DNA from: Paraburkholderia edwinii
GTDB lineage: Bacteria > Pseudomonadota > Gammaproteobacteria > Burkholderiales > Burkholderiaceae
Assembly (NCBI RefSeq): GCF_019428685.1
Contig: NZ_CP080095.1
Span: 3,472,001-3,536,000 of the forward strand
Length of the DNA stretch: 64,000 nt
Direction of reading: 5' to 3'
Positions 1 through 64,000 of this stretch are shown here, one piece after another (the stretch's first letter is position 1; each line of letters starts with the position of its first letter). The notes under the pieces were generated by a model. It was not told the DNA's origin. It ran no database searches and worked only from the letters and a program-made list of their open reading frames with translations. A program made the translations under genes and the position numbers.

Positions 1-68
1 GTGCATTACCGAATGCGGGCCCGACACGTCGTGACGGCCGCTCGTCGGATGTACATGGGAGCACTTTA

Positions 69-608
69 ATGTCCAAGAACACTTCTCGCTTTCTCGCTAT
101 CGCGGCTGCGTCGCTTTCGATCGGCATCGGCGCGGCCTATGCCGCCCAGCCTGCGGGCACGGGCGGCATGGGTCACGGCGGCCAGGGCGGCTGGCACAAC
201 CACTTCATGCAGGAGATCAACAAGCTGCATGGTCAACTGAACCTGAACGCGGATCAGGAAAAGCTGTGGCAAAGCGCGCTCGACACGATGAAACAGAATC
301 GTGAAGCGATGCGCGCGAACCACAAGCAGATGCGCGATCAGTTCAAGTCGATGCAGCAGCAGCCGATCCTCGATCTGAATGCCATGCACAGCGCGCATCA
401 GAAAATCGAGCAGCAGGACGCGCAACTGCGCGAGCAGACCTCGGCCGCCTGGCTCAACTTCTACAACAGCCTGAACGACCAGCAGAAGACCACTGTCAGC
501 ACCGCGCTCAAGCAGCACTTCGCGAAGATGGAGCAGCGCCACGAGAAGATGCGCGAGCGCTGGCAGCATCATCACGGCGACGCGGCTGCATCGGCGCCGA
601 AGTCCTGA
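69..608 (+). CDS. Spy/CpxP-like periplasmic protein
   Basis: 179 aa. Residues 1-25 look like a Sec signal peptide (positive start, hydrophobic core, AYA cleavage site), so the mature protein should be periplasmic. The mature part is Met/Gln/His-rich and mostly helical, with an LNADQEKLWQ segment near residue 57 that resembles the LTxxQ motif of Spy/CpxP chaperones and metal-resistance sensors. The C-terminus is His-rich (HHH), compatible with metal binding. GGAG lies 8 nt before the ATG. A strong terminator follows at about 713-753, so this is probably a single-gene unit. Family assignment rests on composition and the LTxxQ-like segment; the chaperone role is inferred. Confidence 0.75.
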   Translation: MSKNTSRFLAIAAASLSIGIGAAYAAQPAGTGGMGHGGQGGWHNHFMQEINKLHGQLNLNADQEKLWQSALDTMKQNREAMRANHKQMRDQFKSMQQQPILDLNAMHSAHQKIEQQDAQLREQTSAAWLNFYNSLNDQQKTTVSTALKQHFAKMEQRHEKMRERWQHHHGDAAASAPKS

Positions 609-610
609 GG

Positions 611-646
611 CGTTAAAAGCCTTAAAATCCTTAAAAGCCTTAAAAC
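611..646. repeat. 9-bp tandem array (4 units)
   Basis: Four consecutive 9-bp units of the form CCTTAAAAN start 3 bp after the preceding stop codon. They form an A/T-rich patch between the gene and its terminator. Confidence 0.7.
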
Positions 647-712
647 CTCAAGGCGAAACAGCGGCGAAATAGCAGTCGTTGTGCCGCGGCGGCAACCGCC
701 GCAGCGGCATCG

Positions 713-753
713 AAAACGCGCCACGGCATGGCTTTGCCGTGGCGCGTTTTTTT
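713..753 (+). terminator. Rho-independent terminator after the Spy-like gene
   Basis: A perfect 12-bp GC-rich stem (717-728 with 735-746), a TGGCTT loop and a run of seven T. A is abundant on the 5' side, so it may also work from the other strand. The stem core CGCCACGGCA recurs in the hairpin at 63523-63546. Confidence 0.9.
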
Positions 754-1190
754 GCTGGCGGCATCGTCCGCGCAAGGTCTTTGCACGTTCTTCCCGCTCC
801 TTTGCGCGCACCTCCGCTTGTTGCGCCCTCATTGCATACTCATGCACGCTTATTGCACCCGGCAAAACGCCTGTTTGTCCTTAAGCGTTTGACCGGCTAG
901 CGCGCCGCGCCGCTTCGGGTAAAATACCGCCCTTTTGCGCGACCCTCAGGGCTGAACTGTTCTGCGCGCGTTCCCCGCAACGCGTACAAACACGGTGGAT
1001 ACACCACAGAGGCGCGCCATTTTTGACAGCCTAGAATAGCGTCGCCGACGCCTGCCTGCGTGAAGCACCCTCGCGCCGCGAATCCACCGTTCGCGCGCAA
1101 AGAACGCCGGAGCGGTCGGCACGGGCAATCACGAACAAGCACGAACAAGCACGGACAGGCCAATCCTCGACGATCGGCGACAGGAGAAAC
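754..1190. other. Intergenic stretch without a recognised gene
   Basis: I see no supported gene in this stretch; the short ORFs in both directions lack a ribosome-binding site and a protein-like composition. It holds a 10-bp tandem array at 1121-1160 and the upstream region of the small secreted protein gene. TAAAAT at about 919-924 could be a -10 element, but no convincing -35 box accompanies it. Confidence 0.5.
1121..1160. repeat. 10-bp tandem array (4 units)
   Basis: Four head-to-tail 10-bp units related to ACGAACAAGC, the middle two identical and the outer two diverged. It ends 30 bp before the ATG of the following gene, so it lies in its promoter or leader region. Confidence 0.75.
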
Positions 1191-1412
1191 ATGAAGAAGC
1201 TCGCATTGTGCGTGGCGCTTTCCGCCCTCGCGACGCTCGCGATGGCAAACGAACACAGCACGCTCGGCGAAGACGTCGCGGTGAGCCCGCACAAAAACGG
1301 CGCCGCGCTGAAAACGATGGTCGACCACGCGGTATCGGCCTCCGGCAAGGAAGACGCGTCAGCTCGCCCGGCCCGGCACTATTTCGACTCCGATCTGCCG
1401 CCGACCCGATAA
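1191..1412 (+). CDS. Small secreted protein of unknown function
   Basis: 73 aa. ATG is preceded by CAGGAGAAAC, a good ribosome-binding site. Residues 1-19 form a clear signal peptide (MKK, hydrophobic core, AMA cleavage), leaving a mature peptide of about 54 residues that is polar, without Cys and without membrane segments. I do not recognise a family. It sits 207 bp upstream of the amino-acid ABC transporter genes on the same strand, in the place where a periplasmic binding protein would usually be found, but it is far too short to be one. Confidence 0.65.
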   Translation: MKKLALCVALSALATLAMANEHSTLGEDVAVSPHKNGAALKTMVDHAVSASGKEDASARPARHYFDSDLPPTR

Positions 1413-1520
1413 CCGAAGAACCCCGCAAAAAGAGCCGGCGCGTGTCGGCTACCGCACATTCGCTCGGGGCTGGCCCGAATGGGCCACACAAAGGGCTTGG
1501 TAATACAGTCGGGAAAGTAC

Positions 1521-1604
1521 CTGAATGAGCGCCTGAACAAGCGCATGAGCAGGCGCCTGAACGGGCGTCCGACCGGAATCCCGACCCAACGCCAGATCAA
1601 CCGC
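1521..1604. repeat. 12-bp tandem array (7 units) before hisQ
   Basis: Seven consecutive 12-bp units related to CTGAACAAGCGC, increasingly diverged toward the 3' end. The array ends 15 bp before the start codon of the first permease gene, so it makes up most of that gene's leader. Confidence 0.8.
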
Positions 1605-1619
1605 CCTTAAGGACACACT

Positions 1620-2309
1620 ATGCTTCTGCAAGGTTACGGCCCGCTGATCCTCTCGGGCACGTTCCAGACCGTCAAGCTAGCCGTGCTGTCGCTCGTGCTG
1701 GCATTCGTGCTCGGGCTGCTCGGCGCGGCCGCGAAACTATCGAAAAACCGGCTTTCGCACGGCATCGGCACCGTCTACACGACGCTGATTCGCGGCGTGC
1801 CCGACCTCGTGCTGATGCTGCTGCTGTTCTACAGCATCCAGATCTGGCTCAACAACCTGACCGACGCGCTCGGCTGGGACCAGATCGACATCGATCCGTT
1901 CGTCGCCGGCGTCGCGGTGCTCGGCTTCATCTACGGCGCGTACTTCACCGAAACCTTCCGCGGCGCATTTCTGTCGGTGCCGCGCGGCCAGCTCGAAGCC
2001 GGCGCCGCGTACGGCATGACCGGCTGGCAGGTGTTCACGCGTGTGATGTTCCCGCAGATGATGCGCTTCGCATTGCCCGGCATCGGTAACAACTGGCAGG
2101 TCATGGTCAAGGCGACGGCGCTTGTCTCGATTATCGGCCTCGCGGACGTCGTGAAGGCCTCGCAGGACGCCGGCAAGGGCACGCTGCGGTTCTTCTTCTT
2201 CACGCTGCTGGCGGGCGCGATCTATCTGCTGATCACCACCGTCTCGAACTTCGTGCTGATCTACCTCGAAAAGCGCTACTCCACCGGCGTGCGAAAGGCG
2301 GAACTATGA
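1620..2309 (+). CDS. hisQ: Polar amino-acid ABC transporter permease (HisQ/ArtQ type)
   Basis: 229 aa inner-membrane subunit with an N-terminal TM segment followed by the amino-acid permease domain of the His/Glu/Gln/Arg/opine family. The EAA-loop that docks the ATPase is visible as GQLEAGAAYGMTGWQVFTRV near residues 121-140. It pairs with the next permease and the downstream ATPase to form a heterodimeric importer, most likely for basic amino acids (histidine, lysine, arginine). Its last 4 bp overlap the start of the next gene, indicating translational coupling. The substrate is inferred from family resemblance only; the usual binding-protein gene is absent here. Confidence 0.88.
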   Translation: MLLQGYGPLILSGTFQTVKLAVLSLVLAFVLGLLGAAAKLSKNRLSHGIGTVYTTLIRGVPDLVLMLLLFYSIQIWLNNLTDALGWDQIDIDPFVAGVAVLGFIYGAYFTETFRGAFLSVPRGQLEAGAAYGMTGWQVFTRVMFPQMMRFALPGIGNNWQVMVKATALVSIIGLADVVKASQDAGKGTLRFFFFTLLAGAIYLLITTVSNFVLIYLEKRYSTGVRKAEL

Positions 2310-3019
2310 TCGAGCTGATTCAGGAGTACTGGCGCAACTATCTGTACACCGACGGCTACCGTTTCACCGGTGTCGCGATCACGTTGTGGCTGCTCGTCGT
2401 GTCGATCGGCCTCGGCTTTTGCCTCTCGGTACCGCTCGCGGTGGCGCGCGTATCGAAGAAAAAGTGGCTCTCGAGCGCGGTGTGGCTCTATACGTATGTG
2501 TTTCGCGGCACGCCGTTGTACGTGCAACTGCTGCTCTGCTACACGGGCCTCTACAGCCTCGAAGTGATCCGCTCACATGAGCTGACCAACGCGTTCTTCC
2601 GCGACGGCATGCACTGCACGCTGCTCGCGTTCACGCTGAACACCTGCGCGTACACCACCGAAATTTTCGCCGGCGCGATCAAGGCGACGCCGTACGGCGA
2701 AATCGAAGCGGCGCGCGCCTACGGGATGTCGCAGTTCACGCTCTATCGCCGCGTGATCCTGCCGTCGGCCTTGCGCCGCGCGCTGCCGTACTACAGCAAC
2801 GAAGTGATCCTGATGCTGCACGCGACCACCGTTGCCTTCACCGCCACCGTGCCCGACATCCTGAAGATCGCACGCGACGTGAATTCGGCGACATACCGTT
2901 CGTTCGATGCGTTCGGTATCGCCGCCCTGCTCTATCTATGCATCTCGTTCGCGCTCGTGTGGATGTTCCGCCGCGCCGAGCGCCGCTGGCTCGCCTATCT
3001 GCGCCCGCAGGGCAAATAA
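2306..3019 (+). CDS. hisM: Polar amino-acid ABC transporter permease (HisM/ArtM type)
   Basis: 237 aa, second permease of the importer. The ATG overlaps the upstream stop (ATGA). Several hydrophobic TM segments and the EAA motif ([18 protein letters not shown], around residues 131-148) are present, as expected for the His/Arg family. Gene order permease-permease-ATPase is that of hisQMP/artQM clusters. About 50 bp separate it from the ATPase gene. Confidence 0.88.
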
Positions 3020-3068
3020 GGCAAAACAAAGGCAAAGCAAAGGCGTACAGCCGGCCCCAAGGATTCCA

Positions 3069-3848
3069 ATGAACACCCTGTCTCCCATGCTTTTCGTCGA
3101 CAACCTGCATAAGAAGTACGGCGATAACGAAGTGCTCAAGGGCGTGTCGCTGAAGGCGAAACGCGGCGACGTGATCAGCGTGATCGGCTCGTCCGGTTCG
3201 GGCAAGAGCACGATGCTCCGCTGCATCAACTTTCTCGAACAGCCGAACGCGGGCCGCATTTTCGTCGACGGCGAAGAGGTCCGCACCGCGAAGGATAAGG
3301 CGGGCGCACTGAAGGTCGCCGACCACAAGCAGTTGCAGCGCATGCGCACGCGCCTTTCCATGGTCTTCCAGCATTTCAATCTGTGGACCCATATGACGGT
3401 GCTCGAAAACATCATCGAAGCGCCGCTGCACGTGCTCGGCCTGTCGCGCAAGGAAGCCGAAGAGCGCGCGCGCACGTATCTCGAGAAAGTCGGCCTCGCG
3501 CCGCGCGTCGAGAAGCAATACCCGTCGCACCTGTCGGGCGGCCAGCAGCAGCGCGTCGCGATCGCCCGCGCGCTGACAATGCACCCGGACGTGATGCTGT
3601 TCGACGAACCGACTTCGGCGCTCGACCCTGAACTCGTCGGCGAAGTGTTGAAAGTCATGCAGACGCTTGCCGAGGAAGGCCGCACGATGATCGTCGTAAC
3701 GCATGAAATGGCCTTTGCACGCAATGTGTCGAATCACGTGATGTTCCTGCATCAAGGACGCGTCGAAGAAGAAGGCCACCCTTCCGAAGTATTTGGGAAT
3801 ACGAAGAGCGACCGTCTTAAACAGTTTCTCGCGGGAAGCCTCAAATAA
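3069..3848 (+). CDS. hisP: Polar amino-acid ABC transporter ATPase (HisP type)
   Basis: 259 aa ATPase. Walker A is GSSGSGKS at residues 40-47, the signature LSGGQQQR and Walker [10 protein letters not shown] follow, then the switch His in VVTHEMAFA. Length matches HisP (about 258 aa). The ATG at 3069 is chosen because homology-like sequence ([11 protein letters not shown]) begins directly after it; upstream in-frame sequence has no domain character. It would power import of basic amino acids together with the two upstream permeases. A terminator follows at 3893. Confidence 0.92.
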
Positions 3849-3892
3849 ATCCGAATTGCATGTAGTCGGGCATGTAGTCGATGTAGTATTAC

Positions 3893-3914
3893 AAGGCGCT
3901 TACGCGCCTTTTTT
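3893..3914 (+). terminator. Terminator of the hisQMP operon
   Basis: A 7-bp stem AAGGCGC/GCGCCTT with a TTAC loop and a run of six T, 45 bp after the hisP stop. Confidence 0.88.
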
Positions 3915-4457
3915 ATTGCCCGAAAGCCCCGCCAGCAGGGCATCACAAAGCTTCGTCATCCCAACATATGCACGCTCCATGCGCTGCAGCCGCTTACTCC
4001 CGACGATTTTCAACGTCAATAGTGGCAATCCTTGACCTTACCTGTCTGAAACCGTGATTGCCTTTTCCGATAAGGATTTAAGCGCTTTTTTGGGCTCAAT
4101 TCGGTGTCCTCCCGTCACACTCGTATTGCAATTTGGAGACATCTCTACCGCGCGCTTCGAATTTGTTCGCCACGTCCGGGTATTTTTGCTAAATTAGTAA
4201 CGAAAGTAGCAAAACAAAGTTGATTAAAAGTAGTTTCACTTCAAAAACGCACAGGACATAACACCCAGGAGACACCGGTCGGCGAGGATCGGAAGCGACG
4301 TTCAGACAGCCGGAACAAGGCTGCGCGTCAGGAGACACCGATCTCTTCCCCAATTCAGCCGTGTCTCACTGCATAAAGGTTTCCTGTCCGGCGCTGCTGG
4401 CGTCCGGATACCACTCGCAGTACTGGTTTTACTTTTTGACAGGGTATGGAGGAGAAG
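3915..4457 (+). promoter_or_regulatory. Long porin leader/promoter region with an AT-rich island
   Basis: No ORF here looks real. Between about 4180 and 4250 the composition drops sharply to AT-rich in a GC-rich genome. That island contains an inverted repeat TTTTGCT (4184-4190) / AGCAAAA (4208-4214) with a 17-bp spacer. AGGAGACACCG occurs twice, at 4267 and 4329, although no start codon is used there. This is consistent with a strongly expressed, regulated porin promoter and a long 5' UTR, but no exact -35/-10 pair can be assigned. Confidence 0.45.
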
Positions 4458-5606
4458 ATGAAGAAAGCTTTGCTCGCCGCATCGCTGCTGTCCATCGGCG
4501 TTGCTGCGCATGCACAGAGCAGCGTGACGCTGTACGGGCGTCTGGACGCTGGTCTCGAAGCCATGTGGGGCGTGCCGACCAACGCGAACGCCGCCGGCGT
4601 GGCCACCAACAGCTCGCACCGCTTCAAGGCGGAAAGCGGTGACTGGGGTACCAGCCTGTGGGGTTTGAAGGGTGCTGAAGACCTCGGCGCCGGCTACAAG
4701 GCGGTGTTCCAGTTGGAAGGCTCCTTCAACACGATGACGGGCCAGGGCCCTGGCGGTGGCGGTCTCTTCAATCGCTGGGCAACCGTCGGTGTCGCAAGCA
4801 ACCAGTTCGGTACCCTGCTCCTCGGTCGCGAACTCTTCATCTCCAACGGCGTGTGGGACTTCGATCCGTTCGGTCAGTCGAACTGGTCGTCGGCGTCGCT
4901 GGTGCGTGGCCGCAACTGGCCGCAATCGAGCAACAACATTTCGTACCAGTCGCCGAAGATCGCCGGCTTTGACTTCTACGGTCAATACGCGCTGTCGAAC
5001 GCGACGAACTGGAACGGTAATGGCACGACGCCGCAAGGCCGTGAAGGTGGCGCTCAGGTTACCTACACGTCGTCGATCTTCCAGGTTCGCGGTATCTATG
5101 ACGAAATCCGCAACCCGGCCAACGGTTCGCTCGGCGGCGGTTCCAGCGCGATCAACGCTGGCAACGTGGGCCAAGGCGTGTTCGCGTTCTCGCGTGAATA
5201 CACGGCAGCTGTGAACGTGTTCCTCGGTCAGTTCAAGATCCAGGGCGCGTATCAGGCGATCCGCACGTCGGGTATCACGGGTGCAGCGTCAGGCACGCCG
5301 ACGACGCTCGATCACGAGTGGGGCGGTGTGACGTGGCAAGCCACGCCGGCAGCCGCGCTGATCGCAGCCGTGTACCACGTGAACGCCAACAACGGCGGCG
5401 GCAACGCAACGCTGTACACGATCGGCGGTTCGTACAACCTGTCGAAGCGCACGCTGCTGGACATCCAGATCGCGACGACGCAAAACAGCAAGGCAGCGAA
5501 CTTCGGCCTGAACGCGAACAACTCGGGTACCGCAGTGGCAACCGACAACCCGCTCCTTGGCCACAGCCAGTCGGGCGTGTACGCAGGTATCCAGCACTCG
5601 TTCTAA
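4458..5606 (+). CDS. Gram-negative general porin
   Basis: 382 aa. Start at 4458 is preferred over 4446 because GGAGGAG precedes it and a canonical signal peptide (MKKALLAASLLSIGVAAHA, cleaved before QSSVTLYG) starts there. The mature protein opens with SSVTLYGRLDAGLE, the hallmark of Burkholderia 16-strand porins (Porin_4/OmpC-like), has alternating aromatic/Gly-rich strands, and ends in Phe (IQHSF) as needed for BAM recognition. It probably forms a trimeric outer-membrane diffusion channel. Specific substrate unknown. A terminator lies 70 bp downstream, so it is monocistronic. Confidence 0.95.
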   Translation: MKKALLAASLLSIGVAAHAQSSVTLYGRLDAGLEAMWGVPTNANAAGVATNSSHRFKAESGDWGTSLWGLKGAEDLGAGYKAVFQLEGSFNTMTGQGPGGGGLFNRWATVGVASNQFGTLLLGRELFISNGVWDFDPFGQSNWSSASLVRGRNWPQSSNNISYQSPKIAGFDFYGQYALSNATNWNGNGTTPQGREGGAQVTYTSSIFQVRGIYDEIRNPANGSLGGGSSAINAGNVGQGVFAFSREYTAAVNVFLGQFKIQGAYQAIRTSGITGAASGTPTTLDHEWGGVTWQATPAAALIAAVYHVNANNGGGNATLYTIGGSYNLSKRTLLDIQIATTQNSKAANFGLNANNSGTAVATDNPLLGHSQSGVYAGIQHSF

Positions 5607-5673
5607 TCGAACGTTGCGACTACAACAGATTTAGCTAGAGAACAGTTTTCACGCTGCTGCGAGAGGCGCGTAT

Positions 5674-5709
5674 CGGTGCGATGTCCGAAAGGGTATCGCA
5701 CCGTTTTTT
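5674..5709 (+). terminator. Porin terminator
   Basis: A perfect 9-bp stem CGGTGCGAT/ATCGCACCG with a 12-nt loop, followed by six T. Confidence 0.9.
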
Positions 5710-5900
5710 CTTTGGATTTCCGCTGGATAGCGCCCCGGACAACGGCCTCGATAGCAACTCAGATGGGACAGCGGCTCAGGGTGCCGCCTATGCAAAGACG
5801 GGTGCACGCATTGCACGTGCACCTGATTTGGGCACAAGGCCGATGCGCTTGCGCCACTACCGCTTGACCGTGTTAAAGCCGCTTAAGCTGCTTTAACCGC

Positions 5901-6403
<503 letters not shown>

Positions 6404-6411
<8 letters not shown>

Positions 6412-8092
6412 GCGGCTCCGTATAGCGCGACGTGATCGGGTACCGCCAGTCGCGGCCGAACGCGCGATGCGTAACCCGAATGCCGATCGGCGCCTGGCGC
6501 CGCTTGTATTCGTTGATCTTGATCAAACGCGTGACGCGCTTTACGTCTTCCGCCGCAAAGCCCGCGGCGACGATTTCCGCGAGCGACCGGTCTTCTTCCA
6601 TGAACATGCGCATGATCGCATCGAGCGTGTCGTACGGCGGCAGGCTGTCCTGATCGGTCTGGTTATCGCGCAATTCGGCCGAAGGCGCGCGCGTCAGAAT
6701 GCGCTCGGGGATGATGTCCCGCTTTGGGTAGGCGGTTGCGGCGTTGCGGTAGTGGCACAGACGGTAGACCAGCGTTTTCGCGATGTCCTTGATCACCGCG
6801 AAGCCGCCCGCCATATCGCCGTACAGCGTGCAATAGCCCACCGCCATCTCGCTCTTGTTGCCAGTGGTCAGCACGAGCGAACCGAACTTGTTCGACAGCG
6901 CCATCAGCAGCGTGCCGCGAATGCGCGCCTGGATGTTCTCCTCGGTTGCATCTTCGGCGCGTCCCGCGAATTCGCCGGCCAGCGATGCGCGGAATGCCTC
7001 GAACATCGGCGCGATCGCGATTTCGTCGTAGCGCACGCCGACGCGCCGCGCCATATCGGCTGCGTCCGTGGTCGAAATATCGGCCGTGTAGCGCGACGGC
7101 ATCATCACCGCGCGCACGCGCTCGGGCCCCAGCGCATCGCATGCGACGGCCAGCACGAGCGCCGAATCCACGCCGCCCGACAGGCCGATGATCGCGCCCG
7201 GAAAGCCGTTCTTGTTGATGTAGTCGCGCACGCCGAGCACGAGCGCCGCATAGACCTGCGCCTCGATCGACGTCTCCGGCGCAATCGTGGCCGTGACAGG
7301 CTTGGCGCCGTCGAACTCGACGATCGCATGGCCTTCCGTGAACTGCGGCATCTTCGCGACGACCTCGCCGCGCGCATCGAGCACGAACGAGCCGCCGTCG
7401 AACACGAGTTCATCCTGCCCGCCGACCATATTCACGTAGACCATCGGCAGCCCGGTCTCGCGAATCCGCGCGCGCAGGATATCGATGCGCATCGCTTCCT
7501 TGTTCATGTGATACGGCGAGCCGTTCGGCACGAGCAGTACCTGCGCGCCGGCCGCCTTCGCAAGCTGCGCCGCCGACGCATGCCAGACGTCTTCGCAGAT
7601 CACGACACCGTACTTCACGCCGTCGAGCTCGAACACGAACGGCTGCGGATCGGACGCAAAATAGCGCTTCTCGTCGAACACTTCCGTGTTCGGCAGATCC
7701 TGCTTCAGGTAGGTGCCGACCACCGCGCCGTCGACGATCAACGATGCGGCGTTATACGTATCCACCGGTGGCAGCCCACGCTCGATCGGCGCGTTTGCAT
7801 TACCATGACCGTTTGCCACGTCGCGGTGCGGATGACCGACCACCACGTGAAGCCCGGCGAAAGGTTTGAGCGCAAGCGCAAGATCGGCGAGCGCCGCAGC
7901 GCTGGCCGCATAGAACGCGGGCCGCAGCAGCAGGTCTTCGGGCGGATAGCCGGACAACGCGAGTTCGGGCGCGATCAGCAGCTTCGCACCATCGCTGTGC
8001 GCGGCGCGGGCCGCGGCCACGATCTTCGCGACGTTGCCGGCGAAGTCGCCGACGGTGACATTGAGTTGGGCTAGAGCGATGCGAGTCGTCAT
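6404..8092 (-). CDS. nadE: Glutamine-dependent NAD+ synthetase
   Basis: 562 aa two-domain enzyme that amidates deamido-NAD with ammonia from glutamine. The N-terminal nitrilase-type glutaminase domain has the triad Glu43 (APELALSGYPPED), Lys130 (YLKQDLPN) and Cys166 (VICEDVW). The C-terminal synthetase domain has the P-loop SGGVDS at 305-310. The ATG at 8092 is chosen because MTTRIALAQLNVTVGD is the usual start; a further upstream ATG gives a non-homologous nonapeptide. Upstream of glnB, as in other Burkholderiaceae, and divergent from the FemAB-like gene. Confidence 0.95.
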
Positions 8093-8117
8093 TTGATAAA
8101 CACACGGCGCGCCGCGC

Positions 8118-9335
8118 ATGCGGCGAGTCAGATCGGATCGGGAACGGTCAGGCAGATTGAATCAGGAACGTTTTGATTATCTCACGGGCATTCTGGCGTC
8201 GCCGTCCGAAGTGGACGCCGCCGAATGGAATGCGCTGCTCGCGAGCCAGGCTCAGCCGACGCCGTTCTTGCGTCACGCGTTTCTGAGTGCGCTGCACGCC
8301 ACGCATTGCGCCGTGCCGGATACCGGCTGGGCGCCGCAATTCGTCACGCTGACCGACCCGCGCACGGGCCGGCTCGCCGCGGCAGCGCCGGTCTATATGA
8401 AGGGCCACTCGTACGGCGAGTACGTGTTCGACTGGGCATGGGCCGACGCCTACAAGCGCAACGGCCTCGCGTACTACCCCAAGCTGCTGTGCGCGGTACC
8501 GTTCACGCCGGTGCAGGGCACGCGCCTGATGGCCACCGATGCACGCGCGCTGCGGCACCTCGCGGCCACGCTCGTGGCGTTCGCCGAACAGGCCGATGTG
8601 TCGTCGCTGCACGTGCTGTTTCCAACCGATACCGAAGCACAGGCGCTGACCGACCTCGGCATGATGCAACGCGAAGGCGTGCAGTTTCACTGGCTCAACA
8701 ACGGCTATCGCGACTTCGACGAATTCCTCTCGACGCTCGAGCAGAAGAAACGCAAGAACATCCGAGCGGAGCGGCGCAAGGTGCGCGAAGCGGGCGTGAC
8801 GTTCCGGCGCCGCGTCGGCCGGGACATTTCGGACGCGGACTGGCGCTTCTTCAGCAAGTGCTATCGGCAGACGTACCGCGAACACTTTTCGAGCCCTTAT
8901 CTGAACCTCGACTTCTTCCGCATGATCGGCGAAACGATGCCGGAGAATCTGATGATGGTGATTGCCGAAGCGGACGGCAAGCCGATCGCGAGTTCGCTCG
9001 TCGTGTTCCAGCGCGACGATACGAAAGACGGCACGGGCGGCACGCTCTACGGCCGCTACTGGGGCGCGGTCGAACATGTGCCCTGCCTGCACTTCGAGAC
9101 CGCGTACTATCAGCCGCTCGAGTTCTGCATCGAGCAAAAATTCGCGGTATTCGAAGGCGGCGCGCAGGGCGAGCACAAGATGGCGCGCGGCTTTATGCCG
9201 ACTGTCACGCGCTCGACACATTGGCTCGCGCATCCCGCGTTTTCCGATGCGGTTGCGCAATTTCTCGATAACGAGACCAATCACATCCACGCGTATGTCG
9301 ACGAACTGCGCGAGCACAATCCCTTCAAAAGCTGA
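8118..9335 (+). CDS. FemAB/GNAT-fold protein of the COG3146 (DUF482) family
   Basis: 405 aa from the ATG; a TTG at 8157 gives LNQERFDYLTGILASPSEVD and may be the real start, since the first 13 residues look non-conserved and the ATG has no ribosome-binding site. Features of the COG3146 family are visible: KRKNIRAERRKV in the middle, FETAYYQPLEFCIEQ and FEGGAQGEHKMARGF near the C-terminus. Members are annotated as peptidogalycan-biosynthesis or GNAT-like acyltransferases, but no reaction is proven. Its promoter must lie in the very short divergent gap with nadE. Confidence 0.85.
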   Translation: MRRVRSDRERSGRLNQERFDYLTGILASPSEVDAAEWNALLASQAQPTPFLRHAFLSALHATHCAVPDTGWAPQFVTLTDPRTGRLAAAAPVYMKGHSYGEYVFDWAWADAYKRNGLAYYPKLLCAVPFTPVQGTRLMATDARALRHLAATLVAFAEQADVSSLHVLFPTDTEAQALTDLGMMQREGVQFHWLNNGYRDFDEFLSTLEQKKRKNIRAERRKVREAGVTFRRRVGRDISDADWRFFSKCYRQTYREHFSSPYLNLDFFRMIGETMPENLMMVIAEADGKPIASSLVVFQRDDTKDGTGGTLYGRYWGAVEHVPCLHFETAYYQPLEFCIEQKFAVFEGGAQGEHKMARGFMPTVTRSTHWLAHPAFSDAVAQFLDNETNHIHAYVDELREHNPFKS

Positions 9336-9344
9336 AGCAACGCG

Positions 9345-9698
9345 ATGACGCGCACGACGCCGTGGTTCCTCTATCTGATCGAATGCGACGACGGCAGCGT
9401 CTACACGGGCATTGCGATCGACGTCGCCGCGCGCTTCGACAAGCACTGCAACGGCACGGGCGCGCGCTATACGCGTTCGCGCAAACCCGTGCGCTTACTG
9501 GCGTCGTTCGAGCTGGCGGATCGCGCTAGCGCGTTGCGCGCCGAATACTGGGTGAAACGCCTGCCGCCCAAAGGCAAGCACGCGCTGGCGGCGGGCGCGC
9601 GCACGCTCGAATCGGTGATGCCCGCGCGCATCGAAGTCGCCGCCGACGACGACGGCGAAGCCGACCCCAGCACCAACGCCAACACCAGCGCCGCATAA
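9345..9698 (+). CDS. GIY-YIG superfamily nuclease-like protein (YhbQ type)
   Basis: 117 aa, starting 9 bp after the previous stop, so likely co-transcribed. The GIY-YIG core is visible as FLYLIECDDGSVYTGIAID (residues 8-26), followed by RFDKHCNGTGARYTRSRKPVRL and the catalytic-type Glu in ALRAEYWVKRL. Length and order match YhbQ/UPF0213 proteins, small DNA-processing nucleases of poorly defined role. The tail after residue 95 is acidic and low in complexity. Confidence 0.88.
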   Translation: MTRTTPWFLYLIECDDGSVYTGIAIDVAARFDKHCNGTGARYTRSRKPVRLLASFELADRASALRAEYWVKRLPPKGKHALAAGARTLESVMPARIEVAADDDGEADPSTNANTSAA

Positions 9699-9731
9699 AA
9701 AAACCGCGCGGCCCGGTACAGGCACGCGCGG
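9697..9731 (-). terminator. Terminator of ppa
   Basis: Read on the minus strand, CCGCGCG/CGCGCGG forms a stem with a 21-nt loop followed by seven T. It is shared between convergent genes and could also slow transcription from the plus side. Confidence 0.75.
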
Positions 9732-9773
9732 CTTCTCGACCGGACCGGAAACGGTCAGGCAGACACTTTTACT

Positions 9774-10301
9774 TCACTTCTTGTAGTTCGCCACGCCGTC
9801 GGTAATTTCCTTGTGCGCGGCGTCGATGCCCGCCCACCCTTCGACCTTCACCCACTTGCCCTTCTCGAGCGCCTTGTAGTTCTCGAAGAAGTGCTTGATC
9901 TGATCTTTCAGGAAACCGGGCACGTCGTCGATCGACTTCATATGCGCGGTCATGGGGCAGATCTTGTCTTGCGCGACGGCGACGAGCTTCGCATCGACGC
10001 CCGACTCGTCGGTCATCTGCAGCATGCCGAGCGCGCGGCAGCGCACCACGGAGCCGGCCAGCAGCGGATACGGCGTGACGACGAGCACGTCGACCGGGTC
10101 GCCGTCGCCCGACAGCGTCTGCGGAATGAAGCCGTAGTTCGCCGGATAGCGCATGCCGGTGCCGATAAAGCGGTCGACGACGAGCAGACCCAGATCCTTG
10201 TCGGCCTCGTACTTCACCGGATCGCTTTGCGCGGGGATTTCGATGATGACGTTGAAGTCTTGCGGCAGATCCTTGCCGGGAGGGACAGTGTTGAAGCTCA
10301 T
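9774..10301 (-). CDS. ppa: Inorganic pyrophosphatase
   Basis: 175 aa family I soluble pyrophosphatase. Start at 10301 gives [18 protein letters not shown], the usual N-terminus, with AGAGAG upstream. The catalytic core DGDPVDVLV with its metal-binding Asp residues and the KYEADKD substrate-binding segment are intact. The enzyme hydrolyses PPi to two phosphates in the cytoplasm and drives biosynthetic reactions forward. Single gene with its own terminator. Confidence 0.96.
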
Positions 10302-10742
10302 GGCGCTCTCTGATGACGATGGAATGAGGAGATTGGCGGGACGCGTACGGCAATCACAACCAGCAACTACAAACAGCAACCACGCACAACGCCGGCGGCT
10401 GCCGGCCCGTATCGCCGCGGGAATGCGCCATTATAGCCAATCGGCCGGTGCCGCCCGCGCGCATTCGGCGCGATAATCGACGTATCGTCTGGCCGCGGCG
10501 CGGGCTTTTTGCGTGTTCGTGCGTTTGCAGCGCGTTTGCATCGTGTTTGTACTGCTATTGCGCTTGAACCGCACTTGTATCGCGCTTGTATCGCGCTTGT
10601 ATCGCATTCGTACGGCATTCACACCGCATTCGCCCCGCTCTGCGCATCCCGCACCGGCCAGTCGCTTCGAGCGCCCCGCACGGGACATGTTTTCAGGAAC
10701 GTCGCCGGGCCTCCAATCATCCCTTTCGAACAAGGAGCATGC
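10302..10742. other. Intergenic region between divergent ppa and ALDH genes
   Basis: 441 bp without a supported gene. Its main content is the 11-bp tandem array at 10511-10636. Open frames running through the array merely translate the repeat and are not credible proteins. Promoters for ppa (leftward) and the dehydrogenase cassette (rightward) must be here but are not obvious. Confidence 0.6.
10511..10636. repeat. 11-bp tandem array (about 11 units)
   Basis: Units related to GCGCTTGTATC follow one another with an 11-bp period. Two central copies are identical (10582-10592 and 10593-10603), neighbours carry 1-5 substitutions, and one copy is shortened to 8 bp and one to 10 bp. The array ends about 106 bp before the ALDH start codon. 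Confidence 0.85.
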
Positions 10743-12182
10743 ATGGAAGAAGCGAAACACTTCATCGGCAACGAATGGACCGCGGCGGCGGGCGGCGACT
10801 CGATCGCCGTGATCGACCCGTCCGACGGCCAGCCGTTTGCGCGTCTCGCGCGCGGCAACGCAGCCGATATCGACGTGGCTGTCACGGCCGCGCGGCGCGC
10901 CTTCGACGGCGCATGGGGCGCGCTGAGCGCCGCCGAGCGCGGGCGCCTGCTCTATCGGCTCGCGATGCTGGTCGGCACCTGCCACGAGGAGCTCGCGCAG
11001 CTCGAAGCGCGCGACACCGGCAAGCCGTTGCGCCAGGCGCGCGCGGACGCGGCGGCGCTCGCCCGCTACTTCGAGTTCTATGCGGGTGCCGCCGACAAGC
11101 TGCACGGCGAGACGCTGCCGTATCAGGCCGGCTACACGGTGTTCACGATCCGCGAGCCGCACGGCGTGACCGGCCATATCGTGCCGTGGAACTACCCGAT
11201 GCAGATCTTCGGCCGCAGCGCGGGCGCGGCGCTCGCCGCGGGCAACGCTTGCGTCGTGAAGCCCGCGGAAGACGCGTGCCTGTCGGTGCTGCGCGTCGCC
11301 GAACTCGCCGCCGAGGCGGGCCTGCCGGCCGGCGCGCTCAATATCGTGACCGGCTACGGCCATGAAGCGGGGGCGGCGCTCGCGAAACATCCGGGCGTCG
11401 ACCATATCTCGTTCACCGGGTCGCCGGAAACCGGCAAGCTCGTCACGCAGATGGCCGCCGAGAACCATGTGCCGGTCACGCTCGAGCTCGGCGGCAAATC
11501 GCCGCAAATCGTGTTCGCCGACGCGGACTTCGACGCCGCGCTGCCGGTGCTCGTGTCCGCGATCGTGCAGAACGCCGGGCAGACGTGCTCGGCGGGCAGC
11601 CGCGTGCTGATCGAGCGGTCAGCCTACGAGCCGTTGGTCGACCGGCTCGCGACTGCATTCAACGCGCTGCGCGTCGGGCCGTCGCATGCGGATCTCGACT
11701 GCGGGCCGTTGATCAGCGCGAAGCAGCAACAGCGCGTGTGGGACTTTCTGTCCGACGCGCAGCACGACAGCATTGCGATGGCCGCGCAAGGCCATGTGAT
11801 CGCCGAAGCGCCGGAAAGCGGCTTCTATCAGGCGCCGACGCTGTTGCGCGATGTGCCGCCGCAGCATCGGCTCGCGCGCGAGGAGGTGTTCGGTCCGGTG
11901 CTCGCGGCGCTGCCGTTCGCCGATGAAGACGAAGCGCTGGCGCTTGCGAACGGCACGCCGTACGGGCTCGTCGCCGGCATCTGGACGCGCGACGGCGCGC
12001 GGCAATTGCGCGTTGCGCGGCGCGTGCGCTCGGGGCAGGTGTTTATCAACAACTATGGCGCGGGCGGCGGCGTCGAGTTGCCGTTCGGCGGCGTCAAGCA
12101 TTCGGGGCATGGCCGGGAGAAAGGCTTCGAGGCGCTTTACGGATTCACGGTGCTGAAGACCGTGGCGATACGGCACGGCTGA
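10743..12182 (+). CDS. NAD(P)-dependent aldehyde dehydrogenase
   Basis: 479 aa. Start at 10743 follows AAGGAGCATGC; upstream in-frame sequence is translated repeat. Hallmarks: PWNYP (148-152), catalytic Glu248 in LELGGKSP and nucleophile Cys282 in NAGQTCSAGSR, then EEVFGPV. Overall it resembles betaine/gamma-aminobutyraldehyde-type ALDHs, oxidising an aldehyde to its acid. It is followed by an SDR and an ACS-family MFS transporter on the same strand, which suggests a small catabolic cassette (uptake, alcohol or keto-group oxidation, aldehyde oxidation). The substrate cannot be told from sequence. Confidence 0.92.
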   Translation: MEEAKHFIGNEWTAAAGGDSIAVIDPSDGQPFARLARGNAADIDVAVTAARRAFDGAWGALSAAERGRLLYRLAMLVGTCHEELAQLEARDTGKPLRQARADAAALARYFEFYAGAADKLHGETLPYQAGYTVFTIREPHGVTGHIVPWNYPMQIFGRSAGAALAAGNACVVKPAEDACLSVLRVAELAAEAGLPAGALNIVTGYGHEAGAALAKHPGVDHISFTGSPETGKLVTQMAAENHVPVTLELGGKSPQIVFADADFDAALPVLVSAIVQNAGQTCSAGSRVLIERSAYEPLVDRLATAFNALRVGPSHADLDCGPLISAKQQQRVWDFLSDAQHDSIAMAAQGHVIAEAPESGFYQAPTLLRDVPPQHRLAREEVFGPVLAALPFADEDEALALANGTPYGLVAGIWTRDGARQLRVARRVRSGQVFINNYGAGGGVELPFGGVKHSGHGREKGFEALYGFTVLKTVAIRHG

Positions 12183-12208
12183 GGTACGGCTGAGGTACGG
12201 CCGGGCAC
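12176..12208. repeat. 11-bp tandem array (3 units) over the ALDH stop codon
   Basis: Units CGGCTGAGGTA, CGGCTGAGGTA and a diverged third copy. The first unit includes the ALDH stop codon (TGA 12180-12182), so the repeat arose across the gene end. Confidence 0.7.
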
Positions 12209-12239
12209 GAGCAGCACAGTGCAGCGGGCGCGTGCGCCC

Positions 12240-12283
12240 GCGCGAAACACGCGCGAAACACGCGCGAAACACGCGCAAAACAC
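12240..12283. repeat. 11-bp tandem array (4 units)
   Basis: Three perfect copies of GCGCGAAACAC and a fourth with one substitution. It lies between the ALDH and SDR genes, 43 bp before the SDR start. Confidence 0.85.
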
Positions 12284-12326
12284 AAGCAGCACGCTGTGAA
12301 GCACAACCAACAACATTGGAGACATC

Positions 12327-13085
12327 ATGCGACTGACAGGCAAAACCGCCCTCGTCACGGGCGGCGGCTCGGGCTTCGGCGAAGGCATTGCAAAGACGTA
12401 TGCGCGTGAAGGCGCGAACGTCGTCGTCAACGATATCAACGGCGCCGCGGCCGAGCGCGTCGCAAGCGAAATCGCGCTCGCGGGTGGCAAGGCGATCGCG
12501 GTCACGGGCGACATCACGCGCGCCGAGGACTGGCAGCAGTTGCGCCGCGCCGCGCTCGAAGACTTCGGCAGCGTCGAGATCGTCGTGAACAACGCGGGCA
12601 CCACGCATCGCAACAAGCCCGTGCTCGACGTCAGCGAAGCCGAGTTCGACCGCGTCTACGCGGTCAACGTCAAAGGCATCTACTGGAGCGTGCGCGAGTT
12701 CGTGCCGTATTTCCGCGAACGCGGCGGCGGCGTGTTCGTCAATATCGCGTCGACCGCGGGCGTACGACCGCGGCCCGGGCTCGTCTGGTACAACGGCAGC
12801 AAGGGCGCGGTGATCGTCGCGAGCAAGTCGCTGGCGGTCGAACTCGGGGCGGACCGCATCCGCGTGAATTGCGTGAACCCGGTGATCGGCGAAACCGCGC
12901 TGTTGCCCGAATTCATGGGCATGGAAGACACGCCGGAAAACCGCCGCAAGTTTCTCGCGACGATTCCGCTTGGCCGCTTTTCGACACCGCAGGACATTGC
13001 CAACGCGTGCGTGTTTCTGGCCTCGGACGACGCTGCGTTCGTCACCGGCGTGTGTCTCGAAGTGGACGGCGGGCGCTGCGTGTAG
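12327..13085 (+). CDS. Short-chain dehydrogenase/reductase
   Basis: 252 aa classical SDR. Nucleotide-binding motif TGGGSGFGEG at 11-20, NNAG at 88-91, catalytic Ser142, Tyr155 and Lys159 (YNGSK). Asp37 after the second strand points to NAD rather than NADP. It resembles 3-oxoacyl-ACP reductase/glucose dehydrogenase-type enzymes of catabolic clusters. ATG is preceded by TTGGAGACATC. Likely in one unit with the upstream ALDH and downstream transporter; substrate unknown. Confidence 0.9.
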   Translation: MRLTGKTALVTGGGSGFGEGIAKTYAREGANVVVNDINGAAAERVASEIALAGGKAIAVTGDITRAEDWQQLRRAALEDFGSVEIVVNNAGTTHRNKPVLDVSEAEFDRVYAVNVKGIYWSVREFVPYFRERGGGVFVNIASTAGVRPRPGLVWYNGSKGAVIVASKSLAVELGADRIRVNCVNPVIGETALLPEFMGMEDTPENRRKFLATIPLGRFSTPQDIANACVFLASDDAAFVTGVCLEVDGGRCV

Positions 13086-13186
13086 ACGCGGGTTTTCCCC
13101 GAACTTTCAAACGCCTTAAAGCGCCCGAAGCGGGACTAGAATCGCCATCGGCGGCACTTCCTTTCGGAAAGAACGAGGAGACACCG

Positions 13187-14506
13187 ATGGCCAGTCCAGC
13201 GAATCCGCTTCATCCGTCCGGCGCGGGGATGCCGCCCTCCACTTTCGAAGAAGCGACCTACCGCAAGGTGGCGTGGCGTCTCACGCCGCTCCTGATGCTC
13301 TGCTATGTGGTCGCCTACCTCGACCGCGTGAACGTCGGCTTCGCAAAGCTGCAGATGCAGGCCGATCTCAGTCTGAGCGACGCCGTTTATGGCTTCGGCG
13401 CGGGCATCTTCTTTCTCGGCTATTTCATCTTCGAAATTCCGAGCAACATGATTCTTCACCGCGTCGGCGCGCGCGTCTGGATCGCGCGGATCATGGTGTC
13501 CTGGGGCATCATCTCGGCGCTCACGATGTTCGTCACCACGCCGACCATGTTTTACGTGATGCGCTTTCTGCTCGGCCTCGCCGAAGCAGGCTTTTTCCCC
13601 GGCATCATTCTCTATCTGACCTACTGGTATCCCGCGCACCGGCGCGGCCGGATGACGACGTGGTTCATGACCGCGATCGCGTTATCGGGCGTGGTCGGCG
13701 GCCCGATCTCGGGCTTTATCCTGAAGGCGTGCGACGGACTGAACGGCTGGCACGGCTGGCAGTGGCTGTTCCTGCTCGAAGGGCTGCCGTCGATCGTCGT
13801 CGGTATCGTCGTGTTTATCGTGCTCGACGACCGCATCGGCAAAGCGCAATGGCTGACCGCCGAAGAACGTCAACTGCTCGAACGCAATATCGCCGCTGAA
13901 GACGCGACCAAAGAAGACCCGTCGATCGGCACCGTGCTCGCGAGTCCGCGTGTCTGGCTGATGAGCGCCATCTATTTTTCGTTCGTGATGGGCCTCTATG
14001 GCGTGAGCTTCTGGCTGCCGACGATCATCAAGGCGACCGGCGTCAGCGACGCATTCACCATCGGTCTGCTGTCGGCCATTCCGTTCGCCGCGGCGGTCGT
14101 CGCGATGGTGCTCGTGTCGCGCAGCGCGGACCGCACGCGCGAGCGGCGCTGGCACGTCGCGATTCCGGCGTTCGCGGGCGCGCTCGGGCTCGTGCTGTCG
14201 GTGCTCTGGGCCCACAGCACGCTGCTCGCGATGATCTCGCTGACGCTTGCGACGATGGGCATTCTAACCACGCTACCGCTGTTCTGGAGTCTGCCGACCG
14301 CATTTCTGGCCGGCGCCGGCGCGGCGGCCGGTATCGCGATGATCAACTCGATCGGCAATCTCGCCGGCTTTCTCGGCCCCTATGCGGTGGGCTGGCTCAA
14401 AGAGGCGACCGCCTCGAATGCGACGGGCATGTATCTGCTTGCGGCGTTCATGGTGCTCGGCGGACTGCTGGCGGTGGGTGTGCCGAAGCGGCTGGTGAAC
14501 CGATAA
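13187..14506 (+). CDS. MFS transporter, anion:cation symporter (ACS) family
   Basis: 439 aa, about 12 TM helices. The start at 13187 follows GAGGAGACACCG. The segment YLDRVNVGFAKLQMQADL after TM1 and GYFIFEIPSN in the second helix pair are typical of the ACS family (tartrate, phthalate, glucarate and similar organic acids). It probably imports the organic acid or precursor used by the linked ALDH and SDR. A bidirectional terminator follows immediately. Confidence 0.9.
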   Translation: MASPANPLHPSGAGMPPSTFEEATYRKVAWRLTPLLMLCYVVAYLDRVNVGFAKLQMQADLSLSDAVYGFGAGIFFLGYFIFEIPSNMILHRVGARVWIARIMVSWGIISALTMFVTTPTMFYVMRFLLGLAEAGFFPGIILYLTYWYPAHRRGRMTTWFMTAIALSGVVGGPISGFILKACDGLNGWHGWQWLFLLEGLPSIVVGIVVFIVLDDRIGKAQWLTAEERQLLERNIAAEDATKEDPSIGTVLASPRVWLMSAIYFSFVMGLYGVSFWLPTIIKATGVSDAFTIGLLSAIPFAAAVVAMVLVSRSADRTRERRWHVAIPAFAGALGLVLSVLWAHSTLLAMISLTLATMGILTTLPLFWSLPTAFLAGAGAAAGIAMINSIGNLAGFLGPYAVGWLKEATASNATGMYLLAAFMVLGGLLAVGVPKRLVNR

Positions 14507-14507
14507 C

Positions 14508-14548
14508 AAAAACCCGGTGACCGTAGCGACGGACCACCGGGTTTTGTT
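14508..14548. terminator. Bidirectional terminator between the MFS gene and hemY
   Basis: An 11-bp stem AAAACCCGGTG/CACCGGGTTTT with A-rich and T-rich flanks on either side, placed between convergent genes. Confidence 0.88.
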
Positions 14549-14634
14549 CGCTCAACTCAGAACATACAAGCAGCGATACTCGCAAGCAGCAATGCAGGCG
14601 GCAAGCGCGCCGCGCCGTCCCGCTCAGGTTACAT

Positions 14635-15825
14635 TCAGGTCACGTTCATCGCCAGCGCACTCTCGCGATAGTGCTCGCTGGCCTTCGCCGAATCGCCAAG
14701 CTGTTCATGCAGTCGCGCAAGCGCGCGATGCGAACGGATCTTCAAGGTCTCGTTGTCGGCCATCTTCAGCGCCGACTCCAGGAACGACTGCGCCTTGCCC
14801 CATAGTTGCTGATGCAGACACAACCGGCCCAGCGTGAACAGCAGATCGGCATCGTCGGGGCGTTCCTTCTGCCATCCTTCGGCCTTCTGAATGAGCGGCA
14901 GCGCGTCGCCGCCCGCGGTGTCCGGATAGCGGCGCAATAGCCGCGCGTCCCAGTTCTGCGCGAGCGCTTCCTCGACGATCTTGCGCGCGTCCTGCGGACG
15001 GTTCAGCGCGACCAGCAGTTCGGCGGCGAGATCGGCGAGGCGCGGCGAATGCCGTTCCGTAGGCGACAGCGAGTTCCACAGCTCGAGCAGCGCATCGCCG
15101 TTGTGACGACGGTCGCGCAGCAGATTCTCGGCCGCAAGCTGCCGCAGCCGCACGGCAACAGCCGGGTGAATCGCCTCGCGCTTCTCGAGCGTCTTCACGA
15201 GCTTCAGCACTTCGCCCCAGTTCTTCAGCTGCTGCTGCGCGCGCAGCGCGATCTGCTGCGCGTGAATGCGCCGCCCGCCCTGCGACTGCATTTCGAGCAG
15301 CGCGGCCAGCGCACCGTCCGCATCGCGGCCATCGGCGCGCATATCGGCGGTCGCCATCAGACGCGCGTCCTGCCAGTCGGGCGAATCGATCTTCGCGAGC
15401 CATTCGTCGCGGCGCGCGTACTCGTGCATGCGATGTGCGGCATTGGCGGCGATCAGGCCGGCCGCGCCGCGGTTCGCGTCATGCGCGAGCGAATCGCGCG
15501 CCGCCTTCTCCGCGCGCGAAAAACGCCCCGCATACAGATTGCCGATCGCATCGCGCAGCGCCGTATGCGCCTTCGCGATGCGCGTGCGCGCGCGATACGC
15601 GGCTACGCGCTGCGGCATGCGCCAGATATTGCGGACGATGCGCGTCGCCGCATACAGCACGATAAACACGACCACCAATGCGACGACGAACAGATTCAGC
15701 GAGATATCGACGCGGTACGGCGGATAGACGATCAGCACCTGCCCCGTATCGAAACGCCCCGCCAGCGCGAGCACGACCGCGATCACGAACAGGAAAGCGA
15801 GCCACAGGAGTCCTCGAAGCGCCAT
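14635..15825 (-). CDS. hemY: HemY, inner-membrane TPR protein of the haem operon
   Basis: 396 aa. Two N-terminal TM segments (MALRGLLWLAFLFVIAVVL and a second around residues 44-64), then TPR-like helical repeats to the end, as in HemY of E. coli (not the protoporphyrinogen oxidase of Gram-positives). The ATG at 15825 has GGAG 6 nt upstream; a TTG at 15831 overlapping the hemDX stop is the alternative. Last gene of hemC-hemDX-hemY. Biochemical role is unproven; it has been proposed to organise late haem-pathway enzymes. Confidence 0.9.
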   Translation of the reverse strand: MALRGLLWLAFLFVIAVVLALAGRFDTGQVLIVYPPYRVDISLNLFVVALVVVFIVLYAATRIVRNIWRMPQRVAAYRARTRIAKAHTALRDAIGNLYAGRFSRAEKAARDSLAHDANRGAAGLIAANAAHRMHEYARRDEWLAKIDSPDWQDARLMATADMRADGRDADGALAALLEMQSQGGRRIHAQQIALRAQQQLKNWGEVLKLVKTLEKREAIHPAVAVRLRQLAAENLLRDRRHNGDALLELWNSLSPTERHSPRLADLAAELLVALNRPQDARKIVEEALAQNWDARLLRRYPDTAGGDALPLIQKAEGWQKERPDDADLLFTLGRLCLHQQLWGKAQSFLESALKMADNETLKIRSHRALARLHEQLGDSAKASEHYRESALAMNVT

Positions 15826-15827
15826 CG

Positions 15828-17930
15828 TCAACTCCGGCTACGGTATTGATGAACGGCTTGCAGGCTCGTGTCGAGATTCGGCACCTGGACTGCGCCTGCC
15901 GCATCGTCGACGTCCTTCACGAGGCCGCGCACGGTCTGCGTGTTCTTCGACGACGCATCGAAGTAATGCGCGAGCGTCGCGTCGGCCGCTTGCAGGTCCG
16001 AACGCAGCGTCGTCTCGTTGCGCGCGAGCAGTGCGAGGCGCGCGGACAGCAGGCGCAGCTTCAGGTTCTCGCGCAGGAAGTAGCCCTGGTCCGGCGCGAC
16101 CATCAGCGCGTCGGCATTGTCGATGCGGCGCACCTGCACGAGGCTCGCCAGTTGCTGACCGATGCCGGACACGAAGCCCTGCCACCACACTTTCCAGCGC
16201 GGCTCGCCGGTCGCCGCGGCGATCTTGCCGGTGTCGCCAGGCGCGGACGCGTGCGGCGTCGCATGCGCGATCGGCGCTTCGCCGGCGAGCGGCAGGCTGT
16301 CGACCATTTCGATCGCGTTATCGAGCTTGATCGCCAGGCCCGTCAGATCGGTGGACGGCGCGGCCTTCAGCTTGTCGATGTCCTGACCGATCGCCTTGCG
16401 CACCGCGAGCGCCTGCGGGTTGTCCGATGCGGCGAGGCGCGTATCGGCGCTTTGCAGCGCGAACAGCGCGAGCTGCGTATTGCCCGTTAGCTGCAGCTGC
16501 TCGCTCGCGCTCGACAGCATCTGGCCGACTTCGGCCATGGTCCAGTCGTCGCGATTGCGCGCGAGATCGGCGTATTGCTGCTGCAGCGCCTGCTGAGCGT
16601 TCTGCGCATCGGCGAGCTTGCCTTCGAGCTGCGACATCTGCGTATCGACGCCGCGCACCGTGGCGAGCGCCTGCTCGGTCTTCACGCGCAGTTCGGAGGT
16701 TTGTGCATCGTTGACCTGCTGGCGCTTCGTCAACTCCTGATCGAGGCGGATCAGCTTGCGGTTCAGCGTGATGCCGCCCGCGGCCGCCGCCAGCACCACG
16801 ACGATGATGACGAACCACAGCAGCCCGGTGCCGCGGCCACGGCGCGGCGGTTGCGCCTCGTACGGTGTAAACGGCTGGTTCGGCGGCAGAGGCCTCGCGG
16901 CCGCCGGCGGCGAGGAAGGGTTCGTGGATGCGGTCGAATCAGTCATGCGTGCTTGAGCCGGGTTGGTCTGAACCGGTTGAACTTCGGGAAGCGCGACGGC
17001 GGACAGCAACGCGCGGGCGATACGTTCGTCGCCTGCGCCCGACACCGTAATGCTATCAAAACCCAATGCCCGCGCGGTTTCGGCAATGCGCGGATGGGGC
17101 GCGACGAACGGCGCGCGCTTCAGTTGAACGATTTCGTCGGCGGTCAGATGATCGCGCGCGAGCTCGCCCAGGTTGCGCACGCCTTCGGAACTCGTGACGA
17201 GCCATACATGCGGCTCACCTGCGAGCAAGGCGTGAATGCGTTCCCATGTGCGTACCGACGGCTCCGGCACGATGCGCCGGTACGCCGCCACGGCCTCGAC
17301 TTCAGCGCCCGCTTCGCGCAGGCGGTCCGCGAGCCATTCGCGACCGCCGTCGCCGCGCACGATCAGTACTCGCTTGCCCTCGAATGCGTTCGCGCCGAGC
17401 GTCGCTTCGAGCGCGGCGTAGAGGCCTTCGGAATCGAAGCGGCCGCCGTCGATGTCGCGGCCGTTGCCGTTGACGTTGCCGTCGGCGCCGGTCTGGCTGC
17501 TTTCGTTGTTGCTTTTGCCACCGTCGTGGCTGTTGCTTTTGCCACCGCTTTGGCCGCTTTCATCGGCGCCGTGCGCACCATGCGCGGCCGGGCTGATCAC
17601 CTGATACGCGGGCGCTTCGACGCCGTGCCGCGCGAGCGCCGCGACGCTGCCCGGCCCGACGACACCGATCGGCAACGCGTGCGGCCAGATCGCGTTGAAG
17701 CGTGCGAATGCGCAGTCGATCGCGTTCGGCGAGACAAACACGACGAGCGCGTAATTCGCGAGCGCGGCAAACGCCGCGTCGAGCGGTCCGGCGTCCGCGA
17801 CAGGCGCGATATCGATCAACGGGAAATCGACCGTTTCGACGCCTTCGGCGGCGAGCCGCGCGGCCAATGCATCGGACTGGCCCGCGGGCCGCGTGAGGAC
17901 GACGGTTAGACGCCTCGTCGCGCGTTCCAT
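15828..17930 (-). CDS. hemDX: Fused uroporphyrinogen-III synthase / HemX
   Basis: 700 aa fusion. Residues 1 to about 315 are HemD (LTRPAGQSDALAARL at the start, VTSSEGVRNL later), which cyclises hydroxymethylbilane to uroporphyrinogen III. HemX follows: a Pro-rich linker, one TM helix (LLWFVIIVVVLAAAAG) and a long coiled coil with a periplasmic-type C-terminus. The fused arrangement is known in Burkholderia. Unusual here is a Gly/Ser/Asn-rich insert of about 48 residues (about 116-163) splitting the HemD domain, partly made of a 24-bp DNA duplication (GGKSN motif twice). Start at 17930 overlaps the hemC stop (TGATG); a GTG one codon earlier is possible. Confidence 0.92.
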   Translation of the reverse strand: MERATRRLTVVLTRPAGQSDALAARLAAEGVETVDFPLIDIAPVADAGPLDAAFAALANYALVVFVSPNAIDCAFARFNAIWPHALPIGVVGPGSVAALARHGVEAPAYQVISPAAHGAHGADESGQSGGKSNSHDGGKSNNESSQTGADGNVNGNGRDIDGGRFDSEGLYAALEATLGANAFEGKRVLIVRGDGGREWLADRLREAGAEVEAVAAYRRIVPEPSVRTWERIHALLAGEPHVWLVTSSEGVRNLGELARDHLTADEIVQLKRAPFVAPHPRIAETARALGFDSITVSGAGDERIARALLSAVALPEVQPVQTNPAQARMTDSTASTNPSSPPAAARPLPPNQPFTPYEAQPPRRGRGTGLLWFVIIVVVLAAAAGGITLNRKLIRLDQELTKRQQVNDAQTSELRVKTEQALATVRGVDTQMSQLEGKLADAQNAQQALQQQYADLARNRDDWTMAEVGQMLSSASEQLQLTGNTQLALFALQSADTRLAASDNPQALAVRKAIGQDIDKLKAAPSTDLTGLAIKLDNAIEMVDSLPLAGEAPIAHATPHASAPGDTGKIAAATGEPRWKVWWQGFVSGIGQQLASLVQVRRIDNADALMVAPDQGYFLRENLKLRLLSARLALLARNETTLRSDLQAADATLAHYFDASSKNTQTVRGLVKDVDDAAGAVQVPNLDTSLQAVHQYRSRS
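17507..17554. repeat. 24-bp tandem duplication inside hemD
   Basis: Two adjacent 24-bp copies beginning TGTTGCTTTTGCCACCG. They encode part of the Gly/Ser/Asn-rich insert of HemD. 24 is twice the 12-bp period seen in other arrays of this window. Confidence 0.8.
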
Positions 17931-18913
17931 CACGTATCGGACGCGGAACTGTCCGCGCTGCTGAGCGCGCGCACGATCTCGAGCGCGCCCTGGCTCTCGA
18001 GTTCGCTCGCGACTTCGCGGCCGAGTTCGATCGCGCGCTCGACAGTCGCGGCAGGTGACGAGCCGTGCGCGTGCAGCACGCGCTGGCCGTCCGGCGTCGC
18101 GACGAGCGCGCGCAGGTGCAACGCGCCGTCATGCCACGTCGCATACGCGGCGAGCGGCACCTGGCAGCTGCCGCCGAGCGCGCGCGACACCATGCGCTCC
18201 GCTTCGACCGCGGCCGCCGTGTGTTCGTGATGCAGTGGCGCAAGCCACGCCGCGAGCTCGGCGCGGTCGGCACGGATCTCGATGCCGAGCGCGCCCTGAC
18301 CCGCCGCGGGCAGACTGTCGAGCGGATCGAGCAGCCCACGGATGCGATCCGCGAGGCCGAGGCGCTTCAGGCCCGCTGCCGCGAGAATAATCGCCGCATA
18401 GTCGCCGCGGTCGAGCTTCGCAAGACGCGTATCGAGGTTGCCGCGTAACGGCTTGACGATCAGTTCGGGAAAGCGCGCGCGCAGATTGGCCTCGCGCCGC
18501 AGGCTCGAGGTGCCGACCACGCTGCCCGGCGGCAGCGCCGACAGCGCGTCGTAGTCGTTCGATACGAATGCGTCGCGCGCGTCCTCGCGCTCGAGGATCG
18601 TGCTCAACGCGAAGCCCGGCGGCAATTCCATCGGCACATCTTTAAGCGAATGCACGGCGAGATCGGCGCGGCCGTCGGCCAGCGCGTTTTCGAGCTCCTT
18701 GACGAACAGCCCCTTGCCGCCGACCTTCGAGAGCGTGCGATCGAGAATCTGATCGCCGCGTGTAGTGAGCCCGAGAATTTTGACGTCGCAGGATGGATAT
18801 AATTTGTGCAGCGCACACCGCACATGCTCGGCCTGCCACATCGCCAGGCGGCTTTCACGCGAGGCGATCACGAGCGTGCTGGGTGGAGTCGCTGAGAGCG
18901 TCTCGGGATTCAT
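17930..18913 (-). CDS. hemC: Porphobilinogen deaminase (hydroxymethylbilane synthase)
   Basis: 327 aa. Polymerises four porphobilinogens to hydroxymethylbilane. The dipyrromethane-cofactor cysteine is Cys250 in GGSCQVP; the catalytic Asp in HSLKDVP (88-94) and the Arg-rich GTSSLRREA segment are present. First gene of the haem operon, overlapping hemDX by 1-4 bp. Divergent from ppc across a 402-bp gap. Confidence 0.96.
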
Positions 18914-19315
18914 TGCTGAGTCAAAAGTGAATAGCGGGATCGATAAAAAACAATGTTAGCACGCGCTTAAGCGCCGGCCCGCGGTTCTGCCGCGGTCTAT
19001 TGTCCGGCCGCACAGCCTTGCCCGACAACGCAGACAAGAAAGGAGACAGCGCGCCGCGCATCGCGCAAGGCACGCGTAGCGATCAGGATGAAACAATGGA
19101 ATCGAGCAATACACGTGCACGGTCGTTCGCGCGTCCCTACGCGGCCTGCGCGATGATGCAATGCGTTGCCGCCGCAGTGAGCGGATGTGGCAACGGATGT
19201 GGCAACATCAGGCAGAACCCCGGGCAGCCCCCCATGCAGTACCCGCAGTGGCAGTTCCTCTCTCTCTAGACCGTTATTTAGACCTTTAGACCCTGGCTTT
19301 CCGAGGAAACCCATC
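18914..19315. promoter_or_regulatory. Divergent hemC / ppc control region
   Basis: 402 bp between divergent start codons. A short frame beginning ATG at 19096 encodes a Cys/Met-rich 57-residue peptide, but nothing supports it as a gene beyond the open frame. No clear operator or riboswitch is seen. GAGGA just before the GTG at 19316 supports that start for ppc. Confidence 0.4.
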
Positions 19316-22300
19316 GTGACGTCTTCCGGATCGGCGCGCGCCGCGCGCCGCAATACTGCATCGCCTGAAAGCGGCATCGAACCCGCCGCTCGCGCCCAGG
19401 CGCAATCAACCGCGGCGACTGACGCGGCCCCGGCCGGCAGCAATGCGAATAACAAGGGCAGCGCCAACGGCGCGAACGCCGGCCGCACACAACGCATCAC
19501 CCAGGCGGCACGCGTCGAGAAAGCGGACAAGGCCGTCAAACCGGTCAAGCCGGTCAAGCCGCCGAAGCTCGCGCAGACCGCGAAGCTGCCCAAGGCCCCC
19601 AAGGTCGTCAAAGCAGCCAAAGCCGCCGCCGCGAATAAAAACGTTGCGGACAGCAAGGCGCACAAAGGCAAGCCCGCCAAAGCGGGTGCCAACGGCGCCG
19701 CTGGCGCGGCGGCTACCACGCTTGCCGATAAAAGCCGCGCGAAGCCGCGTGCGGTGGCCCGCGCCAACACGCTCGACGGCGCCGCCGCCCTGCTCGCCGC
19801 GGCCGCGCCGAAAGACGGCCGCACGCGCGAAGACAAGGACCAGCCGCTTTTCGAAGACATCCGCTATCTGGGCCGCCTGCTCGGCGATGTGGTGCGCGAG
19901 CAGGAAGGCGATGCGGTGTTCGACGTCGTCGAGACGATCCGCCAGACGGCGGTGCGCTTTCGGCGCGAGGACGACAGCGTCGCCGCGCAGACGCTCGACA
20001 AGAAGCTGCGCGCGCTGAACCCCGCGCAGACCGTCAGCGTCGTGCGCGCATTCAGCTTTTTCTCGCACCTCGCGAATATCGCGGAAGACCGCCATCACAA
20101 CCGGCGCCGCCGGATTCACGAGCTGGCCGGCTCGTCCGCGCAGCCCGGTACGGTCGCGCATGCGCTCGAGCGGCTCGACAAGGCCGGCGCGGCGCCGACG
20201 CCGGTCGTGCAGCAATTCTTCGACGACGCGCTGATCGTGCCGGTACTGACCGCGCACCCGACCGAGGTGCAGCGTAAAAGCATTCTCGATGCGCAACACG
20301 ACGTCGCGCGCCTGCTTGCCGAACGCGACCAGCCGCTGACCGCGCGCGAGCGTGCGCAAAACGACGCTTTGCTGCGCGCGCGCGTGACGTCGCTGTGGCA
20401 AACGCGGATGTTGCGCGACTCGCGCCTGACCGTCGCCGATGAAATCGAGAACGCGCTGTCGTATTACCGCGCGACGTTTCTCGCCGAGATTCCCGCGCTC
20501 TATGCGGACATCGAGGCGGCGCTTGCCGAACATGGTCTCGCCTCGCGTCTGCCGCCGTTCTTCCAGATGGGCAGCTGGATCGGCGGCGACCGCGACGGCA
20601 ATCCGAATGTGACCGCCGAGACGCTCGAACTCGCGATCTCGCGCCAGGCAACCGTGATCTTCGAGCACTACCTCGAAGAAATTCACCAGCTCGGCGCCGA
20701 ACTCGCCGTGTCGTACCTGCTCGCCGGCAGCAGCGATGCGCTGAAGGCCTTGGCCGATGCATCGCCGGACCGCTCGCCGCATCGCGTCGACGAGCCGTAC
20801 CGTCGCGCGCTGATCGGCGTCTACGCGCGCATGGCGGCCACCGCGCGCGAGCGGCTTGGCGAAGGCGTCGTCGCGATGCGGCAGGCAAGCCGCGATGCGA
20901 AACCGTACGCCGACGCCGACGAATTCGTGCGCGATCTCGACGTGCTGACCGAATCGCTTGCGCAGCATCACGGCGAATCGCTCGCGACGCCGCGGCTCTC
21001 GCCGCTCGTGCGGGCGGCCGAAGTGTTCGGCTTCCATCTCGCGTCGATCGACCTGCGCCAAAGCTCCGATGTGCACGAAGCGGTGATCGCGGAACTGCTG
21101 CAGCGCGCGGGCGTGGTCGACAACTACGCTGCGCTGCCTGAAGCTGAAAAGCTCGAAGTCCTGCTTGCCGAGCTTGCGCAGCCGCGTCTGTTGCGCTCGC
21201 CGTACATCGAGTATTCGGATCTCGTCAAAAGCGAGCTCGGCGTGCTCGAGGAAGCACGCGTGATCCGCCAGAAATTCGGCCTCCGCGCCGTGCGCAACTA
21301 CATCATTTCGCACACCGAGACGGTCAGCGATCTCGTCGAAGTGATGTTGCTGCAGAAGGAAACCGGCCTGCTGCAGGGTCTGTTCGGCGCCGCGCATGCA
21401 CCGGCGCGCGCGGGCGTGATGGTCATTCCGCTGTTCGAAACGATCCCCGACTTGCGCAACGCGCCGCACATCATGCGCGACCTGATGGCGCTGCCCGGTA
21501 TCGAAGCGATCATTGAGCATCAGGGCAACGAGCAGGAAGTCATGCTCGGCTACTCGGACAGCAACAAGGACGGCGGCTTCCTGACGTCGAACTGGGAGCT
21601 GTATCGCGCGGAACTCGCGCTCGTGTCGCTTTTCAACGAACGCGGCGTCACGCTGCGGCTTTTCCACGGTCGCGGCGGCACAGTCGGCCGCGGCGGCGGC
21701 CCGACCTATCAGGCGATTCTGTCGCAGCCGCCTGGCACCGTCGACGGGCAGATCCGCCTGACCGAACAGGGCGAAGTGATCGCGAGCAAGTTCGGCAATC
21801 CGGCGATCGGCCGGCGCAATCTCGAAACCGTGATTGCGGCGACGCTCGAAGCGTCGCTCGCGCCGCACGGCAATGCGCCGGCGCAGCTGCCCGCGCAACT
21901 GTCCGTCTTCGAGGAAACGATGCAAAGCCTCTCCGACGCAGCGATGCAGGCGTACCGCGCGCTTGTCTACGAAACGCCGGGCTTTGTCGAGTACTTCTTC
22001 GCGTCGACGCCGATCACCGAGATCGCCGAGCTCAATATCGGCAGCCGGCCCGCCTCGCGCAAGCTGCAGGACCCGAAGAACCGCAAGATCGAAGATCTGC
22101 GCGCGATTCCATGGGGTTTTTCGTGGGGCCAATGCCGTCTGCTGCTGACGGGCTGGTACGGCTTCGGCAGCGCGGTCGGCGGCTGGCTCGACGCGTCGTC
22201 CAACGACAGCGAACGCTCGCGCCGCGTGCAGCTGCTGCGCCAGATGCACAAGACGTGGCCGTTCTTTTCGAACCTGCTGTCGAATATGGACATGGTGCTC

Positions 22301-22627
22301 GCGAAGACCGACCTCGCGGTCGCCTCGCGCTACGCGCAGCTCGTTGCAGACAAGAAGCTGCGCAAGCTCGTGTTCGAGCGCATCGTCGCGGAGTGGGAGC
22401 GCACGTCGGACGTGCTGTCGGAAATCACGGGCAAGAAGGACCGGCTCGCCGATAATCCGCTGCTCGCGCGCTCGATCAAGAACCGCTTCCCGTATCTCGA
22501 TCCGCTGAACCATCTGCAGGTCGAGTTGCTGAAGCGCCATCGCGCGGGCGACAAGAACACGCGCTTGCGGCGCGGGATTCATCTAACGATTAACGGGATT
22601 GCCGCCGGTTTGCGCAATACCGGTTAA
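19316..22627 (+). CDS. ppc: Phosphoenolpyruvate carboxylase with a long basic N-terminal tail
   Basis: 1103 aa from a GTG start (GAGGA upstream). The catalytic core starts near residue 175 ([16 protein letters not shown]) and carries the active-site His motif [13 protein letters not shown] and the [13 protein letters not shown] loop; it ends with [19 protein letters not shown] as in all PEPCs. The enzyme carboxylates PEP to oxaloacetate. The first ~160 residues are Ala/Lys/Pro-rich with repeated KPVKP and KAAK motifs, resembling histone H1-like tails, and are absent from E. coli PEPC. Start could be later, but no better site is seen. Confidence 0.93.
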
Positions 22628-22655
22628 GCACGGTTTCTGCGGTTAGTCGTTGCAA

Positions 22656-22688
22656 GGGCACGCGGTGGCGTCGATGCACCGCGTGCCC
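22656..22688. terminator. Hairpin between convergent ppc and methyltransferase genes
   Basis: A perfect 12-bp stem GGGCACGCGGTG/CACCGCGTGCCC with a 9-nt loop. T-tracts are poor on both sides, so it may stabilise 3' ends rather than act as a classical terminator. Confidence 0.6.
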
Positions 22689-22695
22689 TACTTCG

Positions 22696-23448
22696 TTAAT
22701 GCGCTTCGATCATCAGCGTATCGAGTTCGAAAGATCCATCCGCCTGCACCGCGAAGTAGTCCCTGACTTCTTCCGGCGCACTCTCCCACAGCGAGCGGAT
22801 CGCGCTCACGCGCAGCGCCGGCGTGCGCATGCGCGTGACCCATGCGTCGAAGTCGATCGGCAGCCGCCAGCGCTCTTTTACCTTCGCGGTAAAACCGGCC
22901 TGCTCGAAAAACGCAAGCCACTCGTCGGCGCGGTAATCGCGGATATGCGAGCCGTCGCGCAATAACTCGACCGCCTGCAAGTGCGAATCGATAAGCGGAT
23001 GATCGGCGCCCGCGATATCGATAAAAAGCGCGCGGCCGCCCGGCTTCAGCACGCGGCGCGCTTCGGCGAGCGCCAGCGGCACGTCGTGCCAGTGATGCGC
23101 GCTGAAGCGGCTCACCACCCAGTCGAACGAGGCGTCGTCGAAGGGCAGGCTTTCCGCGGCGCCCTGCTTTGTGCGGATATTGCCCAGACCGCGATCGATT
23201 GCGGCCGTGTCGACGGTGGCGAGCATCGGGCGTGCAAGATCGTAGGCAACCACCGATTCCGCGTGCGGCGCCACCGCAAAGCTCGCGTGCCCCGCGCCGC
23301 AGCCCATGTCGAGTACCGAGCCTTTCGGCGCCTTCGCGACGAGCTTCGCGAGCGTCTGCAGATCCTTGCCCGTCGCGTGGACGGTGCTCGTCAGATAGTT
23401 AGCGGCGGTCGAGCCGAATGCGTCGGCGACCTGGTCTCGATGTCTCAT
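22696..23448 (-). CDS. SAM-dependent methyltransferase (UbiE/type 11)
   Basis: 250 aa. Start at 23448 follows AAGGAGCCAACC. SAM-binding motif I is VLDMGCGAGHASFAVA (around residues 45-60), followed by the acidic end of strand 2 (VAYDLARPML) and AAESLPFDDASFDWV. It methylates an unidentified small molecule. Divergent from the MmyB-family regulator, which probably controls it. Confidence 0.88.
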   Translation of the reverse strand: MRHRDQVADAFGSTAANYLTSTVHATGKDLQTLAKLVAKAPKGSVLDMGCGAGHASFAVAPHAESVVAYDLARPMLATVDTAAIDRGLGNIRTKQGAAESLPFDDASFDWVVSRFSAHHWHDVPLALAEARRVLKPGGRALFIDIAGADHPLIDSHLQAVELLRDGSHIRDYRADEWLAFFEQAGFTAKVKERWRLPIDFDAWVTRMRTPALRVSAIRSLWESAPEEVRDYFAVQADGSFELDTLMIEAH

Positions 23449-23587
23449 GGTTGGCTCCTTGGCCCGCGGTTTTTGCGTCGCGGTTGTTGTATGACCCGTT
23501 TGTAAGGCGTGCGTAAATTGCCGGACGATTACGTGCAAACCGCCGTCGATCGCGACGTGCGGCCTGCTTATGCATGGCCTGAATCGC

Positions 23588-23593
23588 TACAAT
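23588..23593 (+). promoter_or_regulatory. -10-like hexamer upstream of the MmyB-type regulator
   Basis: TACAAT 68 bp before the ATG. There is no good -35 match, so this is suggestive only. Confidence 0.3.
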
Positions 23594-23661
23594 AGAGCGC
23601 CGCTTGTACCGGTACAAGGCAAGCAGCTATTCTGGTATCCACACCACCTGCCTCCCCCGCC

Positions 23662-24498
23662 ATGACTTCGCCGTCCGACGACCCGACATACGAACCTGAG
23701 CACGACACGCCGCCTCCGCTCGACTCGACGCCCGCCCGCGCGCTCGGCGACTTTATCCGCGCGCATCGTGAACGGCTGTCACCGCTCGCGGTCGGCTTGC
23801 CGCCCGGGCCGCGGCGCCGCACGCCCGGGCTGCGCCGCGAGGAAGTCGCACAACTGTGCGGCGTGAGTCCGACCTGGTACACGTGGATCGAGCAAGGCCG
23901 CCCGGTATCGGCATCGGCCGATGCGCTCGCGCGCATCGCGGTGGCCCTGCAGTTGTCGCGCGCCGAACGCGCGTATCTGTTCGAGCTCGCCGCGCAGCGC
24001 GACCCGGCCGAGCCGGAGACCGCCGGCACCGATGCGCCCGCGATGCTGCTCAAGACCGTGCAGCTCGTGCAATCGCCTGCCTACGTGCTCGACCGTCAAT
24101 GGAACGCGATCGCATGGAACGCGCCGGCGGCGGACCTGTTCGTCGGCTGGCTCGACGGCGACCACGACCGCAACCTGCTGCGCTATACGTTCCTGTCGTC
24201 GGTCGGACACGCGCTGATCGTCGACTGGGAGTCGCGCGCGCAGCGCCTTGCCGCCGAGTTTCGCGCAGACTCGATCCGCCATCTGAACGATGCGCCGACG
24301 CGTGCGCTGATCGACGCGCTTGTCGGCGAAAGCGATGCGTTCGCGCACTTCTGGGCGTCGCAGGATGTCGGCGAGCGCGAAGGCGGCCGCCGCGAGTTCG
24401 AGCATCCGCGCGACGGGCGCGTCGCCTACGATCAGATCACGTTCAAGCCCGCGCATCGCGAAGACCTGAAGCTTGTCGTGCTCGTACGCGAAGGCTAA
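23662..24498 (+). CDS. XRE-family regulator with MmyB-like ligand-binding domain
   Basis: 278 aa. The N-terminal HTH has the hallmark RRTPGLRREEVAQLCGVSPTWYTWIEQGR (first part near residues 52-70), typical of MmyB-type actinobacterial/proteobacterial regulators. The C-terminal half (SPAYVLDRQWNAIAWNAPA, RYTFL, DWE..AQRLAAEFR) matches the MmyB ligand-binding fold, proposed to bind fatty-acid-like ligands. It is divergent from a methyltransferase gene; such regulators often repress a neighbouring oxidoreductase or transferase. Ligand unknown. Confidence 0.88.
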   Translation: MTSPSDDPTYEPEHDTPPPLDSTPARALGDFIRAHRERLSPLAVGLPPGPRRRTPGLRREEVAQLCGVSPTWYTWIEQGRPVSASADALARIAVALQLSRAERAYLFELAAQRDPAEPETAGTDAPAMLLKTVQLVQSPAYVLDRQWNAIAWNAPAADLFVGWLDGDHDRNLLRYTFLSSVGHALIVDWESRAQRLAAEFRADSIRHLNDAPTRALIDALVGESDAFAHFWASQDVGEREGGRREFEHPRDGRVAYDQITFKPAHREDLKLVVLVREG

Positions 24499-24720
24499 CG
24501 GCCCGGCGGGACACGACGCGCCGACGCGGCTCGCCACGCATAGGGTCGTTGCCGCGCGAGGCAGAATTCTGCTCGCCGAATGCTAAAATCTGCTTTTTCG
24601 CCAACGAGCGCGGCGCGACTCTGCTCCACGGGCAGACCGCAAGCAGAATGATCGGGCGCCCACGCGCCCCGCTGTCCGCGCCCTTCCACCCGCATTGATC
24701 GCCATTCGCGTCCTCATATC
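24499..24720 (+). promoter_or_regulatory. argH upstream region
   Basis: 222 bp without an ORF of interest. TAAAAT at 24584-24589 is a plausible -10 element, giving a leader of about 125 nt; a matching -35 is not clear. Confidence 0.3.
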
Positions 24721-26127
24721 ATGACGTCCCAACTGCACAAAAAAGGCGAAGCCTGGTCGGCTCGCTTCTCCGAGCCGATGTCGGAACTCGTCAAGCGCTA
24801 CACGTCGTCGGTTTTCTTCGACAAGCGTCTCGCGTTCGTCGATATCGAAGGGTCGCTCGCGCACGCATCGATGCTCGCCGCGCAGAACATCATCTCCGCT
24901 GACGACCGCGCGTCCATCGAGCGCGGCATGGCGCAGATCAAGGGCGAAATCGAGCGCGGCGAATTCGAATGGCAGCTCGATCTCGAAGACGTGCATCTGA
25001 ATATCGAGGCGCGCCTCACCGCGCTGATCGGCGATGCGGGCAAGCGTCTGCATACGGGCCGTTCGCGCAACGACCAGGTCGCCACGGACATTCGCCTGTG
25101 GCTGCGCGGCGAAATCGACCGCATCGGCGGCCTGCTGAAGGATCTGCGCGGCGCCCTGATCGACCTCGCGGAACAGAACGCGGAGACGATCATGCCGGGC
25201 TTCACGCACCTGCAGGTCGCGCAGCCGGTCACGTTCGGGCACCACCTGCTTGCCTACGTCGAAATGTTTTCGCGCGACACCGAGCGCATGCTCGATGCAC
25301 GCAAGCGCGTCAATCGCCTGCCGCTCGGCGCGGCGGCGCTCGCCGGCACGAGCTATCCGATCGACCGTCACGCGGTGGCAAAAACGCTCGGCTTCGACGG
25401 CATCTGCGCGAACTCGCTCGACGCCGTGTCGGACCGCGACTTCGCAATCGAATTCACGGCGGCCGCGGCGCTCGTCATGACGCACGTGTCGCGTTTCTCC
25501 GAAGAGCTCGTGCTGTGGATGAGCCCGCGCGTCGGCTTTATCGATCTCGCGGACCGCTTTTGCACGGGCTCGTCGATCATGCCGCAGAAGAAAAATCCCG
25601 ACGTGCCCGAACTCGCGCGCGGCAAGACCGGCCGCGTGAACGGCCATCTGATGGCGCTGCTCACGCTGATGAAAGGCCAGCCGCTCGCGTACAACAAGGA
25701 CAATCAGGAAGACAAGGAACCGCTGTTCGACACCGTCGACACGGTAGCGGACACGCTGCGCATCTTCGCGGAAATGGTGGCCGGCATCGCGGTGAAGCCG
25801 CAGGCCATGCGCGCCGCCGCGCTGCAGGGCTTCTCGACGGCCACCGACCTCGCCGATTACCTCGTGAAGCGCGGTCTGCCGTTCCGTGACGCGCACGAAG
25901 CGGTCGCGCATGCGGTGCGGATCTGTGTCGACCGCAACTGCGATCTCGCCGACCTCACGCTCGATGAAATGAAGCGCGAATTGCCGAACGTCGCGCATCT
26001 GATCGGCGACGATGTGTTCGAGTATCTGACGCTCGAGGGTTCGGTGGCGAGCCGCAATCATCCGGGCGGCACGGCGCCGGATCAGGTGCGCGCCGGGGTG
26101 CAGGCTGCGCGCGCGGCGTTGAAATAA
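24721..26127 (+). CDS. argH: Argininosuccinate lyase
   Basis: 468 aa, full length. Final step of arginine synthesis: argininosuccinate to arginine and fumarate. The superfamily signature [12 protein letters not shown] with catalytic Ser is intact, as are [12 protein letters not shown] and TGTHLQ-equivalent [12 protein letters not shown]. Belongs to the fumarase/aspartase superfamily, tetrameric and cytoplasmic. Convergent with the LprI-like gene, and near the arginine/lysine-type decarboxylase gene. Confidence 0.97.
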
Positions 26128-26172
26128 GAGAGACTGCAGCGATGCCGCGTATTGATCGCGCGGCATCACGCG

Positions 26173-26976
26173 CTAGTCGTTCCCCGCCGTCTCGGCGAGC
26201 TTTTTCAGCGTCGCTACGCGCGCGCCGATCACGTCGATGCGTTGACGCGCATCGCCGAGCGGCGCGGTTGCGTCGCGATACGCAGCCCACGCCTGCTGCG
26301 CGCGCCACAACACCGGCCAGGTGCGCTGCGGCATCTTGTTCACGAGGCGCCGGTAGTACTGGTTGACGTCGGCGCTCGCATGCACGCACTGCGCGTCGGC
26401 CAGACACGAGCGCAGCGGCGGCGGCGCATCGACTGCGTCCGTCTTCGCCACGACGGCGCGTAGCGCCAGCGCGCGATCGCGCACCGGCTGCAAACGCAGA
26501 TCGCCTTCCGAAAGCTGATAGCGCGAGCCGTGCGTGGTCGCCGTGACGGCCGCGAGCATCTGAATTTCCGCTTCGCGCCACGCCTTCCAGCGGTCTTCGC
26601 TCGCCTGCCAGCGCTTGCGCTGCGCGGCCGGTACTTTCGTCAGCACCTTCTGGAACGACTGGTCGATCGACGCTTGCCAAGCGAGCCGCGCCGTATCCAT
26701 GCATTGCAATTGCCCGGCCGTCGACGACATGTCGGCGCGCGCGAGGCACGTGCGCATGGCCGCATCGATCGGATCGGCCGCGGCCACTTCGGCGCGCACG
26801 GCCGACGGCCATGCCACCACGCCGACGCATACCGCCGCTGCCACCACTGCCGCCGATATCGCGGCCACGCCTACCCGCGCCGACAGGGCAACCCGCGCGC
26901 GAACAACCGCGGGCGTCGCTACAGGCAACCGCCGTAATCCCATCCAACCCATCCAATCTGTCAAACCCTTCACCAT
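26173..26976 (-). CDS. LprI/DUF1311-like secreted protein
   Basis: 267 aa from the ATG at 26976, just downstream of the decarboxylase stop; an earlier ATG at 27012 would overlap that gene. One strongly hydrophobic segment (about residues 34-60, ending PSAVRA) serves as a long signal peptide or anchor. The mature part contains two DUF1311-like Cys pairs (CLARADMSSTAGQLQCMD and CLADAQC) and the W..AR..W pattern of LprI-type lysozyme-inhibitor proteins. Its N-terminus carries a short 9-bp duplication giving WMGWMG. The lysozyme-inhibitor function is only an analogy. Confidence 0.7.
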   Translation of the reverse strand: MVKGLTDWMGWMGLRRLPVATPAVVRARVALSARVGVAAISAAVVAAAVCVGVVAWPSAVRAEVAAADPIDAAMRTCLARADMSSTAGQLQCMDTARLAWQASIDQSFQKVLTKVPAAQRKRWQASEDRWKAWREAEIQMLAAVTATTHGSRYQLSEGDLRLQPVRDRALALRAVVAKTDAVDAPPPLRSCLADAQCVHASADVNQYYRRLVNKMPQRTWPVLWRAQQAWAAYRDATAPLGDARQRIDVIGARVATLKKLAETAGND

Positions 26977-26990
26977 CCGCCTGGCCGCCG

Positions 26991-29279
26991 TCAGTTTCCG
27001 TTGCGCACGCAATCGACAAAATACTCGACGCGGCCGTTGATCACTTCGCCGACGAGCCCGTGGATATCGGTGTGGAAACCCGGGAAACGCTCGTTGAACT
27101 CACGCGCGAACTGCAGATAGCTGACGATCGTGCGGTTAAAGCGCTCGCCCGGAATCAGCAGCGGAATACCGGGCGGATACGGTGTCAGCAGGATCGACGT
27201 GACGCGGCCTTCGAGTTCGTCGATCGGCACCCGGTCGATCTCGCGGTGCGCGAGCTTCGCGAACGCGTCGGACGGCTTCATCGCCGGCTCCATGTTCGAC
27301 AGGTACATCTCGGTGGTCAGACGCGCGATGTCGTTCGCGCGATAGACGCTGTGAATCTGCTCGCAGAGGTCGCGCAGACCGATGCGCTCATACGCCGGAT
27401 GCTGCGCGACGAACTCGGGCAGCACGCGCCACAGCGGCTGGTTGTTGTCGTAGTCGTCCTTGAACTGCTGCAGTTCGGTGACCATCGAGTTCCAGCGGCC
27501 CTTCGTAATGCCGATCGTGAACATGATGAAGAACGAGTACAGCCCCGTCTTCTCGACGATGATGCCATGCTCCGCCAGATACTTCGTGACGATCGCGGCC
27601 GGAATGCCGGTTTCGCCGAACTCGCCGTCCACCGTCAGCCCCGGCGTGATGATCGTGGCCTTGATCGGATCGAGCATGTTGAAGTTTTCGGCGAGCGCGC
27701 CGAAGCCATGCCAATGATCGTTCGGACGCAGCATCCAGTCTTCGCGCGAGCCGATGCCTTCTTCGGCGAGTTCGTCCGGGCCCCAGACCTTGAAGAACCA
27801 GTCGGCGCCGAACTCGTCGTCGACCTTGCGCATCGCGCGGCGGAAGTCGAGCGCCTCGGCAATCGATTCCTCGACGAGCGCCGGACCGCCCGGCGGCTCC
27901 ATCATCGCCGCCGCGACGTCGCACGACGCAATGATGGCGTACTGCGGGCTCGTCGACGTATGCATCAGATACGCCTCGTTGAAGCGATGGCGGTCGAACG
28001 TGCTGTTCTCCGAGTCCTGCACGAGAATCTGCGATGCCTGCGAGATCCCGGCGAGCAGCTTGTGCGTGGAGTGCGTCGCGAACACGAGCGCGCCCGTGCG
28101 CGGCCGGCCCGCGCCAATCGCGTGCATGTCCTGATAGAACGCGTGGAACTCGGCGTGCGGCAGCCAGGCTTCGTCGAAATGCAGCGTGTCGAGCAGATCG
28201 CCCAACAGGTCTTTGATCATTTCGACGTTGTAGATCACACCGTCGTACGTGCTTTGCGTGATGGTCAGGATGCGCGGCTTGAGGTTCGGGTTCTTCGCCA
28301 GCGCCTCGCGTGCGAACGGATTCGCTTCGATCTTCTTGCGGATGTTTTCCGGCTTGAACTCATCGCGCGGAATCGGCCCGATGATGCCGAAATGATTGCG
28401 CGTCGGCGTGAGGAACACCGGAATTGCATGCGTCATCGTGATCGCGTGCAGGATCGACTTGTGGCAGTTACGGTCCACCAGCACGATGTCGCCCGGCGCG
28501 ACCGTCGCGTGCCAGACAATCTTGTTCGACGTCGACGTGCCGTTGGTCACGAAGAACAGATGGTCGGCGCTGAAGATGCGCGCCGCGTTGCGCTCCGATG
28601 CCGCAACCGGGCCCGTGTGGTCGAGCAGCTGACCGAGTTCGTCGACGGCATTGCAGACGTCCGCGCGCAGCATGTTCTCGCCGAAGAACTGGTGGAACAT
28701 CTGGCCGAGCGGGTTCTTCAGGAACGCGACGCCGCCCGAGTGGCCGGGGCAGTGCCACGAATACGAACCTTCTTCGGCGTACTGCACGAGTTCCTTGAAG
28801 AACGGCGGCGCGAGCGAATCGAGATACACCTTCGCTTCGCGAATGATGTGGCGCGCAACGAATTCCGGCGTGTCCTCGAACATATGGATGAAGCCATGCA
28901 GTTCGCGCAGGATGTCGTTCGGCAGGTGGCGCGAGGTGCGCGTCTCGCCGTACAGGAAGATCGGGATATCCGCGTTGCGGCGCCGCACCGCGGCGACGAA
29001 TGCGCGCAGGTCGATGATGGCGGGCGCGAGTTCGGGCGCGTCGCTGTCGGTCGCGTTTTCGACGTACGGCAACAGCTCGTCGTCGTCGATCGACAGGATG
29101 AAGCACGAGGCGCGGCTCGACTGCTGCGCGAACGAAGTCAGATCGCCATAGCTCGTCAGCCCGAGTACTTCCGCGCCTTCTTTCTCGATCGCTTCGGCAA
29201 GCGCCCGGATGCCGGAACCCGAGATGTTCTCGGAGCGGAAATCTTCGTCGATGATGACGACGGGAAAACGAAACTTCAT
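26991..29279 (-). CDS. PLP-dependent arginine/lysine/ornithine decarboxylase
   Basis: 762 aa, fold type I, with the N-terminal wing domain (response-regulator-like), PLP domain and C-terminal domain of the acid-inducible family (CadA/LdcC/AdiA/SpeC). The Schiff-base lysine lies in ATHSTHKLLAGISQ, and SYSWHCPGHSGG and the HFDEAW motif are intact. Start at 29279 follows TTGGAGAATCGCCCC. It decarboxylates a basic amino acid, consuming a proton. In Burkholderiaceae the gene sits beside dcd, as here. Arginine, lysine and ornithine cannot be told apart by eye. Confidence 0.92.
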   Translation of the reverse strand: MKFRFPVVIIDEDFRSENISGSGIRALAEAIEKEGAEVLGLTSYGDLTSFAQQSSRASCFILSIDDDELLPYVENATDSDAPELAPAIIDLRAFVAAVRRRNADIPIFLYGETRTSRHLPNDILRELHGFIHMFEDTPEFVARHIIREAKVYLDSLAPPFFKELVQYAEEGSYSWHCPGHSGGVAFLKNPLGQMFHQFFGENMLRADVCNAVDELGQLLDHTGPVAASERNAARIFSADHLFFVTNGTSTSNKIVWHATVAPGDIVLVDRNCHKSILHAITMTHAIPVFLTPTRNHFGIIGPIPRDEFKPENIRKKIEANPFAREALAKNPNLKPRILTITQSTYDGVIYNVEMIKDLLGDLLDTLHFDEAWLPHAEFHAFYQDMHAIGAGRPRTGALVFATHSTHKLLAGISQASQILVQDSENSTFDRHRFNEAYLMHTSTSPQYAIIASCDVAAAMMEPPGGPALVEESIAEALDFRRAMRKVDDEFGADWFFKVWGPDELAEEGIGSREDWMLRPNDHWHGFGALAENFNMLDPIKATIITPGLTVDGEFGETGIPAAIVTKYLAEHGIIVEKTGLYSFFIMFTIGITKGRWNSMVTELQQFKDDYDNNQPLWRVLPEFVAQHPAYERIGLRDLCEQIHSVYRANDIARLTTEMYLSNMEPAMKPSDAFAKLAHREIDRVPIDELEGRVTSILLTPYPPGIPLLIPGERFNRTIVSYLQFAREFNERFPGFHTDIHGLVGEVINGRVEYFVDCVRNGN

Positions 29280-29292
29280 GGGGCGATTCTCC

Positions 29293-29334
29293 AAAAAGAA
29301 CGACCGCTGCTAGTCAATGTTGTCAGCAGCGGTC
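29293..29334 (-). terminator. Terminator of dcd
   Basis: On the minus strand, a 10-bp stem GACCGCTGCT/AGCAGCGGTC is followed by GTTCTTTTT, between dcd and the decarboxylase gene. Confidence 0.82.
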
Positions 29335-29369
29335 CCCGTATTGCGGTAAGTCAGAGCGCTATAAAAGCG

Positions 29370-29939
29370 TCACGTTTTCGGCAACGTCACGCCGTGCTGA
29401 CCTTGGTATTTGCCGCCGCGATCCGCGTACGACACGTCACAAATTTCGTCGCTTTCGAAAAACAACACCTGCGCGACACCTTCGTTCGCGTAGATTTTCG
29501 CAGGCAAAGGTGTCGTATTTGAGAACTCCAGCGTGACATGCCCTTCCCACTCCGGCTCGAATGGCGTCACGTTGACGATGATGCCGCAGCGCGCATACGT
29601 GGATTTGCCCAGACACACGGTCAGCACGCTGCGCGGAATGCGGAAGTACTCGACCGTGCGCGCCAGCGCGAACGAATTCGGCGGGATGATGCAGACATCG
29701 CCCTTGAAATCGACAAACGACTTCTCGTCGAAGTTCTTCGGATCGACGATCGTCGAGTTGATGTTCGTAAAAATCTTGAATTCGTCTGCGCAGCGAATAT
29801 CGTAGCCGTAGCTCGACGTGCCGTAGCTGACGATCTTGCGGCCGTCCTCGGACGTCCGGACCTGCGACGGCTCGAACGGCTCGATCATCTTGTGCTCGGC
29901 GGCCATGCGCCGGATCCACTTGTCGGACTTGATGCTCAT
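29370..29939 (-). CDS. dcd: dCTP deaminase
   Basis: 189 aa, standard length. Converts dCTP to dUTP for thymidylate synthesis. The signature S-S-T/Y-GYDIR segment is present ([14 protein letters not shown]), as are the active-site motif KSTYARCGI and the C-terminal [12 protein letters not shown] that closes over the nucleotide. Start at 29939 gives the usual [13 protein letters not shown]; its ribosome-binding site is weak. The leader contains the 11/12-bp tandem array at 29971-30075. Confidence 0.96.
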
Positions 29940-29970
29940 AAGGTGAACGCTGCTGACGTGACGGTGTTGA

Positions 29971-30075
29971 CGGGTAAGACTCGGGACAAACTCGGGGCAA
30001 CCTCGGGGTAAGACTCGGCGTGTAGCTCGGGGTAAAACTCGGGGTAAAGCCCGGCGTGAAACGCGGGATAAACGC
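29971..30075. repeat. 11/12-bp tandem array (9 units) upstream of dcd
   Basis: Nine units related to CGGGGTAAGACT: three of 11 bp followed by six of 12 bp. It sits 31-136 bp before the dcd start codon. Frames across it give artificial FTP/SFTP repeats. Confidence 0.85.
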
Positions 30076-30196
30076 CGCGCCGTGCCGGTTCCGAACGCTC
30101 CGCGGGTGCCGGATACCGGATCGCACAAGCCAGGATCCGCGGCTACGGTCGGACGAAAGGCGCTTATTTTACGCGAAGGGAGCGTGGATGCCGCGC

Positions 30197-30742
30197 TTAC
30201 TGCGTGCGGATCAATCCGCACGCGATCGCGGACCCTGGGCCGCGTTGCGGATAAGCGTAGGGATCGGTCGGATCGTGATGCAGCAGCACCGAGCGCTGCA
30301 GCACCGAGCGCACGCCGTCGAGCGACACGTCCGGCGCGACGATAAAGCCCGTCGCGACGCCTGTGCTGTCCGCGTGGATGTTACCGAGGTCGCCCTCGAG
30401 GCGCGCGCCGTTTTTCAGACGGTCGGCGGCCGGCGCGAAGACGGCGCCCGCGCTCGAGCCGTCGGCCGCGTTGCAGTCGCCGCGCTCATGCACCTGCAAG
30501 GCGTGGTCGCTGCCCGGCGGCAGGCCGATCAGGTTGTACGTGACCTGAACCCCGTCCGAGCGCTCGATGAACGTGACTGTGCCGCGCGCCTGATTGCCCA
30601 GTGTAGGCAGCAGTTGCGCGACAGCCCGCTTCTCCTGCGGCTTCAGGAAGGACGTGCAGCCGGCGAGCAGCACGCCGCTGGCAGCCAGGACGATGAGCGC
30701 TATGAAGGCTTGCATCGCACGGCCGTCGATTCGTTTTGTCAT
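30197..30742 (-). CDS. SodC-like (Cu,Zn superoxide dismutase family) lipoprotein lacking metal ligands
   Basis: 181 aa. N-terminal lipobox LLAGC with Cys29 predicts an outer- or inner-membrane lipoprotein. The Cu,Zn-SOD fold is recognisable: VHERGDC (85-90), GDLGN (117-121), [11 protein letters not shown] (150-160), and GSAIACGLI (170-178), with the disulfide cysteines 90 and 175 kept. However the first copper His of HxH is Gln83, the AGGH bridging His is Val101 and the zinc-site histidines of HxGDLG are missing (RLEGDLG). Dismutase activity therefore looks unlikely; a structural or binding role is inferred. Confidence 0.85.
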
Positions 30743-30874
30743 GCGATCCTCTTGTCGAGCGCCGGCCGCCCCTGCGGCCGCCTTGCCAGACCTGATGAAG
30801 TCGACATGATACCGCGAGCGGCCTTGCAAAACGCCTTGTGGGGCGTCCGAACCGCGTCCAGGCCGCGTCTTGAC

Positions 30875-30917
30875 CCGTTCATGCGCGGCATGCGATGCGC
30901 GTGCCGCGCATGAACGG
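30875..30917. repeat. 16-bp perfect inverted repeat
   Basis: A 16-bp arm (30875-30890, beginning CCGTTCATGCG) pairs perfectly with 30902-30917 around an 11-nt loop. It is located between apbC and the SodC-like gene, downstream of apbC. AAAA follows on the plus strand. Confidence 0.8.
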
Positions 30918-30918
30918 A

Positions 30919-30951
30919 AAACACCTGCATGCCCGATCAGGCTCAGGTGTT
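30919..30951 (-). terminator. Possible terminator overlapping the apbC stop codon
   Basis: On the minus strand, AACACCTG (including the apbC TGA) pairs with CAGGTGTT, followed by TTCC. A moderate hairpin, directly in front of the 16-bp inverted repeat. Confidence 0.5.
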
Positions 30952-32031
30952 CTGCACGACGATCGTCGGAAACTTCGACGACATGTCGCGCGCACGCTCG
31001 GCGATATGGATCGCGACCTTACGCGCGATGCTGCGATAGATCTCGGCGACGCGGCCATCGGGCTCGGCGACCACAGGCGGCTTGCCGGAGTCGGACTGCT
31101 CGCGAATCGCGATATCGAGCGGCAGGCTGCCGAGCACCTCGACACCGTACTCCTGGCCCATGCGTTCGCCACCGCCCGCGCCGAAGATGTGCTCTTCATG
31201 GCCGCAGTTCGAACAGATATGCACGGCCATGTTTTCGACGATGCCGAGAATCGGAATGCCCACTTTCTCGAACATCTTGAGGCCCTTCTTCGCGTCGAGC
31301 AGCGCGATGTCCTGCGGCGTCGTGACGATCACCGCGCCGGTCACCGGCACGCGCTGCGACAGCGTGAGCTGGATGTCGCCGGTGCCCGGCGGCATGTCGA
31401 CGATCAGGTAATCGAGTTCGTGCCAGGTCGTCTGACGCAGCAGCTGTTCGAGCGCCGAGGTGGCCATCGGACCGCGCCACACCATCGGGTTGTCCTGCTC
31501 GATCAGAAAGCCGATCGAATTGGCCTGCATGCCATAGCCGGTCAGCGGATGCATCGACTGGCCGTCGGGCGACTCGGGGCGGCCCGTGATGCCGAGCATC
31601 ATCGGTAGCGAAGGACCGTAGATGTCGGCGTCGAGAATGCCGACCGAAGCGCCTTCGCTTGCGAGCGCGAGCGCGAGATTGACCGCGGTCGTGCTCTTGC
31701 CGACACCGCCCTTGCCCGACGCAACGGCGACGATGTTCTTCACGTTCGGCAGCAGCTTGACGCCGCGTTGCACCGTGTGCGCGGCGATCTCCTGCGACAC
31801 TTGCACCTGGGTTTGCGCGACGCCCGGCACCGCGGCGAGCGCGCCTGCAACGAGCGCGCGAATCGCGTCGAACTGACGTTTGGCCGGATAGCCGAGCACC
31901 ACGTCGACGCTGACCGTGGCACCATCGACCTTGATGTTCTTGAGGTTCTTCGCGGCGGCGAACGGCCGACCCGTGTTGGGGTCGGTGATGGCCGCGAGAG
32001 CGGCATCCACCTGGGCCCGATCGATACTCAT
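30943..32031 (-). CDS. apbC: Iron-sulfur cluster carrier ATPase ApbC/Mrp
   Basis: 362 aa. N-terminal DUF59/MIP18-like domain (about 1-85), then the ParA/MinD-type ATPase with deviant Walker A GKGGVGKST at about 105. The cluster-binding CSNCG motif (CxxC) in HICSNCGHEEH is intact. It binds and hands over Fe-S clusters to cytoplasmic apoproteins. Full length, own transcription unit likely; metG lies on the other side of the OmpA-like and PhyH-like genes. Confidence 0.95.
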   Translation of the reverse strand: MSIDRAQVDAALAAITDPNTGRPFAAAKNLKNIKVDGATVSVDVVLGYPAKRQFDAIRALVAGALAAVPGVAQTQVQVSQEIAAHTVQRGVKLLPNVKNIVAVASGKGGVGKSTTAVNLALALASEGASVGILDADIYGPSLPMMLGITGRPESPDGQSMHPLTGYGMQANSIGFLIEQDNPMVWRGPMATSALEQLLRQTTWHELDYLIVDMPPGTGDIQLTLSQRVPVTGAVIVTTPQDIALLDAKKGLKMFEKVGIPILGIVENMAVHICSNCGHEEHIFGAGGGERMGQEYGVEVLGSLPLDIAIREQSDSGKPPVVAEPDGRVAEIYRSIARKVAIHIAERARDMSSKFPTIVVQNT

Positions 32032-32381
32032 TGAGACTCCGTGGGAACGCTGGGCGCGCGGCGGAATCGAAATTTCGCCAGCGGCCGGAATTGAAAGAAA
32101 TTGTTATCCAGGATTGCGTAAAACCAGTCTCGCAGGCACGCTTGCCGCGCGACCAGCAAAAGGGCCGAATCGCTGGTGCTTCAATCGTCATTGTAGTGGC
32201 TGGTGTCGGCACATGCCGGAAGACCCTTTTTTGTTGTCGGTCCGGACATGAGTAGGCGCGATACGGCTTCGAACCGTGGGCGACCCAGGCCGGGCTTTGG
32301 CCTGGCGTAATAAGCCCGCCGCCGCCGCGTGCCAGCCATCTCTCGTAGCCGGCTTGTTTGACTCAAAGAAAGGACCTGAAA

Positions 32382-33044
32382 ATGAATGCAAAAATCATGA
32401 CCCGCCTCTCGGTGATCGCCATCGCGGGTGCGCTTGTTACCGGCTGTGCCACGCAGCAAGGCACCAACACGGCAGTCGGCACCGGCGTCGGCGCGGGCAC
32501 GGGCGCTGCGCTCGGTGCGATCTTCGGCGGCGGCAAGGGCGCGGCGATCGGCGCCGGTGTCGGCGCGGCGGTCGGCGGCATCACCGGCTACAACTGGGAC
32601 AAGATTCACAACAAGCTCTCCGGCGCGACGAAGGGCACGGGCACGCAGATCACCGAGCAGCCGGATGGCTCGCTCAAGCTGAACATCCCGAGCTCGGTCA
32701 CGTTCGACACGAACAGCTACGCGATCAAGCCGTCGTTCCAGCCCGTGCTCGCACAGGTTGCGCAAACGCTGAACCAGAACCCGGAAGTGATCGCGCAGGT
32801 GGTCGGCCATACGGATAGCACAGGCCAGGCGGCGTACAACCAGACGCTGTCGGTTAACCGCGCGGAAAGCGTGACCAACTACCTCGCCTCGCAAGGCGTC
32901 GCGCCGCAACGTCTGTCGGCAACCGGCATGGGCGCAAGCCAGCCGATCGCGGACAACAACACGGAAGCGGGCCGCGCGGCCAATCGCCGCGTCGAGATCT
33001 ATCTGCGCGCGACGGCGCAGCCGGGTCAGGCGCGTCCGCAGTAA
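32382..33044 (+). CDS. OmpA-family lipoprotein (glycine zipper + OmpA C-terminal domain)
   Basis: 220 aa. Start at 32382 (AAAGAAAGGACC upstream). Signal peptide with lipobox LVTGC (Cys near 22), a glycine-zipper stretch (GVGAGTGAALGAIFGGGKG, about 34-52) that can insert in a membrane, and an OmpA/MotB peptidoglycan-binding domain with VVGHTDSTG and the NRAESVTNYL and AANRRVEIYL signatures. Predicted to tether the outer membrane to peptidoglycan (YiaD/Pal-like). Confidence 0.92.
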   Translation: MNAKIMTRLSVIAIAGALVTGCATQQGTNTAVGTGVGAGTGAALGAIFGGGKGAAIGAGVGAAVGGITGYNWDKIHNKLSGATKGTGTQITEQPDGSLKLNIPSSVTFDTNSYAIKPSFQPVLAQVAQTLNQNPEVIAQVVGHTDSTGQAAYNQTLSVNRAESVTNYLASQGVAPQRLSATGMGASQPIADNNTEAGRAANRRVEIYLRATAQPGQARPQ

Positions 33045-33071
33045 CGATGGAGAGCGGACGGCGGGAGTTGC

Positions 33072-33095
33072 AAACCGGTTGAAAAACCGGTTGAA
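33072..33095. repeat. Perfect 12-bp tandem duplication
   Basis: AAACCGGTTGAA occurs twice in a row, 27 bp after the stop of the OmpA-like gene. Each unit contains the palindrome AACCGGTT. Confidence 0.8.
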
Positions 33096-33561
33096 GAAAT
33101 ACGGCTGCAAACCGACGCTTCCGAAACGTCGCGGAAACCTCGGCCGCAGCCGTTTTCCGCCGCCCGAAAAAAGCGGGACTGAAGGGTTCGTCTAAGGCGA
33201 ACGAAAATTTTTCGAACTCTTCGGCGCGCCCGCTGTCTTTATTAACGGTACGTGTGCGGTTTGTCCGCCGCGTCACCATTCTCCTCTTGTCGTTGTTGCT
33301 CCGGGGCCCATTAGCCCCGGTTTTTTTTGGTACGTACGGATCGCTGAAAGCCTTTGCCAGAGCCGCGCCGCGGCCTGTCCGAAGCGCCAAAGGCAGAACG
33401 CCTCCGACCGTTTTCACCCAACAACGACACCGCGTCAGCCACGCATCGCCAGCCCTCAGCCTCCGCCTCGCCTCCGTGTATCCGCCCAATTATCGGGACG
33501 GACGCACCACGAACACGTTCTGGAAAATGAAAGCCAGCTGTCGCGAAACTGCTTCGCGAAA
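33096..33561. other. Gene-free interval holding a strong orphan terminator
   Basis: The interval between the OmpA-like and PhyH-like genes has no credible ORF. An imperfect structure ACGGCTGC (33101-33108) / GCAGCCGT (33146-33153) ending in TTTT may terminate the OmpA-like mRNA. A much stronger terminator follows at 33301-33328, leaving about 150 nt that could be a small RNA or a 3' UTR. Confidence 0.45.
33301..33328 (+). terminator. Strong Rho-independent terminator without an adjacent ORF
   Basis: A perfect 7-bp stem CCGGGGC/GCCCCGG, a CCATTA loop and eight T. It lies 257 bp after the nearest upstream same-strand stop codon. Confidence 0.9.
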
Positions 33562-34338
33562 TTACTTCGCGAGCCGCCTGAGGTTCGCACGCGCGCGCGC
33601 CTGGCTCAGCCGCTTCAGGACGCTGTTCTCGTGCGGGTCGCCATAGTGGAATAGCGCCGTGCTACGGATGCTGGTCGGCAGGCAAGCCTCGTTCGCATGC
33701 AGCGAGCGCATTCCCCAGAAGAAATAGATATTGCCCGGCTCGAGCGGCACGGGCCTCGCACCGAGCCGGCGCTGCACGCGCGGCGAGCGCCAGAACCGGC
33801 AGGCGGTCGGGCTTTCGACGATCGCCTTCTCGAGAATATTCAGCATGACCGGTCCGCGCACGTTGCGCATGTTCGGGTACATCACCAGGTCGCCGCGCGG
33901 CTCGTTCGGCCGGTTCGGAATCAGCACCGGAACCAGCGCTGTGACCACATACGAGTCGTAGTGAAAGAGGTTGGCGTGGCGCAGTCCGTGCGTGCCGGCG
34001 AGCACGCGCAGCACGGGCAGGATCTGCTTGCTCAGCGGTTCATCGTGCATCGCGCGGTGATAAAGACCTTCGAGCACCATCTGGAAACCGCGCGCGCTGA
34101 AGATCGCGTTGAGCGGGCTGTGAGCGATCCAGTCCTGGCCGCGCAGGCCGAAGTACTGTCCGCCATGGTTGGCGAGTTCGGTCGTAATGAACTCGCGCAT
34201 CGGTGCGAGTACCGAATCGGGCACGACATTGCGCAGGACGCCGAAGCCCTGCTGATTGATCGACGCGAACAGGTTCTCCACGTCCGTCATGTCGACGGAC
34301 GCAAGCAGCTCGTGATCGAGCGCCGCATTTACCATCAT
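33562..34338 (-). CDS. PhyH-like Fe(II)/2-oxoglutarate-dependent oxygenase, putative
   Basis: 258 aa. A candidate iron triad is visible: HxD in FHYDSYVV (His/Asp near 126-128), a distal His in MRSLHANE, and an Arg for 2-oxoglutarate in IRSTALFHYGDPHE. This pattern and the length suit the phytanoyl-CoA dioxygenase superfamily. GGAGGAGTGAAGA precedes tandem ATGs (34338 and 34335). Substrate unknown; it stands alone between an OmpA-like gene and metG. The fold assignment rests on motif spacing only. Confidence 0.6.
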   Translation of the reverse strand: MMVNAALDHELLASVDMTDVENLFASINQQGFGVLRNVVPDSVLAPMREFITTELANHGGQYFGLRGQDWIAHSPLNAIFSARGFQMVLEGLYHRAMHDEPLSKQILPVLRVLAGTHGLRHANLFHYDSYVVTALVPVLIPNRPNEPRGDLVMYPNMRNVRGPVMLNILEKAIVESPTACRFWRSPRVQRRLGARPVPLEPGNIYFFWGMRSLHANEACLPTSIRSTALFHYGDPHENSVLKRLSQARARANLRRLAK

Positions 34339-34769
34339 TCTTCACTCCTCCGTTCACGTCACGCGACGCTCCCGCTGCGCGCGTGACGCGGCGACCGTAT
34401 CAACGCATTGATGCCGGCTCGCTTATGGGTGACTTCGACTGACCGAATCTCATCGGAAGCGCGGATCGCATCGGAAACGCGAATCGCACTCAAAGCGCGA
34501 ATCGCATACGAAGCGGATTGCATACGAACAGTAAGATCGGGTAACGGGCCGCACTGTGCGCTCGCCAACGCAGCCGTGGGAACAAACCGTTGGCGCGCGG
34601 AATAACGAGGTCTTGCGCACGTTGTTGAGCAACCCTTTCCGACCGCAACACGCGGCGAGCCTGCGTTCAGGGACACGCTGGTAAAATCGGCCCAATCAAG
34701 CTGGTTCCGTCTCCCTTCGGCAGAACCCCACCTCCCCGCAGGCCAGAAAACTCCCGTATATCAGCCCGT
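34339..34769. other. Divergent spacer before metG with tandem repeats
   Basis: 431 bp without a supported gene. It contains the 18-bp array at 34451-34531 and TAAAAT at 34682-34687, a plausible -10 element about 85 bp before the metG ATG. Confidence 0.45.
34451..34531. repeat. 18-bp tandem array (about 4.5 units)
   Basis: Units related to CATCGGAAACGCGAATCG repeat with an 18-bp period; the fourth is shortened to 16 bp and a partial fifth follows. Confidence 0.8.
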
Positions 34770-36989
34770 ATGTCAGTCTCTACCGATATCAACGCCGTGG
34801 ACCTCAACGCCACCGACCTCGCCGCCGGTCTCCAACCCGCGGGCACACCGCCGGCACGCCGCCAGATCCTGGTCACGTCCGCGCTGCCCTATGCGAACGG
34901 CCAGATCCATATCGGCCATCTCGTCGAATACATCCAGACGGACATCTGGGTCCGCGCGCTGCGCATGCATGGGCACGAGCTCTACTACGTCGGCGCCGAC
35001 GACACGCACGGCACGCCGATCATGCTGAAGGCCGAGCAGGAAGGCATCACGCCGAAGCAGCTGATCGAGCGCGTGTGGAGCGAGCACACGCGCGACTTCA
35101 ACAACTTCGGTATTTCGTTCGATCACTACTACACGACCGATTCCGAAGAAAACCGCGTGCTGTCGGAGTCGATCTATCTGGCGCTGCGCGACGCGGGGCT
35201 GATCGACGCGCGTGAAATCGAGCAGGCGTACGACCCGGTCAAGGAGATGTTCCTGCCGGACCGCTTCATCAAGGGCGAGTGCCCGAAGTGCGGCTCGAAG
35301 GATCAGTACGGCGATAGTTGCGAGGTATGCGGCTCGACCTACTCGCCGACCGATCTGATCAATCCGTATTCGGTCGTCTCGGGCGCGACGCCGGTGCGCA
35401 GGAAGTCGACGCACTACTTCTTCCGCCTGTCGGACCCGCGCTGCGAGGAATTCCTGCGCGGCTGGGTCGGCGGTCTCGCCCAGCCCGAAGCGACCAACAA
35501 GATGCGCGAATGGCTCGGCGCGGCCGGCGACGCGAAGCTCGCCGACTGGGACATCTCGCGCGACGCGCCGTATTTCGGCTTCGAAATTCCCGACGCGCCG
35601 GGCAAGTACTTCTACGTGTGGCTCGATGCGCCGGTCGGTTATTACGCGAGCTTCAAGAACCTGTGCGACAAGCGCGGCATCGACTTCGACGCGTGGATCC
35701 GCAAGGGCTCGAGCGCCGAGCAGTATCACTTTATCGGCAAGGATATTCTGTACTTCCACACGCTGTTCTGGCCGGCGATGCTCGAGTTCTCCGGCCATCG
35801 CACGCCGACCAACGTGTTCGCGCACGGCTTTCTGACCGTCGACGGCGCGAAGATGTCGAAGTCGCGCGGCACCTTCATCACCGCGAACAGCTATATCGAA
35901 GCGGGCATGAACCCCGAGTGGCTGCGTTACTACTTCGCGGCGAAGCTGAACGGCACGATGGAAGACATCGACCTGAACCTCGAAGATTTTCAGGCACGCG
36001 TCAATAGCGACCTCGTCGGCAAGTACGTGAATATCGCGAGCCGCGCGGCGGGCTTTCTGCTCAAGCGTTTCGACGGCCGCGTGCAGGACAGCGCGATGCA
36101 TCATCCGCTGCTCGGCACGCTGCGCGCCGCGCTGCCGCAGATCGCCGCGCATTACGAAGCACGCGATTACGGCCGCGCGCTGCGCCAGACGATGGAACTC
36201 GCCGATGCGGTGAACGGCTACGTCGATACCGCGAAGCCATGGGATCAGGCGAAAGATCCGTCCAACGCAGTCGCCTTGCACGAGACGTGCAGCGTCAGCC
36301 TCGAGGCGTTCCGTTTGCTATCGCTTGCGCTGAAACCGGTGCTGCCGAATGTCGCGCAAGCGGCTGAGGCGTTTCTCGGCATCGAGCCGCTCGTGTGGGC
36401 CGATGCGCAACGGCCGCTGTCGTCGGAGCGCCCGATCAAGGCATACAAGCATCTGATGACGCGCGTCGATCCGAAGCAGGTCGATGCGCTGCTCGAAGCG
36501 AACCGCGCGTCGCTGCAGGCGACGACCGCGGCGCCCGCAGCGGCAGGCGCGACTAACGCAACGGCTGCGCCGGCCAGCAGCAAAGCCGCCAAGACCGCGA
36601 AAGCCGCCAAAAACGGCGTCGACGCGAATGGCAAAGAAGAGGAATCGTCGATCATCTCGATCGACGACTTCGCGAAGATCGATCTGCGCATCGCGAAGAT
36701 CGTCGACTGCAAGGCCGTCGAAGGTTCGGACAAGCTGCTGCAGCTCACACTCGACGTCGGCGAAGAAAAAACACGCAACGTGTTTTCAGGCATCAAGTCC
36801 GCTTATCAGCCGGAGCAACTGGTCGGCAAGCTCACGGTGATGGTCGCGAACCTCGCGCCGCGCAAGATGAAGTTCGGGCTTTCGGAAGGGATGGTGCTCG
36901 CGGCATCGGCGGCCGATGAGAAAGCGGAGCCGGGCATCTACGTGCTCGAGCCCGACAGCGGCGCGAAACCGGGCATGCGGGTGAAGTAA
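34770..36989 (+). CDS. metG: Methionyl-tRNA synthetase with C-terminal tRNA-binding domain
   Basis: 739 aa class I synthetase. HIGH motif at 47-50, zinc knuckle with CPKC and CEVC, and the KMSKS loop GAKMSKSRG. After the anticodon-binding domain an Ala/Lys-rich linker (about residues 585-625) leads to a C-terminal EMAP/Trbp111-like domain ([16 protein letters not shown]..., ending PGMRVK) that supports dimerisation and tRNA binding. Slightly longer than E. coli MetG (677 aa) owing to the N-terminal 30 residues and the linker. Confidence 0.97.
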
Positions 36990-37065
36990 CGAAGTCATCG
37001 GCGCCCCGTGCACGCGTACGGGGCGCCGGGTGCGTGCCGGGGTCGCACGCGCACGATTACCCCGG

Positions 37066-38097
37066 CTAGCGGAAAACCGACTGGTACACGTAAAGCCCGG
37101 GTATCCCGCCCGTCATGACGAATAGCACGCTGTCACCCGGCGCGTAATGTCCCTGCCGTATCGCCGCCAGCAGGCCGGCAAATGCCTTGCCCGAATACAC
37201 CGGATCGAGCAGCAAACCTTCGTGCGCCGCAAGCAGCCGCACGGCTTCGATCATCGGATCGGTCGGCAGCCCGTAACCGGGACCGCGAAATGCGCCGTCG
37301 ACGTCAATCGCCTCTTCACCGGGCACGCGGGAATCGCCGAGCAGCTTCAGCGTGTCGCACAAGAGTTGCAAGGTCTTTTGCCGGGTTGGCTCCGGATCGG
37401 CCAGCACCGAATACGAGCGCACCATCGCCGCGCCGCGATCGAGCATCGTGAAGCCCGCGGCAAGTCCCGCATGCGTGCCGCTGCTGCCGTTCGCGACCAC
37501 GACCTCGCGAAACTGCTCGCCCAGCGCCTCCTCCTGCCCGATGATTTCGAGCGCGCAGCGCACATAACCGAGCGCGCCTATCGCGGTCGAGCCACCGGAA
37601 GGCATCAAATAGACTTTGCGGCCCGCCGCGCGCAACGTCTCGGCACGCTGCTGGGCGAGCGCGAACGGATCCGTACCGGCCGCCGAGATGCTCACCTGCG
37701 CGCCGAACAGACGGTCCAGCAGCACATTGCCGTTGTCGTCGTAGCCGTCCTCGGCGCGCGGCACCGCACGGCTCAGCATTAGTTCGCAGGCGAGGCCGAG
37801 CTTCGCTGCCGCCGCCGCGGTCAGCCGCGCATGGTTCGATTGCACGCCGCCGACGGTGATGATCGTGTCTGCCCCTTCGGCGCGCGCCGCGCCCAGATGA
37901 AATTCGAGTTTCCTCAGCTTGTTGCCGCCGCCCCCGCCCAGCTCCATATGATCGTCACGTTTGACAAAGATCTTGACGCCGCGGCACGCGTCGCCGAGCG
38001 CGCGCTCGAGGCGCTCGAGCCGCTGGATCGGCGTAGGGGCGGTAAAAAGCGCAATGTCCGGAAACTTCGCGAGCGCGGTCTGAATCGATGCAGTCAT
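37066..38097 (-). CDS. D-cysteine desulfhydrase / ACC deaminase-type PLP enzyme
   Basis: 343 aa, fold type II PLP enzyme. PLP lysine in GGGGGNKLRKLEFHLG (about 51-66), QSNHARLTAA, and phosphate-binding ANGSSGTHAGLAAG. The family comprises D-cysteine desulfhydrase (DcyD) and 1-aminocyclopropane-1-carboxylate deaminase; the N-terminal pattern and FFGGGN-less start fit DcyD somewhat better, but the substrate is not certain. Start at 38097 chosen because homology-like sequence starts there (MTASIQTALAKFPDIALF). Confidence 0.85.
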   Translation of the reverse strand: MTASIQTALAKFPDIALFTAPTPIQRLERLERALGDACRGVKIFVKRDDHMELGGGGGNKLRKLEFHLGAARAEGADTIITVGGVQSNHARLTAAAAAKLGLACELMLSRAVPRAEDGYDDNGNVLLDRLFGAQVSISAAGTDPFALAQQRAETLRAAGRKVYLMPSGGSTAIGALGYVRCALEIIGQEEALGEQFREVVVANGSSGTHAGLAAGFTMLDRGAAMVRSYSVLADPEPTRQKTLQLLCDTLKLLGDSRVPGEEAIDVDGAFRGPGYGLPTDPMIEAVRLLAAHEGLLLDPVYSGKAFAGLLAAIRQGHYAPGDSVLFVMTGGIPGLYVYQSVFR

Positions 38098-38263
38098 GTC
38101 AAATCCCGAATGAGCAGGGTGAACGCCTGGTGCGGCTGCCGTCGCGTGCCACGCGTCTCTGCGATGCGCCGTTCGCATCGCTCACGACCGCCATTGTGCT
38201 TCGATTGGACACCTGCGCAAGACTCGAACCTGACCGGCCCCGCACCGCATCCCGCGCTCACGG

Positions 38264-41200
38264 TCACCACCACGGCCACCGGTCGAAACGCCGCGTATAA
38301 AGCAGATCCATCCCCTGGAACGTGCCGCCGTACGCGGCCACCGACCAGTAGCGCGTGAGGTTCAGCGTCGCCTTGATCGCGTTGCTCGCCGACTGCAGCC
38401 CCTGCTCGTAACCGATCACGAGGCGCTCGTTGATCGCCTTCGACACCATCACCACCTGCGGGTCGGTCAGCCCCACCTCGCTGCGACCGATCGAAAATTC
38501 GTCGAGGCCGAAGGTCTGTGCGATCCGCTTGCCGCTCGCGCTGCCGAGCAGCGCGAGCGCGGTCGTCATCGTGCTCTGCTGGCCGAGGTTGTTGCCCTGG
38601 TCGGTGCCGTGGCCGAACAGCAGCCACGACAGCTTTTCGTTGTCGGGCACGTTCGGCTCGGAGACAAGCTTCGCGACCGGCGACTGGATCGTGCCCGTCA
38701 CCTGCACGCCCGCCTCGACTTCCTGATTGCGGCGCATCGCAAGAATATTGATGCCCGGGTTCGCGACCGGCCCGTTGAACGTGAAGAAGCCGTTCTCGAT
38801 CGCGAGCTTGCGGCCGAACGCCGTATAGCTCGACCCCTCGGTCACGCGCACGTTGCCGATCGCGCGCAGCGGCATGTTCGGCGCGGACAGCGCGGTAATC
38901 GTGCCGCGCAGCCCGACATCGGCGCCCTGGCCGCGGAAGCGGAAGTCGTTGCCGAGATTGATGTCGATATTCGCGCGCGGCGCGAAGGTGCCGACCGGCT
39001 TGTTCGAATTGCCGACCTCGGGCGCTTTGCCGCCGATCACCGAGCCGTCCGGCCGCACGATCACGACGTCGTCGCCGAGGCTTGGCGCGCCCTGCTCGGG
39101 CATGTCGAACAGCGCATGCTCGACATTGAACTTGCCGTTGATCGCAAGCCCGCCCTGCTGACCCGCATTCGCGACGCTCGCGCTGCCCGACAGCACCAGT
39201 TGCCGTTCCGGCGACGCGAACAGTTCGAGATGATCGGCGACGATGCTGGCGGTCAGATCGGGCTCCGCGTTATCGAGCCGCACGCGGCCCGTCGCGCGGA
39301 GCGTGCCGTCGCCGCCGTGAAACTCGACCTGCTGGAAGTCGACGAGATTCTCCGACAGCGCGATGCGCACGACGCCGTTCTTCAATTGCACGCCGAGGTC
39401 GACCGCGGTCGCGGACAAACCATCGCCGACCAGCGAGCCCGACAGATTCGGCTTCGCCACCGTGCCGCCGAGCGCGAGACGCAGCGCGAGATGGCCGTCG
39501 AGCAGATAGCTCGGGCCAAGCAGGCCGCCTGTGGTTCTCAGCGACGGCACGTTCGCGTCGATCTTGCCGGTCAGCGGCGCGTTTTCGTCGAGCGTGAGTG
39601 CGCCGTCGCGCATCGCGAGCGCCGTGTGCGCCTCGGCATCGATCACGCCGACGCGGCTCGCCTGAGCGTGCGCGGTCATATTCACGCGGTTGCCGGCGGC
39701 GAAGTCGACGCGCGTCGAGATATCGGTGACGCCGAGCGACGCGAAGCCGCGCCCGACTTCGACCGTCACGTCGCCGCTGCGGCGTTTCAGCTGGATATGG
39801 CCGCTCGAGGTATCGCCGAGCGCGAAGTCCCAGTCGCCGTCGAAGACGAGATCGGTTTTCGTCAGCGGCGCGGCGCCGGTGAATTCCTGGCGCAGCTGCT
39901 GCAGGCGCGTGACCGAGATGCCGGTGAGCGTGCCGGCCGAACGCACGCGCCCGTGGTCGTAAGCGAGCGACTTCAGGTCGAGCACCGCGCCTTCGAGCGT
40001 GATGCGCGTCGCGCCGAGCGTGAGACGCTGCGGGCCGGTGCTGACCGTCAGCGGCGACTCCATGTTCAGCGCCGGCGTGCCGCGGTTTTGCAGCCGCGTG
40101 ACCGTGCCGTCCCAATGCGTGCCGTCGCGCGCGTCGGTCAGGCGCCCGTTGGCCGCGAGCGTCAGATCGAGCGGCCGGTCGCGCAAGGAGCCGGACGCCG
40201 CTGCCTCGAACGTGTGGTTCGCGCGCGTGCCGTTCAGGCGTGCGGTCAGCGTCTTCAGTTCGATGCCGGCGGTGCTCAGATTGCGCGCGTCGGTGGTGAA
40301 CACCATCGCGCCGTTCGCGCCGTCGCGCAGCTCTGCGTGACCTTCCGCGTGGCCAAGGCGATTCGAGCCGAACACGACGCTGTCGGCCTTGTAGTTGAGC
40401 GTCACGTTCGGATGCGCGAAGGTGCCGGTGACGTCTCCGTCGGCATCGACGAGGCCCGCGACGCCGAAGCCGAGCCGGTCGAGTTCCGGTGCATCGACGC
40501 GAAAGCGCAGCCGGTCGCCGCGTCCGCCGAAGCTGCCCTGCAGGTCGACCTGGTTGCCGGCCACCGACAGGTTCGCGTGGCTCGGCAGGATGCGCGAGCC
40601 GGCCAGCTGGATCGTGCCGCCGCCGGTCATCGGCAGGTTGTCGTACATGCTGTCGCCGAGCTTGAATTCGGCCTTGGTGGTGAAGGTCGGCGCGAGCAGG
40701 CCGGTGGCGATGATGGTGCCGTTGATGCGGGCTTCGATTTTGCGGCCGGGGGGCCGTTTGGCGGGTGTAGCGGGTTGGGTCGGCGCGGGGGCGTTAGCCG
40801 TTGCGGGGGCGCTGGCGGGTGTCGCGGCACTCACGGGCCCGGCGGGACTGACGGATGCTGCGGCACTGGCGGGCTGGGCGGCTTGAGCCAACCTGGTGGC
40901 ACTCGTGGGCGCAGTGGCTTGAGCGGGCTTGGCGGCTTGAGTGGCTTGCGCCGATTGGGCGGATTGGGCACGTGTAGCGCCACTCCCGGGTGCAGCGGAT
41001 GGAGCGGCCGCGACGCCACTCGCGAGTGCGCCGGGTTGAGCCGCTGTGATGCCTTTGTCTTTATCGCGCGTAGGGGCGTCGGTCGACGTTGCCGCGGAAT
41101 TCGGATCGCGCCCCGACGTGTCGCCCGCACCGCGTTTGGCGCCGGCCGCGGCCGATCTGGCCACCGTTCCAGCCGCCGCTTTAGCCGCCGTTCTAGCGGC

Positions 41201-43282
41201 CGGTTTAGCCGTCGGCTTCGGCGTCATGAGCGACGTCAGCGATAGCGGATCGAAGTCGGTCAGCGCCGCCTTCAGGTTGTAGGTCGAACTCGCGTCGTTC
41301 TTGATCGCGCCGGACAGGTCGATGCGCCCTTTGCCCGACGTCAGCCGCACGTCGTTGAAGCTCGTGCGCGCGGGGTCGAGCGTGACCTTGCCTTGCACGC
41401 GCAGCGCCGCCTGCGGATCGGCGAGATCGAGCTGGACCGTGCGGATATCGTCGTTCAGACGAATTGCGATCGGACCGGCGAACTGCGTCGGCCGCACGCT
41501 CGCGACGAGCGCGTTCAGATCGAGTTTCGCGACCTTCAGATCGAAACGGCCGCGCTTGCCGGCAAGCGAGCCGTCGCCAGTGACCGTCGCATTCTTCACG
41601 AGCCGCACGTTCAGGTTCGAGATGTGCTGCGCTTGCGCGTCGAGTCGCACATCGGCGCGCGCATCGATCAGCGGCAGCAGATGCGCGTCGATCGAACCGG
41701 GTTTTGCGTTGACGATCGACACCGAGCCGGTGACAGCGAAGCTGCGAGGGCGTGCCGCGGGGTTGGCGGGCGCGGGGGCGCTTGCTGCGTTCGCGGAGCT
41801 TGCTGTGTTCGCAGAACTCGCTGGCGTGATCGCGCCGCTCGCGGTTGATGCGCCTGCGGCAATCGCCGTTCCGCCCGCGCTCGCCGCGCGCTCGGACTGC
41901 ACGCCATCGCCGTTCGCCGCAGCACTGCTAGCCGCCCCACCATGCGCCTTCCGACGCGCGCCGCCGGCCCCGCTCGCCGACTTCGCCGGCTTCGCCGCAC
42001 TCGCGGCCCGCGCGCCGCTCGCCGTCTCCATGCCACCGACAGCCGCTCCACTCGCCGCCACCCCACTCGCCCCTTCCGCCGCATCCGGCGCCTTCTCCCC
42101 CGCCGGCCGCAAGTCCGCGCGCACCGCCAGATCCGCCGCCGGCGCACCCGGCGAGAACGCCTGCGGGTTCACGTGATCGAAGGTCAGCGTCGCGCGCTGC
42201 AGCGGCACGTCGGCGAACGGCGTCGCCTCGACGCGCGCATGACCGTCGAGCTTCATCCCGCTTGCATCGAGCTCGGCGACGAGCGTCTCGAGCGTGCCCG
42301 ACACATGCCCCTGCACCTGTACCGCTTCGTCGTTGACCTTGCCCGCATAGGTGGCCTCGCCGGTCAGCGGAAACGGCCGCACGCCATCGAGCTTCGCCCG
42401 CGCGGTGACCGCGCCGAACGGCGTATCGAGGCGCTCGACCGCCGCCTCGTGATGCCGCCCGTCGCTGCGGCCATGGAACAGCAGTCCCGAATATTCGCTC
42501 GTCGATGCGCCGTCGTGCAGCAGCAGCTTGTCGACGCTCAGGTCGCGCACTTCGAGCTGCATCGGCAGCTGCAGGTCTTCGGGCAAAGCGAGCGGCTGAG
42601 ACGGCTCGTTCGACGGCGCAATACGCGCGTCGATCGTGCCGACATGCAGATAGTCGACGGCAAACTTCCACGGCCGGTCCGACAGCGCCCACTTGCCCGA
42701 CGCATGGTCGACACGAATCTCGGTGCCGCTGCCGTCGAGGCTGCGCCATTGCACATGGGAGAGGCGTAAGCCAGTCGCCAGCGTGCCGCCCTCGAGCGTG
42801 CCCGCGAGCCGGCCGCCCAGCAGCTTCACCGCGGCCTGCCATGCGTAAGCCGTGCCGCGCTCCGTGACGACGACGCCGTACAGCGCGCCGGCCAGCAGCG
42901 CGATGATCAGCGCCGGGATGAGCGTCGCCCACAGGAGCGCGCGCCACAGCCGCCGGCGGCGCCTCGGCGGCGGTGGCGTATCCGCGCCGCCCGGCCCGTC
43001 GCCGGAGCCACCGGAGCCACCAGCACCACCGGACTCGCCGGCGCCGCCGTAACTGCCCGTCCCACCCGCAGAGGCGCCGTCGGAACCACCGGCCGAACCG
43101 TAACCGCCCGGCCCACCCGAGAGAACAGCACCGGAACCACCGGCCCCGCGGAAACCGCCGTACGCCTGCGCACCGCCGCCGCCCGCAGCACCCGCACCAC
43201 CCGCACCACCCGACCCGCCGCGCGACACATCGTCGCCCGGGCGATCCGATAGCAGGAGGTTAGCGATACGGTCCGTGGTCAT
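38264..43282 (-). CDS. tamB: Translocation and assembly module subunit TamB
   Basis: 1672 aa. A Gly/Ser-rich cytoplasmic N-terminus (about 1-105), one TM anchor (ALLWATLIPALIIALLAGAL, about 112-131), then a very long beta-rich periplasmic domain and the conserved TamB (DUF490) C-terminus ending in an amphipathic strand before WPWW. With TamA it forms a bridge for lipid transport or outer-membrane protein insertion. Odd features: large Ala/Pro/Ser/Thr-rich inserts at about residues 385-510 and 685-850, partly built of 9- and 12-bp DNA repeats. Downstream of tamA, 30 bp gap. Confidence 0.93.
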   Translation of the reverse strand: MTTDRIANLLLSDRPGDDVSRGGSGGAGGAGAAGGGGAQAYGGFRGAGGSGAVLSGGPGGYGSAGGSDGASAGGTGSYGGAGESGGAGGSGGSGDGPGGADTPPPPRRRRRLWRALLWATLIPALIIALLAGALYGVVVTERGTAYAWQAAVKLLGGRLAGTLEGGTLATGLRLSHVQWRSLDGSGTEIRVDHASGKWALSDRPWKFAVDYLHVGTIDARIAPSNEPSQPLALPEDLQLPMQLEVRDLSVDKLLLHDGASTSEYSGLLFHGRSDGRHHEAAVERLDTPFGAVTARAKLDGVRPFPLTGEATYAGKVNDEAVQVQGHVSGTLETLVAELDASGMKLDGHARVEATPFADVPLQRATLTFDHVNPQAFSPGAPAADLAVRADLRPAGEKAPDAAEGASGVAASGAAVGGMETASGARAASAAKPAKSASGAGGARRKAHGGAASSAAANGDGVQSERAASAGGTAIAAGASTASGAITPASSANTASSANAASAPAPANPAARPRSFAVTGSVSIVNAKPGSIDAHLLPLIDARADVRLDAQAQHISNLNVRLVKNATVTGDGSLAGKRGRFDLKVAKLDLNALVASVRPTQFAGPIAIRLNDDIRTVQLDLADPQAALRVQGKVTLDPARTSFNDVRLTSGKGRIDLSGAIKNDASSTYNLKAALTDFDPLSLTSLMTPKPTAKPAARTAAKAAAGTVARSAAAGAKRGAGDTSGRDPNSAATSTDAPTRDKDKGITAAQPGALASGVAAAPSAAPGSGATRAQSAQSAQATQAAKPAQATAPTSATRLAQAAQPASAAASVSPAGPVSAATPASAPATANAPAPTQPATPAKRPPGRKIEARINGTIIATGLLAPTFTTKAEFKLGDSMYDNLPMTGGGTIQLAGSRILPSHANLSVAGNQVDLQGSFGGRGDRLRFRVDAPELDRLGFGVAGLVDADGDVTGTFAHPNVTLNYKADSVVFGSNRLGHAEGHAELRDGANGAMVFTTDARNLSTAGIELKTLTARLNGTRANHTFEAAASGSLRDRPLDLTLAANGRLTDARDGTHWDGTVTRLQNRGTPALNMESPLTVSTGPQRLTLGATRITLEGAVLDLKSLAYDHGRVRSAGTLTGISVTRLQQLRQEFTGAAPLTKTDLVFDGDWDFALGDTSSGHIQLKRRSGDVTVEVGRGFASLGVTDISTRVDFAAGNRVNMTAHAQASRVGVIDAEAHTALAMRDGALTLDENAPLTGKIDANVPSLRTTGGLLGPSYLLDGHLALRLALGGTVAKPNLSGSLVGDGLSATAVDLGVQLKNGVVRIALSENLVDFQQVEFHGGDGTLRATGRVRLDNAEPDLTASIVADHLELFASPERQLVLSGSASVANAGQQGGLAINGKFNVEHALFDMPEQGAPSLGDDVVIVRPDGSVIGGKAPEVGNSNKPVGTFAPRANIDINLGNDFRFRGQGADVGLRGTITALSAPNMPLRAIGNVRVTEGSSYTAFGRKLAIENGFFTFNGPVANPGINILAMRRNQEVEAGVQVTGTIQSPVAKLVSEPNVPDNEKLSWLLFGHGTDQGNNLGQQSTMTTALALLGSASGKRIAQTFGLDEFSIGRSEVGLTDPQVVMVSKAINERLVIGYEQGLQSASNAIKATLNLTRYWSVAAYGGTFQGMDLLYTRRFDRWPWW
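41163..41222. repeat. 12-bp tandem array in the tamB low-complexity region
   Basis: Five 12-bp units related to GCCGCTTTAGCC, encoding Ala/Lys/Arg-rich 4-residue repeats (AKAA, ARTA) in TamB. Confidence 0.7.
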
Positions 43283-43312
43283 GCGTCGAATGCAGTCAGA
43301 TTCAAAGGTTGA

Positions 43313-45265
43313 TCAGAACGCAATGCCGAGCGTCAGATACGGACGCACGTCGTGATTGCGAATGCCATAAGCGAGGTCGACGTTCACCGGCCCGACAGGG
43401 CTGCGCCAGCGCGCGCCGAAGCCAACGCCGGGGAAGAACTCCTTCTCGTGCCAGTTATCGGTCGCGGTGCCGATGTCGAAGAACACGGCCGCGCCCCAAT
43501 CGTGGTTGAACCAGTGCTGATATTCGGAGCTGCCCGTCATCAGGTACTTGGTTGGCAGCACCGAGTCGCCGACGTTATTACCGATGCTCTGAAAGGCATA
43601 TCCGCGCACCGAGTTCGAGCCGCCCGCGCGGAACAGCAGCGAGGCCGGCACGCCGCTCGACGGCCCGCTGGTAAACACGCCGCCGACCTCCGCGCGAAAC
43701 AGCACGAGATCGCGCTGGCCGACCGGGATGTATTGCTGGCCGCGCGCATAGCCGCGGATAAACGTCTGATCGGCGAGCACGCCTTTCACCGCGAAGCCCG
43801 CCTCCGCGTGAATCAGGTTGCCCGAGCGCGGGAACAGCGGATCGTCGGTATTGCGGCGTGTCCACGACCATGCGGGCAGCAGCGCGCGCGCCGTGGTCGG
43901 CGGGGCCGCGTTCTGGTCCAGACGGTCCTGGTAGAACAGGAGCGAGTAGTTGTAGTCGATGTACTGCGACGTGCGCGCGCGCTGCACGCCTGCGCGCAGG
44001 CTGTAGATGCGCGTGTCGGACACGTCGGTCGTGGTGTACGACGCAAGCGCGCTGTTGGTCCAGCCGCGCTTGCCCGGCTGCATCGACAGCTGGACCTGCC
44101 CGTACTGCTGGATCTGGTCGAGCCGCCCCGACACCGTGAACGGCCACGCGGCGCCGAAGGTGTCGAGATACGTGTACGAACCCTGCACGTGTGCGCCCGT
44201 GTCGGTCGCATAGCCGACGCCGCCGCGCACGCTGTTGTACGGGTATTCGCTGACTTTTACGTGCATGGGGGTGTCGAGCGGCTTCGCCGGATCGTTATCG
44301 ACGTCGATCGCGACGCTCGCGTAGTACGGCGTGTTCTGCAGCTGGCGCTGCAGTTCGGTGACGCGCTGGACGTCGTAGATCTCGCCCGGCGAAATCGGAT
44401 TCACATTGTCGACGATGCTTTCCGGATAACGACGCGTACCCGATACGTCGAGCTTGCCGAGCGTGAAGGTCGGACCGCTGTCGAAAGTCACGGAGAGTTT
44501 CGCGTCATGTTTCTGCGGATCGATGCGCGCTTCCGATTGATAGATTTTCGCGCCCAGGTAGCGGCGCGCCTGCAGCGCCTTCAAGGCCGCGTTCTTCGCG
44601 CCGTCCCAGCCCGATTGCGTGAACGGGTCGCCGTCATGCAGCGTGAAGGCAAAGCGCGTTGCGTTTTCCTGCGCGGGATCCTCGGTTTCGACCGGACCGC
44701 GGAACGACAGCGTGATGGACGAGATTGTCGTGAGCGGGCCGGGGTCGACATGAACGACCACCGTGCGCCGGCCGTCGACTGTCCGCACGTCCGTGCGCAC
44801 GACCGGCGAGAAGTAGCCTTGCGTCGCGGCAAGGTCGCGCACCTGCTGCGGCGCGGCCGTGACGAGAAAATCGAACTGCTCGCTGCTGATGTCGTCGTGC
44901 TTCGCAAAGCGCGCCAGATCGAGGTGCTCTTCGAGCAGCTTGCGCAGCGAGCGCGGTGTGGCATCGACGTCGACGTCGTACGACGCGCGTTTTTTCGCCG
45001 CGTGCGCGGCGGGAGCGCCGGCCGCCGCCAGAAATAGCACGGCGGCGATCGCGAGAACGAGCCATGCGCGCGAAGGCCGCGCGGCGGGCCGCGGCCACGA
45101 GGCGCGGCGCCGCGTCAGACCGGCGGTGCGCTGCACAAGCCGCTGCACGAGCCGCTGACTGAGCCGCTGACTGAGCCGCGATTGCGACGGTTCGATTGAC
45201 CACCCCGCCAAACACGACCTCCGGCAATTGTTGATATCGACAGTTTCTGGCTTCGGCCAGTCCAC
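43313..45265 (-). CDS. tamA: Translocation and assembly module subunit TamA
   Basis: 650 aa from the first GTG. A signal peptide (SRAWLVLAIAAVLFLAAAGA, cleaved after AHA) begins only about 65 residues in, then POTRA domains (FTLGKLDVSGTRRYPE) and a 16-strand Omp85 barrel with the lid-lock motif FRAGGSNSVRGYAFQSIG and a terminal Phe (LTLGIAF). It works with TamB downstream. The true start is unclear: the stretch before the signal peptide is formed by four 12-bp repeats (LSQR/LVQR) and a later GTG or CTG inside it is possible. Confidence 0.92.
   Translation of the reverse strand: MDWPKPETVDINNCRRSCLAGWSIEPSQSRLSQRLSQRLVQRLVQRTAGLTRRRASWPRPAARPSRAWLVLAIAAVLFLAAAGAPAAHAAKKRASYDVDVDATPRSLRKLLEEHLDLARFAKHDDISSEQFDFLVTAAPQQVRDLAATQGYFSPVVRTDVRTVDGRRTVVVHVDPGPLTTISSITLSFRGPVETEDPAQENATRFAFTLHDGDPFTQSGWDGAKNAALKALQARRYLGAKIYQSEARIDPQKHDAKLSVTFDSGPTFTLGKLDVSGTRRYPESIVDNVNPISPGEIYDVQRVTELQRQLQNTPYYASVAIDVDNDPAKPLDTPMHVKVSEYPYNSVRGGVGYATDTGAHVQGSYTYLDTFGAAWPFTVSGRLDQIQQYGQVQLSMQPGKRGWTNSALASYTTTDVSDTRIYSLRAGVQRARTSQYIDYNYSLLFYQDRLDQNAAPPTTARALLPAWSWTRRNTDDPLFPRSGNLIHAEAGFAVKGVLADQTFIRGYARGQQYIPVGQRDLVLFRAEVGGVFTSGPSSGVPASLLFRAGGSNSVRGYAFQSIGNNVGDSVLPTKYLMTGSSEYQHWFNHDWGAAVFFDIGTATDNWHEKEFFPGVGFGARWRSPVGPVNVDLAYGIRNHDVRPYLTLGIAF
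45130..45177. repeat. 12-bp tandem array (4 units) at the tamA 5' end
   Basis: Two copies of GCTGACTGAGCC and two of the GCTGCACRAGCC type. If translated with the long start they give LSQR-LSQR-LVQR-LVQR ahead of the signal peptide. Confidence 0.85.
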
Positions 45266-45713
45266 GGGGGGACTGAAGCTTGGTATTTGACCACATCGGC
45301 GCGGCCGCGCATCCCGAATTCAGGGCGCGTGCGGCAAACGATCGATCGCGCGCGACGGTGTTTATGCGCCGCACGTTTTTGCGCCGATTTCTGCCGCCGT
45401 CTTCGCCCCTGACTGGCGCCGCTCTCGCGAGTTCGCCATCCGGCAACCGGCGCCCGCCTTGGACGGCTTCCGCCCGCCGATGTTCCGCAGCGGTTTCGTC
45501 AATGTTCCGCCGATGTGTCGTCGATCGTCCGTCGATGTTCCGTAAAATTCAGCGCCAGTATTTCCGCAGATGAGTCGCCGGCTGCGTACGCACCGAACCC
45601 TCGCGCACGTGTTTCTCGTCAGAATCGCTTACGGCCTGCGCGCTTGCGCTAAAATTACGTCCGACCCGAGCGGCCGCCCGCGCGGCGCCCTTTTCTTCAA
45701 TGGATTTCGAGCC
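45266..45713. other. Divergent spacer between tamA and the DUF3460 gene
   Basis: 448 bp with no supported gene. It contains the 11-bp array at 45476-45541. TAAAAT at 45650-45655, 59 bp before the next ATG, is a possible -10 element. Confidence 0.5.
45476..45541. repeat. 11-bp tandem array (6 units)
   Basis: Six exactly phased 11-bp units related to GTCGATGTTCC, followed by TAAAATTC. Confidence 0.8.
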
Positions 45714-45899
45714 ATGTATCAGTCGGACATCACGCAATTCCTGAATCAGCTGAAAGAGCAGAAGCCGCAACTCGAAGACGAACAGCGCCGTGGCCGCGCG
45801 CTGCTGTGGGACAAGCAGCCGATCGACCTCGACGAGCGCTCGGAGCAGCAGGCGGCACGCGTGAAGCAAACGTCGTACGTCTACTACCAGAACTTCTGA
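45714..45899 (+). CDS. DUF3460 family protein
   Basis: 61 aa, small acidic/Gln-rich cytoplasmic protein beginning MYQSDITQFLNQLKEQKPQL and containing the DUF3460 core EDEQRRGRALLWDK and a QTSYVYYQNF end. Function unknown. It lies 2 bp upstream of scpA on the same strand, an arrangement typical of beta-proteobacteria, so the two are probably co-transcribed. Confidence 0.85.
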   Translation: MYQSDITQFLNQLKEQKPQLEDEQRRGRALLWDKQPIDLDERSEQQAARVKQTSYVYYQNF

Positions 45900-45901
45900 A
45901 C

Positions 45902-46843
45902 GTGTCTTCTGCCGACGAGGCTCACGGCGCGCCGTTGCCTACGCAGGCAACGGCACAACCGGCAGCGGCGCATGCCCATGCCGCTGCCCTGCATGGTCCC
46001 GTCGCGCCGGGCAATGCCGCACTGACCGCGCCCGCGAACGATTCGACGCCCGACACCGTCGACGGCATCGCCTTCGCGCGCCTGTATGGCGAACCGCTCT
46101 TCAAGCTTCCGCAGGATCTCTACATCCCGCCCGACGCGCTCGAAGTCTTTCTGGAGACTTTCGAAGGCCCGCTCGACCTGCTGCTGTATCTGATCCGCAA
46201 GCAGAACTTCAACGTGCTCGACATTCCGATGGCCGACGTGACCGCGCAGTATCTCGGCTACGTCGAACAGCTGCGCAAGACGAATCTCGAGCTTGCCTCG
46301 GAATATCTGCTGATGGCCGCGATGCTGATCGAAATCAAATCGCGGATGCTGCTGCCGGTGAAGAAAGCCGACACCGGCGAAGAAGCGGAAGACCCGCGTG
46401 CGGAACTGGTGCGGCGCCTGCTCGAATACGAGCAGATGAAACTCGCCGCGCAACGGCTTGACCACTTGCCGCAGCTGGGCCGCGACTTCCTGCGCGCCGA
46501 GGTGTACATCGAGCAGAGCATCACGCCGCGCTTTCCGGACGTCAACACCGACGACCTGCGTGCTGCGTGGGCCGACGTGATCAAGCGCGCGAAGCTCGTC
46601 CAGCATCACCGGATTTCGCGCGAAGAACTGTCGGTGCGCGAACATATGAGCGTGATCCTGCGCAAGCTGCAGAATTCGCGGTTCATGGAGTTTTCGGAGC
46701 TGTTCGACGTGTCGCGCGGCGTGCCGGTCGTCGTCGTGAACTTTATCGCGATGCTCGAGCTGTCTCGCGAGTCGCTGATCGAAATCACGCAGGCCGAACC
46801 GTTCGCGCCGATTTACGTGCGGCTCGCGTACCTGCCCGCCTGA
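45902..46843 (+). CDS. scpA: Segregation and condensation protein A
   Basis: 313 aa from a GTG placed 2 bp after the upstream stop. The first ~60 residues are Ala/His-rich and variable; the kleisin core starts at YIPPDALEVFLETFEGPLDL and continues with LLYLIRKQNFNVLDIPMADVT and AAMLIEIKSRMLLP. ScpA bridges SMC heads, together with ScpB, in chromosome condensation. scpB is not in this window. The exact start is uncertain because the variable N-terminus lacks a ribosome-binding site. Confidence 0.9.
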   Translation: MSSADEAHGAPLPTQATAQPAAAHAHAAALHGPVAPGNAALTAPANDSTPDTVDGIAFARLYGEPLFKLPQDLYIPPDALEVFLETFEGPLDLLLYLIRKQNFNVLDIPMADVTAQYLGYVEQLRKTNLELASEYLLMAAMLIEIKSRMLLPVKKADTGEEAEDPRAELVRRLLEYEQMKLAAQRLDHLPQLGRDFLRAEVYIEQSITPRFPDVNTDDLRAAWADVIKRAKLVQHHRISREELSVREHMSVILRKLQNSRFMEFSELFDVSRGVPVVVVNFIAMLELSRESLIEITQAEPFAPIYVRLAYLPA

Positions 46844-47914
<1,071 letters not shown>

Positions 47915-47960
47915 CGCGCGCCGCCGTTCGAGGCCGCGCTCGCGCAACAAGGGAATCGCC

Positions 47961-48347
47961 ATGCAACGCCATATGCTGAAATCGAAGATTCATCGCGCCG
48001 CGGTCACGCACTGCGAACTGCACTACGAAGGTTCGTGCGCGATCGACGAGAACCTGCTCGAAGCCGCGAATATCGTCGAAAACGAGCGTATCGACATCTG
48101 GAATATCAACAACGGCGAGCGCTTTTCGACCTATGCGATCAAGGGCGAGCGCGGCAGCGGGATGATTTCGCTAAACGGTTCCGCGGCGCGCCGCGCGCAA
48201 CTCGGCGATCTCGTGATCATCGCGGCGTTCGCGATGATCGACGAGGCGGAATTGCAGGCGGGCTGGAAGCCGGATCTGGTGTTCGTCGACGAGCAGAACA
48301 GGATCAAGGGCAACCGCGATCACGTGCCGACGCAAAGCTGGACCTGA
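47961..48347 (+). CDS. panD: Aspartate 1-decarboxylase
   Basis: 128 aa pyruvoyl enzyme that makes beta-alanine from aspartate. Self-cleavage site Gly24-Ser25 is visible in HYEGSCAID; Ser25 becomes the pyruvoyl group. Lys9 and Tyr-containing [14 protein letters not shown] are conserved. Lies directly after panC on the same strand. Confidence 0.97.
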
Positions 48348-48410
48348 AGCGCATCTCAAACCGGGCGGGCGCTCCATGCTGAAGGCCACGCCCCGGGAGC
48401 CGCCGCCGGC

Positions 48411-49046
48411 TCAGGCCTTGCCGTTGCCGTTGGTCCACTTGAGGATCGGTTCCCACTGGTCCAGATCCTTCTCGACGCGGCTCTTCGCGACGTCCCACAA
48501 CGTGAGCCCGTGTGCCGCAAGCTGCACATAGTTCTGCGTATCGCGCAGATAGCCGAGCACCGGCAGATTCAACCCTTCGACGAATCGATGCAGCTGATCG
48601 GCGGACTTGGTCCGCGCATCGACGCGCATCCCCACCACGCCCACTTCGATCGAACCTTTCCGTACGGCCTTTTCTTTTGCGAGGCGCTCAAGAAATTCCT
48701 GCGTCGCGAGAATATCGAAGATCGACGGCTGCAGCGGCACGATGACCTTGTCGGCGAGGCTCAGCGCGACATTGAGCCGGTTGCCGTGCAGGCCGGCCGG
48801 CGTATCGATGACGGCACGCTCGAGGCCCTTCGGTGGCTTCACGGGCAAATCGGGATCGACTTGCCACGTCTCGATCGCCGGCAGGCCGCTTGGGCGCAGG
48901 TCGAGCCACGCGTGCGCGGACTGCTGCCGGTCGAGATCGGCGAGCGCGACCCACTCGCCCTCGGCCGCAAAGTAACCCGCCAGGTTGGTGGAAAGCGTGC
49001 TCTTGCCGACGCCACCCTTAGGATTCGCCACCACGATTACCGTCAT
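48411..49046 (-). CDS. ParA-family ATPase, orphan
   Basis: 211 aa. Deviant Walker A KGGVGKST at 10-17, Walker B-like VIDTPAGL, and a short total length without an N-terminal HTH, as in McdA/ParC/PpfA-type positioning ATPases. No parB or cargo gene is next to it. It may position a protein cluster or act in chromosome or carboxysome-like segregation; the cargo is unknown. Convergent with panD. Confidence 0.85.
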   Translation of the reverse strand: MTVIVVANPKGGVGKSTLSTNLAGYFAAEGEWVALADLDRQQSAHAWLDLRPSGLPAIETWQVDPDLPVKPPKGLERAVIDTPAGLHGNRLNVALSLADKVIVPLQPSIFDILATQEFLERLAKEKAVRKGSIEVGVVGMRVDARTKSADQLHRFVEGLNLPVLGYLRDTQNYVQLAAHGLTLWDVAKSRVEKDLDQWEPILKWTNGNGKA

Positions 49047-49234
49047 GAATACTCCCGGGAAGAAGGCCCAATCATTATCGAATTATCTCAAATGGCCCCG
49101 CCGGCGTGGCGCGGGCGCCGCAACGGGCGCCCGCCAGGCCGGCACAGGCGTTGATAATATCGGCAAATCCGCCAGGCTCGAAAGCCCCGGCGGCCGATTT
49201 GGACAAACCCCTTCCCTTTTTGCGGGAGGTCACG

Positions 49235-49651
49235 ATGAAGCTCAGATCTGACCGCGACCTCGCCTGGATGCGCGGACTGCAGGCCGGCACGCTGCCGGAG
49301 CTGATCGGCTTTGAGGCGACCGGCGTCGAAGAAGGCCGACTCAGCGCGGAATTGACGGTGCGCCCTCAGCTGCTTGCGCCGAACGGCTTTCTGCATGCGG
49401 CAACGGTGATCGGCCTGGCCGACACGGCATGCGGGCTTGCCTGCCTTGCGCATCTGCCGATCGACGCGCGGAGCTTCACGACGATCGAGCTGAAGAGCAA
49501 CTTCCTCGGCACGGCGACCGAGGGGACCATCCGCACCGTCGCGCAGTCTGTCCATCTGGGGCGTACGACCCAGGTGTGGGACGCGACCGTCCATGGGCCC
49601 GAAGGCAAGACGATCGCACTGTTCCGGTGTACGCAGATGGTGTTGTACTGA
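49235..49651 (+). CDS. PaaI-type hotdog-fold thioesterase
   Basis: 138 aa. Start at 49235 is preceded by CGGGAGGTCACG. Hotdog motifs NGFLHAATVIGLADTACGLA (HGG-like region) and FTTIELKSNFLGTA are typical of PaaI/YbgC-like acyl-CoA thioesterases. It hydrolyses an aromatic or acyl-CoA thioester; the substrate is unknown. Isolated between ParA-like and DoxX genes. Confidence 0.88.
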   Translation: MKLRSDRDLAWMRGLQAGTLPELIGFEATGVEEGRLSAELTVRPQLLAPNGFLHAATVIGLADTACGLACLAHLPIDARSFTTIELKSNFLGTATEGTIRTVAQSVHLGRTTQVWDATVHGPEGKTIALFRCTQMVLY

Positions 49652-49656
49652 GCCAA

Positions 49657-50109
49657 TCAGGCGCCGGCGTGCCCCGCCACCTGCGGCGCGCGTGCGTTGC
49701 CGAGCGCAAAAAGGCCATTGCCGAGCAGCGACTGCACAACGAGCGCCACAGCCCAGAACGCCGGGTACTCCCATCCTCCGTTCGGCGACGCGAAGCCCCA
49801 GCCGTTATGGAAGTGCACCGACAGCGCGCCGAGCATGAACGGCAGCAACACGAGCGCGACCCAGCGCACCTGCACGCCGAGCAGCAGCGCGATGCCGCCG
49901 AACAGTTCGACAAACGTCGTCACGTAGGCGAGCCAGCCCGGAAAGCCGACCGAGACGAAAAACTGCGCGGCGCCCGGCAGCGTGAACACGAAAATCTTCT
50001 GCAGACTGTGTGCGAGGTAGAGCACGCCTAGCGTAAGGCGCAGCAGCAAAGCGGCGAGGTCAGGGTGCGCGGGGTGGGCGGTGCGTGCGGCGACGGTTGG
50101 ACGGTTCAT
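49657..50109 (-). CDS. DoxX family membrane protein
   Basis: 150 aa, four predicted TM helices. Characteristic LLLRLTLGVLYLAHSLQKIF start, GWLAYVTTFVELFGGIALLLG, and an FHNGWGF segment. Start at 50109 chosen as upstream residues look non-coding. DoxX proteins are linked to redox and thiol-stress functions in some bacteria; no specific function can be claimed here. Convergent with the thioesterase gene (5 bp gap). Confidence 0.88.
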   Translation of the reverse strand: MNRPTVAARTAHPAHPDLAALLLRLTLGVLYLAHSLQKIFVFTLPGAAQFFVSVGFPGWLAYVTTFVELFGGIALLLGVQVRWVALVLLPFMLGALSVHFHNGWGFASPNGGWEYPAFWAVALVVQSLLGNGLFALGNARAPQVAGHAGA

Positions 50110-50250
50110 GACGGTTCCTTTTCCGAAGTGGACGATGGACGACGCATCGCGCGTCATCGCTGGGAACCGACTTTATTCGAACCAATAGAAGCGAAAAATG
50201 GCGTCAGGCGCTTAGATTATTTCCGATCAGGAATGAATCGCGGTTCACCG

Positions 50251-51858
50251 TCAACCGATCGCGCCGAACAGCCGATCCAGATCGAGATGGGCCGCGAGCG
50301 TATCCGCAAGCCGGTCGAGCGACGCTTCGCGCAGCGCCGGGTAGTCGAGCGGCGGCGCGTCGGCAAGGCCCGCCCAGCCGAGCAGCGCCGCGCACGCCGC
50401 CGGCGTGTCGAACAGGCCATGCACGTAAGTCGCGAAAATCTGCCCGTCCGCGGACAGCGCGCCATCGGGCCGTTCGCCGCGCTCTGCGCTGTCGCCATGG
50501 CTGCGGCCATCGCGGCCATCGCTGCTATCGCCGCGGCCATCGCCGCCGTCGGCAGCCGCGAGCCGCACGGCGGGCGACGCCAACGCCGGCCCTTGCGTCT
50601 CGCCCATATGGATTTCGTAGCCCGCCAAGGCCGGCGCGCCCGGCAGCGCGAGCCGGCCAGTCACGTTTTTCAGGGTCTTCTCACGCGTGAGCGTCGTCGA
50701 GAAATCGAGCCAGCCGAGGCCCGCCACGCTGCCCGGTGGCCCTTCGACGCCATGCGGGTCCGCCACCTCGCGCCCGAGCATCTGCATGCCGCCGCATACG
50801 CCGATCACGCGGCCGCCGTAGCGCAGATGCCGCTTCAACACCGCATCCCACCCCTGCGCGCGCAGAAACGCGAGATCTCCCTGCACGTTCTTCGAGCCGG
50901 GCAGGATGATCAGATCCGCGGCGGGCGGCTGCGCGCCGGCTCTGACATAGTGGAAATCGACGCGCGGGTGCGCACGCAGTGCATCGAAATCAGTGTGGTT
51001 GCTGATATGCGGCAGCGCCGGCACGACAACGCGCAGCACGTCGCCCTGCGCCGCACCGCCCGCGCTCGCGTCGCCACCCGCGGCACCTACGGCGCCCGCG
51101 CGCAGTTCACGCGGCAACATATCTTCCGCGTCGAGCGTGAGCCCATGCAGATACGGCACGACACCGAGCACCGGCTTGCCGGTACGCGCCTCGAGCCAGT
51201 CGAGCCCCGGCTTCAGCAAGCCCGGATCGCCGCGAAAGCGGTTGATGATGAAGCCGCGTACGCGCGCCTGCTCGCTCGCGGACAGGCACGCGAGCGTGCC
51301 GGTCAGATGCGCGAACACGCCGCCGCGATCGATATCGGCGACAAGCACGACCGGGCAATCGACGGCTTCCGCGAACCCCATGTTCGCGATATCGCGTTCG
51401 CGCAGATTGACCTCGGCCGGACTGCCCGCGCCTTCGACGAAGATCGTGTCGTACGCAGCCTGCAAGCGCCGGTAGGACTCAAGCACCGCTTCAAACGCGA
51501 CCGGCTTGTAGTCGTGGTACGCGCGCGCATCGAGATTCATGCGCGCCTTGCCGTGGATGATGACCTGCGCGCCGCGATCGCTCGTCGGCTTCAGCAGCAC
51601 CGGGTTCAGGTCCGTGTGCGCATCGATGCCGGCCGCGACCGCCTGCAGCGCCTGCGCGCGGCCAATCTCGCCGCCGTCGACCGTCACCGCGCTATTGAGC
51701 GCCATGTTCTGCGGCTTGAACGGCGCGACGCGCACGCCCGCGCGCCGCGCGAGCCGGCACAGGCCGGCGACCAGCGTGCTCTTGCCCGCATCGGAGGTGG
51801 TGCCCTGGATCATCAGCGTGCCGCGCGGCGGCTTTTTGATGGGCTGATCGGACTGCAT
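50251..51858 (-). CDS. cobQ: Cobyric acid synthase
   Basis: 535 aa from the ATG at 51858; a longer start is possible. Amidates adenosylcobyrinic acid a,c-diamide at four positions. N-terminal dethiobiotin-synthetase-like ATPase domain with GTTSDAGKS and [10 protein letters not shown], then a class I glutaminase-type domain with the nucleophile Cys in [12 protein letters not shown]. Two low-complexity inserts are unusual: an Ala/Gly stretch after MLPRELRAG and an Asp/Gly/Arg/Ser-rich run of about 25 residues near the C-terminus (50505-50575) made of 9- and 12-bp repeats. Divergent from cobU. Confidence 0.94.
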
Positions 51859-51986
51859 GGGCTGATCGGACGAAGCAGATGAAGTGGTCGACAAGGTCAC
51901 AAGGCAGTGTCTGCGACGGCCGGGCGTCGCGTACTGTAGACAAGGCGAAGGCCGCATTATCCCATCGCGCCGGTACAATCACGCGC
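51859..51986. promoter_or_regulatory. Divergent cobQ / cobU promoter region
   Basis: 128 bp. TACAAT at 51974-51979 ends 7 bp before the cobU ATG, which would imply an almost leaderless mRNA if it is a -10. I see no B12-box, so a cobalamin riboswitch is not supported. Confidence 0.35.
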
Positions 51987-52619
51987 ATGATTTCACCCGA
52001 CGTTACTTTTATCGTCGGCGGCGCGCGCTCGGGCAAGAGCGCGCACGCCGAGCGGCTGGCGAGCGACAGCGCGCGCCCCGTCACCTATATCGCAACCGCG
52101 CGCGTCGCCGACGACGAATTCGCCGAGCGCGTCGAACTGCACCGCGTGCGGCGGCCCGCGCACTGGCGCATTGTCGAAGCGCCGCTCGACCTGCCGGGCG
52201 CGATCGCCGCCGCCGATGCGCCCGGTCATTGCCTGCTCGTCGACTGTCTGACGCTGTGGCTCGTCAATCTTCTGTGCCCGGCCGATGGTGATGCACCTGC
52301 TGCCGACTATCAACAGCGCATCGATGCGCTCGATGCGGCATTGGCGGCTGCGCAGGCGAAGGTGATCGTCGTCAGCAACGAGATCGGGCTGGGCGTCGTG
52401 CCGCTGGGCGCGGCGACGCGTCTTTATGTCGATGAACTCGGCCGCCTTAACCAGCGCATCGCGGCGCGCGCCGCGAATGTCACGATGATGGTCGCGGGTT
52501 TGCCTTTGGCGCTGAAGACCGCCGCGCCCGATACGTCGGGTTTGGACTCGGCCGCGCGGAAAACTGCGGCCGACGCCGCGGCGCCGAACGACGCGTCACA
52601 GCACGCAAAGGGCCATTGA
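51987..52619 (+). CDS. cobU: Adenosylcobinamide kinase / guanylyltransferase
   Basis: 210 aa, bifunctional nucleotide-loop enzyme. P-loop GGARSGKS at 11-18, YIATARVADDEFAERVELH and the CLLVDCLTLWLVNLL motif are typical. Phosphorylates adenosylcobinamide and attaches GMP to form adenosylcobinamide-GDP. Start at 51987 chosen since the conserved sequence begins there. The last ~30 residues are Ala-rich and variable. 3-bp gap to cobD. Confidence 0.95.
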   Translation: MISPDVTFIVGGARSGKSAHAERLASDSARPVTYIATARVADDEFAERVELHRVRRPAHWRIVEAPLDLPGAIAAADAPGHCLLVDCLTLWLVNLLCPADGDAPAADYQQRIDALDAALAAAQAKVIVVSNEIGLGVVPLGAATRLYVDELGRLNQRIAARAANVTMMVAGLPLALKTAAPDTSGLDSAARKTAADAAAPNDASQHAKGH

Positions 52620-52622
52620 ACG

Positions 52623-53561
52623 ATGCTGTCGATGCCTCTGATCGCCGCCTGCGCGACTGCCGGGATGATCGTCGACCGCTGGTTCGGCGAGCCGCGCCGC
52701 CATCATCCGCTCGAAGCATTCGGCCGCCTCGCGATGCGGCTCGAAACGCACTACAACACGGGGCGCCGCGGCCGCCCCGTGGGGCTCATCGCGTGGCTGC
52801 TGGCCGTCATGCCGCCCGTCGCGATCTCGTGGCTGCTGGTTGAAATTCTGCCGGTGGCGCTCGCCTGCGTCGTACACGTCGCGCTGTTGTGGTTTGCGCT
52901 TGGCGCGCGCAGCCTGCGCGAGCATATTGAGCCGATCGCGCGGGCGCTCGGGCGGCACGATCTCGACGAGGCACGCGAACTGACGTCGCGGATCGTGTCG
53001 CGGGAAACCGCGCATGCGGACGAAGCGGCGCTATCGCGCGCAGCCGTCGAATCGGCACTCGAAAACGGCAACGATGCCGTATTCGGCGCGCTGTTCTGGT
53101 TCGTGCTGTTCGGCGGCCCCGGCGCGCTCGCGTTTCGTCTCGCGAACACGCTCGATGCGATGTGGGGTTATCGCACGCCGCGTTTCCTGCGCTTCGGCTG
53201 GGCCGCCGCGCGTATCGATGACGTGCTCAACTGGGCGCCCGCGCGTCTGACCGCGGCGAGCTACGCGCTGCTCGGCGATACGCGCACCGCGTGGCGCTGC
53301 TGGCGCGAGCAGGCGCCGCGCTGGGACAGCCCGAACGCGGGTCCGGTGATGGCGTCAGGCGCGGGCAGCCTCAATGTGCTGATCGGCGGGCCGGCCGTCT
53401 ATAACGGCGAAATCGAGCGACGCCCGACGCTGGGCGCGGGCCAGGCAGCGAGCGCCAGCCATGTGAACGCCGCGCTCGCACTGGTCGAGCGCACGGAAAT
53501 TTTGTGGCTCGCTGTGCTGATCGTGCTCGCGCTGCTAAGCGTGCCGTTTATTCAGGCGTGA
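52623..53561 (+). CDS. cobD: Adenosylcobinamide-phosphate synthase
   Basis: 312 aa, multi-pass membrane protein (CobD/CbiB family). Conserved MIVDRWFGEPRRHHPLEAFG start, ENGNDAVFGALFWFVLFGGPGALAFRLANT core, and RAWR-like CWREQAPRWDSPNAGPVMASGAGSLNV end. Attaches aminopropanol or its phosphate to cobyric acid at the membrane. Coupled to cobU (3 bp) and followed by a damaged copy of the cobC start. Confidence 0.94.
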   Translation: MLSMPLIAACATAGMIVDRWFGEPRRHHPLEAFGRLAMRLETHYNTGRRGRPVGLIAWLLAVMPPVAISWLLVEILPVALACVVHVALLWFALGARSLREHIEPIARALGRHDLDEARELTSRIVSRETAHADEAALSRAAVESALENGNDAVFGALFWFVLFGGPGALAFRLANTLDAMWGYRTPRFLRFGWAAARIDDVLNWAPARLTAASYALLGDTRTAWRCWREQAPRWDSPNAGPVMASGAGSLNVLIGGPAVYNGEIERRPTLGAGQAASASHVNAALALVERTEILWLAVLIVLALLSVPFIQA

Positions 53562-53566
53562 CCGAC

Positions 53567-53698
53567 ATGACAGACACCTCCGCTGTTCCGATCGCGAACG
53601 ACGGTAATCTGCACGTGGCGGCGTGTCCATTTGCCGATTGCGCTCGCTCGCGAAGTCCGCGTGTGTGTTTCAGGCGTAGCGTTACGCTCACGCGATAA
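53567..53698 (+). pseudogene. Partial duplicate of the cobC 5' end
   Basis: A 43-codon frame starting MTDTSAVPIANDGNLHVAA matches the start of the following cobC (MTDTSAPLITHGGNLHEAA) and then diverges into unrelated sequence. About 57 bp align at roughly three quarters identity, and TTCAGGCGT also occurs ahead of both copies. It most likely is a decayed partial tandem duplication; a genuine short peptide is the less likely alternative. Confidence 0.7.
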
Positions 53699-53706
53699 CC
53701 GATTCC

Positions 53707-54744
53707 ATGACCGACACCTCCGCTCCCCTGATCACCCACGGCGGCAACCTGCACGAAGCCGCGCGTCTCTATCGCATTCCATACGGCGAGTGGCTCGATC
53801 TGTCGACGGGCATCAATCCGCACGGCTATCCGGTGCCGCCGGTTCCGCCCGACGCGTGGCGCCGCCTGCCCGATGACGGCGACGGCTTTGCCGCTCTGGC
53901 CGCGCGCTACTACGGCGCGCCCGATGCGTCGCACGTGCTGCCCGTGGCGGGCAGCCAGGCTGCGATTCGCGCGCTGCCCGCGTTACTGCCACGTGCGATC
54001 GCCGGCATCGCGCCGCTCACCTACAGCGAGTACGCACCCGCGTTCGCGCGTGCCGGGCACGAAGTCGTGTCACTCGACACTGCCTGCGCGACGCCACCGG
54101 AAGCGATCACGCATGCGGTGATCGTGAACCCCAACAATCCGACCGCCGCTTACGCGAGCGCGCAAACGCTGCTCGACTGGCACGCGCATCTGTCGGCACG
54201 CGACGGCACCTTGCTAGTCGACGAAGCATTCGCCGACGCGATGCCGGCGCCGTCCGCATCGCTCGCCTCGTTCACCGCGCGGCCGGGGCTCGTCGTGCTG
54301 CGCTCGCCGGGCAAGTTCTTCGGCTTGGCCGGCGTGCGCGCGGGATTCGTGCTCGCCGCGCCGGCGCTGCTCGAACCGCTGCGCGAGACGCTCGGCGCAT
54401 GGACCGTAAGCGGACCCGCGCGTCACGCGGTATCGGCTGCATTTGCGGATACGGCATGGCAACGCGACATGCACACGCGCCTCGCCGCGGAAGGCGAACG
54501 ACTCGCAACACTGTTGCGCGCGCAACGTTTTAATGTGCAGGCGACGCCGCTCTTCACATGGACCGCCGATGCACGCGCGCAAGCATTGCATCGCGCGCTC
54601 GCGCAACGCGGCATCTGGACGCGTTTTTTCTCGCAGCAGCGCAGTGTGCGCGTCGGCCTGCCCGCATCCGAAAACGAGTGGATGCGGCTTGAACATGCGC
54701 TAACGGAAAGTGTGCGTGAGATCGATGCGCATGCTGCGCGATAA
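53707..54744 (+). CDS. cobC: L-threonine-O-3-phosphate decarboxylase (cobalamin biosynthesis)
   Basis: 345 aa aminotransferase-fold PLP enzyme (CobC in Pseudomonas nomenclature, CobD in Salmonella). Start motif GGNLHEAARLYRIPYGEWLDLSTG (first part residues 12-25), NPNNPTAAYA, and the PLP lysine in LRSPGKFFGLAGVRAGF. Supplies (R)-1-amino-2-propanol phosphate for the nucleotide loop. Follows the damaged duplicate and overlaps nothing; btuF starts 5 bp later. Confidence 0.93.
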   Translation: MTDTSAPLITHGGNLHEAARLYRIPYGEWLDLSTGINPHGYPVPPVPPDAWRRLPDDGDGFAALAARYYGAPDASHVLPVAGSQAAIRALPALLPRAIAGIAPLTYSEYAPAFARAGHEVVSLDTACATPPEAITHAVIVNPNNPTAAYASAQTLLDWHAHLSARDGTLLVDEAFADAMPAPSASLASFTARPGLVVLRSPGKFFGLAGVRAGFVLAAPALLEPLRETLGAWTVSGPARHAVSAAFADTAWQRDMHTRLAAEGERLATLLRAQRFNVQATPLFTWTADARAQALHRALAQRGIWTRFFSQQRSVRVGLPASENEWMRLEHALTESVREIDAHAAR

Positions 54745-54748
54745 AGCC

Positions 54749-55726
54749 ATGCATGTGCGGCCACGCCGGTTTGCATTCGCGTTCGCGAAAATTCTTCCAC
54801 GCGCTACGTGGTTAGGGCGGTTAGCGCGCTTCGCCTGCGCAAGCTCGATCGCGCTCACAGTCTCGTACACATCGATCGCGACCGCGGCGCCCATCACCGT
54901 CACCGACGACACCGGCGCCACCGTGACGCTCGACGCGCCCGCACAACGCGTCATCAGCCTCGCGCCGCACACCACCGAACTGCTTTACGCCGCTGGCGGC
55001 GGAGCGAAGATCGTCGGCGCGGTCAGCTACAGCGATTACCCGCCCGAAGCGAAGCAGCTGCCGCGCGTCGGCGACAACAAGGCGCTCGATCTCGAGCGCA
55101 TCGTCTCGTTACGGCCGGATCTGATCGTCGTGTGGCGGCACGGCAATGCACAGCGGCAGCTCGAACAGCTGCGCGAACTGCACGTGCCGCTCTTTTTCAG
55201 CGAGCCGCGCCATCTCGACGACATCGCGGCCACGCTGACGAAGTTCGGCGAACTGCTCGGCACATCGTCGATTGCGAACAAAGCCGCGAGCGATTATCAG
55301 CAAAACATCGCGCGATTGCGCACGCGCTATGCAGGCAAGCCGCCGGTCGGCGTGTTCTACGAAGTATGGGATCGCCCGTTGATGACATTGAACGGCACGC
55401 ATCTGATCAGCGACGTGATCGCGCTATGCGGTGGACGCAATGTGTTCGCGCAGCTCGAACCGCTCGTGCCGACGGTATCGACCGAAGCCGTGCTCGCCGC
55501 GAATCCCGAAGCGATCGTGACCGCGGCCCCGGGTGCGACCGCAGCGAACGAAGCTTTGCCGCAACTCGACAGCTGGCGCCAATGGCCCGCGATTACCGCG
55601 GTCGCGCGCCACAACCTGTTTGCCATCGACGGCGATCTGATCAACCGTCCCACGCCGCGTCTTGCGCAAGGCGCGGCACAACTGTGCGCAGACCTCGACC
55701 TTGCGCGCTCCCGCAGGCCGGAATAG
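54749..55726 (+). CDS. btuF: Periplasmic cobalamin-binding protein BtuF
   Basis: 325 aa from the ATG 5 bp after the cobC stop (start at 54731 is also possible). Signal peptide: a long Arg-rich head and a hydrophobic core (ARFACASSIALTVSYTSIATA). Mature part is the class III binding protein fold with ITVTDDTGATVTLDAPAQRVISLAPHTTELLYAAGG (first part around 55-70) and SLRPDLIVVWRHGN. Captures B12 and delivers it to BtuCD, which are encoded about 3.5 kb away on the other strand. Tat- or Sec-export cannot be decided. Confidence 0.9.
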   Translation: MHVRPRRFAFAFAKILPRATWLGRLARFACASSIALTVSYTSIATAAPITVTDDTGATVTLDAPAQRVISLAPHTTELLYAAGGGAKIVGAVSYSDYPPEAKQLPRVGDNKALDLERIVSLRPDLIVVWRHGNAQRQLEQLRELHVPLFFSEPRHLDDIAATLTKFGELLGTSSIANKAASDYQQNIARLRTRYAGKPPVGVFYEVWDRPLMTLNGTHLISDVIALCGGRNVFAQLEPLVPTVSTEAVLAANPEAIVTAAPGATAANEALPQLDSWRQWPAITAVARHNLFAIDGDLINRPTPRLAQGAAQLCADLDLARSRRPE

Positions 55727-55826
55727 CAGCATCGATCAGTTCGCGGACAAGCGAGCACGCACGGCGACATGCGCGCCCTGTGTCGACTGACGCGACGCAG
55801 CGGCCGTCAATCACCGCCGGCGGCAC

Positions 55827-56417
55827 TCACGCATTCCAGCGCACGATCGCCCACTTCATCGTCGTGTCGTTACGCCTCAACCAGACGACCGCGCCCGCTT
55901 CGAGCGCCCATTGCAGACACACGTCGACCGTCAGCCCCAACGTCAGCGCCGCGATCACGCGCATCACGCCCGCATGCGTGACCACATAGGCGGGGCTCAG
56001 CTCGCGCGTCTGCTCGAACACGTCGAACCAGGTGCGCACACGCGCCACAAATTGCGCGACGCTCTCGCCGCCGTGCACACGCGCGCCTTCGAAATCGGCC
56101 GCCCATGCATCGATCAGCGCGCGATCGATATCGTCCCAGCGCTGCAATTCCCAGGTGCCGAAGTCCATTTCCTTCAGGCTGTCGTCGCTGCTCGCAGTAC
56201 AGCCGAAGTTGTTCGCGAGCGCGCCGGCAACGGTCGCGCAGCGCGTCAGCGGACTCGTCAGCACGACGCGCGGCGCAGGCACCTGCAAGGTCGCGAGGCG
56301 TACCGCGAGCGCTTCGGCCGATGTCTCGGGGCCAGCCGCAAGCGGCACGTCACTGTTGCCGTAACAGATACCCGCATCGACATTCACAGCCGGGTGACGA
56401 ATCAGGACCACATCCAT
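55827..56417 (-). CDS. Alpha-ribazole phosphatase (histidine phosphatase family)
   Basis: 196 aa. Phospho-acceptor His in VLIRHPAVNV (RHP variant, common in B12 loci), Arg/His residues in TSPLTRC and VTHAGVMRVI. Dephosphorylates alpha-ribazole-5'-phosphate or adenosylcobalamin-5'-phosphate. Start at 56417 overlaps the end of cobS by 16 bp, indicating coupling. The symbol cobC is also used for this enzyme in Salmonella nomenclature; left empty to avoid confusion. Confidence 0.88.
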   Translation of the reverse strand: MDVVLIRHPAVNVDAGICYGNSDVPLAAGPETSAEALAVRLATLQVPAPRVVLTSPLTRCATVAGALANNFGCTASSDDSLKEMDFGTWELQRWDDIDRALIDAWAADFEGARVHGGESVAQFVARVRTWFDVFEQTRELSPAYVVTHAGVMRVIAALTLGLTVDVCLQWALEAGAVVWLRRNDTTMKWAIVRWNA

Positions 56418-57160
56418 GCGACCCCCGTCAGATAAATAGCCAGTTCGAAGACCTGCTGCGCGAATCCGAGGCAATCGCCGGTATAGCCGCCGATGCGCCG
56501 CACGAAATAGCGGCCGAGCCCGATACGCAGAATCAACAGCACCGCTGCGATCAAGCAACCTCCACGCCAGTCGGGCCAGAAAAGCCATGGCACGCCCAAT
56601 ATCAGTGCGCACGCGAACGCGCCGTGCGTCATCCGCTGCGCGACCGGCCTTGCCTTACCTTCAGCGCGCACGTAGTCGAGCGTGACGAGATAGCTGATCG
56701 CGCACGCACGGCTTGCCGCATGGGCGGCGACCATCAGCCACGCCGCGCGCAATGGCGGCAATACCGCAAGCGTCTGCCATTTGAGCGCGAGTGAAATCAC
56801 CAGTGCGATCGCGCCGAAAGCGCCGATCCGCGAGTCTTGCATGATGCGTAATACATCTTCGCGCGAATAGGCACCACCGAACGCATCGATGCAATCCGCA
56901 AGACCGTCCTCGTGAAACGCACCGGTAACGAAAAGCGTCGCGGCCATCGACAGCAAAACTGCAATGCCGGGCGGAAAAAAACGCAACGCCGCGAGATAAA
57001 CGAGCGCGCCAATCGCACCGACGATCACGCCGACGAGCGGAAAGTAGCGCGCCGCGCCATTCAGATAGTGGGGCTCGTAGCCGACCCAGCGCGGCACGGG
57101 CACGCGCGTGAAGTAACCGAGCGCGGTGAAGAAATAGCGTAGTTCAGCGAGCGGATTCAT
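56402..57160 (-). CDS. cobS: Cobalamin synthase (adenosylcobinamide-GDP ribazoletransferase)
   Basis: 252 aa multi-pass membrane protein. LGYFTRVPVPRWVGY start, GAFHEDGLADCIDAFGG with the metal-binding acidic residues, and RIGGYTGDCLGFAQQ. Joins adenosylcobinamide-GDP with alpha-ribazole(-phosphate). Middle gene of the leftward btuC-btuD-cobT-cobS-phosphatase operon, separated from cobT by a repeat-filled 204-bp spacer. Confidence 0.95.
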   Translation of the reverse strand: MNPLAELRYFFTALGYFTRVPVPRWVGYEPHYLNGAARYFPLVGVIVGAIGALVYLAALRFFPPGIAVLLSMAATLFVTGAFHEDGLADCIDAFGGAYSREDVLRIMQDSRIGAFGAIALVISLALKWQTLAVLPPLRAAWLMVAAHAASRACAISYLVTLDYVRAEGKARPVAQRMTHGAFACALILGVPWLFWPDWRGGCLIAAVLLILRIGLGRYFVRRIGGYTGDCLGFAQQVFELAIYLTGVAWMWS

Positions 57161-57215
57161 CGTCGCGCACCTTCGTACAATTCGGCACGCGTGCGCGTGT
57201 GCACGCTGCGCGAGC

Positions 57216-57347
57216 GCTTATACGTACATTCATGCGTCCCGTTGTGCGTACGTTCATGCATACATTTATGCGTACGTTCGTGCGTCCACTCGGGCGCGCG
57301 CTCATGCAACCGCTCACGCGACCGTTCGTGCAATCGTCTCCGCAAGC
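57216..57347. repeat. 12-bp tandem array (11 units) between cobT and cobS
   Basis: Eleven exactly phased 12-bp units of the form GTTCATGCGTAC with changes at most positions except a core TGCG/TGCA. It fills about two thirds of the cobT-cobS spacer, within an operon. The frame through it only yields NVR/NVC four-residue repeats. Confidence 0.88.
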
Positions 57348-57364
57348 GCCCAACGGTTGACGGA

Positions 57365-58417
57365 TCACACATCGCGATTCGCCACACCCGCCGATTCGAA
57401 ACTCGCCATCTCGTTGATAAACGCGACGGCCGCACGCAGCAGCGGCACGGCAAGCGCCGCGCCGGTCCCTTCGCCGAGGCGCAGATCAAGCGCGAGCAAC
57501 GGCTGTGCGCCCAGATGTTCGAGCATGCGCCGATGTCCCGTTTCGTTCGATGCATGCGCGAACACGCAGTATTCGCGCACGGCCGGCGCCAACGCGAGCG
57601 CGACGAGCAGCGCGGCGCTCGCGATAAAACCGTCGACGAGTATCGTCATGCGCGCCTGCGCCGCCGCGACATAAGCGCCCGCCATCATTGCGATCTCAAA
57701 ACCGCCGAAGGTCGCGAGCACATCGAGCGGTTCGGTCGCGTTCGTATGACGTTCGAGCGCCGCCGCGAGCACGTCGCGCTTTTTTGCGAGGCCCGCGTCG
57801 TCGAGCCCCGTGCCGCGCCCGACGCACATGTCGATCGGCAACGCGCACAGACGGCTCATCAGGCACGCGGCGGCCGAGGTGTTCGCGATCCCCATTTCAC
57901 CGAAGCCGATCACGTTCGTGCCGAGCGACGCGTGATGCCGCACGCGCGCCGCGCCCGCTTGCATCGCGGCAAGCGCTTCGTCGCGCGTCATCGCCGGCTC
58001 GTGCGCGAAGTTGCGCGTGCCGCGTCCGACCGGAATATCGACGAGTTGCGCCGCGGACGGAAGCGGCGTCGCCACGCCCGCGTTCACGACTTCGAGCGTC
58101 ACGCCCGCGACGCCGCTCAGCGCATTGATTGCCGCGCCGCCCGCAAGAAAATTCAGCACCATCTGCGCAGTCACTTCCTGCGGATACGGGCTCACGCCCG
58201 CGGCCGCAATGCCGTGGTCCGCGGCGAACACGATCATCACCGGACGTTCGATGCGCGGACGCGTCGTGCGCTGGATCAGACCCATTTGCAGCGCGAGTGC
58301 TTCGAGCTCGCCAAGGCTGCCGGGCGGCTTCGTCTTCGTATCGATGATGTGCTGCAGTTCGGCACGCATCGTTTGATCGAGCGGTTCGACGGCCGGCAAG
58401 GAATACGCGTGTGTCAT
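57365..58417 (-). CDS. cobT: Nicotinate-nucleotide-dimethylbenzimidazole phosphoribosyltransferase
   Basis: 350 aa. Makes alpha-ribazole-5'-phosphate, the lower-ligand precursor. TKPPGSLGELEALALQ, FAADHGIAAAGVSPYPQEVT, GEMGIANTSAAA and the catalytic Glu near the C-terminus (DLRLGEGTGAALA) are intact. ATG at 58417 taken; a TTG at 58441 would overlap the btuD stop. Implies the cell can use 5,6-dimethylbenzimidazole. Confidence 0.96.
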   Translation of the reverse strand: MTHAYSLPAVEPLDQTMRAELQHIIDTKTKPPGSLGELEALALQMGLIQRTTRPRIERPVMIVFAADHGIAAAGVSPYPQEVTAQMVLNFLAGGAAINALSGVAGVTLEVVNAGVATPLPSAAQLVDIPVGRGTRNFAHEPAMTRDEALAAMQAGAARVRHHASLGTNVIGFGEMGIANTSAAACLMSRLCALPIDMCVGRGTGLDDAGLAKKRDVLAAALERHTNATEPLDVLATFGGFEIAMMAGAYVAAAQARMTILVDGFIASAALLVALALAPAVREYCVFAHASNETGHRRMLEHLGAQPLLALDLRLGEGTGAALAVPLLRAAVAFINEMASFESAGVANRDV

Positions 58418-58437
58418 GGGTGGAATCGAGTGAGTCG

Positions 58438-59418
58438 TCAATAGGAATTCGGTGTGTTGCGGTCGCGCGATGACGGCGATGAGGGCGAGTGAGCACGGGC
58501 TCCAGTGTAGGGCCGCAACGCGGGAACCAGCGCTTCGTGGTCGCCGTCGCGAATCAGCGTGAGCGGATAGCCAAACGCGCGGCTTGCGAGTTCCGGCGTC
58601 AGCACGTCGCGCGCGGGGCCAGCGTCAATTCTGCCGCGGCCGTCGAGCAGCAATGCATGCGTCGCGAAGCGCCGCGCGAGATTGAGATCGTGGCATGAAA
58701 ACAGGATCGTGCGTGGCGGCGCGCCGTTATCGTGACGCTTCTTGCGGCCGCGCTCGGTGTGCTTCTCGCTGCGCGTCTCGGTGTGCTTCTCGGTGTGCTT
58801 CTCCGCGTCCGTCTCGCCGCGCTCTGCTTGCGTCCATGCCGCGAGCGCTTCGAGACAGTCGATCTGATGATGCAGATCGAGATGCGCAAGCGGCTCGTCG
58901 AGCAGCAGCAGCGGCGCATCCTGACACAGCACGGCGGCAAGCGCCACGCGCTGGCGCTCGCCCCCCGAAAGCGACAGCACGTCGCGCCGCGCGAAGTCGG
59001 CGAGACCGAGCCGCGCGAGCGCCGCCTGCGCGGCTGCGCGATCGTCGGCGCGTTCCCAGCCCCAGCCTGTCAGATGCGGAAAACGGTTCAGCAGCACGAC
59101 GTCGAGCACGCTCGCGCTAAATGCGTCGTGCACGCTTTGCGGCATCAGCGCGCGGCGTTGCGCGAGACGCGCGGGCGACCAGTCGGCCACATGCGCGCCA
59201 TCGAGCTCCACGTGTCCCGCAGTGGGGCGCGCAAGGCCCGCGAGCGTCGCGATCAGCGTCGTCTTGCCCGCGCCGTTCGGCCCGGCGATGCACCAGATCT
59301 CGCCCGGATAGAACGTATGTGTGAAGTCCTCGACAAGCGTGCGTGCGCCCGCCCGCAAGGTCAGGCGTTGCGCACTGAGTGTGGCGACCGATGCTTCGTT
59401 CGAAAGCGACTCCATCAT
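58438..59418 (-). CDS. btuD: Cobalamin ABC transporter ATPase BtuD
   Basis: 326 aa. Start ATGA overlaps the btuC stop. Walker A GPNGAGKT at 46-53, LSGGERQR at 149-156, Walker B LLLLDEPLAHLD. Unusual insert at about 199-233: four imperfect EKHT/ETRS four-residue repeats and a basic KKRHD stretch, encoded by a 12-bp tandem array, between the Walker B region and the switch-His strand (ILFSCHDLN). The C-terminus after residue 290 is also extended. Energises uptake through BtuC with BtuF. Confidence 0.92.
   Translation of the reverse strand: MMESLSNEASVATLSAQRLTLRAGARTLVEDFTHTFYPGEIWCIAGPNGAGKTTLIATLAGLARPTAGHVELDGAHVADWSPARLAQRRALMPQSVHDAFSASVLDVVLLNRFPHLTGWGWERADDRAAAQAALARLGLADFARRDVLSLSGGERQRVALAAVLCQDAPLLLLDEPLAHLDLHHQIDCLEALAAWTQAERGETDAEKHTEKHTETRSEKHTERGRKKRHDNGAPPRTILFSCHDLNLARRFATHALLLDGRGRIDAGPARDVLTPELASRAFGYPLTLIRDGDHEALVPALRPYTGARAHSPSSPSSRDRNTPNSY
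58752..58823. repeat. 12-bp tandem array (6 units) inside btuD
   Basis: Six 12-bp units related to TCTCGGTGTGCT, two of them identical, in frame within btuD, giving EKHT-type repeats. Confidence 0.88.
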
Positions 59419-60479
59419 CGCCGCCTGTGCAACAGCATCCACAGGAACACGGGAACGCCCGCAAGCGCCGTCATCACGCCGACCGGCAATTGCGCCGGCG
59501 CGATCACCGTGCGTGCGACGAGGTCCGCGCCCATTACCGCCGCGCCGCCGCCGAGCGCGGCCGCGGGCAGCAGCATCCGCTGGTCGTTGCCGAACGCGAG
59601 CCGCAGCATATGCGGCACGACGAGTCCGACGAAGCCGATCGTGCCGCCGGTCGTCACAGCTGCCGCGGTCGCAAGCGACGCGACGAGGTACACGCGCAGG
59701 CGCAGCCGCACGACCGGCACGCCGAGCGCGCGCGCCGCCGCATCGCCGCGCAACAGCACATTCAGTTGCGGCGCGACCGGCACGATGACGGCCATCGCGA
59801 GCACGGCGGCCGCGAGCGCGGCCCACGGCAGCGTGACGCCGTTCAGGTCACCGGTCAGCCAGAACAGCATGCCGCGCAGACGGCTTTCGGGCGCGACGGT
59901 CAACAGCAGCGTGATGACCGCGCCCCAGCCGGCAGCGATCACGGCGCCCGTCAGCAGCAGTCGCGGCGAGGTGTCCTGCGGTTCGCCGCGCCATAGCTCG
60001 CCGCGCGCAAGCCCGAGCACGAAGAGGATCGACGCGAAGGCGCCCGCGCAGGCGCTCGCATCGACGACCCACCACGCGCAGCCGGCCATCATCGCGAACA
60101 GCGCGAAGGTCGCGGCGCCGCCCGATACGCCGAGCACATACGGCTCGGCGAGCGGATTGCGCAGCAGCACCTGCAGCAGCGCGCCCGCGAGCGCGAGCAA
60201 TGCGCCGCATGCGAAGCCGGCCAGCGCGCGCGGCAGCCGCAGCGCGCGGACGATTTCGCCGGCAAGGTCGGCCGGCCCGCCAGACGCGGACGTATGCGAA
60301 GGCACGAGCGCGGCTAGCACGCGCGCAGGCGAGATCGAGACGCTGCCGAGCGCAAGCGAAGCGACGAGGATAACGAGCGCGAGCGCCGCGAGCATGGCCC
60401 AGATCGCGGCGGCACGGCGCGCGGTCATTGCGTGCGCAACCTTCTGCGCTGAGCGGTTTGTTTGAGCGAGATCAGTCAC
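59415..60479 (-). CDS. btuC: Cobalamin ABC transporter permease BtuC
   Basis: 354 aa from GTG; an ATG at 60428 (337 aa, weak upstream AGAAGG) is an alternative. FecCD/BtuC family with about 10 TM helices; RLPRALAGFACGALLALAGAL, NPLAEPYVLGVSGGA and GTIGFVGLVVPHMLRL are family hallmarks. First transport gene of the leftward operon; its GTG overlaps the stop of the small ORF upstream (GTGA). The substrate is inferred from the B12 gene context. Confidence 0.92.
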   Translation of the reverse strand: MTDLAQTNRSAQKVAHAMTARRAAAIWAMLAALALVILVASLALGSVSISPARVLAALVPSHTSASGGPADLAGEIVRALRLPRALAGFACGALLALAGALLQVLLRNPLAEPYVLGVSGGAATFALFAMMAGCAWWVVDASACAGAFASILFVLGLARGELWRGEPQDTSPRLLLTGAVIAAGWGAVITLLLTVAPESRLRGMLFWLTGDLNGVTLPWAALAAAVLAMAVIVPVAPQLNVLLRGDAAARALGVPVVRLRLRVYLVASLATAAAVTTGGTIGFVGLVVPHMLRLAFGNDQRMLLPAAALGGGAAVMGADLVARTVIAPAQLPVGVMTALAGVPVFLWMLLHRRR

Positions 60480-60718
60480 GGTGGGCCGATGCGCTGGCGA
60501 GGGTGAGACGGGAGGGCGAGTTCATCGTCATTGTCGAACGGGTTCTGCATAGGGGTGCTCGCAAGCGGATCGAGCTGCGAGCCAACCTGCTGCGATTCAC
60601 CGGCACGGCTTGCAGTCGCCTTCCACCCGCGTGGCCCCTGGCGCTGCCCGTAGCCGAGATAGTAACGGTTTGCGCCGCGCGAGCCGGAATATCGCGACGA
60701 CGCGCGTGCGTACGACAT
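60476..60718 (-). CDS. Possible small protein coupled to btuC
   Basis: 80 aa from the ATG at 60718 (frame open upstream to 60895). Its TGA overlaps the candidate btuC GTG by 4 bp, as in translational coupling. The sequence is Arg/Ser/Gly-rich at first, then ends with an acidic motif (PFDNDDEL) and a basic Pro-rich tail. I recognise no family and there is no clear ribosome-binding site. It could be an upstream coupled ORF, a remnant of a deleted gene (a btuB receptor would be expected about here), or noise. Low confidence. Confidence 0.3.
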   Translation of the reverse strand: MSYARASSRYSGSRGANRYYLGYGQRQGPRGWKATASRAGESQQVGSQLDPLASTPMQNPFDNDDELALPSHPRQRIGPP

Positions 60719-61066
60719 GCATACGCGCTTGCGAAGCGCATGCGATAAATCGGCAGGACGAATGGATTCGGCGCGCATCGTCTCGCGATCTGTGGCTCGC
60801 CTCGCGCCGCCCAGGTCGACAGGCGGGCACGCGGCGACCCGCGCGGCACGCGCCGTGCGCAGTCCAATCCTCAGTCCCATAGAACATTGCTTCACGCAAA
60901 AAACGCGTATACGTTGAGTGTTTTATGCATCGCGAGCGCCGCATCGACGACTCGCCATGCGAGCAAAACCCGCAGGAAGCGCTGCTGTTACGTCTCGAAA
61001 CGAGACAAATGCCCGAACGTCGTGCATTCCGCGCTAAAATGCGGGGTCTCTAGAGGACGCAGCCCC
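60719..61066. other. Divergent control region between the B12 operon and zapB-zapA
   Basis: 348 bp with no credible gene. It includes the palindrome at 60992-61006 and TAAAAT at 61035-61040. I looked for cobalamin riboswitch elements on the minus strand and found none convincing. Confidence 0.45.
60992..61006. promoter_or_regulatory. 15-bp palindrome upstream of zapB-zapA
   Basis: GTCTCGAAACGAGAC, a perfect inverted repeat with an AAA centre, 28 bp before a TAAAAT hexamer (61035-61040) and about 61 bp before the zapB-like ATG. It could be an operator overlapping a -35 region. Confidence 0.45.
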
Positions 61067-61429
61067 ATGCTCACCGAACTCGAAACCCTGTCAAAGAACA
61101 TCGGCCGCCTGATTCAGATCAGCCAGCGGCATCAGGAAGCACGCGTCTCACTCGAAGCGCAGCTCGCAGCGGCTCACGCCGAATGCGACGCCACGCGCGC
61201 CGAGCTCGAACAGCTTCGCGAAGAACGCAATGCGTTGCAAGCCGAACGCGATACGCTGTCGGCCAAGATCGACGACGCGCAGGTGCGCCTTAACGCGATC
61301 CTCGAAAAACTGCCGCGTGCGCGTGCTCATGCCGAGCCCGATAACCAGCTCGACCTGCTCAACCCCGAGCATCACGATGAGCACGCAACCGAGCACAGCG
61401 ATGTGACCCGCCACGGAGAAAACGCATGA
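61067..61429 (+). CDS. ZapB-like coiled-coil protein
   Basis: 120 aa. GAGGACGC upstream of the ATG. Residues 4-85 form a strong coiled coil (LETLSKNIGRLIQISQRHQE then LEQLREERNALQAERDTL), as in division-ring factors such as ZapB; the C-terminal tail is His/Glu/Asp-rich. Overlaps zapA by 4 bp (ATGA). The ZapB role is inferred from the neighbour and the coiled coil only. Confidence 0.7.
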   Translation: MLTELETLSKNIGRLIQISQRHQEARVSLEAQLAAAHAECDATRAELEQLREERNALQAERDTLSAKIDDAQVRLNAILEKLPRARAHAEPDNQLDLLNPEHHDEHATEHSDVTRHGENA

Positions 61430-61740
61430 GCACAAAGCAGATCGAAGTGTCGATTCTCGGCCAGGTGTATCGTCTTGCCTGTTCGCCGGAAACCGAGGCC
61501 GAACTGCTTGAAGCGGTCGCACGCGTCGACGCCGAAATGTCGAAGATTCGCGCGAACAGCAATGTGCGCGGTCAGGACCGTATCGCGGTTATGGCGGCGC
61601 TTTCGCTGGCATCGGAACTGCTTCAGTTGCAAACCAGTGTTCGCCACGGAGAATCTTTTCCCGCCGAGGAAATCCGGCGTACAATGGCGCAGATGAATGA
61701 GCAGCTCGATACAGTCATCGAGCAGTACAGTGCTCATTAA
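61426..61740 (+). CDS. zapA: Cell division protein ZapA
   Basis: 104 aa. QIEVSILGQVYRLACSPETE start and LLEAVARVDAEMSKIR followed by ALSLASELLQLQ match ZapA, which cross-links FtsZ filaments. Its start overlaps the zapB-like gene. Followed by 6S RNA, the classical zapA-ssrS order. Confidence 0.93.
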   Translation: MSTKQIEVSILGQVYRLACSPETEAELLEAVARVDAEMSKIRANSNVRGQDRIAVMAALSLASELLQLQTSVRHGESFPAEEIRRTMAQMNEQLDTVIEQYSAH

Positions 61741-61813
61741 GGTGCTGACTACCGTGCGCGTTGCAGTGTGCATTGCAGTGATCACCAAGCATCTTTAAGC
61801 TTCACCGGTTTAA

Positions 61814-61995
61814 GCTTCCCTGCCTGGTTCGCCAAGGTCATATATTCCTTGAACCAATGCCATGTGCACGGTTGCGGAAATTTGTAGCACGGGCGTGCGC
61901 GTCACTCTGTCTGATGTACCCGAAGTGCTGCTAACTGCGACCAATTCTGAACCTCCGGTTCAGGATGCCGGCCTAGCGGCTATGGCGGGGACCTA
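61814..61995 (+). ncRNA. ssrS: 6S RNA
   Basis: About 180 nt directly downstream of zapA, the conserved position. The 5' end TCCCTGCC (61817-61824) pairs with GGCGGGGA (61984-61991) to close the molecule. The 3' half CTGAACCTCCGGTTCAGG plus GCCGGCCTAGCGGC mirrors the corresponding hairpin and G/C-rich segment of E. coli 6S RNA; CCTTGAACC lies on the 5' side. 6S RNA is a long hairpin mimicking an open promoter and sequesters sigma-70 RNA polymerase in stationary phase. Ends are approximate. Confidence 0.85.
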
Positions 61996-62000
61996 TCTCA

Positions 62001-62033
62001 AACGGCATCGGACAATCGTCCGGTGCCGTTTTT
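62001..62033 (+). terminator. Terminator downstream of 6S RNA
   Basis: A 13-bp stem (62001-62013 with 62018-62030, one G-T wobble), AATC loop and five T. It should terminate the 6S RNA precursor or read-through. Confidence 0.88.
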
Positions 62034-62091
62034 CATTGGTGGCTCGCTTTTTGAGTCAGTCGCTGGATTGCTCATTGGACTCATACGACAC

Positions 62092-62562
62092 ATGCGCTAC
62101 TGGCTGATGAAGTCCGAACCGGACGAAGCAAGCATCGACGATCTCGCCAACGCGGCGAAGCGCACCTTGCCGTGGACCGGCGTGCGCAATTATCAGGCGC
62201 GCAACTTCATGCGCGACATCATGCAGATCGGCGACGGCGTGCTGTTCTATCACTCGAGCTGCCCCGAGCCCGGCATCGCGGGACTCGCGGAGGTTTCGTC
62301 GACGCCCTACCCCGACCCCACGCAGTTCGATCCGAAGAGCCCGTACTACGACGCGAAGTCGTCGCAGGAAACGCCGCGCTGGATGCTCGTCGATGTCGTG
62401 TTCAAGAAAAAACTTGAGCTGATTCCGTTAGCCGCGTTGCGCGAACATGAAGCGCTCGCCGACATGCGCGTGCTTGCCAGGGGCAATCGATTGTCCATTA
62501 CGCCGGTCACCGACGCGGAGTGGAAATTCATCACGAAGCAGCTCGCAAAGCCCGCAGTGTGA
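62092..62562 (+). CDS. EVE domain protein
   Basis: 156 aa. MRYWLMKSEPDEASIDDL start, WTGVRNYQARNFMRDIMQ, and GVLFYHSSC are the hallmarks of the EVE/thymocyte-nuclear-protein-1 family, a PUA-like fold that reads modified bases in nucleic acids. Start at 62092 gives this canonical N-terminus. Downstream of zapA-6S RNA, a common beta-proteobacterial arrangement. Role in the cell not defined. Confidence 0.92.
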   Translation: MRYWLMKSEPDEASIDDLANAAKRTLPWTGVRNYQARNFMRDIMQIGDGVLFYHSSCPEPGIAGLAEVSSTPYPDPTQFDPKSPYYDAKSSQETPRWMLVDVVFKKKLELIPLAALREHEALADMRVLARGNRLSITPVTDAEWKFITKQLAKPAV

Positions 62563-62714
62563 TCGGTTCGGGAACCAGATCAGCAAGGTTACCGCCTAAC
62601 GGGATCGCAAGGGTCTTGCAAGCTCGCATGCGCATGCATTGAATCGCATCGCCGCATCGGCATGCACGTGCGCGTTCGTGCTTGCGCCCTCGCCTAACCA
62701 AGGAGTCGAAATCA

Positions 62715-63449
62715 ATGACCACAAAAACCAGGCTCGCATGGGCCGTTGCCGGACGCTGTGCGGTCCCTCTCTTTATTGCGCTGCAAACCGGCGCGGTGCA
62801 CGCGCAAACCATCGCGCCTTATCAGCCATCGGGCGTGCTGTCGCTCAATGCGCAGGCGAGCGCCGAAGTGCCGCAAGACGTCGTCGATATCACGCTGTTC
62901 TACGAGCAGGAAGCCAGCGACCCGTCGACCTTGACCACGACGCTGAACCAGCGCGCGGACGCCGCCTTGCAGAAGGCGAAGGGCGTGTCGGGCGTCACCG
63001 CGCGTACCGGCTCGTTCTCGATCTTCCCGTCCACCGATCGCGACGGCCGCATCTCCGCATGGCGCGGACGCACCGAGGTCGTTCTCGAATCGCACGATTT
63101 CGCCGCCGCGTCGAAGCTCGCCGGACAGATGGCGCCCGCGATGCAGGTCGGCAATGTGCAGTTCTCGTTGTCGCCCGAAGCGCAGCGCGCCGCCGAGCAG
63201 AAGCTGACCGGCGAGGCGATCGAGTCATTCCGCAAGCAGGCTTCGTCGTCGGCCCAGGCGTTCGGCTATAGCGGCTATACGATTCGCGAAGTCAATGTCG
63301 GACATGGCGGCCCGATCCCGCCGCGGCCCGTCATGATGATGAGCGCGCGCGGGATGTCCGCCGATGCGAAGATGGCGGCGCCGGTGCCGCTCGAAGGCGG
63401 CACGTCGACCGTGTCGGTCAATGTATCGGGGTCGGTCCAGATGAAGTGA
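62715..63449 (+). CDS. SIMPL-domain (DUF541) periplasmic protein
   Basis: 244 aa. CAAGGAGTCGAAATCA upstream of ATG. Signal peptide cleaved after VHA. The mature part GVLSLNAQASAEVPQDVVDITLFYEQEA and IYPSTDRDGRI-like SIFPSTDRDGRISAW, WRGRTEVVLES match the SIMPL/YggE family of oxidative-stress-related periplasmic proteins. A terminator follows at 63523. No partner gene adjacent. Confidence 0.88.
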   Translation: MTTKTRLAWAVAGRCAVPLFIALQTGAVHAQTIAPYQPSGVLSLNAQASAEVPQDVVDITLFYEQEASDPSTLTTTLNQRADAALQKAKGVSGVTARTGSFSIFPSTDRDGRISAWRGRTEVVLESHDFAAASKLAGQMAPAMQVGNVQFSLSPEAQRAAEQKLTGEAIESFRKQASSSAQAFGYSGYTIREVNVGHGGPIPPRPVMMMSARGMSADAKMAAPVPLEGGTSTVSVNVSGSVQMK

Positions 63450-63522
63450 CCGGTGAACGCGTCGTGACGCTTGCCTGACGTTTAAACCTCACACACGTCA
63501 CGAAGCGTCCCGTAGAAGCTGA

Positions 63523-63546
63523 AACGCCACGGCATGCCGTGGCGTT
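63523..63546. terminator. Perfect palindromic terminator
   Basis: AACGCCACGGCATGCCGTGGCGTT, a perfect 24-bp palindrome (stem folding on itself) followed by ATTT. Lies 73 bp past the SIMPL gene. Its core is the same as that of the terminator at 713-753. Confidence 0.7.
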
Positions 63547-63640
63547 ATTTCATGATGGCGCTGCGACGCTCGAGCTGCGAGCGTGACGAGCCGCATGCGC
63601 GACCGCAATCAGCGCCACGCGCTCGCCCGTGCGGGCAACC

Positions 63641-64000
63641 TCAACTCGCATTCACCGCTTGCTGTGCCTGCCGGCCGGCGCGTCGATACGACCACACGAG
63701 CATCGCGATGCCGGCAATGATCATCGGCAGCGACAGCCACTGCCCCATCGACAATCCAAACGCGAGCAAGCCGAGGAAGTCGTCCGGCTCGCGCGCGAAC
63801 TCGACGATAAAGCGCGCGAGCCCATAGCCGATCAGAAACACGGCCGACACCGCGCCCACCGGCCGCGCCTTGCGCGAAAACAGAATCAGCACGAAAAACA
63901 GCGCGACGCCTTCGAGCGCGATTTCATAAAGCTCGGACGGATGCCGCGGCAACAGATGGTATTGCGCGAACACCTCGTTCAGATGCCATTGCGCGGCTTG
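63641..64000 (-). CDS. lgt: Prolipoprotein diacylglyceryl transferase, C-terminal part
   Basis: The frame is open to the window edge, so only the last ~119 codons are present. [14 protein letters not shown] is the conserved Lgt motif, followed by TM helices and [21 protein letters not shown]. Lgt transfers diacylglycerol to the lipobox cysteine of prolipoproteins in the inner membrane. The N-terminal half lies outside the window. Confidence 0.93.

Follow-up and report, generated by a model that had tools for sequence, protein, structure and literature searches.

The spacers of the window, a 64,000-nucleotide stretch of the Paraburkholderia edwinii genome (G000), carry many short head-to-tail repeats, which raises the question of whether these are functional elements or the trace of a mutational process. 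A sequence-only reading had listed 14 such arrays, and all 14 are tandem arrays, both by TRF and as seen directly in the sequence. Of the two interpretations that it offered, local duplication is supported by the analysis below and helical phasing is not.

Tandem arrays in the window and the genome sample

In the 41 window spacers of at least 40 bp (9,263 bp in total), TRF at a score of at least 36 called 25 arrays, against a mean of 1.03 and a maximum of 4 in 100 dinucleotide shuffles; for periods 9-15 it called 19, against 0.84. A genome sample consisting of the window and 20 stretches of 20 kb (464 kb, including 77.8 kb of spacer) gave 128 spacer arrays at the same threshold, against 9.6 in 10 shuffles, so that the pattern withstands a shuffled-sequence control at both scales. 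Genes were taken from our own codon-usage caller, and some of this spacer may therefore be coding, and vice versa. Both replicons carry arrays. Head-to-tail copies thus exceed chance, as in minisatellites and VNTRs; the units are contiguous and mostly 9-18 bp, unlike CRISPR-type spaced repeats, and the copies number mostly 2-5 and are often degenerate. The arrays are listed below, none with an assigned strand, with gains and gaps given relative to the close relative G191.

613..645, unit 9 (TTAAAAGCC), 3.7 copies, directly past a stop codon (TRF score 59); 0 bases align in G191.
1126..1157, unit 10 (CAAGCACGAA), 3.2 copies (TRF score 50); 13-bp gain.
1520..1562, unit 12 (CCTGAACAAGCG), 3.6 copies (TRF); 48-bp (4x12) gain; no array in any of the three named relatives that have the orthologous spacer.
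3858..3880, exact two-copy 12-bp duplication directly past a stop codon (TRF); G191 has equal-length, diverged, uncalled sequence, so that no length gain is seen there.
6348..6413 (TRF), a 10-bp unit (6348-6394) that also shows a higher-order period of 30 bp; the final 10 bp of the array lie within the NAD synthase gene at its 3' end (6404-8119, minus strand); 26-bp gain, with a short overlapping 10-bp array in G191.
10521..10638, three adjacent 11-bp arrays (GCGTTTGCAGC, TATCGCGCTTG, CGCATTCGCAC; TRF); the orthologous spacer holds an array somewhere in 29 of 73 relatives, and one 13-bp unit is common to 8 of those 29.
12175..12201, unit 11 (ACGGCTGAGGT), across the aldehyde dehydrogenase stop codon (TRF); previously taken as intergenic, it overlaps the 3' end of that gene (stop at 12182) and is not purely so.
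12239..12283, unit 11 (CGCGCGAAACA), 4.1 copies, 97% matches (TRF); overlapped by a different array in G191; the spacer has arrays with other units in 11 of 72 relatives.
19182..19206, exact 12-bp duplication (CGGATGTGGCAA; TRF); adjoins an 11-14-bp gap in G191.
29972..30072, unit 12, 8.6 copies; higher-order periods of 24 and 36 bp (TRF); 40- and 48-bp gains over G191, where a short remnant stands; no array in three of three other relatives.
33072..33095, exact 12-bp duplication (AAACCGGTTGAA), two copies only (TRF); the G191 counterpart is not an array.
34444..34515, unit 18, 4 copies (TRF); gaps of 47 and 6 bp in G191, together 53, near 3x18.
45129..45179, unit 12 (AGCCGCTGACTG), at the 5' end of tamA (TRF); falls within a 66-bp gap in G191.
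45480..45538, unit 22/11 (ATGTTCCGCCGATGTGTCGTCA), 22 being 2x11 (TRF); overlapped by a similar array of 12-bp units in G191.
46857..46898, unit 17 (CCGCGCCTTATCTTTCA), 2.5 copies (TRF); G191 has a 34-bp (2x17) gap there and retains about one unit.
57218..57333 (57218-57288 and 57299-57333), unit 12/24, then 12, the same period continuing; overlapping 12-bp arrays in G191, with window gains of 6, 12, 25 and 11 bp.

Unit length and helical phase

Unit lengths in the genome sample form a single hump at 9-15 with a peak at 12, and the mean period of the 90 arrays of period 8-18 is 12.0 (sd 2.1). Runs of at least eight identical bases at lag 12 number 37, against 1.9 in shuffles. Exact complete duplications in spacers count 10, 4, 5, 12 and 5 at periods 9, 10, 11, 12 and 13, with 0.6 or fewer expected per period, and 2 above period 16. 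Among arrays of at least 2.8 copies, units of 3-7 are near chance (16 against 9.6), and units of 8, 9, 10, 11, 12 and 13 count 6, 13, 4, 10, 12 and 8, where the chance level is 0.8 or less per unit length. Exact two-copy 5-bp duplications are also in excess (120, against 93.3 in shuffles, sd 8.9), and births may therefore not be confined to 9-15 nt.

The period had been described as close to one helical turn, and selection favouring helical phasing or bending of the DNA had been proposed, whereby copies one turn apart would put a bend or protein face on one side. Periods of 9-12 do look close to 10.5, and coherence at the first step is 0.64 at 10.5 bp per turn, a value of the kind that any narrow period range gives. 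With a mean of 12.0, however, copies drift by about 44 degrees per step, and coherence is down to 0.18 at two steps; the lag harmonics stand at 22-24 and 36, not at 21 and 31, units are not enriched in A-tracts (8 of 83, against 7.8 at random), and most of the arrays are not common to G191, all of which makes selection for phasing extremely unlikely. The helically phased A-tracts of curved DNA (PMC3940949) likewise give a short-period signal; the arrays differ from them in their period of 12, the lack of A-tract enrichment and the loss of phase.

Unit sequence, folding and strand

That unit sequences differ between sites holds for the 83 arrays compared in the 464-kb sample: a 10-mer is common to 4 of 3,403 unit pairs (2.3 at random, maximum 8), and sharing at 9 bases is likewise within chance (12 against 6.4, maximum 15), with about a twofold rise at 8 bases (48 against 21.6, maximum 51). 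Tandem units spread by a dispersed or mobile repeat family would explain some of the B. pseudomallei repeats, 36.3% of whose arrays have duplicates elsewhere in the genome of that species (PMC1853098). Motifs duplicated elsewhere in this way were not found in the 464-kb sample; with site-specific units, and with the gained units at 1413 and 46844 continuing the local sequence, such a family has next to no probability here.

Word bias in the units is mild (2-4-fold) and involves GCAA, CAAA and AAAC in G000, G011 and pooled other Paraburkholderia. In G000, 26 of 83 units contain GCAA, where 11.5 are expected, and 18 contain AAAC; G011 has GCAA in 7 of 12 (1.7 expected), and the pooled other Paraburkholderia, whose units are largely orthologous copies of one region and so not independent, have AAAC in 29 of 119. 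No such bias appears in G191 or G014, where arrays are few. Neutral slippage does not predict such a bias.

Iteron-like or regulatory arrays of binding sites for one or a few DNA-binding proteins would be in keeping with these words and with the shared 8-mers. Against them stand the chance-level sharing at 9-10 bases, the absence of the bias from the few arrays of G191 and G014, the lack of most arrays in G191 and the equal density of convergent spacers; beyond the mild word bias, units differ by site and 17 of 24 arrays are without a counterpart in G191, and we regard binding-site arrays as very unlikely.

Hairpin-driven expansion was considered and rejected: the mean best dG of units is -1.30, against -1.34 for random spacer segments (P 0.38), units being somewhat more foldable than letter-shuffled units (-1.30 against -1.08, P 0.03). 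No transcription-strand bias appears among 42 arrays of co-directional spacers.

Position relative to genes

Most arrays had been placed shortly upstream of start codons, a pattern that the genome sample contradicts. Densities are equal across spacer orientations (108, 113 and 114 arrays per 100 kb of co-directional, convergent and divergent spacers, respectively), and arrays cover the smallest share of sequence in the 40 bp upstream of starts (1-2.4%) and the largest at 20-40 bp past gene ends (10%).

The same 12-bp style had also been noted in coding regions; the TRF test agrees, whereas a stricter exact-match test shows no difference. By TRF, coding arrays of period 9-15 number 255 in 661 kb of dense genomes against 140 in 525 kb (P 4e-4), their excess over codon-shuffled sequence is about twice as large in dense genomes, and in-frame arrays are commoner there. 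Out-of-frame coding arrays are near expectation in G000 (20 against 14.0) and G191 (3 against 4.0) and above it in the set of P. kururiensis, G011 and G014 (33 against 12.3). Exact-match 12-bp duplications show no surplus in G000 coding DNA (6 observed, 3.6 expected), with 10 against 2.0 and 12 against 2.4 in the low-density sets, which counts against a uniform mutation process unless selection removes duplications.

Turnover between relatives

Array turnover is fast. Of 24 window arrays in spacers common with G191, 17 overlap no G191 array, and 8 of 15 G191 arrays overlap no window array; the fraction of spacer bases aligning to G191 is 0.57 in window arrays and 0.88 elsewhere in spacers. G191 has short pre-array states where the window gains 48 (4x12), 34 (2x17), 40 and 48 bp, gain in the window being told from loss in G191 by further relatives at some sites only. 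As in VNTRs, copy number varies between related genomes, here at three sites against G191 and at the species level, the collections compared holding one genome per species. Several orthologous spacers have different arrays in different species. At the nadE locus, a single locus compared in 21 close pairs not selected for density, 386 spacer indels include few of 8-16 bp and no clear tandem-indel peak near 12.

Density across lineages and candidate genes

Array density is high in the window genome, G191, P. kururiensis, G011 and G014. Several other Paraburkholderia, like B. anthina, have a density lower by a factor of about 5-10, and E. coli has one near zero, as judged from 80-100 kb per comparison genome (one contiguous region around the window orthologue for G001, G011, G020 and G022, and 1-2 contigs for several others). 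Among congeners, 101 arrays in 75.4 kb compare with 20 in 79.9 kb of the four lowest named Paraburkholderia (P 3e-15), these four and the high and low groups having been picked after viewing the density table. The high array rate is a property of lineages. Weak 9-13 bp arrays also occur in other Burkholderiales and on S. meliloti pSymB; as a genome signature, the period is therefore not distinctive, and it is the density that is unusual.

No gene tracks array density among those for Ku, Y-family/IMS polymerases (present in 14 of 14 genomes), the 5'-3' nuclease domain (a single copy in 14 of 14, at the level of domain presence) and family-B polymerase (in 12 of 14, missing from one high and one low). 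Ku bears on a further explanation, in which Ku/LigD end joining makes the first duplicate by fill-in of staggered breaks and slippage expands it. Ku matches are present in 19 of 22 genomes (21 relatives reached via named loci, and G000 with two), but their number does not follow density, with three in humisilvae (low), one in kururiensis (high) and one each in xenovorans and saeva (low), and end joining is an unlikely source.

A probable mutational origin

We consider it likely that a mutational process still at work has produced these arrays, by duplicating short stretches locally and in tandem while DNA is synthesised, in steps of about 12 nt. The earlier proposal of genome-wide local duplication followed by decay is supported by the arrays on both replicons, the site-specific units and the short pre-array states in G191, and the arrays resemble a mutational trace, not a functional element. 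Steps would range over about 8-15 nt and peak near 12. Some 12 nt would first be copied twice; renewed slippage, frequently by several units together, would then lengthen the two-copy state and create the 24/36-bp higher-order periods, and the copies would afterwards decay through point mutation. Selection would filter the outcome: the process would be visible in spacers because these tolerate any length, and coding regions would retain mainly in-frame events.

We infer that the duplication event is slippage or flap mis-processing at replication. More speculatively, the step could be set by the replication machinery, through the length of polymerase-bound duplex or a displaced flap of primer length; primase primers are about 11 nt long. 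It is conceivable, if somewhat short of probable, that some Paraburkholderia lineages have a heightened general duplication process, its step of about 12 nt (limit near 16) fixed by a length of the replication or repair machinery, that continually adds periodic DNA to promoters and leaders, amounting to about one array per kilobase of spacer, with the weaker arrays seen at similar unit lengths in other Burkholderiales and S. meliloti as its low-rate version. Should the step be genuine and set by the machinery, a plain sequence statistic would report on a mutational mechanism, and the 5-10-fold variation among congeners would open its cause to genetic comparison. Tandem duplication would underlie a sizeable share of the spacer-length divergence between these species, a point to bear in mind when promoters are compared or regulatory motifs are called from repeated words; caution is also due in taking periodic intergenic repeats for binding arrays.

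Relation to described repeats

Mrazek and co-workers (PNAS, 2007) reportedly defined a class, LSSR5-11, whose excess was attributed to a readiness to expand. In some prokaryotes, intergenic DNA is enriched in tandemly repeated 6-11-bp oligomers, a case that resembles ours in a lineage-specific, medium-unit excess in spacers, there not in genes; its patterns end at 11, whereas here the peak is at 12, copies are decayed and a relative has pre-array states (PMC4060949). Short-repeat satellites are likewise abundant in particular Burkholderia, although those described (PMC6749651) fall into families and go back to CG-rich 6-8-nt microsatellites, and no common family was seen here.

Intergenic short-unit repeats are a kind already described in Burkholderia, with smaller units; a title and abstract search with partial journal coverage returned no description of such arrays in Paraburkholderia. 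The report on B. pseudomallei tandem repeats and VNTRs (PMC1853098) places 74.7% and 68.2% of them in intergenic DNA on the two chromosomes, with units mainly of 6-9 bp in 4-10 copies. The arrays here resemble them in occurring in Burkholderiaceae at high density, with variable copy number, mostly between genes and, when coding, mostly in multiples of three. They differ in a mode of 12 bp, mostly 2-5 copies, frequent degeneracy and site-specific units, those of 6-7 bp being near chance and those of 8-9 bp in excess (6 and 13 arrays of at least 2.8 copies).

Abundance and unit length of spacer arrays

The sequence-only reading listed 14 intergenic sites with short head-to-tail repeats, and TRF calls an array at 14 of 14. 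Shuffled sequence, which that reading had proposed as a control, yields far fewer arrays: the window's 41 spacers of at least 40 bp (9,263 bp in total, bounded by genes from a codon-usage caller written for this analysis) contain 25 arrays with a TRF score of at least 36, against a mean of 1.03 and a maximum of 4 in 100 dinucleotide shuffles, and 19 against 0.84 for periods 9-15. A genome sample consisting of the window and 20 segments of 20 kb drawn from the two replicons, C1 and C2 (464 kb, 77.8 kb of it spacer), contains 128 arrays, against 9.6 in shuffles. Within this sample the window is among the denser stretches (chi-square 34.5, 20 df). Of the two replicons, C1 has the higher density, with 72 arrays in 45.6 kb versus 29 in 29.8 kb on C2 (P 0.03).

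Periods in the sample form a single hump, with 3 arrays at 8 bp, 14 at 9, 10 at 10, 22 at 11, 32 at 12, 17 at 13, 6 at 14, 4 at 15, and few beyond. A TRF-free test gave 37 runs of at least 8 identical bases at lag 12 versus 1.9, with smaller excesses at lags 9-11, 13-16, 18, 22, 24 and 36; in coding DNA, the excess falls chiefly at multiples of 3. Exact complete duplications number 12 versus 0 at lag 12, and three above lag 15. Exact duplications of 5 bp, too, are more frequent than in shuffles (120 versus 93.3, sd 8.9). Arrays of at least 2.8 copies, however, stay close to chance when the unit is 3-7 bp long and are in excess for units of 8 to 13 bp (6, 13, 4, 10, 12 and 8 arrays, respectively, each versus 0.8 or less); therefore multi-copy growth, more than birth, marks the 8-13 range. 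Among these multi-copy arrays, unit 9 is as frequent as unit 12.

Unit sequence and placement

As previously noted, unit sequences differ between sites: only 4 of 3403 unit pairs have a 10-mer in common (random mean 2.3). Common 9-mers occur in 12 pairs versus 6.4, and common 8-mers in 48 versus 21.6, the highest of 50 random sets reaching 51. Behind the 8-mer sharing is a mild word bias, with GCAA in 26 of 83 units of the window's own genome, G000 (expected 11.5). GCAA and CAAA are likewise enriched in units of comparison genome G011 (GCAA in 7 of 12, expected 1.7), and AAAC in pooled units of other Paraburkholderia (29 of 119, expected 11.6); units of G191 and G014 show no enrichment of these three words. 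Such enrichment is not predicted by plain slippage. GC content and CpG of arrays are near those of the remaining spacer DNA, hairpin propensity is no higher than in random spacer segments, and we found neither an A-tract excess in the units nor, in 42 arrays, a strand skew relative to transcription.

The arrays had been described as lying mostly shortly upstream of start codons or between operon genes. Coverage instead reaches its minimum over the last 40 bp upstream of starts and its maximum 20-40 bp past gene ends, and density is equal across co-directional, convergent and divergent spacers; accordingly, placement fits tolerance, not a promoter role. Selection for helically phased DNA, also suggested from the sequence, is not supported by the geometry: at 10.5 bp per turn, the mean rotation per copy is 44 degrees and coherence is lost by the second step, so that phasing is not maintained.

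Taxonomic spread and known repeats

Density varies widely among the genomes compared.

Table. Excess period 9-15 arrays per 100 kb spacer (G numbers other than G000 are comparison genomes)
G191: 150
G000: C1 147, C2 88
G011: 133
P. kururiensis: 124
G014: 84
G086: 59
P. solisilvae: 58
G020: 53; G001: 49; G022: 48
P. rhizosphaerae: 45
G030: 31; G103: 29; G084: 27
P. xenovorans: 26
S. meliloti pSymB: 25
P. saeva: 21
Caballeronia telluris: 19
P. humisilvae: 13; P. phenazinium: 13
B. anthina: 11
G027: 6; Trinickia fusca: 5; G038: 4
E. coli: 3

G000 has 101 arrays in 75.4 kb, versus 20 in 79.9 kb in the four lowest named Paraburkholderia, selected after the table was seen (P 3e-15). High GC as the sole cause was rejected, as B. 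anthina has a GC of 0.674 yet a low density. The proposal that the period is the shared signature holds only in part: weak arrays of similar unit length in other genera indicate that the distinctive property is density, not period.

Repeats of this kind are already known. B. pseudomallei is described as having a high intergenic tandem repeat load with units mainly of 6-9 bp, a third of the repeats being duplicated elsewhere (PMC1853098); prokaryotic surveys describe lineage-specific intergenic repeats with 6-11-bp units (PMC4060949), and short-unit satellites are reported in Burkholderia (PMC6749651). The present arrays are of the same kind but differ in their longer modal unit and site-specific units.

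Arrays in coding DNA

The same repeat style had been noted in genes, and here the evidence divides. With degenerate-tolerant TRF (periods 9-15) against codon-shuffled sequence, G000 has an excess of 21.4 per 100 kb, G191 one of 24.0, and P. kururiensis, G011 and G014 taken together one of 23.4; two low-density sets reach 11.7 and 14.3, and E. coli stands at -0.8. High-density genomes, grouped once the density table had been seen, have 255 coding arrays in 661 kb, whereas the low-density group has 140 in 525 kb (P 4e-4); taken alone against that group, G000 gives P 0.02. These counts include protein repeats of unrelated origin. The TRF result lends moderate support to a single genome-wide process filtered by selection. 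Runs of at least 10 exact bases at period 12, in contrast, do not differ between high- and low-density genomes (G000 6 versus 3.6; low sets 10 versus 2.0 and 12 versus 2.4), a standing objection to a single process. Out-of-frame arrays are near expectation in G000 (20 versus 14.0) and G191 (3 versus 4.0) and above it in P. kururiensis, G011 and G014 (loci L144-L151 and L184-L188; 33 versus 12.3), a surplus that could be gene-calling error or real.

One coding region of the window with internal repeats is:
38264-45136 (-): tamB-tamA pair, with NCBIfam TamB and TamA matches under curated cut-offs; several arrays of 9, 18, 27 and 51 bp lie inside the tamB frame

Turnover in relatives

The window's genome (8.30 Mb, two contigs), in which the window occupies C1:3472001-3536000, is a Paraburkholderia judged by its closest relatives; when named genomes are ranked by identity of the nadE protein, P. 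solisilvae (94%), P. rhizosphaerae (93%) and P. humisilvae (93%) come first. Among 144 genomes of the genus searched, G191 scored best of those without a species name, at 87% over 1979 of 2131 query bases, spacer included, and three others reached 88-89% over about 1,500 bases; G191 was chosen as the close relative by similarity rather than from a tree.

Orthologous spacers from relatives (loci L032-L111; score of at least 36) carry other arrays. Spacer 10302-10742 has an array in 29 of 73 relatives, many with units of 10-13 bp that, judged by eye, are not those of the window; since one 13-bp unit is common to 8 of the 29 carriers by descent and some others are shared pairwise, these counts are not independent events. 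Arrays occur in 11 of 72 relatives at 12183-12326, 4 of 81 at 6240-6403, and 0 of 3 at 1413-1619.

Synteny with G191 covers 34 of 37 spacers of at least 60 bp, at a spacer identity of 0.885. Only 7 of 24 window arrays overlap a G191 array (7 of 15 reciprocally), and some overlaps pair unlike units. In the window, 0.57 of array bases align, compared with 0.88 of the remaining spacer bases; in G191 the fractions are 0.86 and 0.94. At 1413-1619, G191 has a single TGAGCG-containing unit and the window a further 48 bp (4x12); at 46844-47080 the window gains 34 bp (2x17). Such short G191 sequences at multi-copy window sites are apparently visible pre-array states, and the gains over them bear out the proposed local tandem duplication. 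The window also has 40 and 48 bp more over a short remnant at 29940-30196, and 47 and 6 bp more at 34339-34769 (unit 18 bp); repeats align ambiguously, and elsewhere the gaps are not always whole multiples of the unit. At 3858-3880 the two are equal in length. Gaps of at least 5 bp total 72, in both directions.

Two spacers are longer in G191, by about 1.1-1.3 kb: 9699-9773 (1204 versus 75 bp) and 22628-22695 (1371 versus 68 bp).

Proposed mechanism

These observations are consistent with tandem duplication at replication and multi-unit slippage afterwards: replication would make the duplication, and slippage would later expand it. Mismatch repair is described as efficient at 1-3 bp and falling with loop length (PMC4060949). 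Loops of about 12 nt may thus escape it, which would explain tolerance; this escape does not account for the rarity of 4-7-bp units among multi-copy arrays. Speculatively, step length could be set by the polymerase-bound duplex or a primer-length flap. Primers are about 11 nt long, and flap-nuclease mutants show duplication phenotypes. None of four gene families (Ku, Y-family/IMS polymerases, 5'-3' nuclease domain, family-B polymerase) follows density.

Other features of the window

Two spacers contain matches to RNA families:
33248-33329 (+): Rfam match to ncS16 (Burkholderia sRNA 16, 95 bits), in a spacer that also has two arrays
61814-61995 (+): 6S RNA (RF00013, 55.6 bits), in a spacer with a 14-bp-unit array in G191 and none in the window at the same threshold

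Spacers 609-1190 and 63450-63640 contain similar terminator-like palindromes built on CCACGGCA...TGCCGTGG, which relatives have as well.
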